Below the pieces are notes generated by a model. It was given only the letters and a program-made list of their open reading frames with translations, ran no database searches and was not told the DNA's origin. This document shows, in pieces, positions 1 through 64,000 of a stretch of DNA of 64,000 nt. The stretch lies in contig NC_081541.1 of the NCBI RefSeq assembly GCF_901000735.1, positions 4,333,021 through 4,397,020 of the forward strand, written 5' to 3'. The DNA is from Corylus avellana (lineage: Eukaryota > Streptophyta > Magnoliopsida > Fagales > Betulaceae). How positions within the stretch are numbered: the first letter of the stretch is position 1; each line of letters opens with the position of its first letter. A program made the translations under genes and the position numbers.

Positions 1-67
1 AGACCAACCAAATGAACTAGCCATAAGAGAGGGTGATACGAGGGTCTCAAATGTGACTCCTCACCAA

Positions 68-240
68 AAGACCATGAATGTAAAGATAATTTCAAGACCA
101 TCAACCCCTTCCCGACACACACTATACCCCACCCCCACCCCCCAAGACCATGAATGTAAAGTTAATTCCAAGACCATCAACCCCTTCCCCCCACACGCTA
201 TACCCCACCCCCCAAGACCATGAATGTAAAGTTAATTTCA
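68..240. repeat. Tandem repeat of about 70 bases, two and a half units
   Basis: Three consecutive units start with AAGACCATGAATGTAAAG (near 68, 143 and 213), each followed by AAGACCATCAACCCCTTCCC and a C-rich ACACTATACCCC tail. The third unit is partial. The units differ by a few bases and by the length of the C tract. No coding potential was seen. Positions 241-1022 hold no recognisable exon and are probably the last intron or the 3' region of the THO7 gene. Confidence 0.8.
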
Positions 241-1022
241 TGTGAAAGGTTTCTAGCATTCTATTTTCTCTCTTGAATTAATCCAACTTCCTTCTCCACT
301 GCTTAAAACAGAAAGTCATGCCCTACCCACCAAAAGCAAAGAAAGAACGTACAAACTAAAGGCAACTCTAACAGGTTCCCAATGAAACTTTTACAAAGAT
401 GGTTGCGAACTCCTGAAACCACAATATTTCAAAATCCAGGAGAAACCCCCAAGCACCAACATAATAAGTCAAAATAGGAAACTGAGGACTTTACAGATGC
501 CCAAGGTCCTGTCCGTGTATCAAAAGAGAATTATCATTGTAATTGAACAAAGCTCCAATTTTCAGATTCCCAAGGTAATTTCAAGAGGAATACAAATTTA
601 ATCGATGAAGGAGATGTGAGACATTGGACGGTGCTGAAATTAGGGACTGAAGTCCCATAAATCTTAATCTGGCAATGAAAAAACCCTGAAATTGTTTCTT
701 CAAACTCTCTAAAACATCCACCAGAATGGTGCCAAGGGAGTTAACCTCAGATGATAAACATAATATCTCTGTAATATACAATCATAAACTTCAAACAAGC
801 AGATCCAAGTGCATAGTTAATCATAATAAAATGGGAACAGAGGCTAATGAGATCTAGCTCAAACGAAACTTCCTCGCTTATCAAGAATGGCATAGAGGGT
901 AAAGCCATGGGTTCAAGACTCATTGGGTGCATATGAAACTTAGAAATCTAAAAATAAAATGAAAAAAATATAAAACAGGAACAGAGCAAAACCACACGAA
1001 TCATGAGCAAACTGTCACATAC

Positions 1023-1616
1023 CACGTGCAGTAAAAGGGCAAACTGTTTCTTGCGAAGCTCAAGCAACCTTGAACCAGCAGTGTTCTCTGCATCCAAAGC
1101 TGCAATCTCTTTCTCCAGTTCCGTTATGGTCTTCTGTGTCTCTGATCTAGGTGGCTGTGTGGCAATCAATTTCCTGATTGCCTCACACTCCTCTTTGTGC
1201 TGCCTCTCAATCTTACTCTCTTCGAGCTGCTTCTTAAGATCTTCTATGTCAGTCTGTGCCTGCACGATCTGCCTGTTTATCTCATCTTCCAACTCATTGA
1301 AGTTCTCCTTCTCTCTTATGTTCGCATCAACAACCGCTTTGCTCTTGAGGAGTGGAATTTCAAAAGTAGACAACTCCTGTAAGAAAGCTTTGGCCAGTTT
1401 CTCACAGTCACCATAATGATCTGCATCCTTCTCGATCTCAAGGACAAAAGTGGTGAACTTCTTCTGAAGTTTCTTCAATGGAGGTTCACCCCTTGTGGTT
1501 GTGGTTCGGGTGAGAAGCCTGTGTTTTATAATTATGTCCTCTTCATGTGGGCCAAAAGCATAGTTTGATGTTACCGCTTCTCCCCTACCGGAGACTTTCC
1601 TTCCTTTTACTAACAT
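1023..1616 (-). CDS. THO7: THO complex subunit 7 (THOC7/Mft1-like), 3' exon(s) missing
   Basis: Coiled-coil subunit of the THO/TREX complex, which couples transcription to mRNA packaging and export in the nucleus. The exon encodes 198 residues starting [20 protein letters not shown], followed by the family block with [18 protein letters not shown] and then a long heptad-rich coiled coil (about residues 60-190, including NFNELEDEI and [16 protein letters not shown]). The open frame runs on to 948 but turns hydrophobic and non-family after LLHV. A GTATGTG donor at 1022 explains this and gives a phase-0 junction. Family members continue with about 35-45 more residues, which I could not find in 1-1022, so the last exon probably lies outside the window. 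The start ATG at 1614-1616 directly follows TTTAG, which fits a 5'-UTR intron acceptor. The family call is strong; only the C-terminus is open. Confidence 0.9.
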
Positions 1617-2439
1617 CTAAACAGTTGATTGCTACTCAGTTTCCTGCATTACAGGTTTTCAAACACACCCACGTATGTCACAATCTGCAACAAAAACACA
1701 TTTAACAAAATATGCATATTTCAGAAAACATGATTGTAACTATAATTTCTTAAATGCGTTATGTATTTTTCTCTGTGTCTATTTAAAAGCTATCTCTTTC
1801 ATTAATATAAAGCACCGAATAGGATACAACCCAAGTACACAGGATAATCTAATTATTTTCTTTTCCTTTTTTTATGTTGGTAAATTGCAAGATATTTCAC
1901 AAGAAGCATATATCATCCTCTTTGTTAACAATTCCTGATTCACAATAGGTTAAATATGATATAAGTACCTCAATCTAGAAAATTGGTACAGCGTGTAGCA
2001 TTAATCACACACACCCCACCCACCAACAACACATACACACAAATGTACATGCAGATATAGGACCAAGTAAAATTCAGTAGTATCCAAAAGAATCTGATCA
2101 CAAACTGTTATTTCTTGCAAACTCGACAATCGCAAGCCCAACAAAACCAAATGTTTTGAAGGTGTATATTGAAACCAATATTCTCAAGTCCGAACGGATA
2201 TATGTACTGGCAGCTGAAAAGACCAAGGAAACATACAGATAATAGTTTAATTTTTCCCATCAGCAGCCAAACAGAACATAAGGAACATAAATTCGAATTC
2301 CAAGCCCTAATTCCCATGCTCCATTGTTAACAGAGCTAAAGTCGAAGCACGAATTCGATAAGAGAGAAAACAAAGGAAAACCAAGCAATTAGCATGCTAC
2401 CGAAGACCAAATAGCGCATTGAAGTGAAGAAAAGCTCAC

Positions 2440-2540
2440 CGATCCAAAATCCAACGACTAAAGTGCTCCCACTCGCCTTGATATGGAAAGTGAGGGAAGA
2501 AAGATGGAGCCCTAGTGTCTCCAGTCCAGTCGGTCCTCGG
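2440..2540 (-). other. THO7: Probable 5'-UTR exon of THO7 and core promoter region
   Basis: Read on the minus strand, this GC-richer patch ends in ATCG followed by GTGAGCTTTTC, a good donor at 2439. Spliced to the TTTAG acceptor at 1617 it gives a leader intron of about 820 bases. A (TA)n TATA-like tract at 2580-2600 lies just upstream. The exon call is inferred from splice signals and gene position; the 5' limit is approximate. Confidence 0.45.
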
Positions 2541-2599
2541 AGAACGAAGAAATTTTTAACCCGGTCCGTATCCAGGTGGCCTATATATATATATATATT

Positions 2600-3209
2600 A
2601 AAAAAAAAAACAAAGTAGCCACCCCACCTCTAGGTGTTTGTTTTCTCCTTTTGTTTTTCTATTTATATTTATTTTATTTAGAGAACACATGTCCCTTTTG
2701 ATTGAGTATGACAACATAACACCGTTAAAAATTTAACCCAACCAAAGAGGTGCATTTAATAATAATAAAAAAAAAATGCTTGATTTTAAAAGTCAAATCG
2801 CAATATTACCGATCACTTAATGCAACCAAAATAAGGTTAAATTCAGGCAAAATTAAAAGCATCATTAGTTCCATAATATTTTCAGGAAACAACATTAGTC
2901 TACAAAAACCTCTTGAATTTTTCAGGGTTTAGAAATAGGAAGTCTGAATTAATTTGTCCATTTGAATCAAATTCAAGCTTTTCATGTACTCCAACTTCAG
3001 TTTATCAATTTTTGAAATCATAGAGCCAATCAATTTAATTAATCCCTTAGATATTATCAAATTTTTCCACTTAAATAACACGATTATTGTACTATATACC
3101 TTCATTTTCCCAAAAGATTCATCATACACCAATTGGAAACAAAGAAAGAAAAATTGCATTTCATTTCTCTCTACAAACATTAATAATCTTATAATTGTAC
3201 AACCAAAAG
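2600..3209. other. Intergenic: THO7 promoter side and 3' flank of the EXORDIUM-like gene
   Basis: AT-rich sequence with no exon or transposon structure that I can recognise. It holds the divergent upstream side of THO7 and the 3' UTR side of the EXORDIUM-like gene, which ends at 3210. Confidence 0.6.
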
Positions 3210-4843
3210 CTACATAGGGGTCCAGCATGAGGATGTTTTTGGGTTCCATATTGCAGGAACCAAGAACTTCTTCCCCTTAAGCCCATGGGCATTGAAGGCG
3301 CCACCGTTGGCCGGGTCGACCAGTACCTTTCCGGTGTAGCCTGGGAGCGCCCCGCTCCCGAACACCCCCGGACAAGCTGTTGCAGCCTCAACTAACTCAT
3401 GATCCTTCTTGGTTCCTAGTTGGAAAAACCCAGTCTTGAATGGGTTGGTCACTGCACCAGCCAAGCCTGAGGCAAAATGAATCACCATAGAGTCAACCCC
3501 TATGTTCCCATTTGGTGGCTGCAATGTCACACCTATGGGTCCGTAATCGGACTTGTGGAAGGGCCACGCACACGTCCCTGGGCACTCCGACTCTGGGTTC
3601 CCTACCAAAATGTATGGCTGAGTACCTGCAAGTTTTATTGTTAACAATTCAGGGTTAGTAGAGCAAACATGGGATTTTGGATAAGATAATTAAATTTCAT
3701 TGAATAATCAAATACTTATGTTGGAGTTTTACAAATGATGGAATCTCATCTCGAATAATAATTAATCACATACAAATGGGAATCTAAAAGCCTGTTTGGA
3801 ATTGCGTTAAAACATGTTTGAAATTATGTTGAGAAATAAAACTTTTAAGTCAAAAAACTTTTTTTTGGCATAAGCTTCATTTTTAAACTTTTGCCAAAAG
3901 TGCGTTAATTTGGTCATTTTTAGACTTTTTAGACCCTTAAAAGCATTTTTCAATTTTTTTTTTACCAAACAAATACTTTTTTATTCAAACGGACTTTTTG
4001 AGTGTACGTTAAACGTACTTTTAGGCTCCTCACACGCACATCCAAACAGGCCCTTAGAAAACTTAAAAAGTACTTAATTTTAGTACTTAAAAAATTGTGC
4101 CAAACAAAAACTTGCATATTTGGTAAAAAATTTCAAATGTACTTATTTGACTTTTTTTAAAAAAATTCTAAAAATGGTAAAAAATAAAAAATAAAAAAAA
4201 ATCTTTTTGACTTAAAAATTATATTTCTTAAACACAATCTCAAACATACTCTAATATGGGTTAAAGTCTTAAATTGAAAATATAATTGAAAAAAAAAAAA
4301 AGAGGAAAAGTTGCATGTGTTACCGATAACTCCATGCTCTGAGCATTTTCCCAAGCACAAATTAGACGCTGTAACCTGCCTAGACGTGAAGATAACAGCA
4401 AGAGTGTTGGGCTTTCCAGCAGTGGCCTTCTGGACCAGAAGCTTAACGAAGTCGACGGTCACGACCTTTCCCAGAGAGAAGGAAGGATCGCTCACTTGAC
4501 TCACAATTTGCACTTTGATTCCGTTTCCGGAGCTCCTTTTGGACTTGCTCCCGGCGAATGACTGGTAGCTCCCAACTATTTGCCACCAGCTCGATACCTG
4601 GGGCTCATAGTTTGCTCCACCATCGTAGTTTAGTGACTTAATGAAGCTCCTGATCACCTTCTTTTGAGAGTTCCCAAACCGGCCGTACCACATGAGGGCG
4701 AGGTCGATCTTTCCGGTGAGGAGATCGCCGCCGTGGTAGGCCAGGACCGGAGCGGTTGCGGGTTTGGTTCCGAGAGCAAGAGGGAAGATGAGAAGCAGGG
4801 AAAAAGCGAGAGCGAGAGGGGGGCTTGGGAGACAAGACGCCAT
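3210..4843 (-). CDS. EXORDIUM-like / phosphate-induced protein 1 family, two exons
   Basis: Secreted apoplastic protein of the EXO/PHI-1 family, which is tied to brassinosteroid and carbon-status control of cell expansion; its biochemical activity is unknown. Exon 1 is 4843-4324 and exon 2 is 3625-3210, joined in phase 1 (G|GT), for 311 residues, close to the usual length of about 310. MASCLPSPP opens a signal peptide (hydrophobic to about residue 25). Family blocks follow: YHGGDLLTGKIDLALMWYG, then SSWWQIVGSYQ, then exon 2 with CPGTCAWPFH, GVDSMVIHFASGLAGA, CPGVFGSGALPGYTG and NPKTSSCWTPM at the end. I chose the ATG at 4841-4843 over an in-frame ATG 22 codons upstream because the signal peptide begins there. 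A TATA-like TATAAAC at 4893-4899 on the minus strand fits that start. The roughly 700-base intron is unusual, since most EXO genes I know of are intronless. Confidence 0.92.
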
Positions 4844-4909
4844 TTTTTTGCCAATGATGTTCTGTCCGTGTGTTCCTTTGGAGGTGGTCCGGTTTATACA
4901 TACGTGCAT

Positions 4910-5627
4910 GCATGAGACGGGTGCAGTGAAACTGAGGCCACAAGAGGTGAGCCTTAATTAGTGAGAGTATTGTTTAATTTGTTTGGATTAACAAGAAAAT
5001 AGCAAAAATTCTGTCATATAAACCGTATAATCGATGATCGATAGTGAAGAAACCGTCAAGAACTTTGATGGTGAGTTGGAAAAGTTTCCTCTCCATATTC
5101 CAAGCATCGACAATAAATTACCGTTGTCGTGTAACTTATGAGTAATGTTTAGTATCTTCAATTTTGATCCTACAGTATCTTCAATTTTAATTATCATTGA
5201 ATTATTATTAAATTTTAATTCAGTAGTAATTTTAAAAGTCACATCAATTTTAAGAGGGTATGTAGCATTAACTTCACCGTTTCTAAAAACTAATTACTAG
5301 CTATGGTCCGTTTGAGTTGGAGTTTTTGAATTTAAACATGTGATTTTTATTAATATAGTTAAACGTTTGGTAAAATTGTCTTTTAGCTTTAAATTTTTAA
5401 ATTATGTGTGTGTGTTTTTTTTTTAAATGGTTCTCTTTACTTGCAATTTGAAAACTTAAATTTTTTATATGTTTTTGAAATGCAATTTTTTTAAAACCGC
5501 ACTCAAACGATATATGTTTTATTTAAGAAATTGCAATACCCAAACACTTTAAAAGACATGCAAATCAATATTAGTCTTCACAAAGCAAAAGTAGTATTTA
5601 TGTCTGATCAAATGGTAATTGCTTTTT
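4910..5627. other. Intergenic, with a degenerate MITE at about 5132-5265
   Basis: AT-rich spacer upstream of the EXORDIUM-like gene. Positions 5132-5265 start with ATGAGTAATGTTTAG and end near GTAGCATTAA, and the core matches the GAGTAATGCTA foldback family found at 41699, 52350 and 59519 (shared TAGTAATTTTAAA and GTCACATCAATTTT). It is therefore an old copy of that MITE. Nothing else is visible apart from the left target-site duplication of the next SINE at 5613-5627. Confidence 0.45.
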
Positions 5628-5946
5628 ACCATTAAGGGTGGTGGTTCAATGGCCCAAGAAAATTTATAAGTGGTTAGGGCATATACTAAAGTGTGGGTTT
5701 GAATCTTCGCAATGGAGAATCCCCACATATGTCTGATTAGTATTAGTTGCCTTTGATTCTTATTGATGCCTTGGTGGGGCTGAGTCAAGCTATGGCTCAA
5801 TCGGATTTGAGGGAGCACCTGCAATTTTCACCGTCTAGGCCCTTTCTATGTGGCTTCCAGCGGGTAGGTGTTACTATAGTCAAGCCCATGTAAGATAACC
5901 ACAATTAGTCTCCTCGACTTACCATTTTTGCTCAAAAAAAAAAAAT
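5628..5946 (+). mobile_element. tRNA-derived SINE (Au-like), about 319 bases, with target-site duplication
   Basis: The 5' end has RNA polymerase III promoter-like boxes: GTGGTTCAATGG near 5641 (box A) and GGGTTTGAATC near 5695 (box B). A poly-A tail closes the element. A 15-base direct repeat, TGGTAATTRCTTTTT, flanks it at 5613-5627 and 5947-5961 with one mismatch, as expected for reverse-transcribed insertion. Confidence 0.75.
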
Positions 5947-6416
5947 TGGTAATTACTTTTTTCGGTGCTAACATTTATTCAATTAGGCTGACGTGACACT
6001 CACAATAAATAAATAAATTTTTTTTTATGTAACAATGATTAATCTAAGAGTTAGTTGAAAGTATCACGTTAACATTGTTTGAAGAATGTTAAATAAAATT
6101 ATAGTATCTATCATCACTCTTACTCAAAAATAAAATAATTGCATCCAAACTCACTATTCTAATATATATATGAAATTGAACCGACAATTTTTGACACGAT
6201 TAATCGACAAATTTGACATAAACTCAATATGAAATTAGTGGATTATAATTAAAATGTTTGACATATTTGATTAAATAGGTTGGACTATAGTTAACCTATA
6301 GTTTTATATCAATTTCTCGACACGATCCAAATCCAACACGTGACATTTAAATTAACAATTTTATATACTAATTGCAAACTCAACACAAAGTAATGAATTT
6401 AACTTAATTATTTAAT

Positions 6417-6530
6417 GTCCCCAAGGGGTAACTCAATAAGCTGAGGACAACGCCTTATGAAGCGGAGGTTACTAGTTCGAATCCTTCTTCTCCCTCTTGT
6501 GGACATGTAAAAAAATAATAATAATAATAA
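6417..6530 (+). mobile_element. Short tRNA-derived SINE with (AAT)n tail
   Basis: CCCCAAGGGGTAACTCAATAAG is a box A-like tRNA 5' half. ACTAGTTCGAATCC is a near-perfect box B. The element ends in a TAA/AAT tail. A 13-base target-site duplication, TTAATTATTTAAT, lies at 6404-6416 and 6531-6543. The same family occurs at 57001 (plus) and 61237 (minus). Confidence 0.8.
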
Positions 6531-6751
6531 TTAATTATTTAATTAAATAAGTCAAATTGGCTCAATAATCTTTGATTTATGTTTGGACACGAGCCGACGG
6601 TAAACTCGAACGTTAATTTTTCACGCCAACATTATTTAGGAAGGCCTATCCCTTCTTTTCCCAACTTCATCGGTGTCCATCCGTTGGCGCCATTTCCATC
6701 GCGAGAAGAAGAGCAGCGGACTGCGGACACGCAGTGCAGAGCCAGCCAACC

Positions 6752-9700
6752 ATGCTCCTCGCCGCACCCGATTGCCTCACTTCGCTCCGTTACAAACCCA
6801 CTTTTCTCTTCCCCAGAGGCTCGAGTTCGAAATCAGTGAGCCGAACTCGGACGCGTCGGCGGCTCTGTAAAGCGAGTCTGATCACCAACTCTGAATCGTT
6901 CGAGGTGGGGAGGCTCTTCGGGAGCTATGGGTTCATGAACATCACTAGGTATTGCCTCTTCACGCCCCAACTCTACTCTCGCGCGCCTTAGTTCCTGTTT
7001 GGTTGCTGAGGAAATAATAGAAAAGGAAACAAAATAAAATTTCAAAGAGAGCTGGGTTAGGCTGAGTTGAGTGTGCGCGCGCGCGCGCGGTTTACACGAA
7101 ATGCATTTATTTGTATATATCTATGTGTCTTTATATCTCATCTTGAGACATAAGTGAAATTCAACGGATTTCTTCTTGGAATATTAATTAAGTGATTAAA
7201 TTTACCATTTCATATCGCTTTTGGGATAATTGGCTATTTAACATATCTCAACAAGATTTAGTTGAATGTATTTGTATTGTGCAAAAAATGAAAGAAAATT
7301 TTATATGTGAATGCGTGTCTCTATGTGAAATTTCATGTACGTGTATGTGAATCCATTTAATTGCTTGAGATGCTTGATTTGGTTTCTTGTAAATATACTT
7401 TCTAGTAGCTAGTTAGTGTTTTTATTTTTCGAAATTTGATTGGAGAGTGTTGAATCCATAAAGCTACGTTCCCTTTGTTATTTGTGGAGATATTGAAAGA
7501 AAAGGAAAAAAACATACAATTTTCTAGATGTCGAATAAATGTAGAAAAAATATGAAGAAAATGGAAAGTTTTGAGTATTTGCGCTTTAAAGTTGCTTTTT
7601 GTACCTCAGAAAAAAAATGAAAATTCAATTGAAGAAAATTGTTATTTTAGCTTTAATGCGTGGGAATTCTTTGTTGTCTTAGGTCGTAGATAGTCAAACA
7701 TCAAAGATTACATTTTTTTTTTTCATGTTTTACTTCCTACCTTTTCCTTTGTTCTATTAGCAACCAAATGAGGCTTATGCTTCCACTTAGGTTCTGTGGT
7801 TTGAATAAATTTTCTTTTCTTTGTTCTCGGCTTCTGGTTACTTCTTGTTCTGAAGTCAATTTTATTTCAATGTAATGGTAAAAGGTTCTTATTCTTCCCC
7901 CAGCTATTCAGGGTTCCAATCAGGGACAGATATTGAATATTCATCTGGAGATTTGAGCCGATTGGGGGTTCAAGAAGTGGGAGAAGGCACTGTAAAGATC
8001 AGGTAAATTTTGAAGTATATGAGGAGTAATCCAAGGCTTTTCATGCTGTAAATATGTAATGCAGAAAGTGTTATCCTTCTTGATGCTGATATTGTACAAG
8101 GCAGTTCTTTTGCAGGCTTTACGAAGGGAGAGTTTCTCAGGGTTCACTTAGAGGGATGCCAGTTATTTTTAAGGTGATGTTGTTGTTGTTGTTGTTATTG
8201 ATGACGATGTTCTTATTCTTCCTACTTCATCATAAAAAATAAAAATAAAAAATTGGTTTTTTGAGGTTGTGTGGTATTTATCTTACCCATACTTTGAACC
8301 ATTTTAACATGTCTCTATATTAATAATTTAATATGGATTAATATGTCTAAAATAAAGAGAATGCTGCCTAAATGTGTAGCTGTTAACACATCTTTATAGT
8401 TAATGAGGATTAATATGTTAAATTAAAGAGAATTTTGATAATACAAAAGATGTAGCTTTTAACAAGCCATGATCTATGTTATGCAAAATGTCTTGAGCAA
8501 TCATGACTTAACATCTAAATGCAAATAGCTTCATCTCCCACATTGCATATTCTTGTTGAAACAGAGGACACGTCAAAGGCACTCACAATGCTAGACAATA
8601 AGGACTGCTATGGCTCACGGTTGAGATGTTTTGAATTGTGTTCACCCCACTCCCCCTACCCCCCCTCAAAGTGGGCCGTGGATCATAAAAAAGGCCCAGT
8701 TTGACCCGTAAGTCCTAGAAAGGTGTCTTGGGTAGTGGCCTGGTCAAGAGGTCCTCAAGCTAGTGAGCAGAAGGGACAAACCGGGTTTCAAGAGTACCAA
8801 GAGCCACTTTTTCACGAACTTAGTGATAGTCGAGCTCAATGTGTTTGGAGCAGGCATGAAAAACCAGGTTGACTATCATGTGAAGTGCACTAAGATTGTC
8901 ACAATATAAAATCAGGGGACGAGAGAGGTGAATGCCAAGATCTTGAAGAATAAAGCACAACCATATTAACTCGGAAACAGTAGATGCCATGAAGCAATAC
9001 TTGGCTCCGGCACTCAATTGGTCTACCGTGGACTTCTTTTTAGCACTCTAAGAGATACAATTATTGCCCAAAAAAGTACTAACCCCATGGTGGATCATCT
9101 GGTAGAAGGGAAACCAGCCCAATCAGTGTCAGAGAACCCATAAAGATCAAGAGTGTTGGAGGCAAGAATCTGCAATCCCAACTGTGTAGTACCACTGAAG
9201 TAGCGGAGGATCCGTTTAACCACCAGCAAGAAACTGAGATGGTGCTTTCTTTCTCCTATAACAAATCCTTGAAGATCATAGCTCTCAAGGATATTCATCA
9301 TTTGGGTTTTCCAAAGGAGAAAGTTGATGGAGGAGAGTTGAAGTGACACAAAATTAGTGACGTTTTGTGTCATTAGATAGGGGTAATCATCGGTTTGGGT
9401 GGAGAAAATAGAGGAGTTTGACATGGTTAGGTGCATGGAGGTTTTTTTTTTTTTTTTTTCAAATTCTCTATCTCATTGAGGCTCTGATACCATAAAGACA
9501 ATTGAGAAACTCTATCTCAAGGAGAGTAGAGAGATGTATTTCATTTACTTATATATAGAATTACAAATAGTCAAAAGGCCTAATAAAAGGAAAGTAAAGA
9601 TATACATTGAATGTACAATACAAGGGAAGTAAAGATATGCATGGAATGGACAATACATGGGAAGTATTATATACATATATATACTCTACTTAAATTAATC

Positions 9701-12700
9701 TACATGACTTCTTCTCCATCTAGTTCAAAACTTCAACTACCATAAAAGAAGAGCTTCTTAATACAATGGACTATAGGCAATTTTAACTAAGCAAGAAAAG
9801 TACCTTTATTAGTTAATGGAGCAAATTATTTAATGGTTGAGTATCTTAGTTTGTTCGCAAGTACTGCATTTTATTATTAAGCTAGAATATTCTAGAAATG
9901 ATTAGATCGATAAGCAAGCAACCAATGTATAACATTAAGAGGAAACAAACAAATTATCACAAATTGGAGCAAATAAATGAGTAAAATGTGATTAAAGAAG
10001 TCACTAAATGCTCTTCTGTAGCTGAACACATCAAAATGAAATCAGGGCCATCATTATCTTCTTCTTCTTTGTACATTAAAATAAAATAAACATTACAATT
10101 AAACCTCCTCTTTGTAGTTTGATCATGTCTTTCCTTACCCCCTTTCCTTGTCATCCCATTTAATGTCTTTTTGCCTTTTTGGGGAAGAAAGATCTCTATT
10201 TACCTTATGCTTGCTTATAGGCTATGGACAATCAGTTATCTTTACTGGTTTTCTGGCACCTCAGTTTAGTTCAGTTCTTTAAACACGATACATTTCATTG
10301 AGAATAGCAATTTCAAATATGAAGGTTTATCCTGGACAACGAGCTGGTGGAAAGGAGGCTGATATGATGGCTGCAAACGAGTTGAATGCTCATTCTTTCC
10401 TTCAAGTAAAATAAGATGCTTTTTTCACTTGCTCTCTAAGTAACTGTATAAGCCTGTACATAGTTACAAGTTTTCAGCAGCACTGAGGGAGTCCTACTAA
10501 TATATTTTTTTTTGGCACATTTTTCTCAGAGCAGTTCAGAAGGTATTTGTCAGAATCTTCTGATACTTGTAGGTGGTTTTGAAACAAAAACTGGGGAGCA
10601 GGTTTGTTACATGACATGAATTATATTCATATATAAAGTTTTTGGGTATTTCTTTTGGTAGATGCTGTTTATAAAATAATTATCCTGCACAGTGGCTTGC
10701 TTTCCGTAATGATGGGAAATATAGTGCCGCAGACTATGCAAAAGTTATGAGTGAAAAAGTATCAAAGAATCTTGTACTAGGGGAACAGATGTCCTGGAAT
10801 CAATTTGAACAAGTGCAAAGAATCAAACTCAGAAGAGATTTTGTGATTAAGCTGCTTCAGGGTGCCATGAGAGGTCTAGCTTTCATGCATGAGCATGATA
10901 GATTGCACCAGAGTCTTGGACCATCTTCTATTGTTCTTAAGTATGTCTTTTAAAAAAATTCAATTTGGTTCGAGGTACCAGTCTTTTTGTATGAGACTGT
11001 TATGATTGTTCTGTTAATTCAGTTATATCTTACTCAAAGTTTGACTTATCAATGGCAGCACAATTATAGAAAGAGATGCTGCTTACTTAGTTCCTCGACT
11101 TCGGGATCTAGCCTTTTCTGTTGATATCAGGTATGTTAATGGTCTTATTGCTCTCTATTTTTTTTTTCTTCAGTTTAAGCTTCAACATGTTCAACTCAAA
11201 AAGTATCTGTTTTATACATTCCGTGAGAGGAAACTTTTGTATATGTTTACTGTAGGTGTATCCTACATAGCAAGGATACCCTTCCCATACGAGGGTTTCC
11301 CCCCCTCTAAATGCAATCTGTTACCTCTCAGAAAGAAAGCCATGTTTCCAGGTTTAGTGAATCCCAGTTATGGTTGAAAGCAACCAATATGTTCTGTTTC
11401 TTATGATATGTTCAGGTGACACCAGAAGATCTTTTTGAAACTCAATCGGATGACATTCATGAAAATTCATTGGAGCTCTCTAAAGTACCCACATTTTGTG
11501 TACATAAAAAATCAGTACATGCATGAACTACATTTCCGCTTCTGTAGGATTTGTTCTTTTACCATTTTGTAGCAACAAAATCAATGTTTTGGGTACTTGG
11601 CCTCGTTGAGGATAAGGGGATGTCAATTTGTCAATTTCCATTCTGAATTAATGCAACCACTAAAGGAATTATATTTCTTGCAGAAACATCACAACTGCTT
11701 CAGGAATATCTTTCTTTCTTTTCTTTCCTTTTTTCTTTCTCTCTTTATTTATTGAAGTGTGAATTATTGCTTTAAAATAAGTTTCCAGTTATTTTATGAC
11801 TTCAAATAGTTTATATCTAATCACATGGTTTCCCAGCTATTCATGTCTAGAAGAGGGTCCTGGCACACTCTCAGAGGGACTTTGGAGACGAGCATCTGCT
11901 GCTGGTGCCTTCACATTAATGGAGAAGAGAGCCTTTGGAATAGCAGATGATATGTAGATTTTTTGAAACATGGGATCATCTTAGTAGTTTTGTTCAGCTA
12001 CATATTCCATTTAACATTTCTTGTTGTTCACCCGCAGATATGAAGCAGGTCTTCTTTTTGCGTACTTAGCTTTTGTTCCATTTTGTGAAGCAGGCATAAT
12101 GGATAGCCTTTCCTTGCAAGTAAGCTATAATACAAATACACCTTCCATTTTTCTTGGGGTTTGTCGGTGTTTTTTTTTTCCCTAGAAATTCTTCTCTTTA
12201 CAAATGTGATGTTAGCAATCTTAGGGCATGACTAAGGAGCTTGTTGGGAGTACTTGTGGTGGGCCTTTGTTTGTTGAGCTGTTTTGGCAGCTAATAGTAC
12301 TGCAGGTGGAGTTCTTTTCATATGGGATAGGAGGGTTGTGGAAAATATTGACATGGATATTGGTTGGTTCTCTGTCTCTTGTTTGTTTCGGAATGTAGAC
12401 AAAGATTGACATGGAATTTGCATATTAGGACAGTAGAATTTGGAGTGGAATCCCAGGAGTTATTTGCAAATTGGATACTGAAAAAGCTTATGATTATGTC
12501 AACTAGGAGTGCTTAATTTATATGTTGAGGAGGTTTGGCTTTGGCAAGAAGTGGATGAAATGGATTTGGTTTTGCATTTCTACCATTAGATGTTTGGTGT
12601 TAGTTAATGGTAGCCCAACTGGTTTTTATGATAGTTCTAGAGGTTTGAGGCAAAGGGGCCTGTCATCACCACTTCCTTTCCTCTTCATCATGGAAATTCT

Positions 12701-15493
12701 TAACAGGATGATCGCTAAGGTTATGGAGGGTGGTCGGTTGTTAGGTCTTTGATTGGTGGGGGTAATAGTGACGCTTCGGAGATATCTCATCTATTATTTG
12801 CAGATGACACTATTATTTTGTGGGGGTAGAGATCAAACAGCTACAAGCTATTCTGCTTGTTTTTTTTTGGTTCGGAAGTTTTTTCATTGAGGGTGATTTG
12901 AGTGAAAGTGAGTTGGCAGCTGTAGGAGAGGTTGAGGGGGTAGCAGATTGGGTAGAGATATTGTAATTTAATGTAAGTTCTTCATTTGTGACTTATATGT
13001 GTCTTTGAGAAGTAAACGTTGTGATTCTTTTTTGAGTTTGATTGCTCTTCTGAATTTTCAATTGTAACTTGTTGAGAGGATGCATTATAATCATACCATG
13101 TAATAATTATTTTTAACTTTCGATGAAATATTTTTACTTATAAAAGAGAAGCAAGTCTGCTGGACCCCAATTGTTTATTCCATGAACTTGCAGAGGCTTT
13201 TGGAGAGCACTTTCCAGCTTGATCTTGAAGCTACAAGAGAGTAAGATGTCTTCTATATCTTACACTTCAAGTACTAATTATTATGGGGATAATTATATGT
13301 TTCTTCAATAGTGAAATGGAGGATAAACACCTGAAACTTCCCCCTCCCCCCCACCGTTTGGGGAACACTTGAAAGGTCAGAATCTAGTGTTAAGAGAACT
13401 TCCTTGGGTTCTCTTTGAATTTGGGCTTTGTGCTTTATTTTCTTTGCTTCAGGAGTCTAGGGATCCTTGTCATGCTCTGAAATTGTTTTTCCTTTTATTG
13501 AATCAATACTGTAAATCGTCCATAGAACTTACTAACTACCTGGATATTCCTAGAATGATCAAGAACTAAATGACTTTCTAGTAGCATTGCCCTGAGTTGG
13601 AATACATTTTAGAATAGTTTTTCTTCGGCAGTGTGAGACTGACAGTTTCTGACTATAGTAGCAGTTAGAAACAGACTGAATATTACAACTAAAACAAGCT
13701 ATTCATGTTTTGGCCTCATTCCAACTGTTTTGAAGTCTAGTGCAACCATCATTTTCTATTATCTAATTTTTGCCCCCTTTTTCTATTCTGTTTCACTGCT
13801 GCAGAATTGACAATAATAAATGGGTTGAATTATAACAAAGCATGTCCTTTCTTGGTACCTAGGTAAAATTGACCATGTTAAATTACTGTCTAAAATCCAT
13901 TGCCATTTGCCACACTAATATGCATATTTGGTGGTAAAGAATTATGATTATTGGATCAGCCCGAACTTGTTTTCGCAGATCTTTCTTGCAGGTTTGTTTT
14001 ATTTCTTTTCAGCTTTTTAGTTCTTATTTCGTATTTCTTTGCTCTTCTTTTGGCAGGTATTGTTTAGCAGATGACCGACTACTAGTTGCCGTCAAATTCC
14101 TGGATGTTGGTGATGGTGCTGGTTGGGAGTTACTCCAGGTTTAATTATATTTTCTGACTGATGAGCATATCTGGTGCACCCATCAATTTTGTTTTATCCA
14201 CATTCTGAAAACGTGTACATATGAAACGTCTGCGTGCCATTAACAATAATGAGTTAATATATGAACATCTATAAAAGATTATAACATATTCAACAAAGAT
14301 TAGGTTGATTACAGTAACTTATGTAACGACTCAGGAAAAACGCTAGTTATATCTACGCTATCACTTCAAAATGACTTAGTCAATTTAGAGCTTTCTTAAA
14401 ATCACTTAAAAAGTTCAATCTCAAATAGTAAAGAACCAATGTGAAACTTGGCACTTATGAATGAATGTTTTTATAAACCACCCACGGAAGTGTTAGGGCT
14501 TTAATATTAGAGGAAGACCATACTTAAGGAAAACAAAGAAACTGTAGGAGTTTGTTTAGATTGTTGGAAAGCTAGTTTAGAAGGGCATGTTTTCCCAATC
14601 CTGAGCAAGTTGAATGGGTAAAGTTGACGTGCATGATATACTGCTTTCAAACATTCAAAAGGATGATTTCAGTTGCTTATGAAATTGCAGCGTGGTTGGT
14701 ATCTCCCATATAGGTCTGCTTGTACATTCCACTTCTTCACCCCACTTCATAAATGCACCATTGGTCTGTGAACCATATTTCTCGGATAAGAATAGGATTA
14801 TCTCCATTTCACTTGAAATGAAAAGAATCATTTCATGGTCATAATTTAATGTATTGTGTTTAACGATATAAATAATGTCATGTAATAACTTATCAAAAAA
14901 AAATGATGCCACGTGATAAACATATTAGCACACTATTCATAAAATTTAAATGACATGACATATTTACACTATTAAATGCAAAAACATAAATCCTAACCAT
15001 GAAATTACTCATCTCCATTTCAAGTAAAATGGAGAGCATCCTTGTCGGTTTTACAAATAGACTTTTTGATATGTAAGAACTCAGCATGAATGTTCGTGTG
15101 GCTTGCACATTTCTCTCACTCTCTCTCTCAAGGGGAAAAAAATGAACAAAGTGTATGAGTAATTTTCATCTCTTAACATGTTTTATCTCCCTTGTTTCAT
15201 CTTTCCAACGTTCAGAAATTCCGCAAGTCTTCTTCCACCCCCCTCCCCCCCCCACTTTTTTTTTTTTTTTTTTTTTGTGATTTTCTTGTAGAAGTTAGAA
15301 GTTAGAACCTGACATTTTTTTTTTATTTTTTTTTGTAAATTTCTCGAGGATCGTTTATGTTTCTTGGTCACTGCCATTGTATTCTGAAAAACTGTTATTC
15401 CCTGTGTAGGCAATGCTGAATCCTGACTTCAGAAAAAGACCAATCGCAGAGGCTGTAATCAATCATCGGTTCATGACTGGTGCCATTCTTTGA
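6752..15493 (+). CDS. Plastid-type protein kinase-like protein with degenerate catalytic site (12 exons)
   Basis: Exons: 6752-6948, 7904-8002, 8116-8173, 10325-10405, 10530-10601, 10693-10940, 11059-11130, 11837-11953, 12038-12119, 13194-13240, 14057-14138, 15410-15493. All join in frame through GT/AG sites to give 412 residues. The first ~45 residues (MLLAAPDCLTSL, rich in Ser and Arg, few acids) look like a chloroplast transit peptide. A kinase fold can be traced: VGEGTVKIRLYEG (glycine-loop position), PVIFKVY with the beta-3 Lys at about 118, and an alpha-F-like DIYEAGLLFAYL. The HRD loop reads HQS (about 241-243) and the following Asn is Ser (LGPSSIVL). DFG reads DLA (about 268-270), which keeps the Asp. 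Phosphotransfer is therefore doubtful. It resembles the uncharacterised Arabidopsis kinase-superfamily gene AT5G16810, a neighbour of the same genes there (from memory). Introns hold Copia and LINE debris. Confidence 0.85.
7072..7090. repeat. (GC)n microsatellite
   Basis: GTGCGCGCGCGCGCGCGCGG lies inside intron 1 of the kinase-like gene. It is a simple dinucleotide run in otherwise AT-rich sequence. Confidence 0.85.
8640..9720 (-). mobile_element. Deleted Ty1/Copia retrotransposon remnant in intron 3 of the kinase-like gene
   Basis: On the minus strand, 9490-9720 looks like the end of an LTR, followed by the primer-binding-site phrase TTATGGTATCAGAGCC (9479-9494), which matches initiator tRNA-Met. 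A gag-like start comes next (MSNSSIFSTQTDDY, then NFLLWKTQMMNIL, near 9423-9250). It jumps directly to the end of the pol frame: VVKRILRYFSGTTQLGLQIL and YGFSDTDWAG (9220-9100), then an RNase H block with STVSELIWLCFILQDLGI and PLILYCDNLSALHM (about 9000-8820). Protease, integrase and most of the reverse transcriptase are gone, and frames are broken, so it cannot move on its own. Confidence 0.8.
12220..13160 (+). mobile_element. LINE (L1-type) remnant in intron 9 of the kinase-like gene
   Basis: An endonuclease scrap reads GGVLFIWDRRVVENIDMDIG and then GWFSVSCLFRNVDKD (about 12300-12410). After a deletion, reverse-transcriptase pieces follow: GVICKLDTEKAYDYVN (12456), FGKKWMKWIWFCIST, VNGSPTGFYDSSRGLRQRG (about 12600-12660) and ISHLLFADDTIILWG (about 12785). 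The polymerase FADD signature is present. Several stops and frame changes show it is dead. An AT-rich tail near 13090-13150 resembles plant LINE 3' ends. Confidence 0.75.
14790..15045. mobile_element. Possible foldback MITE in intron 11
   Basis: The left side reads GAATAGGATTATCTCCATTTCACTTG. The right side, reverse-complemented, reads AAGGATGCTCTCCATTTTACTTG, so the ends are inverted repeats with mismatches. The core motifs (AAATTTAAATGACAT, ACTATTA) are like the element at 38693. No clear target-site duplication was seen. Confidence 0.4.
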
Positions 15494-16380
15494 GTTCCAG
15501 AGACTAAAGAATATGATTTATCACCTCTACTCAGCTTCTTTATAACTCTCTTATTGGGACAAAATATCCCGGGGACACGACAAAGTTGTAAGAATGTAGA
15601 GAAGTTTGCCTAAACGAAGGGAAATAAATTTTAAGATTCTAAAGAATACTATATTTCATGTATCGCTTGGGTTTTGCTTGAAAATGACAGTTTTTTTTTT
15701 CTTCTTCAAACTGGACGTGACAATTACATGTATTTTAAACACATGTCAATTTATATTTGTATGTCAAACATTCTTTGAAATTGTTTACTCTATCTAGCGA
15801 ATCAAATCGAGCCTCGTTTTAAGTTCGAGCATAAGGCTCACAAAACAAGGTCGATGGTGGACCTGTTAACATGCTTTTAATATTCTCACAATCATGTCCA
15901 ATGTTATATATGACATCAAAACCATTTTAACGGTGTACATATTGTTATGTGGTGTATATAACATTATCTATAATATATAACATTAGAGATAATACTTATT
16001 TCTAATATCTAAATTCTAATCCATAGTTATCTATAAAAATAACATATTAACGATTTTTTTTTTTTTTGAAAATTTTTCCCAAAGAATTACAATTACATGT
16101 TCAAAAAAAAAAAAAAAATTGCACTTTCCAAAGAAAAGTGCTAACGAGAATAAAGTTTAATATGTCAGAATATGTGTGGCAATTATAATATGAGGGGCAT
16201 TTTCGTCGTGACGAATACATATTTCGTTTTGTAACGAAATTCTCAGCACCCAAAGGATTGCGAACCGTGGAGTCTTTGCATATATGAGAACTAAGGCGCA
16301 CGAAAGGAAAAGCACAAGATTCCAATTCCACATTGACGCATCGAAATCAAGACCCAAAACAGTTCCCAGAAAGGTAGCCT
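15494..16380. other. Intergenic, kinase-like gene 3' flank to NAA60-like gene
   Basis: AT-rich spacer with long T and A runs (16048-16066, 16103-16120). No further exon or clear transposon ends were seen. Confidence 0.55.
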
Positions 16381-16515
16381 TATAGAACATTGAAAGGAAC
16401 AACAGAAACCCAACATCTCCCTTCTTGTTTTTCCGTGCTTTTTTTTGTCTGAACCTGCAGTCTCTGATCTCTCTCTTTCTCTCTCCAGACTTTCTCTGAG
16501 ACAGTGCCAATGAGG
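16380..16515 (+). other. NAA60: Probable 5'-UTR exon of the NAA60-like gene, carrying the start of a short uORF
   Basis: The CT-rich leader ends in CCAATGAG followed by GTAAAGTG (donor at 16516). Spliced to the TTTACAG acceptor at 17632 it creates a 10-codon upstream ORF (ATGAG + TTTTCTGC..., ending in TGA) whose end overlaps the in-frame ATG at 17651. The 5' limit is approximate. Exon and uORF are inferred from splice signals only. Confidence 0.4.
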
Positions 16516-16734
16516 TAAAGTGGGTGTGATTCAGTTTTATCATTGAGATCTCATCTGGGTTTCTGTTTTTTCTTTGAACTATTGGTATTTGATAAAGTAA
16601 TCGTGATTCAATTTGATTGGGTATATGGAGTAATTGTGATTATATTTTTTTGGGTTGGTCGAAGCTTGGATATGGCCAATGGTTTGTGTGAAATCTTTTA
16701 CTGTTAAATCTTGAGCTCTTTTGTGTGTAATTTG

Positions 16735-16763
16735 TTCTCTCTCTCTCTCTCTCTCTCTCTCTC
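16735..16763. repeat. (CT)n microsatellite
   Basis: An uninterrupted CT run lies in the leader intron of the NAA60-like gene. Confidence 0.9.
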
Positions 16764-17737
16764 CCCTATGGTGTTCTAATGTTTCTCATGCCTTATAATA
16801 GCGATTGAACTTAATAATTGATGTAGTTAAGCTAAGTTTAAGACAATTGGGTCTTTTATTGAAAAAGAAGACTGCTTTTTGTATGTCCTGTACTTGATGG
16901 CTGTGAATCTGAAGTATGTTATGGAAATTACACACTTGACGTTGTTGACTTTTAGCCATGAGTTTGATCAATTTATTTTTAATTGAAAGACATGATGGCC
17001 TGAATTTAGTTGCTTCAGGGTTGGGAAGTTTTATTTCTTGGGGGAGAGTGCTCTATGGTTCATACCAAAATCATAATTTTCATGCATATATTCAGCATAG
17101 GGACTAATAGGTCACTTGTTAGATTGGTCTAATTATGAAATACATCAAATAGCTGAAAACCAGATACTCTATTTGAAGAATTGTCATCAGACGTGTGCGT
17201 ATATTGAGGTGTAACACCGAAGCAAAGATTATGAATGCAGGTCAAGATGGAATCAATATTCTGACTTTCGACTTTTTTAGGGTAGATCCAGTCTAGATGT
17301 TATGAGAATTTCATAGCTAATATCGTGGAGCTTGACTTATTTTCTTTCACAAGAAACTTGGCCTTTCTTTTCCTCATGGATGTTTTCTCAATGTTCAATT
17401 AGTTTGGATTTCAAGAAAGACGTTAAAGCAAAATGATGATGACAGGAAAAAGCGTGAATACTGTTAGGCTTGTAAGCACAATGAATACTGGCTATATAAT
17501 ATTTTAAAGTTGAATGTACTTGTTCCTTTTCAATTCGGCATACACAAATATGACATCACTTTTTCTGTTTCCTTCGTTTGTGTGTGTGATTTGTAATAAT
17601 AAATAATTAATGAAAAGTGTAATTTCTTTACAGTTTTCTGCAACCGCTGCATGGCTTTTGACATAAATGGCAGATGTTCTTGGACAAATTCTCTGTGTAT
17701 GTCAGATCTTTGCTGGGGATTAACAGCACAATCTTCA

Positions 17738-20700
17738 ATGGTAAACCCAAAAGTGCCCCGCCGTCCAACTTTATTCTATAGGCCCATACAACCCTCTGAC
17801 CTCGAGATTTTAGAGCAAATCCACGGTGATTTGTTTCCCATCAGGTAGATGCTCTCATCTGATACCCTTCATTGGTTACATGCTTTAGGATGATGTGATT
17901 GCTTCTTCACAAATTAATGGTAATCTTCAGGTATGAGTCTGAGTTCTTTCAAAATGTTGTCAATGGGCGTGAAATTGTATCGTGGGCTGCTGTTGACCGC
18001 AGTCGGCCAAATGGTAAAAGTGATGAACTCGTTGGATTTGTAACTGCACGAATAGTACTTGCAAAAGAAAGCGAGGTGAGTCCCTGAAATTTACTGGTCT
18101 ACATATTTCATTAAACCTTCATACCCGATGCTTTTTTCCTTTCCCCTTCCTCCTGAAGGCGAGGTTTGATTTTAAGTCTCTAGTAAAACTGCCAGAGACA
18201 TAACTATCTAGTTAGCTGGCACCTCTTCAAGAACAATTATTGGATATTTGTGTTAAATCACCACTTATCCAAAAAGCTTAAGTTTATATGAAATAATTTA
18301 TTTAATTATTTAATTAAGATTCTAACAATTTCTTATGCGAGGGCTCAAACTCTCTTTTAATAAGTGAGGCCTACCACGTAGAATATTTAATTGAAATATA
18401 GGGGGGGTGAATTGATGGAGAAAAGGTTCGAACTCACAACCTCCGCTTTGATACCATGTTAAATTGTTAAATCACCGCTTATCTCAAAAGCTTAAGCTTA
18501 TAGGAAATGATTGATTTAATTAATATTCTAACAGTTTGGCACATGTTTAGTGTTGCAGAAGTTACCACAAGACATTTCCAACTTAAGGAGATTATTGATG
18601 CCCAAAATTATTGTGGTTATAACTTTCCCATCAGATTTGAAGGCCTTTATTCACACTCTCAAACAGTACTTCCTACCAACCAATCATGGTTTAATATTTA
18701 AGCTAAAGGCCTTAAAATTATTTGAATTGTGTAAGCTTGCATTATTTTAACTTTTCAATGAATAAAAATTTCTCTTTGTCCGAGTGTCTTGATTGCAACC
18801 CACATTTACAAAATGTGCAGTGCTTATAGAGGCTAAGCCTCTATTCAAGATGTTGCAAATACCTAAAAGAACAGTCTCTGCTGATTGTGGTTTTTACCTT
18901 ATATTGCACAGGAAAAAAGAGACTTGCATATTAATGTCGTTTCATTGGTTCTCTTAATTCATTTCAATTCACTATTGGACTTGTAGATAGCAGATGTGCT
19001 CAGATATGACTCGTCGAAATCAGATCAAACTTTAGTCTACATTCTGACGCTGGGAGTAGTAGAAGCCTATAGAAATTGTGGCATAGGTAGAGTTTGTTTT
19101 CCCTCTTATAAAATTTTGAGACTTCTTAGCAATAGATCAACTGATTCCTGATGGATTTGCAGCTTCTTCATTAATTCGGAAGGTCATAAAATATGCCTCA
19201 AGTATTCCAACCTGCCAAGCAGTTTACTTGCATGTCATTTCTTACAACAATCCTGCAATACATTTGTATCAGAAAATGTCATTTACGTGTATAAGAAGGT
19301 TGCAAGGTTTCTACTTAATCAACGGTCAGCATTATGATTCATACTTGTTTGTCTACTATGTAAATGGCGGCCGTTCTCCTTGCTCGCCACTGTAAGTACA
19401 AAACACCCTCAATTCTTGATTCAGTCAGTATATCTTATGTAATGCTGGAAATAGTTTTCTCCGTCTTCTTTGATGTGGAATCGGTTGCAGAAGTCATCTT
19501 TAATTGTTAGCATGCAACTCTTGGACAGCTGCTTTTTTAGCTTCTTTAGTAATTAGCTTTAATGACTTTCTTGTTCTCTTTTCTCCTTCTACTTAGGCGT
19601 TTTCTTATATACTTCCTGTATAAAAGGATTGTGCCCCTCTTCGCCTTTTGATATATACTTCATTACTTATATAAAAATAAAAACTCAGAACATTTTGGTA
19701 ACCTGTCATTGGGTAAAGTTTCCTCTGTTAGTTGCTTGTAGGCCCAAAATTTCATTCTTTGTCATTGGACTCCCGTTATGTTAAAAGATCATTGTTCATC
19801 ATCATGACTATGGGGAATAGCAGATGCCATGACTCAAAAAATATATAAATTTAATTTACTTCCACGTGTAGAAATAAAACTTGAAGAACTAATATGGTAT
19901 TTTTGCAAAAAGGTGCAAGTAAATAATGAATTGTGAACCATATATGATAGAAACAAAATATGGACCATATCATGATAATAGCAACGGATAAGAATTTTTT
20001 CGAGTTTTGCCCTTGGAGGAAAAGTGATGGGGAAGGTAATTCCAAATTAGGTGTTAAAGGGTTATTATACTTTCTTAAACGCATTAAGATCCTTTTGTAA
20101 GGAAAATGCTTCTGTGAAGTGTTTTTTCATGATTCTTCAGTACTCACTTTTTTAGCGTATAATTGATTGGTTTTTATAGGAGAAAATTCTACCAAAGATT
20201 ACGGATTTCAAAAGTTGCCTTATCAAATGGGTGAGATTTGGTGAACTTTTCTTAAGTGATGTCTATTATATCACAAAAAGTAGGTGTTTAAATTTCCAGA
20301 GTATTATGTATGAGGAGTGTTGGGAGAAAAAAAAAACAGTGAAACTAATGTTGTATGTGTGTATACTGTTTGAAAATGTACTACATATAAAGATGATTAC
20401 TTATATGAACTATATATGAAATGGAATAATATTATATCGATATGCATGAAAATGTTTAATATGAGGAATTATTATTAACCAAATACACAGCATGTGACCT
20501 TCTGCATGACAGTGGCTAGGCAAAATCTACTAGTATCACCGCAAATTTGAGCGATGATTATTATAAAAAGTAATGTTATTTAGTAAACTGTTATACGACT
20601 GTCATACTACTTGATAATATAACAGTGAAAATTAGCTCTTGGATTAGCACTTGTAAAAAAAAAAAGTTGTTGATTTTCATTGTCACGTTATTTTAATTGA

Positions 20701-21142
20701 ATAATAATTGTACATCAATTTACTAAATAACATTACTCTATTATAAACCGATCTCTTTTTCAACCGTTTTGGTTTTATTTTGCTTTTCTCTCTTGTCCTT
20801 GACATATGAATTGCATAAGATGCTGTAGGATGTCCTTGTTATTAGTTCTAGGCTGTGTTAGTACTGTGAAGGTTTTAGATTTGACTTATTTTTTCTGTGA
20901 TCCAAGTGCATCCCTTCAGAGAAGTGTAATAGTTAATTTTTTTTTTTCAATGTTTCAGAGAGCTTGTTACCAGCATGGTGGGTTACATGAGGAGTGGTTT
21001 TAAGACGGTGACTGCAAAGCTATACAAGAATGAAGATAGGAAGGTCCCAAAATGGTCCAAATGTAAAGAAACCCATTCTCTTATATCTACCCAAAACAAA
21101 AGAAATTTGAACGCTGAATGTGGTGGATGCGACTGTGTTTGA
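17738..21142 (+). CDS. NAA60: GNAT N-alpha-acetyltransferase, NAA60 / MCC1 type (5 coding exons)
   Basis: Acetylates protein N-termini (NAA60 class, membrane-associated in plants); the paralogue MCC1 is linked to histone acetylation and meiotic crossovers. Exons: 17738-17844, 17931-18075, 18987-19086, 19163-19391, 20959-21142, giving 254 residues. Visible blocks are YRPIQPSDLEILEQIHGDLFPI, YESEFFQNVVNGREIVSW, the acetyl-CoA site LTLGVVEAYRNCGIASSLI with RNCGIA at about 113-118, HVISYNNPAIHLYQKMSF, and FYLINGQHYDSYLFVYYVNG. I chose the ATG at 17738 (MVNPKVPRRP) because relatives start there. An in-frame ATG at 17651 would add 29 residues without family similarity. The C-terminus ends CGGCDCV, a cysteine cluster that could be lipidated, though that is inference. 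Neighbouring genes match Arabidopsis AT5G16800. Confidence 0.9.
18251..18533 (-). mobile_element. TRIM (terminal-repeat retrotransposon in miniature) in NAA60 intron 2
   Basis: Two direct repeats of about 77 bases form LTRs at 18251-18327 and 18457-18533. On the minus strand each starts TGTTAGAAT and ends TTTAACA. Directly after the upstream LTR (minus strand) comes TGGTATCAAAGCGGAGG, the initiator-tRNA-Met primer-binding site. The short interior (about 130 bases) has no coding capacity. The flanks ATTTG and GTTTG are a near 5-base target-site duplication. Confidence 0.75.
19590..19690 (+). repeat. LINE/SINE-like 3' tail fragment
   Basis: The segment with ACTTAGGCGTTTTCTTATATACTTCC and ending TTACTTATATAAAAATAAAAA has the wording typical of plant L1 3' ends. 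A sister copy is at 31415-31520 (CTTAGGTGGTTCCTTTTATATACTTC). It is a relic only, inside NAA60 intron 4. Confidence 0.4.
20568..20739. mobile_element. hAT-type MITE in NAA60 intron 4
   Basis: The ends are inverted: AAGTAATGTTATTTAGTAAA on the left and TTTACTAAATAACATTACT on the right. It is flanked on both sides by the 8-base duplication ATTATAAA (20560-20567 and 20740-20747). About 172 bases, non-coding. Confidence 0.75.
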
Positions 21143-22012
21143 TTTGTTTGCTCCCGTAAATCAATGTATACATTTCTGCCCCTTGCTTTCTTCCCTTAAT
21201 GTGTACTTACTCTAAAATACATCAAATAATGTCTCCTTGTAATAAACTCTAATGTTCTTGAGTATAAATATAGTGAGGCCAATATATCCTAATTCGTTGA
21301 AACTCTACTAAAGAAATATTGTTGAGATGTGATAGACTTGCGTGGTTTTTTCCATTTTAGGATAATTTACGGTGAATGAGCACATGTGAATTTTGAAATG
21401 CCAGTTATTTTCTGGAAGTGGAATCTGGTGAAAAATATAATGAATAGTCATTCACGCTGTCAACCCTTGAGTTTCTGTATTTTTCTTAGGATAAGTAGTA
21501 AATGTGAAGGTAATCCCTATTATGGAGATCCAAATATGCCATGGATCAAGATTCCTTATAATTGGAATTGCAGCCATGGAACCTTTTTGGACGAGCTTTT
21601 TGGACAGATGAACTCGCCGGGAGAGCAAAGTTTTACGCCAATCTAGATTGGAAGAAATTCTTTTAATTTAGTCTATTAAGTTGACATATGTTTAAAACGA
21701 CTTCCTCAAACCTAATTTAGAGAAAAACTTTTGTCCACTAAAGTGCCGATGCAAGAGGAAAGATTGTATAATTCGACACTTGCCATAGCTCTTCCATCAA
21801 AGGACTAATAACAAAATACTCTGTTCCCATATCAAAATGCCATATCATTTTTTACACAGCCACATTCACAAGTTTCTCATATAATAGGGCGCAGTGAACT
21901 TCAAATCCAATAGTTAATAATCCCAATAAGAAGGATCCAACAACTTGAACAAAGTACATCACTTAGTTTCAGGTGAATACAAAGCACTCCTGAAGACCTA
22001 GGGCTCTATTGA
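21143..22012. other. 3' flanks of the convergent NAA60 and APC13 genes
   Basis: AT-rich spacer between two gene ends that face each other. An AATAAA-type signal (GTAATAAACTC, near 21239) could serve NAA60. No further gene was recognised; the 86-codon frame at 21386 has no family features. Confidence 0.5.
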
Positions 22013-22659
22013 CTATTGAGTGCCTGATGCAAGATCATGCCAAACATCTCTGCCAACCTGTTGAGGCTCCTGATCTGGTCGATGTAGCAAATCCAAGAAA
22101 AGGTATTAGAAAGAAAATTACTGACTCGAACAAGTTTTATAAAAAAAATAAGTTTAATCGATGAAAGCAACATGCTAATCGACAACAAAGCCTTCATATT
22201 AAAGAATAGATTTTTCACTTTCACCAGCAAAACGCCAACATAATTTCTAGACATTTCTCAAAACCTTCACTTCCAAAACCATGGCTACTAGAAACATGAC
22301 TAACTAGGCAAAGAACTAAAGCACATAAGATGGTCATTAAAAAAATATACACTTCTCCATTCAATATCACCTAAATAACGCGAGTTATAACCTAATCAAT
22401 AAGCATACGTACTTGACTCCTCAGTCTCATCGGTCCGAACAACCATAACCGGTGGCAATGGAAGTTCTGCAACAATAAGCGAAAGTCAAATTAAACAAGT
22501 GGGCTACAAAGAAACAAGAGAGACAAATTTCTTCATGCATGTTTATGGGCATATCCCACTGGGAGGGGGAGCAAGAACAATACCATCATCAGGCAGGGTG
22601 TCTCTCATCCACTCTTCATCCACAATATCTATGAGTATCCCCAAGCTTATTTCTGCCAT
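22013..22659 (-). CDS. APC13: Anaphase-promoting complex subunit 13 (APC13 / BONSAI), three tiny exons
   Basis: Small stabilising subunit of the APC/C ubiquitin ligase, which drives the exit from mitosis. Exons: 22659-22584, 22466-22413, 22074-22013. They splice in phase 1 and phase 1 to 63 residues: [20 protein letters not shown] at the start, then [15 protein letters not shown], an acidic ETEES stretch, and the end [11 protein letters not shown]. The [12 protein letters not shown]...LPLPP core and the WHDL tail are the family's hallmarks, and 63 residues is the normal plant size. Each exon is under 80 bases. In Arabidopsis BONSAI is known for heritable epigenetic silencing caused by a nearby LINE. 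I saw no transposon directly abutting this copy. Confidence 0.93.
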
Positions 22660-23459
22660 ATTTGCTGACTAGCTTACAAAAAGCAGAACAGGCCAACAAT
22701 TACCCTCCTGTGCCTCAACAAATCATAACTATTCAGATTTAAGCAAATCATGGAAACTCTACCACCCAGTAATTCATCAAATTACAAAGAAAAGCAGAAA
22801 TTGAGTGTAGACCATCTTATTATTATTTGTAAATCCAGAAACTTCATCTTATACAACCAATACACAACCATCACAACAGGATCAAATTTAGGCGCAGATC
22901 TCATGTCTGCACTATAATTCAGAATATGTAGTTGTGCAATGCAATCAAATTATTCTCAGTAGATTGTATGGAAAAATTCACACTATTACGATTAAAACTT
23001 CACAAGCAACGTTTTTTAGTATACAGTGTATCTATATATCCCTAAAAAAGCAATTAACTCCGACGAAAATTCACGCTAATGCAATCAAATTGTTATCAAT
23101 CATATTGATTGTATGGAAAAATTCACACTATCACTATACAACTTCACAAGCTACATTTTTTCAGTATCCAAGAGATTTAAATATCCAGGAAAAAAGCAAG
23201 TAACTCCCACGAAAATTCACGCTAAATCTAATGCTCCGTTTGGTTTCCGAGAAAATGCAGGAAACTAAAACAAACAAAAAATCCAGAATCCCAGATTCCG
23301 TATCAACCCCCCAAAAAAAAACTCCACTCTCCTGCCTCTAATCCATCTACCAACCTCAGTTCAGTTGCATCCTCCAGCATCCAAACATCAATTTTCTTTT
23401 CCTTTCATTTCCCAAACTTTCGGAGCAACCAAACAGATATTCAAACCAAAAAAATGAAA

Positions 23460-23600
23460 ATAAGAAAGAACGTAAGAAGACGGAAGAATAAACTACCTTC
23501 AAGAGAGACTGAGAGTGAGAGGGAATGAGACCAAATTTTACCTTCGTAGGCTTTGTGTCTGACACAGATTGAGAATTACAGAGACCTCGGGGAGCTTATT
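23460..23600 (-). other. APC13: Probable 5'-UTR exon region of APC13
   Basis: On the minus strand this region carries donor-like sites GAAG|GTAAAA and TGAAG|GTAGTT, with the coding exon 800 bases downstream preceded by acceptor-like TCAG or CTAG. The leader exon is inferred; TSS unknown. Confidence 0.35.
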
Positions 23601-24037
23601 GTGCCCTAATTTGGGCTGTTTTGGGCCGTAGACGATCATTTAACCCGTAGGCCCAACTTATATGACTTTTTGGGTTCTTTACAATTTTTGGATCGTAGTT
23701 TCTTACGATCCAACCGCTCGGCCCGCAGTTTTAAGAGAAATGTTATATATCATGTTAAATTGTTAATATCTTTAGATTCTTACAAATATTAAGGGTGATT
23801 TGGGAGTTTTTGTACGTTTTAACACTAGGGATATTTTGGACATTTTGACAAAATTTAACAGAAAATTCTAATGAAAAAGGGTAATTGAAAAAATTGAAAG
23901 TTCGATATATTTAATTTAATTTAGATTTTTTGAACGTCGAGAGTATTTTCAAAATGTATAAAAGTTTAGGAGAAGTTTTATGAAGTTTCACTAATATTTC
24001 ATTATGTTGATGTGTTAGAAAAAAGAAAAGAAAACAA

Positions 24038-24186
24038 GAGTAATGCTATGTAGTAACTTTCTATCGAATTTCATCCAAATGGAAAGTTTATTCGTGTACA
24101 AAAAGTGGAGAAATACTATATAGAATGTTTCCCGTCCACTTTTTGTACAGAAAATTTGGATAGAAAGTTGATACATAGCATTACTC
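24038..24186. mobile_element. Foldback MITE, GAGTAATGCTATGTA ends, upstream of HSFA1
   Basis: The left half starts GAGTAATGCTATGTAGTAAC and carries GTACAAAAAGTGGA. The right half has the inverse TCCACTTTTTGTAC and ends TACATAGCATTACTC. About 149 bases, non-coding. A diverged relative of its right part is at 56635-56700. Confidence 0.7.
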
Positions 24187-25786
24187 AAAAAAAGAATGTC
24201 CAATAACTACTAGATCTTATCGGGTCAACACAGTAAGATATTGTTGTGATATATATAACACTACTCTAATTTTAATGACTTTTTAGAATATCCTAATAAA
24301 ACCAAAACACCGAATATAAATGTTGGAAAATAATACATTCCAAGTCTTTGAGTAGAAAAAATGTTAAATCTAGAATTGGCGTATTACTTATTGTCATGTA
24401 AAATTGGAGGATATTTAAAAAAAAAAAAAAAAAAATAGTGAAACCTCCTTGAATAAGAGGACAAGTATACCCTCGGTACAAGACAAATTTGGCTGTGTTT
24501 GGCGATGGAATGGAAAAGGGAATTAAACGGTACTGTAACAGATTTGATTGATATGAGAGAAAAAAGTAAGAATATTTTGTATAAAAAAAATTTATTTTGT
24601 AGTGATTTTTTTTATTTGAATAGTAATAAAAAAGTGATTGATGTAATGTGAAAAGTAAGAATATTGAGGTTGATTTTGAAAAACTTTTTTTGAATTTTTA
24701 GGTCCAATCCGGTCCGATCCGGCCCTTTGCCAAACACACATTTGTTTTCCGTTTCAACAACTTGTGTCGAGTAAAGTCAAGTTGAGAGAAGCTTTTTGAC
24801 TCCCAAAGTCATCATATAAAACGAATTAGAAAAAAAAAAAAATGTCATCAAATAAAAAACCATTTTCACACATCAGCTACATGCTTACATACATAACATA
24901 TATACCTAAACATTAATTTTTTTTTAAAGAATTTATTTATTTATTTATTTATTTTTTGTATAATTGGTTTGGATAAATAAATTTAATGCTATAAATAAAG
25001 TTGATTAATATAATATTTACAAGTGTCATTACCAATTTACCAAATATCAGGATTCTTTTAATGAGAAATGGAAATAAGTTAAAAATTTAAAATAACCTAA
25101 TAATATATTTATTATATGATAACATATACACTATTAAGTTTATAAAATTTGATTTAAACCATGAAATAAACACTCATTTTCTTTGAATAAAAGGAATCAT
25201 ATTATCAACTGACATATCCCTGCAATTTGACATATTTGTTTTATCCCTCGCTCTCTTATTTGAATCAAATATATAAGAGACTCTTCTACTCGAATAAGGG
25301 AGTCCGACTCGAATAGGGCCATTTCATAACGATGTTATTAATGGAACAATTTATATTATAGAGATTTTCTAACGAGAGAGAGAGAGTTCTTATAGATTAT
25401 TTATTTTAGAGGGTTTTAGACGACCTACTTCTTACTTAAATCAATAAATTTCACCAAAACTTTTTCATATTTACGGTCCTTATTGCTAGTAATCCCGACA
25501 ACAAATCAACAAATCGAAAATTATGGGGCTCCTTAAGTTAGTAGAGAGAAGAGAAATGGAATCAAGATGGCTTCTAGGAAGAGACCATGACAAAGCAACT
25601 GAAAAGCCTTTGCTGTCGCAACTCGGAGAAACCCTTTCCCCAAGTAAATAATAATTAATGAATTAATCTAAAAAAAGTAATAAATATTAATTATATAGTG
25701 TAAATACACGCGGCAATTTTCTTCGATCACTCATTTCCTTCAAATACCTGCAGACCCCCAAAACATCGCTTGCAATTTCTAGGAGA
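24187..25786. promoter_or_regulatory. HSFA1 5' flank and leader; parts are copied at 56.7-57.6 kb
   Basis: A TATA-like TTATATAG lies at 25691. No classic heat-shock element was found (see rejected). Two stretches recur near 57 kb: 24187-24430 (shared GATATTGTTGTGATATATAT and TTAGAATATCCTAATAAAAC) and 24760-24890 (shared TGTCGAGTAAAGTCAAGTTG and CCATTTTCACACAT). The copied stretches lie in the HSFA1 5' flank and carry no gene. Confidence 0.6.
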
Positions 25787-28700
25787 ATGGAAAATAGTAA
25801 TGACGAGGAGTCGACGACGACGAATCCGTTGCCGCCGTTTCTGAGGAAGCTGTACGCGATGGTGGACGACCCGGCGACCGACTCGGTGGTGTCGTGGAGC
25901 GACGGCAACAACAGCTTCGTGGTCTGGAACGCGCACGAGTTCGCCGCCAAGCTTCTGCCAAAGCACTTCAAGCACAAGAACTTGTCCAGCTTCATCAGGC
26001 AATTGAACACTTACGTAGGTTTTCTTTATCTCCCTATGTTTTCCATTTTTTTTTTTGGGGGGGTTCGTAGCTTTATGTGCTTTTGTGGGTTTTGTGGCTA
26101 TGTTTTGTTTTGTTTATGGATTTCTGGGTATCTTTTTGTGCTTTTTTTTTGGCAATATATTGGTATTAATTTGAGAACTTCGTTAGGATCAGGGGGCTTA
26201 AGCCTAAGTTAAAAATGTTTGAAAATGGTATGTTTTTGGGATGTTCTTGAAGCAATATCTGTCGTTTATGAAGTACTTGCTGAAATTATGGCACTTGTTT
26301 TTGTTTGTTATCCGTTAATCTACCAAGTTAATGTGGTTGGTGATGATAGCAACATGCTTAGAACGAGTGGTCGAATTTCATCGAGGCATGGTCATTACCA
26401 TGGTGTTTTGTGGTTGTAAATTTTGCGTAGAATGTACTACTATTGACTTCTATTGCTCTTGAACTGATCAATTTAGTTTTTTCACTAATGCTCTTTCGTT
26501 AATTATGTGTGGAATTGTATACTTTCTTGGGAATTTTAACATCCTTACTGGATGAAGCAAGCACGGTATTTCTTGTCATTTATAGATATTGTATATGATT
26601 TCCTTATACTACATTATCTGATGTTGTATATTAATTAGGAGTTTCTGTTGCTATATTGACCATCATAATTACTTGGGCAACTGCTTAACTTTGGGGATAT
26701 TCTTAACTTCAAATTTGAACCTAAGATATTTATTGAGGTTGGGAAAATAATTTTCAGCTTAAGATGAATGGTGAGAATTTTGAACTTGAGATACCTACCG
26801 AGGTAAAAACGAAAGATGTTTGGCGAGATTACTTTCTGTGGAGCCCCCAAAATGACATCCTAAAGAGTAAAGACTTGGGTAAAATTGATTTCATCTTTCT
26901 GAATGATTGCCAGAAAACCCTGACTTGTTCTCTCATCTTGTTGAGTCGTTGACAATGTTTAAATCATGGAGAGGTTATACTGCTTTATCTCTTATGGTGT
27001 GAATTTTGGAAGTCCTTTAGCGGAGAGGGGAGGGGATTTGATTTATCTTTTTCTGGGTAAGGGAAGGAGCAGAAGGTTGCAGCTTCAATTGATGAAGCTT
27101 GTTTCACTGAAATTGGATTACTCAAATTCCAACTTATACATGAAAAAGTATCTTCTGGATTGTACAGAGAATGAGAAGGCTGATTTTGTTTTCTGGTGAG
27201 GAAATAAAAGCAATTATAAATGCAAAGGGGGTATTGCTGATGTACAGAAGAGCCTAAGAGGTATGGACTGAGGTTTGGTGTTGTTATGTTGGCATGCCAT
27301 TCATGAAATAATGGGGAGAGAGAGAATGGTGTCAGAGATTAGAAAATTTCAGGATGCCATCGGTCCATAGAAAACATCTAGATTTAAGCATATATGTATG
27401 CAATGGAACTGATACAGTGTGGTGGAATTTCTTAAACAAAAAGTTGACAAATTAATGGACTTAACTCTAAAGCACATGGAAGCCTGAACATTGTTGAATA
27501 AAGTAAGTTAATGGAAAATGAAATATGAAGAGGTGAAGTGGAAGGATGTCCAGCATAGTCTCTTAAGGTGCAAAATGTATGTTGATGCTACTTGGATCAC
27601 TAAATTGGTACTACTATAACTGAAGAATGCAAGAATGTGGTGGATCCATTGGGGAAATTTTAAATTGGAGGAGGGGACCTTAAAGGCTAGCTTAATTGAC
27701 TGTTGACCACGCTCATAAAGTGGAGGTTCTTTGACGTAGCGGAAGACTAAGCTAACTAATCAAAGAGTTGCGTCTTTGATTCTGCAAGGAGAAGCGTCTT
27801 CGTCTTCTACCCAAAAGATAAAACAAGCAAAAATAAAACTCTACAGAGTATTTGAGAGAATTCTCTGATTTGATAATAATTTAATGAGTTTTAGTTTTAC
27901 ATAATAAACTAGCCTATTTATAGAAGAGAAATACTTGTAGAGAAAGTAAACCTATTCCTAGTAGCAATAGTAAACATAATCCTAGTAACAATAGTAAACC
28001 TAATCCTAATAAGGGAAGGAAAATAATTAAAGCAAATCTAACCCTATTAAGGAAAGGAAATAAAGTTCTAATAAATAAAATAAAATCCTAATATAAAATT
28101 GACAATCAGCGGGAATCGTGGCAATTTTTCCTTTTGTACTTTCATTGTCTGAGACCGGGTAAAATTCTGATCAAGCGGCACTGCTCCAATATTATTTTTG
28201 ATATTTTCTTTATTTTCGTTTTTATCGAAAATAAAGGTAAATATCGTCCTCCATCATTCTTCCTTCCCCCTCCCCTTGGAGCAAATTACTTATAAAAAAA
28301 ATGGAGGAGGATGGCAAGTATTCTTTGTCACAATGGATTGCATTGGATGAGAGAAAATGCGTGCATACGCGTTTAGAATTGAACTGGAAGAGGGAATGAA
28401 AAACCTTTTCCAGTTAAGAAATGCCTTTTAAGAAAGTGGATAAGAGGATTTGATATTAATTTTTCTTTTAAAAATAAAAATTGTTGGACATTATGGATTC
28501 TGATATTAGAAGGAAATGTGGAGGAAATTTAGGATCCTGAAACTGTTTGTCGAACGATAGTCAACAACATTTCACTTCTAATCAATTTTTACCCCCACCA
28601 TTTTTTACCACCCCCAACCCTCTTGGGATAGGTTTGTGAACAACTGAAACTTCAGAGCGCTAAGGTCATAAATTATAACTCACAGAGCACATCTAATAGT

Positions 28701-30550
28701 TGGCAGTCAGAAGGGGGGGTGGATAGTGGTGGTTGGAGGCTCAAGCTCACTTAGTAAAATGCCTTCCTCTCTTAAGAAGAGCAATGTATTTTCCATCTTT
28801 TAAGGGGTTATTTTCTGCTGACCCAAATATTAATTTTCCCTTGATCATCAAACATTGAAGTGAAGGAAAATATTTTCCAGAAGGTGATTTCTCGCGAAAC
28901 AAATGGAGTTGTAATTGGTTGCAATTTAAATACTGGGTATGTTAAATTGTACTTACGTTGGCTCTTAAAAGGGTGAAGGAAATTGGTCAAAATTAAATCA
29001 AAGTCAAATAAGGACTATGATGTGTACCTTTTTTATTACCACCCCCCAAAAAAAATGATGGATGCCTGTGCTGGAGACATGTAGAAAAATTGACTGTATG
29101 TTATATTGTGAAAGCAAAATTCATTGAGTTCAAATCTTGTTGTCCAAATTGACATTATTATTATAAAAATGTAAACATTTGATTGAAATAATTGTTTTAT
29201 CTTGGGTTTTTACTTTCATCTTTTTTTTTTTTTTTTTTTTTAATGATTATAATTGTTTTCATTTTGGTTAAGCAGGGTTTTAAGAAGGTTGACTCAGACC
29301 GTTATGAATTTGCTAATGTGAAGTTTCTAAGAGGTCAAACACACCTTTTGAAGAGTATCAGTAGGAGGAAACCAGTTCATGTACCTGGTCATCCACAACC
29401 ACCTAAAGTGCAGAGCTCCTCGGTCGGGGCATGTGTTGAGGTAGGGAAGTTTGGGCTGGAGCAAGAGGTTGAAAGACTTGAAAGGGACAAGAATGTTCTC
29501 ATGCAGGAACTTGTTAGGTTGAGACAGCACCAGCAAGCAACTGATCACCAGTTGCAGAATGTGGGGCAACGTGTACAGGTAATGGAGCAGAGACAGCAAC
29601 AAATGATGTCTTTCCTTGCGAAGGCTATGCAGAGTCCAGGCCTGCTTGCCCAGTTTGTACAGCAGCAGAATGAAAACAATAGGAACATTACCGGAGCAAA
29701 TAAAAAAAGGAGACTCCCCGGGCAGGAAGAAGGTTCAGCTGGTGAGTGTTGCACAAATGCTTCAGATGGACGGATTATTAAGTACCAGCCTGCAATGAAT
29801 GAGGCAGCTAAAGCATTGCTGCGGCAGATCTTGAAAATGAATGCATCTCCTAGGATGGATCCATTGATGAACAACCCTGATGCGTTCCTGATTGGTGACG
29901 CTCCTTCTACCAATGCATTCAACAGCGGAAATTCCTCGAGTCGAGTTTCGGGAGTAACCCTTTCCGAGGTCCCACCTATTTCTGGGCAGTCATATATGCC
30001 TGCAGAGTCACAATTTTCCGTCAGCTGTCCATCTACTGCCATTTCTGAGATTCAATCTTCCTCTTATCTGGTGCCTGATCACACTATAGCAGCTCAGTTC
30101 CTAAAAGTAAATAAGCATAATTCTCAAGAAGAGACTATTTTGCCTGACTTCACTGAAATGCGAGGAATCATACCAGAAAACAGTGCAGAATTCCCGGACA
30201 TGAACCTTGTGGGGTCTGAGACTGAGAACCGAAGTCCTGTGGATCCGATGTCTGCTGTTTTGGATGAGACGAGGCCCATAGAAAGTGATGCTATCTCTCC
30301 AGAAAGTAATGTGGAAGCCTGGCTTGAAGACATCACTTCACTTCCAGGCATTAATGATATTTTTTGGGAACAATTCCTTACAGCAAGCCCGCTGACGGAG
30401 GACACAGATGAAATTCATTCGAGTTCACTAGAGGGAGTGACTGAGGATCATGAACAGATAGGAAAGAAGAATGGTTGGGACAAGATTCATCAAATGGATC
30501 ATCTTACTGAACAGATGGGGCTTCTTGCATCGGAGAGCAGAATGGGGTGA
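25787..30550 (+). CDS. HSFA1: Heat shock transcription factor, class A1
   Basis: Master activator of the heat-stress response; trimerises and binds nGAAn repeats in the nucleus. Exon 1 is 25787-26014 and exon 2 is 29276-30550, giving 500 residues; the 3.26-kb intron splits the DNA-binding domain after RQLNTY, the position conserved in plant HSFs. The DNA-binding domain is about residues 16-108 ([14 protein letters not shown], then [24 protein letters not shown]). The HR-A/B oligomerisation coiled coil is about 133-205 with the class A insertion ([20 protein letters not shown] ... [15 protein letters not shown]). The nuclear localisation signal NKKRRLPGQ is near 218. An AHA activator motif [11 protein letters not shown] is at about 437-447. 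An export signal [13 protein letters not shown] is near 483. All class A1 parts are present, so it should be functional. It fits HSFA1b (AT5G16820) by position. Confidence 0.96.
27690..28270 (-). repeat. Possible solo-LTR-like remnant in the HSFA1 intron
   Basis: The segment has the look of a Copia LTR read backwards: a promoter-like stretch (CTCTACAGAGTATTTGAGAGAATTC), repeated AGTAAACCTAATCCTA units, and an end near AAATATCGTCCTCCATCATTC. No paired LTR or TG...CA ends with a target-site duplication could be fixed. The rest of the intron (26015-27689 and 28271-29275) shows no recognisable gene. Confidence 0.35.
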
Positions 30551-31690
30551 CCTTCTTACCAATTGTACATGGATGTTTCTTGGCATGGAAAGGTAAAATT
30601 TTAAGCCACCGCTTATCATAAGAAGCATGTTGATTGTCACCAACTCCTTTTCCCAGCTATACAAAAATTAGCTAATTCATACAGTAATTCTCCCTGATCA
30701 GCCATTTTCTTGTTCCTTTTCTTTCCTTCATGGTGAGGAGACTGTATTTATATGGAAAATATGTATATTTGACCAGCTTTTCAAATGATGTAGTGACCGT
30801 TTCTTATATAGCACAAAATGAATTATTTAAGACATCAAGTATAGCATATTCCCCTCGGTCTGTTCTAAACGCATAAAGAATGATTAATGTTTGTATTTTA
30901 CTTTTACTCTTGAGTTGCTCTGGTTCTTCTCACACTTGTGACTGGTTTAAATTTTTTTGTGTTTTGAACTGAGCTGCAAAAATTTGTTGAGGTTTAATTA
31001 GTCAAGCATACTGCCTTCCAGTTTCCAATTTTGTATGTTTCTATGACTCTTGCGCAGGTTGATGTCCTGTGCTGTTGGGCAGACAAAGCTTTTCTTCAAA
31101 GACAGATGGCCAGTTATGAATTTAGTTTAAGAAACTTGTTTCAGATATGATATCAAGTTTAATAAACTTTATACTCTTACATCTGTATTTCATAAGTCTG
31201 TGTGCATGCTTACCTGAAAACATTTTCTGGGCATAATACAGTTGAAGTTTAGATAACCATTTTCCAGTCGAAATCACAGGTATTGGTGTATTAGTAATAT
31301 GACTGAAGGGTTCTATCTTCAATCCTTTTCGTATGCAACATTTTTGCCATCTGGAGAGGGGTAAAAATTTAGGTGACAGGATTATACCTCTGTTTGCCTT
31401 TGTAGGAAATCGTTTTGCTATTTCTACTTAGGTGGTTCCTTTTATATACTTCTTATGTACTTAGGGGCGCCTTACGCTTTCAATGAGATTGGTTTATTAC
31501 TTATATATTAAAAAAAAAAAAGAAAAGGAAATATGTGTTCCTGATGAACTTTTATTCTAGGGTTCTGCAGATTTGCATTGCGGCTTGTTTTTTTACTGTC
31601 GTGGCAAGGAATTTTGACTAGGATGGCTAGAATCTGCAGAGATCTTACTGCGATGGAATTATATCAAAATGCTTGTTGATTGAAGCATGC
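30551..31690. other. HSFA1 3' UTR and downstream spacer
   Basis: This holds the 3' UTR of HSFA1, followed by a LINE/SINE-like tail fragment at 31415-31520. No other coding signal. Confidence 0.5.
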
Positions 31691-31694
31691 ATCA

Positions 31695-32470
31695 CAGTAC
31701 TCTGTATAGGCCGAGAGTTTCAGCTGTTATAGTCTTGAAACCTTGGAATTGTGGCTTAGTTATTCTTATTTATGTCATTAAATTGTGAGCACAGATGGTA
31801 AGGGATAGAGATAAAGGAAAGAGGACATGAAAAGCAAGCAATTGTTGTGGTTTAGGGTTTTAAAGCTATGCAAAGCACTGAAAAATGTCTTAAAAATTCA
31901 AAATGTTCAATTTCAGCTGCTAGTGGAAAAATGTCTTAAACTACAAGGGGAGTGCTGGAATTCTGCATATATTGTTTACTTCTATATGCGTTGAGGCATC
32001 GATAATTTGTTTATAAAGCTTGTTCCCAGAACTGGTCATATATTGCTGAACAGTGTAGCATTGGCATCCCAGAAGATTGCATTTGGTAGAATGATTTTCA
32101 TAGTTTGAAATTAAAATCACAATATGTCAAAAGAAATTAGATAATATTGAATCAACCATTTTAGCATGGTCAATTTTTCTCTAAACTGAGTTGGATTTTT
32201 CTTTCCCAGTCTGTTGAACTAACATTTGCATTTAGAACACTCAATTGTTACATATATTTTTAGAACCCGTGATTCTTTAAAAATTTCATATTTTAAAGAT
32301 AAATGTTAATTTAATAGATAGGCCGACTTTGAGAATATTTTTTTTCAAACCCAATTTGAAAGAAATTTTATCTTTTTACTGTGGATCAGCCTATTTATAC
32401 CAAGGGAGGACACGATTGTAGATCATTTTCCTGTTTTGTTTTCCCCACTTTTTGTTCATGTTGAATGTCA
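31695..32470. repeat. HSFA1 3' flank that recurs in the DC1 cluster
   Basis: Phrases such as GTTATAGTCTTGAAACCTTGG, AAAGAGGACATGAAAAGCAAG, GCTTGTTCC...AACTGGT, GAACAGTGTAGC and TTAGATAATATTGAA recur at 40125-40470, 50755-51125, 62030-62640 and 63225-63836, with a short piece at 57660-57710. In those places the block sits at a DC1 gene promoter or leads into one. Here too it ends in TTCCTGTTTTGTTTTCCCCAC (32428), the start of a DC1 promoter relic. Confidence 0.75.
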
Positions 32471-32819
32471 TTATATATAATCCCAATGCGTATGAACAGA
32501 ATAAAAACAATGATAAAACCCAGGTGAATTTTCTGAACCTACACGAGATCCCACGAACAATAAATTCCGAAGTTATTATACGCACAGATGAATTTTTTTT
32601 GACGTAACTTTTTTTTTTTTATTTTTTTATTTTTGCTTTGTGCTTATTTGTGTAGGCCCTTCTTTCTTTTAGGCCCCCCTATTATATTATTATTTGAGGC
32701 CCAATTCTTGACAGAATATCTCACCTCCCTGACTTAGATATTGGATTTGGAGGTGTTGAATATATATGAGAGCTATAGCTCGATCTGATTTCAGGCATTC
32801 CTTGCTGTGAATTTGGTTG

Positions 32820-34941
32820 CTTAAATTTCTGGATCATCAGAGGGTGTCAATTTAAAAAATAATAATAGTTAGAAAAGCTAATAAGTATGAGAAATAATAA
32901 TTTATGAGATAAATGCAAATGATATGTAAGGGGAGAGTAAACATATAGGGAGAAGTAGATATACCCATCTCAAATTACCATCTAATTGACAATGTCCTCT
33001 CAAACTTTTAATTGTGATAATGTCCTCTCCAAATTACCAAAACATTGTCAATGTTCCCCTAATGACGAAACTACCATTAGTAAAATAAAAACAAAAATAC
33101 TAATACTTCTATAAAAAACCTAAGACTACCAGCAAAAAAAAAAAAAAATCAAGGGTTGGCCAAATTTAAATTTAACATGTTCAATACACTTTAAAAAATG
33201 GGTAACTTCACTGAAAACCCTTGAGCTTCTACCCGATTTGATAAACTCCCCATAAACTTCAAAATCTCTCAATTTAGTGTCCTGAACTTTCAATTGCAAT
33301 CAATTTGGACCCTTCGGTCAATTTTAGCCGTTAGAAATACCAAAAAAGACCAAAATATCCTTGATTTTCATTTAAAAATAAAAAATAAAAAAAGGTTTTG
33401 GAATTAAGGGTAAAGTTGGAATTTTATACAAAAGTCAGGGGTATAAACGTTATGTAATGTTTAAAATCTGATGGAAGGTCCACATTGAGAGCAATTAAAA
33501 GTTCAGATGACCAAATTGAAAGATTTTGAAGTTTAGGGGGGTTCAGGGGTCTTCACTGAAGTTACTCCTAAAAAAAAAGTTCATGTTGAAAAATGTACTG
33601 ATGTATAACATTTAGTATATCTTTTCGTTAAGAGAAGTATGATAGATTTTTTCACGAGAAAAGTAAGATGAGGAGGAATGCATCAAGTGGCTATTTTGTA
33701 ATGCTGCCATCTCTCTATTTTTAGTTAAACTGTTCGTTTTAGTTAAACTGTACGTTTCATTTAACTTGACTGCACCGTGAGACATGGGAGACAAATTTTA
33801 TTTTTAATTTTTTGCTTAAAATAACGTGAAGACCTGCACATGCATGGAATTAATTTTTTTTAAAAAAAGTTTGCTTAAAAAGACAGAATATATAAAGGTT
33901 GAGGAATATTTGCCCACGTGATGCGTGAACCATTATTAGTGCGTGTTAATTTTTAAATGCTCTCCAACAAACCATAATTAAAAAAACAAAGATGTGCCCC
34001 GTGATGATGTGTGAACCATTAGCTAGTAAAAAAAGAAAAGAAAGACTCTGGAAGATGTGCTCATGCTGCTTTAATTCGGTTTGTGCCAAAAACAATTGAT
34101 TTTTAAATTTTTGCTTACAAATACGTGAAAGCTGTAAGAATTTGGGAGAATATTTAACATATAAACATTAAACAAAAATATTAATCTCTGGGCGTTGTTG
34201 TTTAAGTACTTTAATTAAGTAATCTAGAAATCCAAACTTGAACATTTGTTGAATTTACAATTTTAAACTCTTAATTTGTAATTATAGAACCAATCTTATA
34301 ACCCTCATAATATGTTGGAAAGTGGTAGATAAGCGTTTTTTAGCTTATATGTTTTTCACGTTCATAGTTGTGACGGATGGAGAATCACATGCTTATTTTT
34401 ATATAGGCCAAGATCCCTATTCATTTATCTTGCGTTGCTTCCTTCCATCAAGGGAGACAACATTTGGTGAAAAATAAAACACATTTTCACCTTTAGTAGT
34501 TAAATGTACATTAATTACCCAAGAGTTTTAGTTTAATAAAAACTCCATTAATATTATATGCTATATACATATATATATGTGACATGTGTGACACACCTTA
34601 TAAGATTTATTCTAACACTCTCTCACTTGGCACACATGACACATCTTTAAAATCATTTGGGTAACTAATATTGAATATGGCCATAATTAAAAACTACTCA
34701 AGCTTTAGTTTTATTTAGAGAGATACAATATACGAATCATGGCAATTATGTTATTATATTAACATTTCCTTCCACGAATTACAATGTATTAGTCTTTCTT
34801 AATAAAATCTTTATATGGTATAATTCTTTATGAATCTTTATAGTGGATTATTGATGTTTAGTTAATGGATTATCAAGTAAAACGACCCAAAAAAAATCAA
34901 AAATAAATATGGGGTGGAAAAAAACAATTTTGGAAAAACTA
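32820..34941. other. Spacer with a relic of a DC1-gene promoter
   Basis: Positions 32829-32960 (TGGATCATCAGAGGGTGTC ... GAGATAAATGCAAATGA ... AGAGTAAACATATA) match the true upstream region of the first DC1 gene at 35688-35800. A DC1 promoter copy was therefore split from its gene. The remainder (33000-34940) is AT-rich with no gene. It is repeated at 43990-46120. Confidence 0.5.
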
Positions 34942-35362
34942 TGGCACGTCACTACATTGGTGACGTGTCAAGATATACACGTCACCAAAATGGGTGACGT
35001 GCCAATCGTCCAACGTCATCTAAGTCGATGATGTGCCAAGCTTGACACATTACCCATTTTGGTGACGTGCCAAATGTGATACGTCATCGACTTTGATGAC
35101 GTATCAATCTTGACACGTCATCAAAGTCGATGATGTGTCACATTTGAAATGTCACCCATTTGGTGACCTGCCAAAATGACAAACGTCACCCTTGTAGATG
35201 ATGACGTGTGTAATTTCAAACGTCACTAATTGGTGACATGTGCCAAATTGACAGGTCACTAAATCCAATTCTGAACCGGAGAGTTAATGTCCCGTGACCC
35301 ATGTCACAAATAACAAGTAGGTCACCAAACCGAAGTCACTAAATACTGATTTTTTTAAAGTG
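34942..35362. mobile_element. TGACGT/ACGTCA-rich element, CACTA-like subterminal repeats (copy 1)
   Basis: A dense series of direct and inverted short motifs (GGTGACGTGCC, CACGTCATC, TGATGACGTATC, GTGACATGTG) covers about 400 bases. The right end, reverse-complemented, begins CACTTTAAAAAAATCAG followed by TATTTAGTGAC, which is like a worn CACTA terminus. The element abuts a relic DC1-gene exon. The CACTA assignment is inference; the motif cluster itself is plain to see. Confidence 0.45.
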
Positions 35363-35560
35363 ATTTCAGATTTTATGTTTATGTATAAGCAACCTCCTGA
35401 AGAAGAGCAGGATGTCAATATTGGAGATTAGATGGGTACTCGAAAGCTGGTACCTATCCTATTAATCCTAACGGGGTAGCTTTCCAAACATGGGGATGTT
35501 GGTGCCGAGTCCAAGTTAAGTCCAAGAGTGAAACTTTACTTCTTCCACTTGTCTAAAGTT
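35363..35560 (+). pseudogene. Relic of the DC1-gene second exon (copy 1)
   Basis: Translates in pieces to EEEQDVNIGD, stop, GTRKLVPIL, then LSKHGDVGAESKLSPRVKLYFF. This matches EEVVDIEDYKITRKLAPIL and LLSKYGDVSAQSNLSPKVKL in the intact exon 2. Stops and a lost segment make it non-functional. It shows that an older gene copy lay just upstream of the present one. Confidence 0.7.
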
Positions 35561-35912
35561 TGGTCACCGTCCATCTCTTTTAAAACAGTTTGCTGTTATA
35601 TATTATAATAAAAGCAGGTAAGCCGGATCGATCCTTGAAAGTATCCCTGGCCGGCTGCCTATGATTGGTTGGTTGGGTAGATTTATGGATCATCGTAGGG
35701 TGTCTATTAAAAAGAAAAGAATAGTTGAAAGGAGGATAAGTATTGGAAATAATAATTTAGGAGATAAATGCAAATGAGATGTAACAAACAGGAGAGTAAA
35801 CATATATTTTCCCTCCTAATCATTTTCCGCAGGGGCCAATGGTCTCGTCCTTGTGGAGTCATCATCACTTGTCCGTTTCTCCCTCTCTCATCTATAATTG
35901 AGAGAGCTTGAA

Positions 35913-36101
35913 ATGGAGTTTGTTGAAAATATATATAAATTTATTTGTAATTCTCTAATTCTTCATTCTGTGATTATATATAATAATTGTAAGAAAAATG
36001 TTGAAGAGGCACTTCTTAATATAATTAGATCACTCTACTCTCTAATATTTATTTTTCGTGATTTGGGTGAAAACCTAGAGAAAGACAGAGATGGTGATTG
36101 A
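35913..36101 (+). other. Upstream open frame overlapping the DC1-gene start (copy 1)
   Basis: A 62-codon frame opens at ATG 35913 and closes at 36101, 11 bases past the main ATG at 36091. In the second large copy the same ATG (near 47092) runs into a stop after a short deletion. It could dampen translation if the leader is unspliced. No protein family recognised. Confidence 0.3.
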
Positions 36102-38331
36102 GCATTTCAGTCACAAGCATATGTTATCGCCGAGGGAAAAGAAGAGAGAAGAGAAGATTGAATGCGTCGCATGCCACAAATACTGCGATGAAGGTCTGAT
36201 CTACTGTTGCAGGGCATATTTCTGTAGGTTCAAACTGCACGAATCATGTGCAAAGCTACCGCAGGAGTTGCACAACCCCCTCCTTCACCCACACCCTCTT
36301 TCCCTAGTGCGATCAAAATACGGCTGCTTTAGCTGTGATGCTTGTGGGCTCTTTAGATCGGGCTTCAGCTTCCGCTGCTACCTGTGCAAAGTCAACCTTG
36401 ATGTTAAGTGCGCTTTTATATGGCCAGCGGTAGAAGGGGACGAGGCAGTTGTTGTTGGTACACATTTTAGCCACCGCCAGCATCCATTGGTAGCCTTGAA
36501 GAACATAACTGCCTGTCGCTTTACCTGCGAGGTATGTAAAACAAACCGCTCGGACCCGATGATCTATGGTTGCCTCCCATGTGGCTTCTTTCTCCATCCA
36601 TCGTGTTTTAAGTTGCCGAAAGAGGTTTTCCATCCCTTTCATCCATACCACCCTCTCACCCTAAAACGCATCGAGAAGCAGGATTATGATGTTTATGGAC
36701 GCCGCCGTCTCACCATACAACGCATCAAGGATGATGATAATGAAGATGATGAAGATGATGATGATGTTGATGTTACTGGTCTTAAATGCAATGCCTGTCG
36801 CGAGGATATGGCCATGGCCACCAACCACTTCGCCTACTTTTATTGGCACCGTAACAATTACACTTTCTTTTGCTTGGGCACAGAATGCGCTAGTGTGATA
36901 ATGCCTGCCATAACATACGAAGGCCACGATCACCTTCTACAATTCAGGGACAACATAGTTGATGAACTGATCAAGTGCAGCGCTTGCAATTCCATTATTA
37001 GTGAATCATACGCTTTCAGATGTCTAGAACTGGCATGTGATTTCAATCTCCATCTTACGTGTGGTCCATTACCATCTACCATTCAACACCAATCCCACAT
37101 TGATCCCCTTATCCTTACAATTTGTCCCATTGAAGATGAAAGGATTGCGAGCCTGACGAATTCTATTGTGATGCTTGTGAGGAACAAAGAGTAGACCGAT
37201 TATTGCCCATTTATTATTGCAAGAAGTGTCATTTTGTTGCCGAAATTTCTTGCGTCATCTCAGAGGTACTTAAGCAAACTCATATATCAAATCTTAGATT
37301 TCAAAGTTAAAATAATAACTTAAAGGGAAATAATTAAATACAGGTTTGTGCCATTTAAGTTCATCTCATCTAAGTTTGGTTTAATAATTTGGCACCACTA
37401 TGATTTCCTCTTACAAACATTTTACAATCGGTTCATGTTCGCGCGACTCAAATCTTTGGTTGGTTCTCAGGTATTATCATCGCTAAAGGGAGAACGTGGA
37501 GATGTGGAGCTGAGGAATCCTTTTGGACAGTTTGGAAATCTGATTCGCGAGAAACAAGAACAACTCGTGATCAACCCGGCTTTAACCTTGTCTGATATTT
37601 TTAATTCTTTGGGTGAAGCGGAGAAAAAAGAATTGAGTAATGCTTTTCTTAGTGCTAGGGCTCTTCCACGGTCTACGAGTCCGAAATGGGAAACTTCAAT
37701 AGTTTGGGAATACAGAGAAGTTCCTTTCAAGGGTGACGAGGCATACACACAATTCATGAAATTTGCTGATATTGGCTTAGAGATTCCAATAGAATTTGGA
37801 GATACAAAGGAAGATGTTCAGATTTCGAATTTCAAGTTTTGCTATACGCTGCTTCCAAAAGAAGAGGTTGTCGATATTGAGGATTACAAGATTACTCGAA
37901 AGTTGGCCCCTATCTTGAAGGGCTTGCTTTCCAAATACGGGGATGTTAGTGCCCAGTCCAACTTAAGTCCAAAGGTGAAACTTTATTTCTTCCTCATGTT
38001 ATGTGACTGCATTTATAGCATGATAAATACCAAAGTTGTGGATATCACCAAAAAAGATCTTCTCAACTGGTGGGCAAGCTTGGAAACATCCAAATATGCG
38101 GGATTTAGAATTCAATTTGCCTTTGATCATTTGAAGAGAGTTGCACTTGCTCATTTTGGTCTTTATGGTAAAAAGCAAGGAAACAAGGCTCTTGCTCAAC
38201 TTGATAGAGATATCGAGGCACTAAAAGAGAAACGCAAGTTCATAACATCTATAAAATCCAGCTTAATCGAGGAATGCTCGAGAGAGGTTTCGATACTGCA
38301 GGGAGGGAAAGCAGGTCTTGGATTATTATAA
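36091..38331 (+). pseudogene. DC1-domain + C-terminal helical domain gene, frameshifted (copy A)
   Basis: Exon 1 is 36091-37265 and exon 2 is 37471-38331, the same layout as the intact gene at 47268. Exon 1 carries DC1 modules (HFSHKHML ... CVACHKYCDEG, CDACGLFRSGF, CEVCKTNRSDP, CNACREDM, CSACNSIISES). Near 37140 one A is missing (GATGAAAGGATTG against GATGAAAAGGATTG in the sister), so the frame turns into IASLTNSIVML and stops at 37194. This cuts off the last DC1 module and all of exon 2. A putative zinc ligand in module 4 is also changed (YWHRNNYTFFC against SEYCNNTTFFC). Exon 2 is still open and little changed, so the lesion looks young, or is a sequencing error. A truncated protein of 367 residues could still be made. 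Confidence 0.85.
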
Positions 38332-39344
38332 GTGTTTTTGGTTAATTATATCCTCTCTGTTCATTCTCAGAACAGGCCAGTGATAAATCATGATTTTATT
38401 GTCCTCTTATTCATATATAGTTTTCATGAGTTTGTTTTATCACGTCTATGTGTCGTTTTAGGCACAACTCTTCTCAAAGTTCATTTATCTTAACTTTTAG
38501 AATTTACACGTAGCAGTTTACAATATACGATATTCTCATACCAACTTTCATGAGGTTCTTAAGTTATTATATATTCATCTTGATTGCTTGTGTCTACTCA
38601 ATACATCTACATAATTATTATGGACATATGTTGACATGCCCAACCGCTAGTTAGGAATTGTTTTAGGGCTCGAGACACCTATTCTTAAAATGGGCAGGAT
38701 CCTCTCCATTTCGTTAGCCATCTTATTTTATCTTTTTAAATTTAATGTCATTTAAAAATTTTAAATGATATGTGACTTTATGTACACTATTAGATGCCAC
38801 AAAATAAAATATTGACTATAAAATTGTTTATCTCCATTTTGGATCCTAGCCCCTCTTTTTCACAAAGGCATATTTTACAATAGATGCATTTTTAAATGAG
38901 TTTCACAAATTTATGTGAAAATTGCATGCTCTAAAGACATCAGTGTCATAGATTACATTAAATTTTTTTTCTTTTAACTTAATTTAGAAAAAAACTTTGT
39001 TCGTCACTTATTTACTTGAAACATATGATTCATATTAGCTTAAAAATATATGAATAATGCTACACCTACAACTCTTTTATAATTCTTACAACTACGTCCC
39101 ATTGGTTGATATAACAAAGGCAAATTTGTTCGGCTTAGGGCTGGCTACCTCCTAAAAAGACCTGAACTTTGGAGTATTCTGCTGTACTTTGCAATTACTG
39201 GGGAGTTATTCACTATCATGCATGCGGATATGTTTGGGATAAAAATTGAATTTGTTAAAAGGTAGTGACAGTTAAAATAATGTAGAACACAAGAATCAAT
39301 GTTTTAGAAAGTTAGAGACCTCCAAAATTTATAATCATTATCAG
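38332..39344. other. 3' flank of DC1 copy A with a possible MITE at 38693-38856
   Basis: Spacer shared with 49512-50440. At 38693 GGGCAGGATCCTCTCCATTT faces TCCATTTTGGATCCTAGCCCC near 38856, inverted-repeat-like ends around an AT-rich core (TTTAAAAATTTTAAATGATATG). No gene. Confidence 0.45.
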
Positions 39345-39793
39345 GGCCGGCTCGATGTATTTGGGGGCTTTAGGCGAAATTTTGAAATTAGTCCTTATTT
39401 TTTTTAATATTTAAATATTAATTAAATAATATTTATTTTAATAATATTATTATATTTTTATAATATAATTATTATTTTCATTCTCATTGTTGTTTCATGA
39501 CTTTTAAGTTTAATTTTTAACTAGTTGGCCAAAAAATTGATGTGGCATATTTGTTTTTTTGGTTAATTGGTCTTATTTTACAATGGGCTTATTATATTGG
39601 GGCCTTATTGTAGAGGCCTTAAATTTTTATGGGAAAAAATGTTAGGCCTTATTTAAAAAAAAAAAAAAAAAAATAGGCCTCAAGTTAAAATAAAATTAAA
39701 AAATTTTTTAGGCCTTATTAAAAATTTTTTTTGGGCCTTATTAAAACAAAATTTGGACCTTACTAACTGGGGCCCTAGGCGGATTTTTTAGGG
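39345..39793. mobile_element. hAT-like insertion (CAGGGCCGGC end), right end lost
   Basis: CAGGGCCGGCTCGATG begins the insertion at about 39345, and GGGGCCCTAGGCGG lies near its right limit. The sequence is absent from the sister block near 50440. The flank before it (39240-39344) is repeated after it (about 39794-39905), a local duplication rather than a plain 8-base target repeat. It shares end type with the larger element at 55388. Confidence 0.6.
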
Positions 39794-40750
39794 AGAAAAA
39801 TTGAATTTATTGTTTGTTAAAAAGTAGTGACGGTTAAAATAATGTAGAACACGAGAATCAATGTTTTAGAAAGTTAGAGACCTCCAAAATTTAAAATCAT
39901 TATAAATGTCTAACACTGGTTGTAAATTATGAACTCTTTACTCTTTCATCATTTATATAGTTTCAAAATTACTTGTACCTATTTTATGTCTTTTGATGTT
40001 TGTTATATACATCTTTCAAAATTAATTAATGATCTGCTGAAATGAGGGATAAGATAATAATGGTATGGCAATGACATCAGAAAAAGACATAAATGCAATA
40101 CAAGAAACAGGGGAGTCCAATTTTTGAACTGATTCTATAAATTTCTGCATATTTTGTTTTAAAAGCTTGTTCCCAGAACTGGTCTTGAATTGCTGAACAG
40201 TGTAGCATTGCAAAGAAATTAGATAATATTGAACAAACAATTTTTGTACGTAGGGACAATTTTTCTGTAAGCTGAGTTGGATTTTTCGTTCCCAATCTAT
40301 TGAACTAACATTTGCATTTAGAGCATGCAATTATCGCATATATTTTTGAGTTGAAGGATTTTTTTTTTCAACGAAATTTGAAAGAAATTTATATCATTTT
40401 TAGTGTGGATCTGCCTAGTTTTATAGTAGGGGGACACGATTATAGACCCTTTTCCTGTTTTGTTTTCCCCACTTGTCCGTTTCTTCCTTTCTCATCTATA
40501 ATTGATCGAGAGAGAGATCCAGAGAAGGTGCATGCATGTGGACTAAAAACAGCAGAAAAAGGTGTGGGAACCAACCCTGCACAGCTTCTGCTCTATCTTT
40601 ATCTTTTTGATAAATCATTTTTCAGTACTGACATAATAATTATAATTGTAAGAAAAATGTTGATCGAAGAGGCACCTCATATTAGATCACTCTCTATTTC
40701 TTTTTCGCAGTGATTTTGTGTTAAAACCTAGAGAAAGACGAGAGATCGAG

Positions 40751-42895
40751 ATGAAGATTTTGTAAACACTTCATGTAGTTACTCGAACATGATGAGCCAG
40801 ATGAGGATTGGAGTTACAAGTTTTCTTATGATTTGGATCTTTTTTCTATTAAGAATGTTGGGGATTACATGACTACTCGGAGGTTAACCCCTATCTTAAA
40901 CCACTTGCTTTCTAACCACGGGGATATTGATGCCGAATCCACATCAAGTCCTAAGTTGAGATCATTTTACTTTTGCATGTTATGTGACTGTATTTATCGT
41001 ATGAGAAACACCAAAGTTGTGGGTATCACAATTGATATACTTTTCGGTTGGTGGAAATGCTTGAAAATCTTGCAATTTGCTGGATTTAAAATTGAGTTTG
41101 TCTTTGATCGTTTGAAGAGAGTTACACATGCTCATTTTGGTCTTTATGTTGAAAGGCAAGTAGACAATGCTGTCGATCAAATTGAGAAATGTACAAGAAT
41201 ACTCGAGCACATTTCAATCTCCATCATACGTGTGGTCCATTACCATATACCATTAAACACAAATCTCACATGCATCCCCTCATTCTTGCCAATTCTCCTG
41301 CTCAACATGAAGATGAGACGCACAATGAATTCTATTGCGATGCTTGCGAGGAAGAAAGGCCAGATCCACTATTACGCATTTATCGGTGCATACAATGTCA
41401 CTTTGCTGTATTATATTAAATGCGTCATCTCTGAGGTAATTATAAGCTGATGCACGTGGAATTTTATATTAATTTCAAGATTTTTTATTTTATTTTATTA
41501 TTTCAAGATTTAAAAGTTAAAAAAAAAAAAATAAATAATAATAACCTTCTAGGATCTTTACTCTTTGAAAATATGACTGGATTCCTTTTAATCTATGCAA
41601 TATATATGCCCAATAATATGGAATACACATGCTTTGTAATTCACACACACACATATATATATATATATATAGAGAGAGGAGTCATATAATTCTTTCATGA
41701 GTAATGCTAGAAGTAGAAGTTCTTTTCATGTTTATCTTGTGTTCTTTCAAAACTGACATAATTTTTAAAATTATCATTTGATCAAAATTTAATAATAATT
41801 TATTATAGATTTAATAGTAATTTTAAAGTCACGTCAATTTGAGAGCAACACAAGAGAAACACAGTAGGACTTCTAGCATTACTCAGGAAAAAATTGTATG
41901 ATTCATATATATCATGAGTACGTAGCACTTTAATTAATTTTATTTTTTAATGCAAATACTAGTAATTGTGTAATTTGACGTCATGTGGGCTTGGTTCAAT
42001 ACTTTTATATATCAAGATTTTCATTTTACAATTAGTTCATGCTCTTAATTCAAAGTCTATGGTTGATTTGTAGGTAATATCATCGCTAAATGGAGAATAT
42101 GGAGATGTAGAGTTGACAAATCCTCTAAGACAGTTTGGTAAGGTTATTACCAAAGACGCGGCAAAAGAGATGGTGCAAACGGAAGATAAAAACCAACTCG
42201 AGCCAACTTTAACCTGTAAAGATGTTTTAAAAACTTTGAGAGAAGCCGATAGGGAAGTGGTTCTTTTAGAGGATAGAATAAAGGAAATAACTACTGCTAG
42301 ATGGACAGAGCCAAAGGACCTTGAGGAAATGATAATGTTTTGTGACAAGGCTTGTACAGATTTCTTGGAGTTTGTCGGACATGATGGGCATCAGACTTAT
42401 AAGGAAAATTGGGATCTTTTTCCTATTAAGAAAGAAGAGGTTGTGAATGTTGGGGACTACATGACTACTCGGAGGTTAGCCCCTATCTTAAACCACCTGC
42501 TTTCTAACCATGGGGATATTGGTGCCGAATTCACATTAAGTCCTAACTTGAGATCACTCTACTTTTGCATGTTATGCGAGTGCATAGATTGTATGAGAAA
42601 CGCCAAGGTTGTGGATATCACAATTGGTATACTTCTCAATTGGTGGAGATGCTTGAAAATCGTGCAATTTGCAGGATTTAAAATTGAGTTTGCCTTTGAT
42701 AGATTGAAGAGAGTAACACATGCTCATTTGGGTCTTTATGTTGAAAAGCAAGTTGACAATGCTGTTGATCAAATTGAGAAATGTACAAGAAAACTCGAGT
42801 ACATAAAATCTGCAAAATCCAACTTCATCGAGGAATGCTTGAGAGAGGCTTCGGCACTGAAGAAAGAAAAAGCAGTTCCATGTAGGCTACTATAG
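40751..42895 (+). pseudogene. Chimeric DC1-family pseudogene (copy A2)
   Basis: A DC1-type promoter and leader (40440-40750) lead to ATG 40751, which meets a stop four codons later. Sequence then jumps to the middle of a second exon (DLDLFSIKNVGDYMTTRRL to about 41205). At ACTCGAGCAC|ATTTCAATCTCC it jumps back into the end of a first exon (FNLHHTCGPLPYTIKHKSH ... FYCDACEEERPDPLL) in a different frame. A normal donor (GAG|GTAATTATAAG near 41435) and a complete second exon follow (42074-42895, VISSLNGEYGDVEL to PCRLL). This order (exon-2 part, exon-1 part, exon 2) is what a deletion between two adjacent genes would leave. It cannot encode the full protein. Confidence 0.8.
41699..41884. mobile_element. 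GAGTAATGCTAGAAGT foldback MITE in the A2 intron
   Basis: Left end GAGTAATGCTAGAAGTAGAAG, right end GGACTTCTAGCATTACTC. Long inverted arms include TCAAAACTGACATAA and CACGTCAATTTGAGAG. Sister copies sit at the same intron position at 52350-52535 and 59519-59699, so the insertion predates the gene duplications. Confidence 0.75.
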
Positions 42896-43421
42896 ATGTC
42901 AACAGTGTTAAAACATTTATTTTTATCAGAGCCTTCGTTCATCTGCTCAGGTGAAGAGCAATTTGTTTCCCTACTTTTTCTTTTCTGGATTTTACTCGGC
43001 AGTTTTAGAATTCCCCTCGAGTGAATTATCATGCCAGAGATAATTCCTCAAACTCTGGATTTGGTGATTTTAGTCTTGTTTCTTTGTTGCATTGTTGCTG
43101 AATTTCTGTTAGCTTTCTTCTTAAATAGTGCAGATTTTGCTGCTGCATTTCCTGAGAATTATGAGCCTCCACTGGGTGGTTTCTACTTTGTAGTCCATGA
43201 TAATTCCCCAACAGTTCAAGTAAAAATAATATAATTAAAACTTGTTAATTTGCTATCAGCATTTTGAGTATCTGTTTGCCTGCAAAGTTAAATTTCATTT
43301 CCTTCTACAATGAAGATGAGATCAATTTTTTTTTTTTTATTACAATGTTCATGACCGAGTTAATGATTTTGCTGTTGTTGAGACAAAAAAAACATGACGA
43401 GAGTTTGGATAAACAATGAAA
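42896..43421. other. 3' flank of A2, conserved in both large copies
   Basis: It carries a 67-codon plus-strand frame (43031-43234, hydrophobic N-half) and a 60-codon minus-strand frame (43211-43029), both also open in copy 2 (53682-53885 and 53862-53680). Neither matches a family I know. Given the syntaxin relic at 54356, this may be 3' flank of that old gene. Confidence 0.35.
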
Positions 43422-43521
43422 NNNNNNNNNNNNNNNNNNNNNNNNNNNNNNNNNNNNNNNNNNNNNNNNNNNNNNNNNNNNNNNNNNNNNNNNNNNNNNN
43501 NNNNNNNNNNNNNNNNNNNNN
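43422..43521. other. Assembly gap (100 N)
   Basis: Exactly 100 N, a conventional scaffold gap of unknown true size. It sits at the end of large block copy 1. Confidence 0.98.
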
Positions 43522-43789
43522 TTTTTTATTATATATATATTTTACTTTTTTTAATTAAAAGAAAAATTATGCTTAAAACGACGTCGTTTTGGGCTGGATA
43601 TGTGTTGTGATTTTAGGACACAAAACGACATAGTTTTGAGGAAGGGTAAAATGGGTATAAAACATCCAAAACGACGTAGTTTAATGTTAAAGGGGTCCAA
43701 AGTGAGAGAAAACCAAAGTTCAGGGGGTCTAAGTGAGAGCTTTGGAAATTCAGGGGGGGGTTTTCTGAAGTTTCCCCTTTTATTTATTT
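43522..43789. other. Unique spacer between gap and block copy 2
   Basis: Contains the palindrome AAAACGACGTCGTTTT (43577) and two further ACGACRTAGTTT variants (43627, 43671), followed by a G-rich run. No gene. It has no match in block copy 1. Confidence 0.5.
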
Positions 43790-46120
43790 ATTTTTTATTT
43801 TTGCTTTGTGCTTATTTGTGTAGGCCCTTCTTTCTTTTAGGCCCCCCTATTATATTATTATTTGAGGCCCAATTCTTGACAGAATATCTCACCTCCCTGA
43901 CTTAGATATTGGATTTGGAGGTGTTGAATATATATGAGAGCTACAGCTCGATCTGATTTCAGGCATTCCTTGCTGTGAATTTGGTTGCTTAAATTTCTGG
44001 ATCATCAGAGGGTGTCAATTTAAAAAATAATAATAGTTAGAAAAGCTAATAAGTATGAGAAATAATAATTTATGAGATAAATGCAAATGATATGTAAGGG
44101 GAGAGTAAACATATAGGGAGAAGTACATATACCCATCTCAAACTACCATCTAATTGACAATGTCCTCTCAAACTTTTAATTGTGATAATGTCCTCTCCAA
44201 ATTACCAAAACATTGTCAATGTTCCTCTAATGACGAAACTACCATTAGTAAAATAAAAACAAAAATACTAAAACTTCTATAAAAAACCTAAGACTACCAG
44301 CAAAAAAAAAAAAAAATCAAGGGTTGGCCAAATTTAAATTTAACATGTTCAATACACTTTAAAAAAATGGGTAACTTCACTGAAAACCCTTGAGCTTCCA
44401 CCCGATTTGACAAACTCCCCATAAATTTCAAAATCTCTCAATTTAGTGTCCTGAACTTTCAATTGCAATCAATTTGGACCCTTCCGTCAATTTTAACCGT
44501 TAGAAATACCAAAAAAGACCAAAATATCCTTGATTTTCATTTTTTAAAAAAAATAAAAAAAGGTTTTGGAATTAAGGGTAAAGTTGGAATTTTATACAAA
44601 AGTCAGGGGTATAAACGTTATGTAACGTTTAAAATCTGATGGAAGGTCCACATTGAGAGCAATTGAAAGTTCAGATAACCAAATTGAGAGATTTTGAAGT
44701 TTAGGGGGGTTCAGGGGTCTTCACTGAAGTTACTCCTAAAAAAAAAGTTCATGTTGAATAATGTACTGATGTATAACATTTAATATATCTTTTCGTTAAG
44801 AGAAGTATGATAGATTTTTTCACATGAAAAGTAAGATGAGGAGGAATGATAGAGTTTTGAGGAGGAATGCATCAAGTGGCTATTTTGTAATGCTGCCATC
44901 TCTCTATTTTTAGTTAAACTGTTCGTTTTAGTTAAATTGTGCGTTTCATTTAACTTGACTGCACTGTGAGACATGGGAGACAAATTTTATTTTTAATTTT
45001 TTTGCTTAAAATAACGTGAAGACCTGCACATGCATGGAATTAATTTTTTTTTAAAAAAAGTTTGCTTAAAAAGACAGAATATATAAAGGTTGAGGAATAT
45101 TTGCCCACGTGATGCGTGAACCATTATTTTTAAATGCTCTCCAACAAACCATAATTAAAAAAAAAGAAAAAAAGATGTGCCCCGTGATGTGTGAACCATT
45201 AGCTAGTAAAAAAAGAAAAGAAAGACTCTGGAAGATGTGCTCATGCTGCTTTAATTCGGTTTATGCCAAAAACAATTGATTTTTAAATTTTTGCTTACAA
45301 ATACGTGAAAGGTGTAAGAATTTGGGAGAATATTTAACATATAAACATTAAACAAAAATATTAATATCTGGGCATTGTTGTTTAAGTACTTTAATTAAGT
45401 AATCTAGAAATCCAAACTTGAACATTTGTTGAATTTACAATTTTAAACTCTTAATTTGTAATTATAGAACCAATCTTATAACCCTCATAATATGTTGGAA
45501 AGTGGTAGATAAGAGTTTTTAGCTTATATGTTTCTCACGTTCATAGTTGTGACGGATGGAAAATCACATGCTTATTTTTATATAGGCCAAGATCCCTATT
45601 CATTTATCTTGCGTTGCTTCCTTCCATCAAGGGAGACAACATTTGGTGAAAAATAAAACACATTTTCACCTTTAGTAGTTAAATGTACATTAATTACCCA
45701 AGAGTTTTAGTTTAATAAAAACTCCATTAATATTATATGCTATATACATATATATATGTGACATGTGTGACACACCTTATAAGATTTATTCTAACACTCT
45801 CTCACTTGGCACACATGACACATCTTTAAAATCATTTGGGTAACTAATATTGAATATGGCCATAATTAAAAACTACTCAAGCTTTAGTTTTATTTAGAGA
45901 GATACAATATACGAATCATGGCAATTATGTTATTATATTAACATTTCCTTCCACGAATTACAATGTATTAGTCTTTCTTAATAAAATCTTTATATGGTAT
46001 AATTCTTTATGAATCTTTATAGTGGATTATTGATGTTTAGTTAATGGATTATCAAGTAAAACGACCCAAAAAAAATCAAAAATAAATATGGGGTGGAAAA
46101 AAACAATTTTGGAAAAACTA

Positions 46121-46541
46121 TGGCACGTCACTACATTGGTGACGTGTCAAGATATACACGTCACCAAAATGGGTGACGTGCCAATCGTCCAACGTCATCT
46201 AAGTCGATGATGTGCCAAGCTTGACACATTACCCATTTTGGTGACGTGCCAAATGTGATACGTCATCGACTTTGATGACGTATCAATCTTGACACGTCAT
46301 CAAAGTCGATGATGTGTCACATTTGAAATGTCACCCATTTGGTGACCTGCCAAAATGACAAACGTCACCCTTGTAGATGATGACGTGTGTAATTTCAAAC
46401 GTCACTAATTGGTGACATGTGCCAAATTGACAGGTCACTAAATCCAATTCTGGACCGGAGAGTTAATGTCCCGTGACCCATGTCACAAATAACACGTACG
46501 TCACCAAACCGAAGTCACTAAATACTGATTTTTTTAAAGTG
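46121..46541. mobile_element. TGACGT/ACGTCA-rich element, CACTA-like (copy 2)
   Basis: Counterpart of 34942-35362, almost base for base, with the same right-end AAATCAGTATTTAGTGAC on the minus strand. It lies about 730 bases upstream of the intact DC1 gene. Confidence 0.45.
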
Positions 46542-46735
46542 ATTTCAGATTTTATGTTTATGTATAAGCAACCTCCTGAAGAAGAGCAGGATGTCAATAT
46601 TGGAGATTAGATGGTTACTCGAAAGCTGGTACCTATCCTATTAATCCTAAAGGGGTAGCTTTCCAAACATGGGGATGTTGGTGCCGAGTCCAAGTTAAGT
46701 CCAAGAGTGAAACTTTACTTCTTCCACTTGTCTAA
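46542..46735 (+). pseudogene. Relic of the DC1-gene second exon (copy 2)
   Basis: Same relic as at 35363-35560, with the same stop after VNIGD and the same LSKHGDVGAESKLSPRVKL tail. Its presence in both blocks shows it is older than the block duplication. Confidence 0.7.
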
Positions 46736-47267
46736 AGTTTGGTCACCGTCCATCTCTTTTAAAACAGTTTGCTGTTATATATTATAATAAAAGCAGGTAA
46801 GCCAGATCGATTCTTGAAAGTATCCCTGGCCGGCTACCTATGATTGGTTGGTTGAGTAGATTTATGGATCATCGTAGGGTGTCTATTAAAAAGAAAAGAA
46901 TAGTTGAAAGGAGGATAAGTATTGGAAATAATAATTTAGGAGATAAATGCAAATGAGATGTAACAAACAGGGGAGTAAACATATATTTTCCCCCCTAATC
47001 ATTTTCCGCAGGGGCCAATGGTCTCGTCCTTGTGGAGTCATCATCACTTGTCCGTTTCTCCCTCTCTCATCTATAATCGAGAGAGCTTGAAATGGAGTTT
47101 GTTGAAAATATATATAAATTATTTTAATTCTCTAATTCTTCACTCTGTGATTATATATAATAATTGTAAGAAAAATGTTGAAGAGGCACTTCTTAATATA
47201 ATTAGATCACTCTACTCTCTATTATTTATTTTTCGTGATTTGGGTGAAAACCTAAAGAAAGACAGAG

Positions 47268-49511
47268 ATGGAGATTGAGCATTTCAGTCACGAGCATATG
47301 TTATCGCTGAGTGAAAAGAAGAGAGAAGAGGAGGTTGAATGCGTCGCATGCCAAGAAGACTGCGATGAAGGTCTGATCTACAGTTGCAGGACATATTTCT
47401 GTAGGTTCAACCTGCACGAATCATGTGCAAAGCTACCGCAGGAGTTGCACAACCCCCTCCTTCACCCACACCCTCTTTCCCTAGTGCGACCAAAACACGG
47501 CCGGTTTAGCTGTGATGCTTGTGGGTACTTTCGCTCGGGCTTCAGCTTCCGCTGCGACAAGTGCGACGTCGACCTTGATGTTAAGTGCGCTTTTATATGG
47601 CCAGCGGTAGAAGGGGAGGAGGCAGTTGTTGTTGGTACACATTTTAGCCACCGCCAGCATCCATTGGTAGCCTTGAAGAACATAACTGCCGGTCGCTTTA
47701 CCTGCGAGTTATGTAAAACAAACCGCTCGGACCCGATGATCTATGGTTGCCTCCCATGTGGCTTCTTTCTCCATCCATCGTGTTTTAAGTTGCCGAAAGA
47801 GGTTTTCCATCCATTTCATCCATACCACCCTCTCACCCTAAAACGCATCAAGAAGCATGATCGTGATTATAGATACCACCATGTCACCGTACAACGCATC
47901 AAGGATGATGATGATGAAGATGATGAAGATGATGATGATGTTGATGTTACTAGTGTTAAATGCAATGCCTGTCGCGAGGATATGGCCATGGCCAACCACT
48001 TCGCCTACTTTTCTGAGTACTGTAACAATACGACTTTCTTTTGCTTGGGCGCAGAATGCGCTAGTGTGATAATGCCTGCCATAACATACGAAGGCCACGA
48101 TCACCTTCTACAATTCAGGGACAATATAGTTGATGAACTGATCAAGTGCAGCGCTTGCAATTCCACTATTAGTGAATCATACGCTTTCAGATGTCTAGAT
48201 CTGGCATGTGATTTCAATCTCCATCTTACGTGTGGTCCATTACCATCTACCATTCAACACCAATCCCACATTGATCCCCTTATCCTTACAATTTGTCCCA
48301 TTGAAGATGAAAAGGATTGCGAGCCTGACGAATTCTATTGTGATGCTTGTGAGGAACAAAGAGTAGACCGATTATTGCCCATTTATTATTGCAAGGAGTG
48401 TCATTTTGTCGCCGAAATTTCTTGCGTCATCTCAGAGGTGCTTAAGCAAACTCATATATCAAATCTTAGATTTCAAAGTTAAAATAATAACTTAAAGGGA
48501 AATAATTAAATACAGGTTTGTGCCATTTAAGTTCATCTCATCCAAGTTTGGTTTAATAATTTGGTACCACTATGATTTCCTCTTACAAACATTTTACAAT
48601 CGGTTCATGTTCGCGCGTGACTCAAATCTTTGGTTGGTTCTCAGGTATTATCATCGCTAAAGGGAGAACGTGGAGATGTGGAGCTGAGGAATCCTTTTGG
48701 ACAGTTTGGAAATCTGATTCGCGAGAAACAAGAACAACTCGTGATCAACCCGGCTTTAACCTTGTCTGATATTTTTAATTCTTTGAGTGAAGCGGAGAAA
48801 AAGGAATTGAGTAATGCTTTTCTTAGTGCTAGGTCTCTTCCACAGGCTACGAGTTGGAAATGGGAAACAATTACTTCAATAGATTGGGAATACAGAGAAG
48901 TTCCTTTCAAGGGTGACGAGGCATACACACAATTCATGAAATTTGCTGATATTGGCTTAGAGATTCCAATAGAATTTCGAGATACAAAGGAAGATGTTCA
49001 GATTTCGAATTTCAAGTTTTGCTATACGCTGCTTCCAAAAGAAGAGGTTGTCGATATTGAGGATTACAAGATTACTCGAAAGTTGGCCCCTATCTTGAAG
49101 GGCTTGCTTTCCAAATACGGGGATGTTAGTGCTCAGTCCAACTTAAGTCCAAAGGTGAAACTTTATTTCTTCCTCATGTTATGTGACTGCATTTATAGCA
49201 TGATACATACCAAAGTTGTGGATATCACCAAAAAAGATCTTCTCAACTGGTGGGCAAGCTTGGAAACCTCAAAGTTAGCGGGATTTAGAATTCAATTTGC
49301 CTTTGATCATTTGAAGAGAGTTGCACTTGCTCATTTTGGTCTTTATGGTAAAAATCAAGGAAGCAAGGCTCTTGCTCAACTTGATAGAGATATCGAGGCA
49401 CTAAAAGAGAAACGCAAGTTCATAACATCTATAAAATCCAGCTTAATCGAGGAATGCTTGAGAGAGGTTTCGATATTGCAGGGAGGGAAAGCAGGTCTTG
49501 GATTACTATAA
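47268..49511 (+). CDS. DC1-domain protein with C-terminal helical domain (copy B, intact)
   Basis: Exon 1 is 47268-48437 (390 codons) and exon 2 is 48645-49511, joined in phase 0 (GAG|GTGCTT ... TCTCAG|GTATTA), for 678 residues. About six DC1 modules fill residues 5-390, with CxxC and HxxxC signatures: HFSHEHML ... CVACQEDCDEG ... LHESC; CDACGYFRSGFSFRCDKC; HFSHRQHPL ... CELCKTNRSDP ... LHPSC; CNACREDM; CSACNSTISES ... CDFNLHLTC; FYCDACEEQRVDRLL ... CHFVAEISC. An acidic linker DDDDEDDEDDDDVDV (about 212-226) comes from a GAT-rich microsatellite. Exon 2 encodes a helical domain (ITRKLAPILKGLLSKYGDV, LYFFLMLCDCIYSM, DLLNWWASLE) ending in a basic coiled coil; it recalls helices of PEARLI-4-like or MATH-coiled-coil proteins, low confidence. 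DC1 proteins bind zinc and some act in defence; function here unknown. Confidence 0.85.
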
Positions 49512-50754
49512 GTGTTTTTGGTTAATTATATCCTCTCTCTTCATTCTTAGAACAGGCCGGTGATAAATCATGCTTTTATTGTCCTCTTATTCAAATATAG
49601 TTTTCATTAGTTTGTTTTATCACGTCCATGTGTCGTTTCAGGCACAACTCTTCTCAAAGTTCATTTATCTTAACTTTTAGAATTTACACGTAGCAGTTTA
49701 CAGTATACGATATTCTCATACCAACTTTCATGAGGTTCATATAAGTTATTATATATTCATCTTGCAATTGATTGCTTGTTTCTACTCAATACATCTACAT
49801 AATTATTATGTACATATGTTGACATGTCCAACCCCTCGTTAGGAACTGTTTTAGGGCTCGAGAGACCTATTCTTAAAATGGGCAGGATCCTCTCCATTTC
49901 GTTAGCCATTTTATTTTATTTTTTTGAATTTAATGTCATTTAAAAATTTTAAATGATATGTGACTTTATGTACACTATTAGATACCACAAAATAAAATAT
50001 TGACTATAAAATTGTTTATCTCCATTTTGGATCCTATCCATTCTTTTTCACAAAGGCATATTTTACAATAGATGCATTTTTAAATGAGTTTCACAAATTT
50101 ATGTGAAAATTGCATGCTCTAAAGACATCAGTTTCATAGATTACATTAATTTTTTTTTCCTTTAACTTAATTTAGAAGAACGCTTTGTTTGTCACTTATT
50201 TACTTGAAACATATGCTTCATATTAGCTTAAAAATATATGAATAATGCTACATCTACAACTCTTTTACAATTCTTACAACTACACCCATTGGTTGATATA
50301 GCAAAAACAAATTTGTTCGGCTTAGGGCTGGTTACCTCGTAAAAAGACCTGAACTTTGGAGTATTAATTCTGCTGTACCCTGCAATTACTGGGGAGTTAT
50401 TCACTATCATGCACGCGAATATGTTTGGGAGAAAAATTGAATTTATTGTTTGTTAAAAAGTAGTGACGGTTAAAATAATGTAGAATACGAGAGCCAATGT
50501 TTTAGAAATTAAGTTAGAGACCTCCAAAATTTAAAATCATTATAAATGTCTAACACTGGTTGTAAATTATGAACTCTTTACTCTTTCATCATTTATATAG
50601 TTTCAAAATTACTTGTACCTATTTTATGTCTTTTGATGTTTGTTATATACATCTTTCAAAATTAATTAATGTTCTGCTGAAATGAGGGATAAGATAATAA
50701 TGGTATGGCAATGACATCAGAAAAAGACATAAATGCAATACAAGAAACAGGGGA
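49512..50754. other. 3' flank of DC1 copy B
   Basis: Matches 38332-40124 but without the hAT-like insertion. It includes the same possible MITE (GGGCAGGATCCTCTCCATTT near 49879). No gene. Confidence 0.5.
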
Positions 50755-52287
50755 GTCCAATTTTTGAACTCATTCTATAAATTTCTGCATATTTTGTTTT
50801 AAAAGCTTGTTCCTAGAACTGGTCTTGAATTGCTGAACAGTGTAGCATTGCAAAGAAATTAGATAATATTGAACAAACAATTTTAGTACGTAGGGACAAT
50901 TTTTCTCTAAGTTGAGTTGGATTCTTCCTTCCCAATCTATTGAACTAACATTTGCATTTAGAACATGCAATTATCACATATATTTTTGAGTTGAAGGATT
51001 TTTTTCTTTTTTTTTTTCCAACTAAATTTGAAAGAAATTTTTATCATTTTTAGTGTGGATCTGCCTAGTTTTATAGTAGGGGGACACGATTATCGAACCT
51101 TTTCCTGTTTTGTTTTCCCCACTCGTCCGTTTCTTCCTTTCTCATCTATAATTGAGAGAGAGATCCAGAGAAGGTGCACGCATGTGGACTAAAAACAGCA
51201 GAAAAAGGTGTGGGAACCAACCCTGCACAGCTTCTGCTCTATCTTTATCTTTTTGATAAATCATTTTTCAGTACTGACATAATAATTATAATTGTAAGAA
51301 AAATGTTGAAGAGGCACCTCATATTAGATCACTCTCTATTTCTTTTTCGCAGTGATTTTGTGTTAAAACCTAGAGAAAGACGAGAGATCGAGATGACGAT
51401 TTTGTAAACACTTCATGTAGTTACTCGAACATGATGAGCCAGATGAGGAGGAGTTACAAGTTTTCTTAATGATTTGGATCTTTTTTCTATTAAGAATGTT
51501 GGGGATTACATGACTACTCGGAGGTTAACCCCTATCTTAAACTACTTGCTTTCTAACCACGGGGATATTGATGCCGAATCCACATCAAGTCCTAAGTTGA
51601 GATCATTTTACTTTTGCATGTTATGTGAGTGTATTTATCGTATGAGAAACAGTGAAACACCAAAGTTGTGGGTATCACAATTGATATACTTTTCGGTTGG
51701 TGGAAATGCTTGAAAATCTTGCAATTTGCTGGATTTAAAATTGAGTTTGTCTTTGATCGTTTGAAGAGAGTTACACATGCTCATTTTGGTCTTTATGTTG
51801 AAAGGCAAGTAGACAATGCTGTCGATCAAATTGAGAAATGTACAAGAATACTCGAGCACATTTCAATCTCCATCATACGTGTGGTCCATTACCATATACC
51901 ATTAAACACAAATCCCACATACATCCCCTCATTCTTACCAATTCTCCTGCTCAACATGAAGATGAGACACACAATGAATTCTATTGCGATGCTTGCGAGG
52001 AAGAAAGGCCGGATCCACTATTACGCATTTATCGGTGCATACAATGTCACTTTGCTGTATGATATTAAATGCGTCATCTCTAAGGTAATTATAAGCTGAT
52101 GCACGTGGAATTTTATATTAATTTCAAGATTTTTTTTTTTATTTTTTTAATATTTCAAGATTTATAAGTTTTTTTTTTAAAAAAATAACCTTCTAGGATC
52201 TTTACTCTTTGAAAATATGACTGGAGTCCTTTTAATCTATGCAATATATATGCCCAATAATATATATGGAATACACATGCTTTGTAA

Positions 52288-52290
<3 letters not shown>

Positions 52291-52331
<41 letters not shown>
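52291..52331. repeat. (AT)n microsatellite in the B2 intron
   Basis: About 20 AT units. The A2 counterpart (41641-41680) is a shorter mixed (CA)n(TA)n(GA)n run, so the length is unstable. Confidence 0.9.
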
Positions 52332-52333
<2 letters not shown>

Positions 52334-52349
52334 TCATATAATTCTTTCA

Positions 52350-52535
52350 TGAGTAATGCTAGAACTAGAAGTTCTTTTCATGTTTATCTTGTGTTCCTTT
52401 AAAACTGACATAGTTTTTAAAATTATCATTTGATCAAAATTTAATAGTAATTTATTATAAATTCAATAGTAATTTTAAAGCCACGTCAATTTGAGAGTGA
52501 CATAAGAGAAACACGAAAGGACTTCTAGCATTACT
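52350..52535. mobile_element. GAGTAATGCTAGAA foldback MITE in the B2 intron
   Basis: Starts GAGTAATGCTAGAACTAGAAG and ends GGACTTCTAGCATTACTC. Orthologous in position to the copy at 41699. Confidence 0.75.
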
Positions 52536-54355
52536 CAGGAAAAAATTGTATGATTCATATATATCATGAGTAGCACTTTAATTTTATTTTTTAATTACTA
52601 GTAATTGTGTAATTTGACGTCATGTGGGCTTGGTTCAATACTTTTATATATCAAGATTTTCATTTTACAATTAGTTCATGCTCTTAACTAAGTCTATGGT
52701 TGATTTGTGGGTAATATCATCGCTAATTAAATGGAGAATATGGAGATGTAGAGTTGATAAATCCTCTAGGACAGTTTGGTAAGGTGATCATTACCAAAGA
52801 CGCAGCAAAAGAGATGGTGCAAACGAAAGATAAAAAAAAAACTCGAGCCAACTTTAACCTGGGAAGATGTTTTAAAAACATTGAGAGAAGACGAGAATGA
52901 AAATGAAGTGGTTCTTTTAGAGGATAGAATAAAGGAAATAACTACTGCTAGATGGACAGAGCCAAATGACCTTGAGGAAATTATAATGTTTTGGGACAAG
53001 GCTTGTACAGATTTCATGGAGTTTGGCGGACATGATGGGCATCAAACTTATAAGGAAAATTGGGATCTTTTTCCTATTAAGAAAGAAGAGGTTGTCAATG
53101 TTGGGGATTACATGACTACTCGGAGGTTAGCCCCTATCTTAAACCACCTGCTTTCTAACCATGCGGATATTGGTGCCGAATCCACATTAAGTCCTAAGTT
53201 GAGATCGCTCTACTTTTGCATGTTATGTGAGTGCATAGATCGTATGAGAAACACCAAGGTTGTGGACATCACAATTGGTATACTTCTCAATTGGTGGAGA
53301 TGCTTGAAAATCGTGCAATTTGCAGGATTTAAAATTGAGTTTGCCTTTGATAGATTGAAGAGAGTAACACATGCTCATTTGGGTCTTTATGTTGAAAAGC
53401 AAGTTGACAATGCTGTTGATCAAATTGAGAAATGTACAAGAAAACTCGAGGACATAAAATCTGCAAAATCCAACTTCATTGAGGATTGCTTGAGAGAGGC
53501 TTCGGCACTGAAGAAAGAAAAAGCAGTTCCATGTGGGCTACTATAGATGTCAACAGTGTTAAAACATTTATTTTTATCAGAGCCTTCGTTCATCTGCTCA
53601 GGTGAAGAGCAATTTGTTTCCCTACTTTTTCTTTTCTGGATTTTACTCGGCAGTTTTAGAATTCCCCTCGAGTGAATTATCATGCCAGATATAATTCCTC
53701 GAACTCTGGATTTGGTGATTTTAGTCTTGTTTCTTTGTTGCATTGTTGCTGAATTTCTGTTAGCTTTCTTCTTAAATAGTGCAGATTTTGCTGCTGCATT
53801 TCCTGAGAATTATGAGCCTCCACTGGGTCGTTTCTACTTTGTAGTCCATGATAATTCCCCAATAGTTCAAGTAAAAATAATATAATTAAAACTTGTTAAT
53901 TTGCTATCAGCATTTTGAGTATCTGTTTGCCTGCAAAGTTAAATTTCATTTCCTTTTACAATGAAGATGAGATCAATTTTTTTTTTTTATTACCATGTTC
54001 AAGTCCGAGTTAATGATTTTGCTGTTGTTGAGACAAAAAAACATGACGAGAGTTTGGATAAACAATGAAAATGTAAAAACAATCATTTACACACACAAGA
54101 GAAGGAGATGGAAGAAATTCCAACTTTTATTAGTAATAACAGGGTAATCATTTACTTTACATGATTTGCAATTAATAGCCTTGCAAAGAGGATACAAGCT
54201 CCAAATAATTGGTCTTCTGTATAGTATTGAGAAGGTGTCAGCTACCTTACATGCTGTGTAATTAGACTTTGATAAGAGAGCAGCTAAGGAATACCACTAG
54301 GACTAGGAGGCCATGCCTGAAAACTGAATTCGAATTGAGACAACTGATTTGTTGC

Positions 54356-54421
54356 TCAATTTACAAGGACTATGATGATAATAATCACAACGATTCCAAA
54401 TATCAACAGCAGAAAACACGC
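54356..54421 (-). pseudogene. Orphan terminal exon resembling SYP2-type syntaxin (tail anchor)
   Basis: On the minus strand, TTTGCAG is followed by 22 codons: ACFLLLIFGIVVIIIIIVLV, then N and a TGA stop. The LLIFGIV + polar-free Ile/Val run is the membrane anchor type of vacuolar/prevacuolar Qa-SNAREs SYP21/SYP22. In Arabidopsis SYP21 (AT5G16830) follows HSFA1b, so position agrees. No SNARE-motif exon is visible upstream (54484-54745), and an N gap then HSFA1 debris follow. It is therefore most likely a truncated remnant, or its 5' part is misassembled. The identification rests on one short hydrophobic exon. Confidence 0.45.
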
Positions 54422-54745
54422 CTGCAAACAGGTAATGAGAAATTAATATTCAGACGTGTTTGTAAACAGAAGTTGACTCCATAGTGTCTGAACAACAATT
54501 TTTTGGATAATTCAGGAGCAAATTTATTTAAGCAACTTCACTGATCTTGTCAACTAGTGATATTACAATTACTGGAAATATTAAAAGTAAATGTCTAAGA
54601 AGAACAACAATTAGCTAAAATTTAATGTGATAATGATACCAAATATATATTCATTGTTAAACGACATGTCCTAGCTAGGCCAGATCTCAAGGCCACCATC
54701 TTGGCCCAAAGACAACATGAATGGAAACAAGTAGATCTGTACAGG

Positions 54746-54845
54746 NNNNNNNNNNNNNNNNNNNNNNNNNNNNNNNNNNNNNNNNNNNNNNNNNNNNNNN
54801 NNNNNNNNNNNNNNNNNNNNNNNNNNNNNNNNNNNNNNNNNNNNN
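54746..54845. other. Assembly gap (100 N)
   Basis: Exactly 100 N between the syntaxin-like relic and the HSFA1 pseudogene. Confidence 0.98.
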
Positions 54846-56625
54846 CACCCTACAAAAAAAATGATGGATGCCTGTGCTGGATCGAGACTGGTAGAAAAAT
54901 TGACTGTATGTTATATTGTGAAAGCAAAATTCATTGAAATGCAAGAAGAGACTATTTTGCCTGACTTCACTGAAATGCAAGGAATCATACCAGAAAACAG
55001 TGCAGAATTCCCTGACATGAACCTTGTGGGGTCTGAGACTCATGAGAACCGAAGTAGTGTGGATCCGATGTCTGCTGTTTTGGATGAGACGAGGCCCATA
55101 GAAAGTGATGCTATCTCTCCAGAAAGTAATGTGGAAGCCTGGCTTGATGACATCCCTGTACTTCCAGGCATTAATGATATTTTTTGGGAACAATTCCTTA
55201 CAGCAAGCAGCCCGCTGACGGGGGACACAGATGAAATTCATTCGAGTTCATTAGATGGAGTGACTGAGCACGGACAAAGGGAAGGGGGGACTAGCTAGTA
55301 GCATAGGCCATGCCCCCTCAATTCCTAAAAACAAAAAACTTTTAAGGTATAAAAAAATAAAAAAATTATAAGGTATTAGTTCCTACTCAGGCCGGCCCAA
55401 CTGCTAGGCGAGTTAGGCCGGCGCCTAGAGCTACGATTTTATAAGCCTCCTCCAAAAAAAAAAAAAAAGTACAAAAATTTAAGACCCTCAACATGCTTAA
55501 AAAAAATATTATTACTTGTTTATAATATCAAGGCCCTCAACATGCTTTCTTGATGCCTTCAACGTGCTTTAAAAAAATAATTTTATTTTTTTTATAATAT
55601 GAAGGTCCTAGCATGCTTTCTGCAGAATGGCCACAAGGCCCTCAACATGTTTAATTAAAAAATATATATATGCTATTTGTTTATAATAACGAGGCCATCA
55701 ACATGCACTCTTAAGGCCATCAACATGCTTTAAAAATAATTTTATTTTTTTTATTATAATATTGAGGCTCTCAGCATGCTTTCGTTGCACAATCACAACT
55801 CACAATATGCTTCCTTGGCTGTACAGTAAAAAATAGAACAATAAAACCACAACTCAGTTTTATTGTTCTATATATATATATACCGTGTTTGTTTAATTTT
55901 TTAATATTTTTAATCAAATATTTCTACCAAAGGTAGAAAAGCTGATTAAATTTCAAAGAGGAGTTCTAAATAAATTTGTAATTAGCAATAAACAAAATAT
56001 AGAGGATAATTTAGGTGAAAAACTTGTAAATGAACAAGAAATTCATCAAAAAGAATTATAAGATAATGAAAATACTATTGATATATCTAAGTCTGTTGGT
56101 ACAAATATTTGAATAGTATCTAACTCTATCCCTTTCCTCATTTGAATAGGGAAAAAAAAAAAACTCTATTGTTACAAATATTTGTGACCCAGGCCAATAG
56201 AAAAATATTGATGCAAAATTAGGGCATTTATTAGTAGAAAAGGGGTCCAATAAGATAGTAATATAGATTTTCCTAAAGATGAGAACTCTAAACATTTTTT
56301 TAGTACATATTATATACGGAAATCATCAAATGGGGAGAAGCATAATAGAAAATGACTAGTTTATTCAAAAGATTTAGATAGAGTATTTTGGGAAAAATAA
56401 TGATTTTTAAATAAAAATATAATAACAATAATATTAAAATAAATATTAAAATATTTTAAAAAATAAAGCTCTATTTAAAAGTTTCGCCTAAGGCCCTAAA
56501 AACCATTGGGCCGGCCCTGTTCCTACTAGTAAAATATTTTGCCCCCGACTCCTTATAGTAATTTTTGGCTCCATTCTTGGATCATGAACCGATAGGAAAT
56601 TAAGAAGAATGATTGGGACAAGATT
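54846..56625 (+). pseudogene. HSFA1 partial duplicate, interrupted by a hAT element
   Basis: Starts with HSFA1 intron sequence (ATGATGGATGCCTGTGCTGG, as at 29056). It then skips about 1 kb and enters the end of exon 2 ([19 protein letters not shown] ... [20 protein letters not shown] ... [20 protein letters not shown] ... SSSLDGVTE, up to about 55270). It breaks off, and after a 1.3-kb insertion the next HSFA1 piece resumes at 56574-56625 (GGATCATGAACCGATAGGAAA ... GGGACAAGATTCAT), where it ends. The DNA-binding and oligomerisation domains are absent. The AHA motif is kept. There is no promoter of its own. It is not a working factor. Confidence 0.9.
55388..56519 (+). mobile_element. hAT transposon remnant (1132 bases) with 8-base target-site duplication
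   Basis: Ends are inverted: CAGGCCGGCCCAACTGCTAGGCG on the left and GCCTAAGG ... GGGCCGGCCCTG on the right. TTCCTACT occurs directly outside both ends (55380-55387 and 56520-56527). The interior translates in broken frames to pieces of a hAT transposase N-terminal (TTF/DUF4371-like) region: KFQRGVLNKFVISNKQNIED, ICDPGQ, IDAKLGHLLVEKG, LVYSKDLDRVFW. It is dead, and splits the HSFA1 pseudogene. Confidence 0.88.
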
Positions 56626-56634
56626 CATATAGAG

Positions 56635-57000
56635 TGATGCTATATGGAGTGATCCCCGTCCACTTTTTGTATAGGAAATTCAGAAAATAATGTCCAACAA
56701 CTACTAAATCCTACCATATCAACATAATAAGATATTGTTGTGATATATATATAGCATTACTCTAAATTTAATAACTTTTTAGAATATCCTAATAAAACCA
56801 AAACACAGCATGAAAATGTTGGAAAATAATACTAGTCTTTGAGTAGAAAAAGGTCTACAATCGGAATATAACTATTTTACAACTTGTTGGCCTGTGTCAA
56901 CATGTAATTGGAGGATATTAAAAAAAAAAAAAAAAAAAAAAATTAGTGAGCAATATAGTTCTAATCATATGCTGACATGTGCCAGTAAATTATAAAATAA
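56635..57000. repeat. Copied HSFA1 5' flank, part 1
   Basis: A diverged half of the 24038 MITE (ATGCTATATGGAGTGAT, GTCCACTTTTTGTA) is followed by the match to 24187-24430 (GATATTGTTGTGATATATAT, TTAGAATATCCTAATAAAACC, GTCTTTGAGTAGAAAAA, TTGGAGGATATT + poly-A). Confidence 0.75.
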
Positions 57001-57380
57001 TTGTCCCCAAGGGGTAGCTCAAGCAACTGGGGACCACGCCTTATGAAGCGGATGTCACTAGTTCGAAGGATCTGGATCCACTGAAATTCTTAGGAGAATT
57101 ACAGTTTCTGAAATTTCAGATTTATGCCGTTCATTTTTCATCTAAGGGTCATTGTTCTACTACGTGTCCCACTACTAATAAAACAATAAATATTTATTAT
57201 TTTATTTTTTTAGTAATAGTGAGACTTGTGACACAACAATGACCATTGTATGAAAAATGGATGGCCTAAATCTGAAATTTCATAAACTGAAATTTTCTGA
57301 AAATTTCAGTAGATCCTGATCCCTAGTTCGAATTCCTCATTCCCTCTTGTGTGGGCATGTCAAAAAAATAATAATAATAG
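57001..57380 (+). mobile_element. tRNA-derived SINE split by a MITE
   Basis: GTCCCCAAGGGGTAGCTCAAGC (box A) ... CACTAGTTCGAA is cut at 57067 and resumes at 57323 with CTAGTTCGAATTCCTCATTCC and an (AAT)n tail. Same family as 6417-6530. Confidence 0.8.
57068..57322. mobile_element. Mutator-like MITE (255 bases) nested in the SINE
   Basis: Full-length foldback. The left end is GGATCTGGATCCACTGAAAT; the right end, reverse-complemented, is GGATCAGGATCTACTGAAAT. Arms continue to pair through CATTTTTCAT and GGTCATTGTT. The 10-base duplication CTAGTTCGAA lies at 57058-57067 and 57323-57332, a length typical of Mutator-like elements. It landed exactly in box B. Confidence 0.88.
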
Positions 57381-57479
57381 TTATAACAAAGTTATAAGAA
57401 TATCATTAATTATACTATAGTTTTCCAATGAGGTACAATTATTTATAAAAATAATTTTCAACAACCCGTGTTGAAAATC

Positions 57480-57765
57480 CAGTTTTGTTTCCCTAGTTTT
57501 CAACAAACCGTGTCGAGTAAAGTCAAGTTGAGAGAAGCTTTTTGACTCCCAAAGTCATCATATAAAACGGATAAAAAAAAAAAAAGTCATCAAATAAAAA
57601 ACCATTTTCACACATGCATCACCTGCACGCATGTTTACATTGTGAGCACAGATGTAAACATGCAGGTGTTATAGTCTTGAAACCTTAGAATTGTGGCTTT
57701 GTTCTTATTTATGGGGTACCATGACCAATGACCATCCATGTGAAATCATCGTAACTTGCCCGTTT
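57480..57765. promoter_or_regulatory. Copied HSFA1 flanks leading into the DC1 copy C promoter
   Basis: 57487-57625 matches the HSFA1 5' flank 24760-24890 (TGTCGAGTAAAGTCAAGTTG, TTTTTGACTCCCAAAGTCATC). It is followed by a hairpin TGTTTACAttgtgagcacagaTGTAAACA with CACCTGC/GCAGGTG, then HSFA1 3'-flank words (GTTATAGTCTTGAAACCTT), then the DC1-type leader (GTGAAATCATCGTAACTTGCC, CGTTTCTCCCTCTC). DC1 copy C thus has an upstream region assembled from HSFA1 flanks. Confidence 0.6.
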
Positions 57766-58007
57766 CTCCCTCTCTCCAGAAAAGAAAAAAGAGTAAATTA
57801 AGTAGCCAAAGGGTGACCGTGGTGGGCCGCGCACAGCTTTTGCGCTATCTTTTTTCTTTTTGATTTATCTAATTCTTCAGTCTGACATTATATATAATTG
57901 TAAGAAAAATGTTGAAGATCACTCTCTATTTCTAAGATCGTGAGAAAAAAAATAAAAATCTCTGATTGATTTGGGGTCAAAACATACCTGGAGAGAAAGG
58001 CAGAGAG

Positions 58008-60666
58008 ATGGAGATTATTAAGCATTTCAGTCACCATCATGTGTTATCGCTGAGTGAAAGGAAGGGAGAAGATAAGGTTTTATGCAAAGCATGCTGTGAA
58101 CACTGCGATGAAGGTGTGATGATCTACAGTTGCAGGGAATCTGATTGCGACTTCAACCTGCACGAATCATGTGCAAAGCTACCGCAGGAGTTGCACAACC
58201 CACTTCTTCACCCTCACCCACACCCTCTTTCCCTAGTATACCTAAAGCACCCACACCCTCTTTCCCTAGTACACCTAAAGAACGGCATGTTTCGGTGTAA
58301 AGCTTGTCGCAAAATTTGCTTGGGCTTCACCTTCAGCTGCGAAAAGGACTGCAACGTCGTCTTTGATGTTAAGTGCGCTTTTATAAGGCCAGCGATAGAA
58401 GAAACGGGCGAGCCAGTTCCTGTACATTTTACCCACCATGAGCATCCATTGGTACCCTTGGAGAACATGCCTGGCGATCGCATTAGCTGCCGCGTGTGTG
58501 GAACATACTGCTCCGACCCGACCTATGGTTGCTTCCCATGTCGCTACTTTCTCCATCGATCGTGTTTTAAGTTGCCGCAAGAGATTTTCCATCCCTTTCA
58601 TCCATACCACCCTCTCACCCTAAAATCCCGAAATCCCCTGGAGGATGTTGTTGTTCGATGCAATGCCTGTCGCAATGATATCCGGTACCTGCACCAAGTC
58701 GCCTATGTTTGTGAGTATACGAATTGCAGATTTCGGCTGCACAGAGAATGCACTAGGGTCATAATGCCTGCCATAACATACGAAGGCCACGATCACCTTC
58801 TTCAATTCAACCACAATATTATTAGAAAGAATTATAGAGGTGATGAAGAACTACTGATCAAGTACTGCAGCGCTTGCAAATCCACTTGTGAATCATATGG
58901 TTTCAGTTGTCTGTATTGTGATTTCAATCTCCATCATACGTGTGGTCCATTACCATCTACCATTAAACACAAATCCCACATACATCCCCTCATTCTTACC
59001 AATTCTCCTGCTCAACATGAAGATGAGACACACGATGAATTCTATTGCGATGCTTGTGAGGAAGAAAGGCCGGATCCACTATTACCCATTTATCAGTGCA
59101 TACAATGTCACTTTGCTGCTGATATTAAATGCCTCATCTTTGAGGTAAGCTGATGCACGTGGAATCTTTTATTTCAACTTTTCTTTTCTTTTTAATATTT
59201 CAAGTTTTAAAAGTAAAAAAAATTAAAAAATTAAAAATAATAATAATAATAAACAAAAAATAAAATTAAAATAACTTTCTAGGATATTTACTCTCTGAAA
59301 ATATGACTGGAGTCCTTTTAATCTATGCAATATATATGCCCAATAATATGGAATACACATGTTTTGTATTTATAGGCTATATTGGGAACACTCAATTAAA
59401 ATTTTGCTTTCAAAAAACTAATCTTAACCATTTTCAACACTACGAAGTGTAGGTGTAGATTGTGAAAATTAAAGTGCTACTGATCATATATATAGAGATG
59501 AGTCATATAATTCTTTCATAAGTAATTTTAGAAGTTCTTCTCATGTTCGTGTGTCCCTCCAAAATTGATATAACTTTTAAAATCATCATTGGATCAAAAT
59601 TTAATAGTAATTTATTATAAATCTAATAGTAATTTTAAAGACACGTCAGTTTTGAAGTGACACAAGAGAGACATTGAAGGACTTTTAGCATTACTCATGA
59701 AAAAATTGTATGATTCATATATATGAGTAGCACTTTAATTTTCTTTTTTAATACAAATACTAGCACTTTAATTCATATATCAAGTACAATTAGTTCATGC
59801 TTTTAACTCATAGTCTATGGTTTGATTTGTAGGTAATATCATTGCTAAATGGAGAATATGGAGATGTAGAGTTGATAAATCCTCTAGGACAGTTTGGTAA
59901 GGTTATTACCAAAGAAGCAGCAAAAGAGATGGCGCAAACGAAAGATAAAAAACAACTCGAGCTAACTTTAACCTGGGAAGATGTTTTAAAAACATTGAGA
60001 GAAGACGAGAATGAAAATGAAGTGGTTCTTTTAGAGGATAGAATAAAGGAAATAACTACTGCTAGATGGATAGAGCCATATGACCATCAGGAAATTATAA
60101 TGTTTTGTGACAAGGCTTGTACAGATTTCATGGAGTTTGTCGAACATGATGAGGATTGGAGTTACAAGTTTCCTTATGATTGGGATCTTTTTTCTATTAA
60201 GAAAGAAGAGGTTGTGAATGTTGGGGATTACAAGACTACTCGGAGGTTAGCCCCTATCTTAAACCACCTGCTTTCTAATTATGGGGATATTGGTGCCGAA
60301 TCCACATTAAGTCCTAAGCTGAGATCGCTCTACCTTTGCATGTTATGTGAGTGCATAGATCGTATGAGAAACACCAAGGTTGTGGACATCACAATTGATA
60401 TACTTCTCGGTTGGTGGAGATGCTTGAAAATCTTGCAATTTGCAGGATTTAAAATTGAGTTTGCCTTTGATAGATTGAAGAGAGTAACACATGCTCATTT
60501 TGGTCTTTATGTTGAAAGCCAAGTAGACAATGCTGTTGATCAAATTGAGAAATTCACAAGAAAACTCGAGTACATAAAATCTGCAAAATCCAACTTAATC
60601 GAGGAATGCTTGAGAGAGGCTTTGATACTGAAAAAAGAAAAAGCAGTTCCATCAAGACTACTATAG
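58008..60666 (+). CDS. DC1-domain protein with C-terminal helical domain (copy C, intact)
   Basis: Exon 1 is 58008-59144 (379 codons) and exon 2 is 59833-60666, phase 0 junction (GAG|GTAAGC ... TTGTAG|GTAATA), giving 656 residues. I used the ATG at 58008 (MEIIKHFSHHHVLSLSE), which aligns with copy B; an ATG 14 codons upstream is also in frame. DC1 modules: CKACCEHCDEG ... LHESC; CKACRKICLGFTFSC; CRVCGTYCSDP; CNACRNDI ... CEYTNCRFRLHREC; YCSACKSTCES ... CDFNLHHTC; FYCDACEEERPDPLL. The acidic GAT-coded linker of copies A and B is missing. An 11-residue stretch is duplicated in frame (HPHPLSLVYLK HPHPLSLVHLK). Exon 2 ends TRKLEYIKSAKSNLIEECL ... VPSRLL, closer to A2/B2 than to A/B. An AATAAA at 60801-60806 could be the poly-A signal. 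Confidence 0.87.
59519..59699. mobile_element. Foldback MITE in the copy C intron
   Basis: Left end AAGTAATTTTAGAAGTTCTTC, right end AAGGACTTTTAGCATTACTC. More diverged than the copies at 41699 and 52350 but at the same intron position. Confidence 0.65.
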
Positions 60667-60806
60667 ATATCAACTGTGTTAAACGTTTATTTCCATGAAT
60701 GTATGTTTATTTCTTTTGTATTAGTTTGTCTTATTTAATGTGTTAGGAAGTTAGTTGTGGGTACTCATTGTGCTACTTATATGTTTACAACATGAATTGC
60801 AATAAA

Positions 60807-61220
60807 ATTCATCATAGATGATATGTATGAAGTTATGACATACAATTAATATAGCAAACTGTTTGTATTCAAGTATTTTTATCATATGCTATGGTACTAC
60901 AATTTTAATATAAACTCTTTACAAACTTGATATGTTAGCGTCTCCAAGAGGTAGCTTAACGTATTGATAAGTTGGCTCTTATATTTAATTTAATTTAATT
61001 TTTTTTTATTATAAATTTAAATTTCAAGTACTCTTAAACAATAAGGCACTTGGCTTTGAAGATAGATGATGTGCATCATTTTATAATAAAATGATGCTAT
61101 TAGGGAAAAAAATAAAAAATAAAATAAAATAATCATCAACTTTTAATATTAATATGAGCAAATATTTGAATAACTACCAATTCGAGCCTTATACGAGATA
61201 CTTACGAGTCTAACTGAGTC
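60807..61220. other. Spacer downstream of DC1 copy C
   Basis: AT-rich spacer. A phrase CTCCAAGAGGTAGCTTAA (60941) recalls a SINE head but has no box B behind it. No gene seen. Confidence 0.45.
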
Positions 61221-61236
61221 GAGCTGAGTTTACTTT

Positions 61237-61343
61237 TATCTTTTTTTTTGACATGTCCACACAAGAGGGGGGAGGGGGATTCGAACTAGTGGCATCCGCT
61301 TCATTAAGCGTAGTTCTAGTCGATTGAGCTACACCTTAGAGAT
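61237..61343 (-). mobile_element. tRNA-derived SINE, minus strand
   Basis: On the minus strand: GTGTAGCTCAATCGAC (box A), AAGCGGATGCCACTAG, GTTCGAATCCCC (box B), and a T-run tail on the plus strand. Target-site duplication GAGCTGAGTTTACTTT (16 bases) at 61221-61236 and 61344-61359. Same family as 6417 and 57001. Confidence 0.85.
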
Positions 61344-61552
61344 GAGCTGAGTTTACTTTGTTTAATATTCAAGTCATTATCTGTGTTCGATCATAAAACA
61401 CCTCATTTAATAATCGAATCAGACACAAGCTCACGAGGACTTCACTCACTTAACACTCCTATCCACAGCAATCGGTGAGTGCTCTTGAGTGGGAGGTGTG
61501 TCATGTGTGAGTCAAGGAGGTAGAGACAAAGGAAAATAAAAAAAATTTGAAA

Positions 61553-62644
61553 GTGGGTCGGGAGCTGTACCGGTACGTGTGGGAGAGGATGAAGGAGAAA
61601 AGAAAGAAAAGAATAAAGAAAAGAAGAAAGGAGTGGGGGACAAGACAGCAGCGTAAATGGAGGAATAAAAGAAGAAGGGTGGACCGTCGCGTGGAAAAAT
61701 GGGGAAAGAGAAGAAAAGAAAGAAAAAAAAAATAGGAAAGTGGGTGGTTGAGCTGTATGCGGATAATGATTGGTGTCTCAACACTCTCGAATAATATCTC
61801 TTACATCACTTCATCATCTAATTCTTTCTACTAATAATTCCTCCACTATTTCATTCATACTCAAAATTAATAATTAAAAAATCTATTTTGCCTTATTAAA
61901 TCATTCTATCACTTAAATCACCCAATCAAATAATCTGAATATAATCTCTCATAAAAATCAAAGTCATCAAATAAAAAACCATTTTCACACATCACCTGCA
62001 TGTTTACATTGTGAGCACAGATGTAAACATGCAGGTGTTATAGTCTTGAAACCTTGGAATATTTGTGGCTTAGTTCTTATATATGTCATTAAATTGTGAG
62101 CATAGATGGTAAGGGATAGAGATGGAGGAAAGAGGACATGAAAAGCAAGCAATTGCTGTGGTTTTGGGTTTTAAAGCTGTGCAAAGTACTGAAAAAGGCA
62201 TTAAAAATCCAAAATGTTCATTTCAGCTACTAGTGGAAAAATGTCTTAATTAAACTACTACGGAATTGCTGGAATTCTGCATATTTTGTTTATAAAGCTT
62301 GTTCCCGCAACTGGTATTGAATTGCTGAACAGTGTAGCGTTAGCATAATATTTTTATAGTCGCAGAAGGTTGCGTTTGGTAGAATGATTTTCATTGTTTG
62401 AAATTAAAATCACAATATGTCAAAAGAAATTAGATAATATTGAACTAACAATTTTAGCTGGGACAATTTTCTTCTAAACTGAGACAGATTTTTCCTTTCC
62501 CATCTATATTGAACTAACATTTGCATTGAAAGCTCGCAATAAACACATATATTTCTACGTACGTTGGAAGGATACATGTTAATTTAATTGAGTGATTTTG
62601 AGGATTTTCTTTTTTAAGATCCTTTTAATTTCCTGTTTTGTTTC
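61553..62644. repeat. 1092-base segment repeated after the N gap (first copy)
   Basis: GTGGGTCGGGAGCTGTACCGG to TTCCTGTTTTGTTTC, which stops at the N run. It is a GA-rich stretch, an AT-rich spacer, then HSFA1 5' and 3' flank words around a 16-base hairpin (CACCTGCATGTTTACA at 61993, inverse at 62022-62037). No gene; the Lys/Arg-rich frame at 61547 is a product of the GA-rich DNA. Confidence 0.9.
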
Positions 62645-62744
62645 NNNNNNNNNNNNNNNNNNNNNNNNNNNNNNNNNNNNNNNNNNNNNNNNNNNNNNNN
62701 NNNNNNNNNNNNNNNNNNNNNNNNNNNNNNNNNNNNNNNNNNNN
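62645..62744. other. Assembly gap (100 N)
   Basis: Exactly 100 N between two apparently identical 1092-base stretches. Confidence 0.98.
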
Positions 62745-63836
62745 GTGGGTCGGGAGCTGTACCGGTACGTGTGGGAGAGGATGAAGGAGAAAAGAAAGAA
62801 AAGAATAAAGAAAAGAAGAAAGGAGTGGGGGACAAGACAGCAGCGTAAATGGAGGAATAAAAGAAGAAGGGTGGACCGTCGCGTGGAAAAATGGGGAAAG
62901 AGAAGAAAAGAAAGAAAAAAAAAATAGGAAAGTGGGTGGTTGAGCTGTATGCGGATAATGATTGGTGTCTCAACACTCTCGAATAATATCTCTTACATCA
63001 CTTCATCATCTAATTCTTTCTACTAATAATTCCTCCACTATTTCATTCATACTCAAAATTAATAATTAAAAAATCTATTTTGCCTTATTAAATCATTCTA
63101 TCACTTAAATCACCCAATCAAATAATCTGAATATAATCTCTCATAAAAATCAAAGTCATCAAATAAAAAACCATTTTCACACATCACCTGCATGTTTACA
63201 TTGTGAGCACAGATGTAAACATGCAGGTGTTATAGTCTTGAAACCTTGGAATATTTGTGGCTTAGTTCTTATATATGTCATTAAATTGTGAGCATAGATG
63301 GTAAGGGATAGAGATGGAGGAAAGAGGACATGAAAAGCAAGCAATTGCTGTGGTTTTGGGTTTTAAAGCTGTGCAAAGTACTGAAAAAGGCATTAAAAAT
63401 CCAAAATGTTCATTTCAGCTACTAGTGGAAAAATGTCTTAATTAAACTACTACGGAATTGCTGGAATTCTGCATATTTTGTTTATAAAGCTTGTTCCCGC
63501 AACTGGTATTGAATTGCTGAACAGTGTAGCGTTAGCATAATATTTTTATAGTCGCAGAAGGTTGCGTTTGGTAGAATGATTTTCATTGTTTGAAATTAAA
63601 ATCACAATATGTCAAAAGAAATTAGATAATATTGAACTAACAATTTTAGCTGGGACAATTTTCTTCTAAACTGAGACAGATTTTTCCTTTCCCATCTATA
63701 TTGAACTAACATTTGCATTGAAAGCTCGCAATAAACACATATATTTCTACGTACGTTGGAAGGATACATGTTAATTTAATTGAGTGATTTTGAGGATTTT
63801 CTTTTTTAAGATCCTTTTAATTTCCTGTTTTGTTTT
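62745..63836. repeat. 1092-base segment repeated after the N gap (second copy)
   Basis: Begins at the same GTGGGTCGGG as 61553 (offset 1192) and follows it without a difference that I can see. The first copy ends in TTTTGTTTC at the gap; this copy continues through a long T run. Confidence 0.92.
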
Positions 63837-64000
63837 TTTTTTTTTTTTCCTGAGGGGGCCAATGGGGTACCATCCCTGTGAAATCATCGTCACTTGTCCA
63901 TTTCTCCCTAATTGTAGCCAAAGGGTGACCGTGGTGGGTATAAGAACAAATAAATTTACTGTTAACACTTAATCCCAACTTCAACGTTTGGGTGTGCTTA
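63837..64000 (+). promoter_or_regulatory. Start of a further DC1-gene upstream region at the window edge
   Basis: GGGGCCAATGGGGTACCATCC, GTGAAATCATCGTCACTTGTCC, ATTTCTCCCT and AGCCAAAGGGTGACCGTGGTGGG match the upstream region of copy C (57710-57830) in the same order. Another family member probably starts a few hundred bases beyond the window. Confidence 0.55.

What the first reader, a model, noticed from the sequence alone, without database searches (positions are those of the whole stretch)
36091..60666. Cluster of genes with an unusual DC1 + C-terminal helical-domain architecture
Exon 1 gives about six zinc-binding DC1 modules. Exon 2 gives about 280 residues of a helical, coiled-coil-ending domain that I cannot place firmly (it recalls PEARLI-4-like or MATH-coiled-coil proteins). 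The phase-0 intron sits exactly at the domain border, as in an exon-shuffling fusion. The same two-exon form is seen in two intact and several broken copies, so the fusion is old and maintained. Plant DC1 proteins I know usually end after the DC1 repeats.
Basis: partly seen in the sequence, partly recalled or inferred. Interest (0 to 1): 0.75.

Follow-up and report, generated by a model that had tools for sequence, protein, structure and literature searches.

The report
Zinc-finger DC1 array fused to PEARLI-4
In a birch-family plant, a small gene cluster encodes proteins that join a row of zinc-binding DC1 modules to a PEARLI-4 helical domain; relatives in several tree families have the same join, the two halves seem to evolve differently, and the job of the protein is unproven.

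Summary
Two intact two-exon genes (47268-49511, 58008-60666) encode 5-6 DC1 modules in exon 1 and a helical domain in exon 2, with a phase-0 GT-AG intron at the border; other copies are broken. I found 15 database proteins with the same fusion, from six tree genera and two unnamed sources, so it is old and already deposited, but under generic names; I found no open-licence paper naming it. New here: the N-terminal DC1 array evolves apart from the last DC1 module plus PEARLI-4 (conflicting trees, AU p 0.001 and 1.5e-8; dS 0.23 against 0.63-0.96), and one recent pair shows dN/dS 3.2 in exon 1 but not exon 2. Best reading: a variable DC1 recognition array on an oligomerising PEARLI-4 platform, perhaps in defence or stress; the function is inferred. 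Copy number is uncertain because one contig may be an unmerged allele.

The parts
47268..48437 (+). Gene A exon 1: start codon and 5 scored C1_2/DC1 modules (390 codons)
48438..48644 (+). Gene A intron, 207 bp, phase 0, donor GTGCTT (weak by eye), acceptor TTCTCAG
48645..49511 (+). Gene A exon 2: PEARLI-4-like domain (288 aa) plus stop; 23.3 bits to PF05278, below its cut-off of 29.9
58008..59144 (+). Gene B exon 1: start codon and 6 scored C1_2/DC1 modules (379 codons)
59145..59832 (+). Gene B intron, 688 bp, phase 0, donor GTAAGC, acceptor TTTGTAG
59833..60666 (+). Gene B exon 2: PEARLI-4 domain (277 aa) plus stop; 41 bits to PF05278 (cut-off 29.9)
36091..37265 (+). Copy 1 exon 1, A-type, reading frame lost near 37140
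37471..38331 (+). Copy 1 exon 2, A-type, open; preceded by a 205-bp intron
41171..42895 (+). B-type remnant: last part of exon 1 (about 41171-41437), intron, and an open exon 2 (42074-42895); the rest of exon 1 is gone
51820..53546 (+). B-type remnant: end of exon 1, intron, exon 2 (52727-53546) with a broken frame and an altered acceptor
40755..41216 (+). Exon-2 fragment (residues 94-249 of B) joined straight to exon-1 sequence
51462..51862 (+). Exon-2 fragment joined to exon-1 sequence, counterpart of 40755-41216
35345..35560 (+). Exon-2 fragment upstream of copy 1
46524..46739 (+). Exon-2 fragment upstream of gene A

Best explanation
These genes encode an adaptor-like protein with two parts. 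The N-terminal part is an array of zinc-holding DC1 modules whose loops between the zinc ligands vary fast and act as the binding (recognition) surface. The C-terminal part, the last DC1 module plus the PEARLI-4 domain (a short beta hairpin, a helical core and a helix of about 60 residues), is the conserved platform that self-associates and docks partners. By analogy with RTM3 (MATH domain plus PEARLI-4/coiled coil, self-interacting, in a cluster marked by duplication and deletion, and needed to restrict potyvirus movement), the likeliest role is in defence or stress signalling. Shown here: the architecture, the PEARLI-4 assignment, the age of the fusion, the separate evolution of the two parts, and an excess of amino-acid changes in one pair. 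Inferred: zinc binding, self-association, binding by the DC1 loops, and the defence role.
For: Architecture. PEARLI-4: B 41 bits (cut-off 29.9); 25 of 25 rows of alignment A3 match PF05278 at E<=0.001; hhalign probability 97.2, E 4.3e-11 over 141 columns to 6 legume PEARLI-4 proteins. Age: 13 fused hits and 2 more, all 15 with PF03107. Intron: 3 of 22 short exon-2 ORFs (P0017, P0018, P0020) begin with the end of an intron, LVG(S/L)Q|V, as gene A's intron reads; B's differs. Two-part evolution: exon trees conflict; B and hazel P0001 share 93% of the last 60 columns of exon 1 and 91% of exon 2 but 56-85% of earlier blocks; A/B dS 0.23 for exon-1 codons 1-330, 0.96 for the last 60, 0.63 for exon 2. 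Fast loops: copy 1/A exon 1 dN 0.065, dS 0.020; bootstrap P(dN<=dS) 0.001; Fisher p 0.010; neutral simulation P <=0.0025 for >=53 and <=0.0095 for >=52 of 57 nonsynonymous (estimate 52.8); 42 of 43 Cys/His columns invariant in five relatives do not differ between the two copies. Long helix 209-268 in the model. RTM3: passages of PMC3377653.
Against: No transcript, expression or protein data. The dN/dS excess rests on one pair, on clustered changes (46 codons in 25 clusters) lying mostly on the branch of copy 1 (of 43 differing residues, relatives share 19 with A only, 2 with copy 1 only, 7 with both, 15 with neither), whose frame is broken; downstream DNA of the pair also differs by 5.3%. The pair may be alleles. 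Between A and B dN/dS is 0.79 (exon 1) and 0.61 (exon 2), not above 1. Exon 2 of A is below the PEARLI-4 cut-off, and of the nine fused database proteins I scanned only P0006 passed it; six scored below and P0005 and P0014 showed no match. No solved fold matched. DC1 proteins are reported in abiotic stress and papaya PEARLI-4 genes respond to drought, so defence is not the only reading.
Confidence: 0.45

Rival explanations
1. An ordinary DC1 regulator of abiotic stress or development that happens to carry a PEARLI-4 tail used for oligomerisation; its variability is only birth-and-death drift in a tandem family.
For: Published DC1 families in tomato and Ipomoea are described as growth and stress genes, the tomato ones partly clustered (abstract starts and passages); papaya PEARLI-4 genes respond to drought. 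A/B dN/dS of 0.61-0.79 is weak constraint, not clear positive selection.
Against: dN/dS 3.2 in exon 1 of the recent pair with Cys/His columns kept, and the split between array and platform seen in window, hazel and hornbeam sequences.
Confidence: 0.35
2. The fusion is a gene-model accident: a DC1 gene and a PEARLI-4 gene lie side by side and are not spliced together.
For: Gene A has a weak-looking donor and a stop after 14 intron codons; 22 of 31 hits of the exon-2 search are short exon-2-only ORFs, though intron-bearing genomic contigs would give that too.
Against: Same phase-0 junction in both genes, no start codon at the head of exon 2, and 15 fused database proteins, two of them unbroken ORFs on unnamed contigs of 2783 and 4069 bases, as cDNA would give (that these are transcripts is inference).
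Confidence: 0.05
3. The apparent tandem copies 36091 and 47268 are two alleles of one gene placed in a row by the assembler; the cluster holds fewer genes than it seems.
For: Contig 2 is homologous over nearly its length to the end of contig 1 and the homology stops at the last base of contig 1; the ends of contigs 3 and 4 are 100% identical over 1091 bases across a gap, so overlaps were left unmerged.
Against: Divergence of 4-5% is high for alleles (general knowledge), and the first 255 bases of contig 2 gave no match of 100 bases or more at the expected place in contig 1.
Confidence: 0.4

Closest known systems
PEARLI-4 family (PF05278), 'plant phospholipase-like' proteins
   Same: Exon 2 matches the profile and aligns with legume members over the core and coiled coil
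   Different: The two legume members I scanned (P0039, P0045) showed no DC1 module; here DC1 modules precede the domain
RTM3-class MATH-PEARLI-4 / MATH-coiled-coil proteins
   Same: An N-terminal interaction domain plus PEARLI-4/coiled coil in an unstable gene cluster (RTM3: PMC3377653 passages; class: passages)
   Different: No MATH domain here; a DC1 array takes its place.
Plant DC1 (divergent C1, CHP/CHR) proteins
   Same: Repeated C1_2 modules, clustered genes
   Different: The tomato and Ipomoea surveys hold the word PEARLI nowhere in their main text (passages read); here an extra exon adds a PEARLI-4 tail
Fused database proteins of Corylus, Carpinus, Quercus, Juglans, Carya and Citrus ('uncharacterized', 'hypothetical', or named for DC1, C1 or PHD domains)
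   Same: Same architecture and junction
   Different: Not described as a class in the papers searched

Membership tests
DC1 / C1_2 proteins (PF03107) | Repeated Cys/His modules scoring above the Pfam cut-off | tested here: met
   146 bits in both A and B, cut-off 26
PEARLI-4 (PF05278) | Profile score above the curated cut-off | tested here: met
   Met by B (41 against 29.9) but not by A (23.3), copy 1 (23.3) or the two remnant exon 2s (22.2, 26.3); A is 42-47% identical to B
PEARLI-4 (PF05278) | Full-length match to the 234-column profile | tested here: not met
   Best stretches cover columns 19-111 (B) or 48-116 (A) only; the rest is divergent or coiled coil
MATH-PEARLI-4 (RTM3 class) | N-terminal MATH domain | tested here: not met
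   No MATH match at E<=1 in the eight window exon pieces scanned
NLR-type resistance proteins | NB-ARC and LRR domains | tested here: not met
   No such match at E<=1 in the same eight pieces
Phospholipase (the 'phospholipase-like' label) | Lipase activity | not testable with these tools
   Only a family name in these results

The most novel reading that the evidence does not exclude
A second, non-NLR family of rapidly diversifying plant recognition proteins: interchangeable, positively selected DC1 zinc-finger arrays on a fixed 'last DC1 + PEARLI-4' oligomerisation platform, a counterpart of the MATH-PEARLI-4 antiviral proteins in long-lived trees.
Probability: 0.25. Interest if true: 0.75.

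Novelty: new variant of a known kind. Interest (0 to 1): 0.45.

Why it matters
PEARLI-4 was called a domain of unknown function in PMC3664471 (passage), and I recall no biochemical role since; yet the MATH version, RTM3, is required for resistance to potyvirus movement in Arabidopsis. A second front end on the same platform points to PEARLI-4 as a general docking or oligomerising module for plant recognition domains. The array/platform split gives a direct test of where specificity lies, and offers candidate loci to study in hazel, walnut, oak and Citrus.

Tried and rejected

A clean exon-for-exon swap at the intron was my first reading of the tree conflict. Identity along the proteins and dS by segment put the change inside exon 1, before the last DC1 module, so I dropped it. 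The groups for the AU tests were named after the trees were seen, which makes those p-values optimistic. Holding all nine Betulaceae rows together was not rejected by exon 2 (p 0.077) and weakly by exon 1 (p 0.033), so I do not claim that the A-type exon 2 is older than the walnut-birch split. Database gene models in tandem clusters may join wrong exons; the A/B comparison from window DNA does not depend on them.

Copy counts in the whole genome were not possible: the tool for the window's own genome did not complete. Taxonomic range is a lower bound, since the protein search needs shared 5-residue words; only the 7993 candidates sharing most words were scored.

Literature (open-licence PMC only): one search found 0 papers with both 'PEARLI-4' and 'DC1 domain'; one search found 0; one search listed 25 of 48 papers and I did not see the other 23. 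In one search, 20 of 1930 papers were listed and none of the 20 held 'DC1 domain'. No paper was read whole; seven were seen as passages, the rest as listings.
Full report
What is there. The window carries plant DNA; the closest named database proteins are from the birch family (Corylus avellana, Carpinus fangiana). Two genes on the + strand have the reported form: A (47268-48437 | 48645-49511) and B (58008-59144 | 59833-60666). Both introns are phase 0 with GT-AG ends. The exon-1 frames score 146 bits to C1_2 in each gene; exon 2 of B scores 41 bits to PEARLI-4 (cut-off 29.9), exon 2 of A 23.3. Copy 1 at 36091 has lost its exon-1 frame near 37140 while its exon 2 stays open; two B-type remnants and several exon-2 scraps complete the cluster.

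Identity of exon 2. Beyond the Pfam match, a profile of 9 exon-2 sequences aligns with 6 legume PEARLI-4 proteins at probability 97.2 and E 4.3e-11, and all 25 members of alignment A3 (4 of them legume PEARLI-4 proteins) match PF05278 at E<=0.001. It is a divergent member: of nine fused database proteins that I scanned, one (P0006) passed the cut-off, six matched below it, and two (P0005 at E<=0.1, P0014 at E<=0.01) showed no match. The model shows a beta hairpin (126-136), helices and one long helix (209-268), with pLDDT 68.8 overall; no solved structure is convincingly alike. PEARLI-4 is the domain that follows MATH in one class of plant MATH proteins (passages of PMC12238093, PMC3664471, PMC10218331). 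RTM3, of that class, interacts with itself, carries a known mutation in its coiled-coil part, sits in a cluster showing duplication and deletion, and is needed to restrict long-distance movement of potyviruses (passages of PMC3377653).

How widespread. A search scored on exon 2 but sized to the fused protein gave 13 hits, and a second search from the Citrus hit added 2. All 15 carry PF03107: Corylus 5, Carpinus 1, Quercus 2, Juglans 2, Carya 1, Citrus 2, unnamed 2. Nine of the 15 carry a precomputed PF05278. A third search with exon 2 alone gave 31 hits: P0011 again, one Carpinus DC1 protein (P0038), 22 short exon-2-like ORFs and 7 legume PEARLI-4 proteins. Three of the 22 (P0017, P0018, P0020, all from JGI contigs) begin with LVG(S/L)Q|V, which is how gene A's intron end reads in frame; B's intron end reads otherwise. 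This suggests a conserved intron place in A-like genes. P0008 and P0014 are unbroken fused ORFs on contigs of 2783 and 4069 bases, which suggests cDNA; the origin of those contigs is not stated, so this is inference. The architecture is therefore neither accidental nor unknown to databases, but I found no open-licence paper that describes it.

The two parts evolve differently. In trees of 18 rows, exon 2 groups B with five Betulaceae proteins and leaves A, copy 1 and hazel P0012 outside (95/98); exon 1 puts A, copy 1 and P0012 among B-type proteins (94/99). Each exon rejects the other's grouping: exon 1 p 0.001, exon 2 p 1.5e-8 (the groups were chosen after seeing the trees). Identity along the proteins shows where it changes. 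B and hazel P0001 share 93% of the last 60 columns of exon 1 and 91% of exon 2, but 56-85% of the earlier blocks; hornbeam P0002 and hazel P0003 share 88% and 88%, but 24-70% of the earlier blocks. Hornbeam P0038 matches B at 15 of 15 and 38 of 38 residues in two blocks where P0001 matches B at 22 of 42 and 32 of 38; nearer the junction the two are alike to B, 89-98% and 91-96%. In window DNA alone, A against B has dS 0.23 (0.16-0.33) for exon-1 codons 1-330, 0.96 (0.48-2.9; 59 codons) for the last 60 and 0.63 (0.46-0.87) for exon 2. So the last DC1 module goes with PEARLI-4, and the N-terminal array is exchanged or homogenised between paralogues. The mechanism, gene conversion or unequal crossing-over, is inferred.

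Selection. Between copy 1 and A, exon 1 has dN 0.065 and dS 0.020 (dN/dS 3.2; bootstrap P(dN<=dS) 0.001; Fisher p 0.010; simulated P 0.0025 or less for >=53 and 0.0095 or less for >=52 of 57 nonsynonymous under three transition weights, estimate 52.8), while exon 2 has 0.53 and the intron differs by 1.5%. Of 43 Cys/His columns invariant in five relatives, one differs between the copies. Against this: one pair only, 46 changed codons in 25 clusters, most assignable changes on the copy-1 branch, copy 1 is broken, and the downstream kilobase also differs by 5.3%.

Assembly caution. The 100-N gaps at 43422, 54746 and 62645 bound short contigs. Contig 3's end (61553-62643) and contig 4's start (62745-63835) are identical over 1091 bases, and nearly all of contig 2 repeats the end of contig 1 at 95-96%. 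Copy 1 and A may thus be alleles. The A/B comparisons are not affected.

Verdict. A real, old fusion whose splicing is likely but unproven here; a new variant of a known kind. The function offered, variable DC1 recognition on a PEARLI-4 platform, is the best-supported guess and rests on analogy plus evolution, not on assay.

Noticed in passing
61553-62643 and 62745-63835: Identical 1091-base stretches on both sides of a 100-N gap: unmerged contig overlap, an assembly artefact.
   Followed up: yes
32608-43421 and 43777-54070: 95-96% alike; the second lies on its own short contig and the homology ends at the last base of contig 1: haplotig or tandem duplication.
   Followed up: partly
25691-26212 and 29192-30550: Two + strand ORFs that look like exons of a heat shock factor gene (recognised by eye, not scanned); a stretch of the second (30125-30445) recurs at 54942-55268 with 94.8% identity.
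   Followed up: no
3210-4957, minus strand: ORFs that look like an EXORDIUM/PHI-1-type gene (recognised by eye, not scanned).
   Followed up: no
40755-41437 and 51462-52091: Exon-2 sequence runs directly into the end of exon 1, as left by a deletion or unequal exchange between neighbouring copies.
   Followed up: partly
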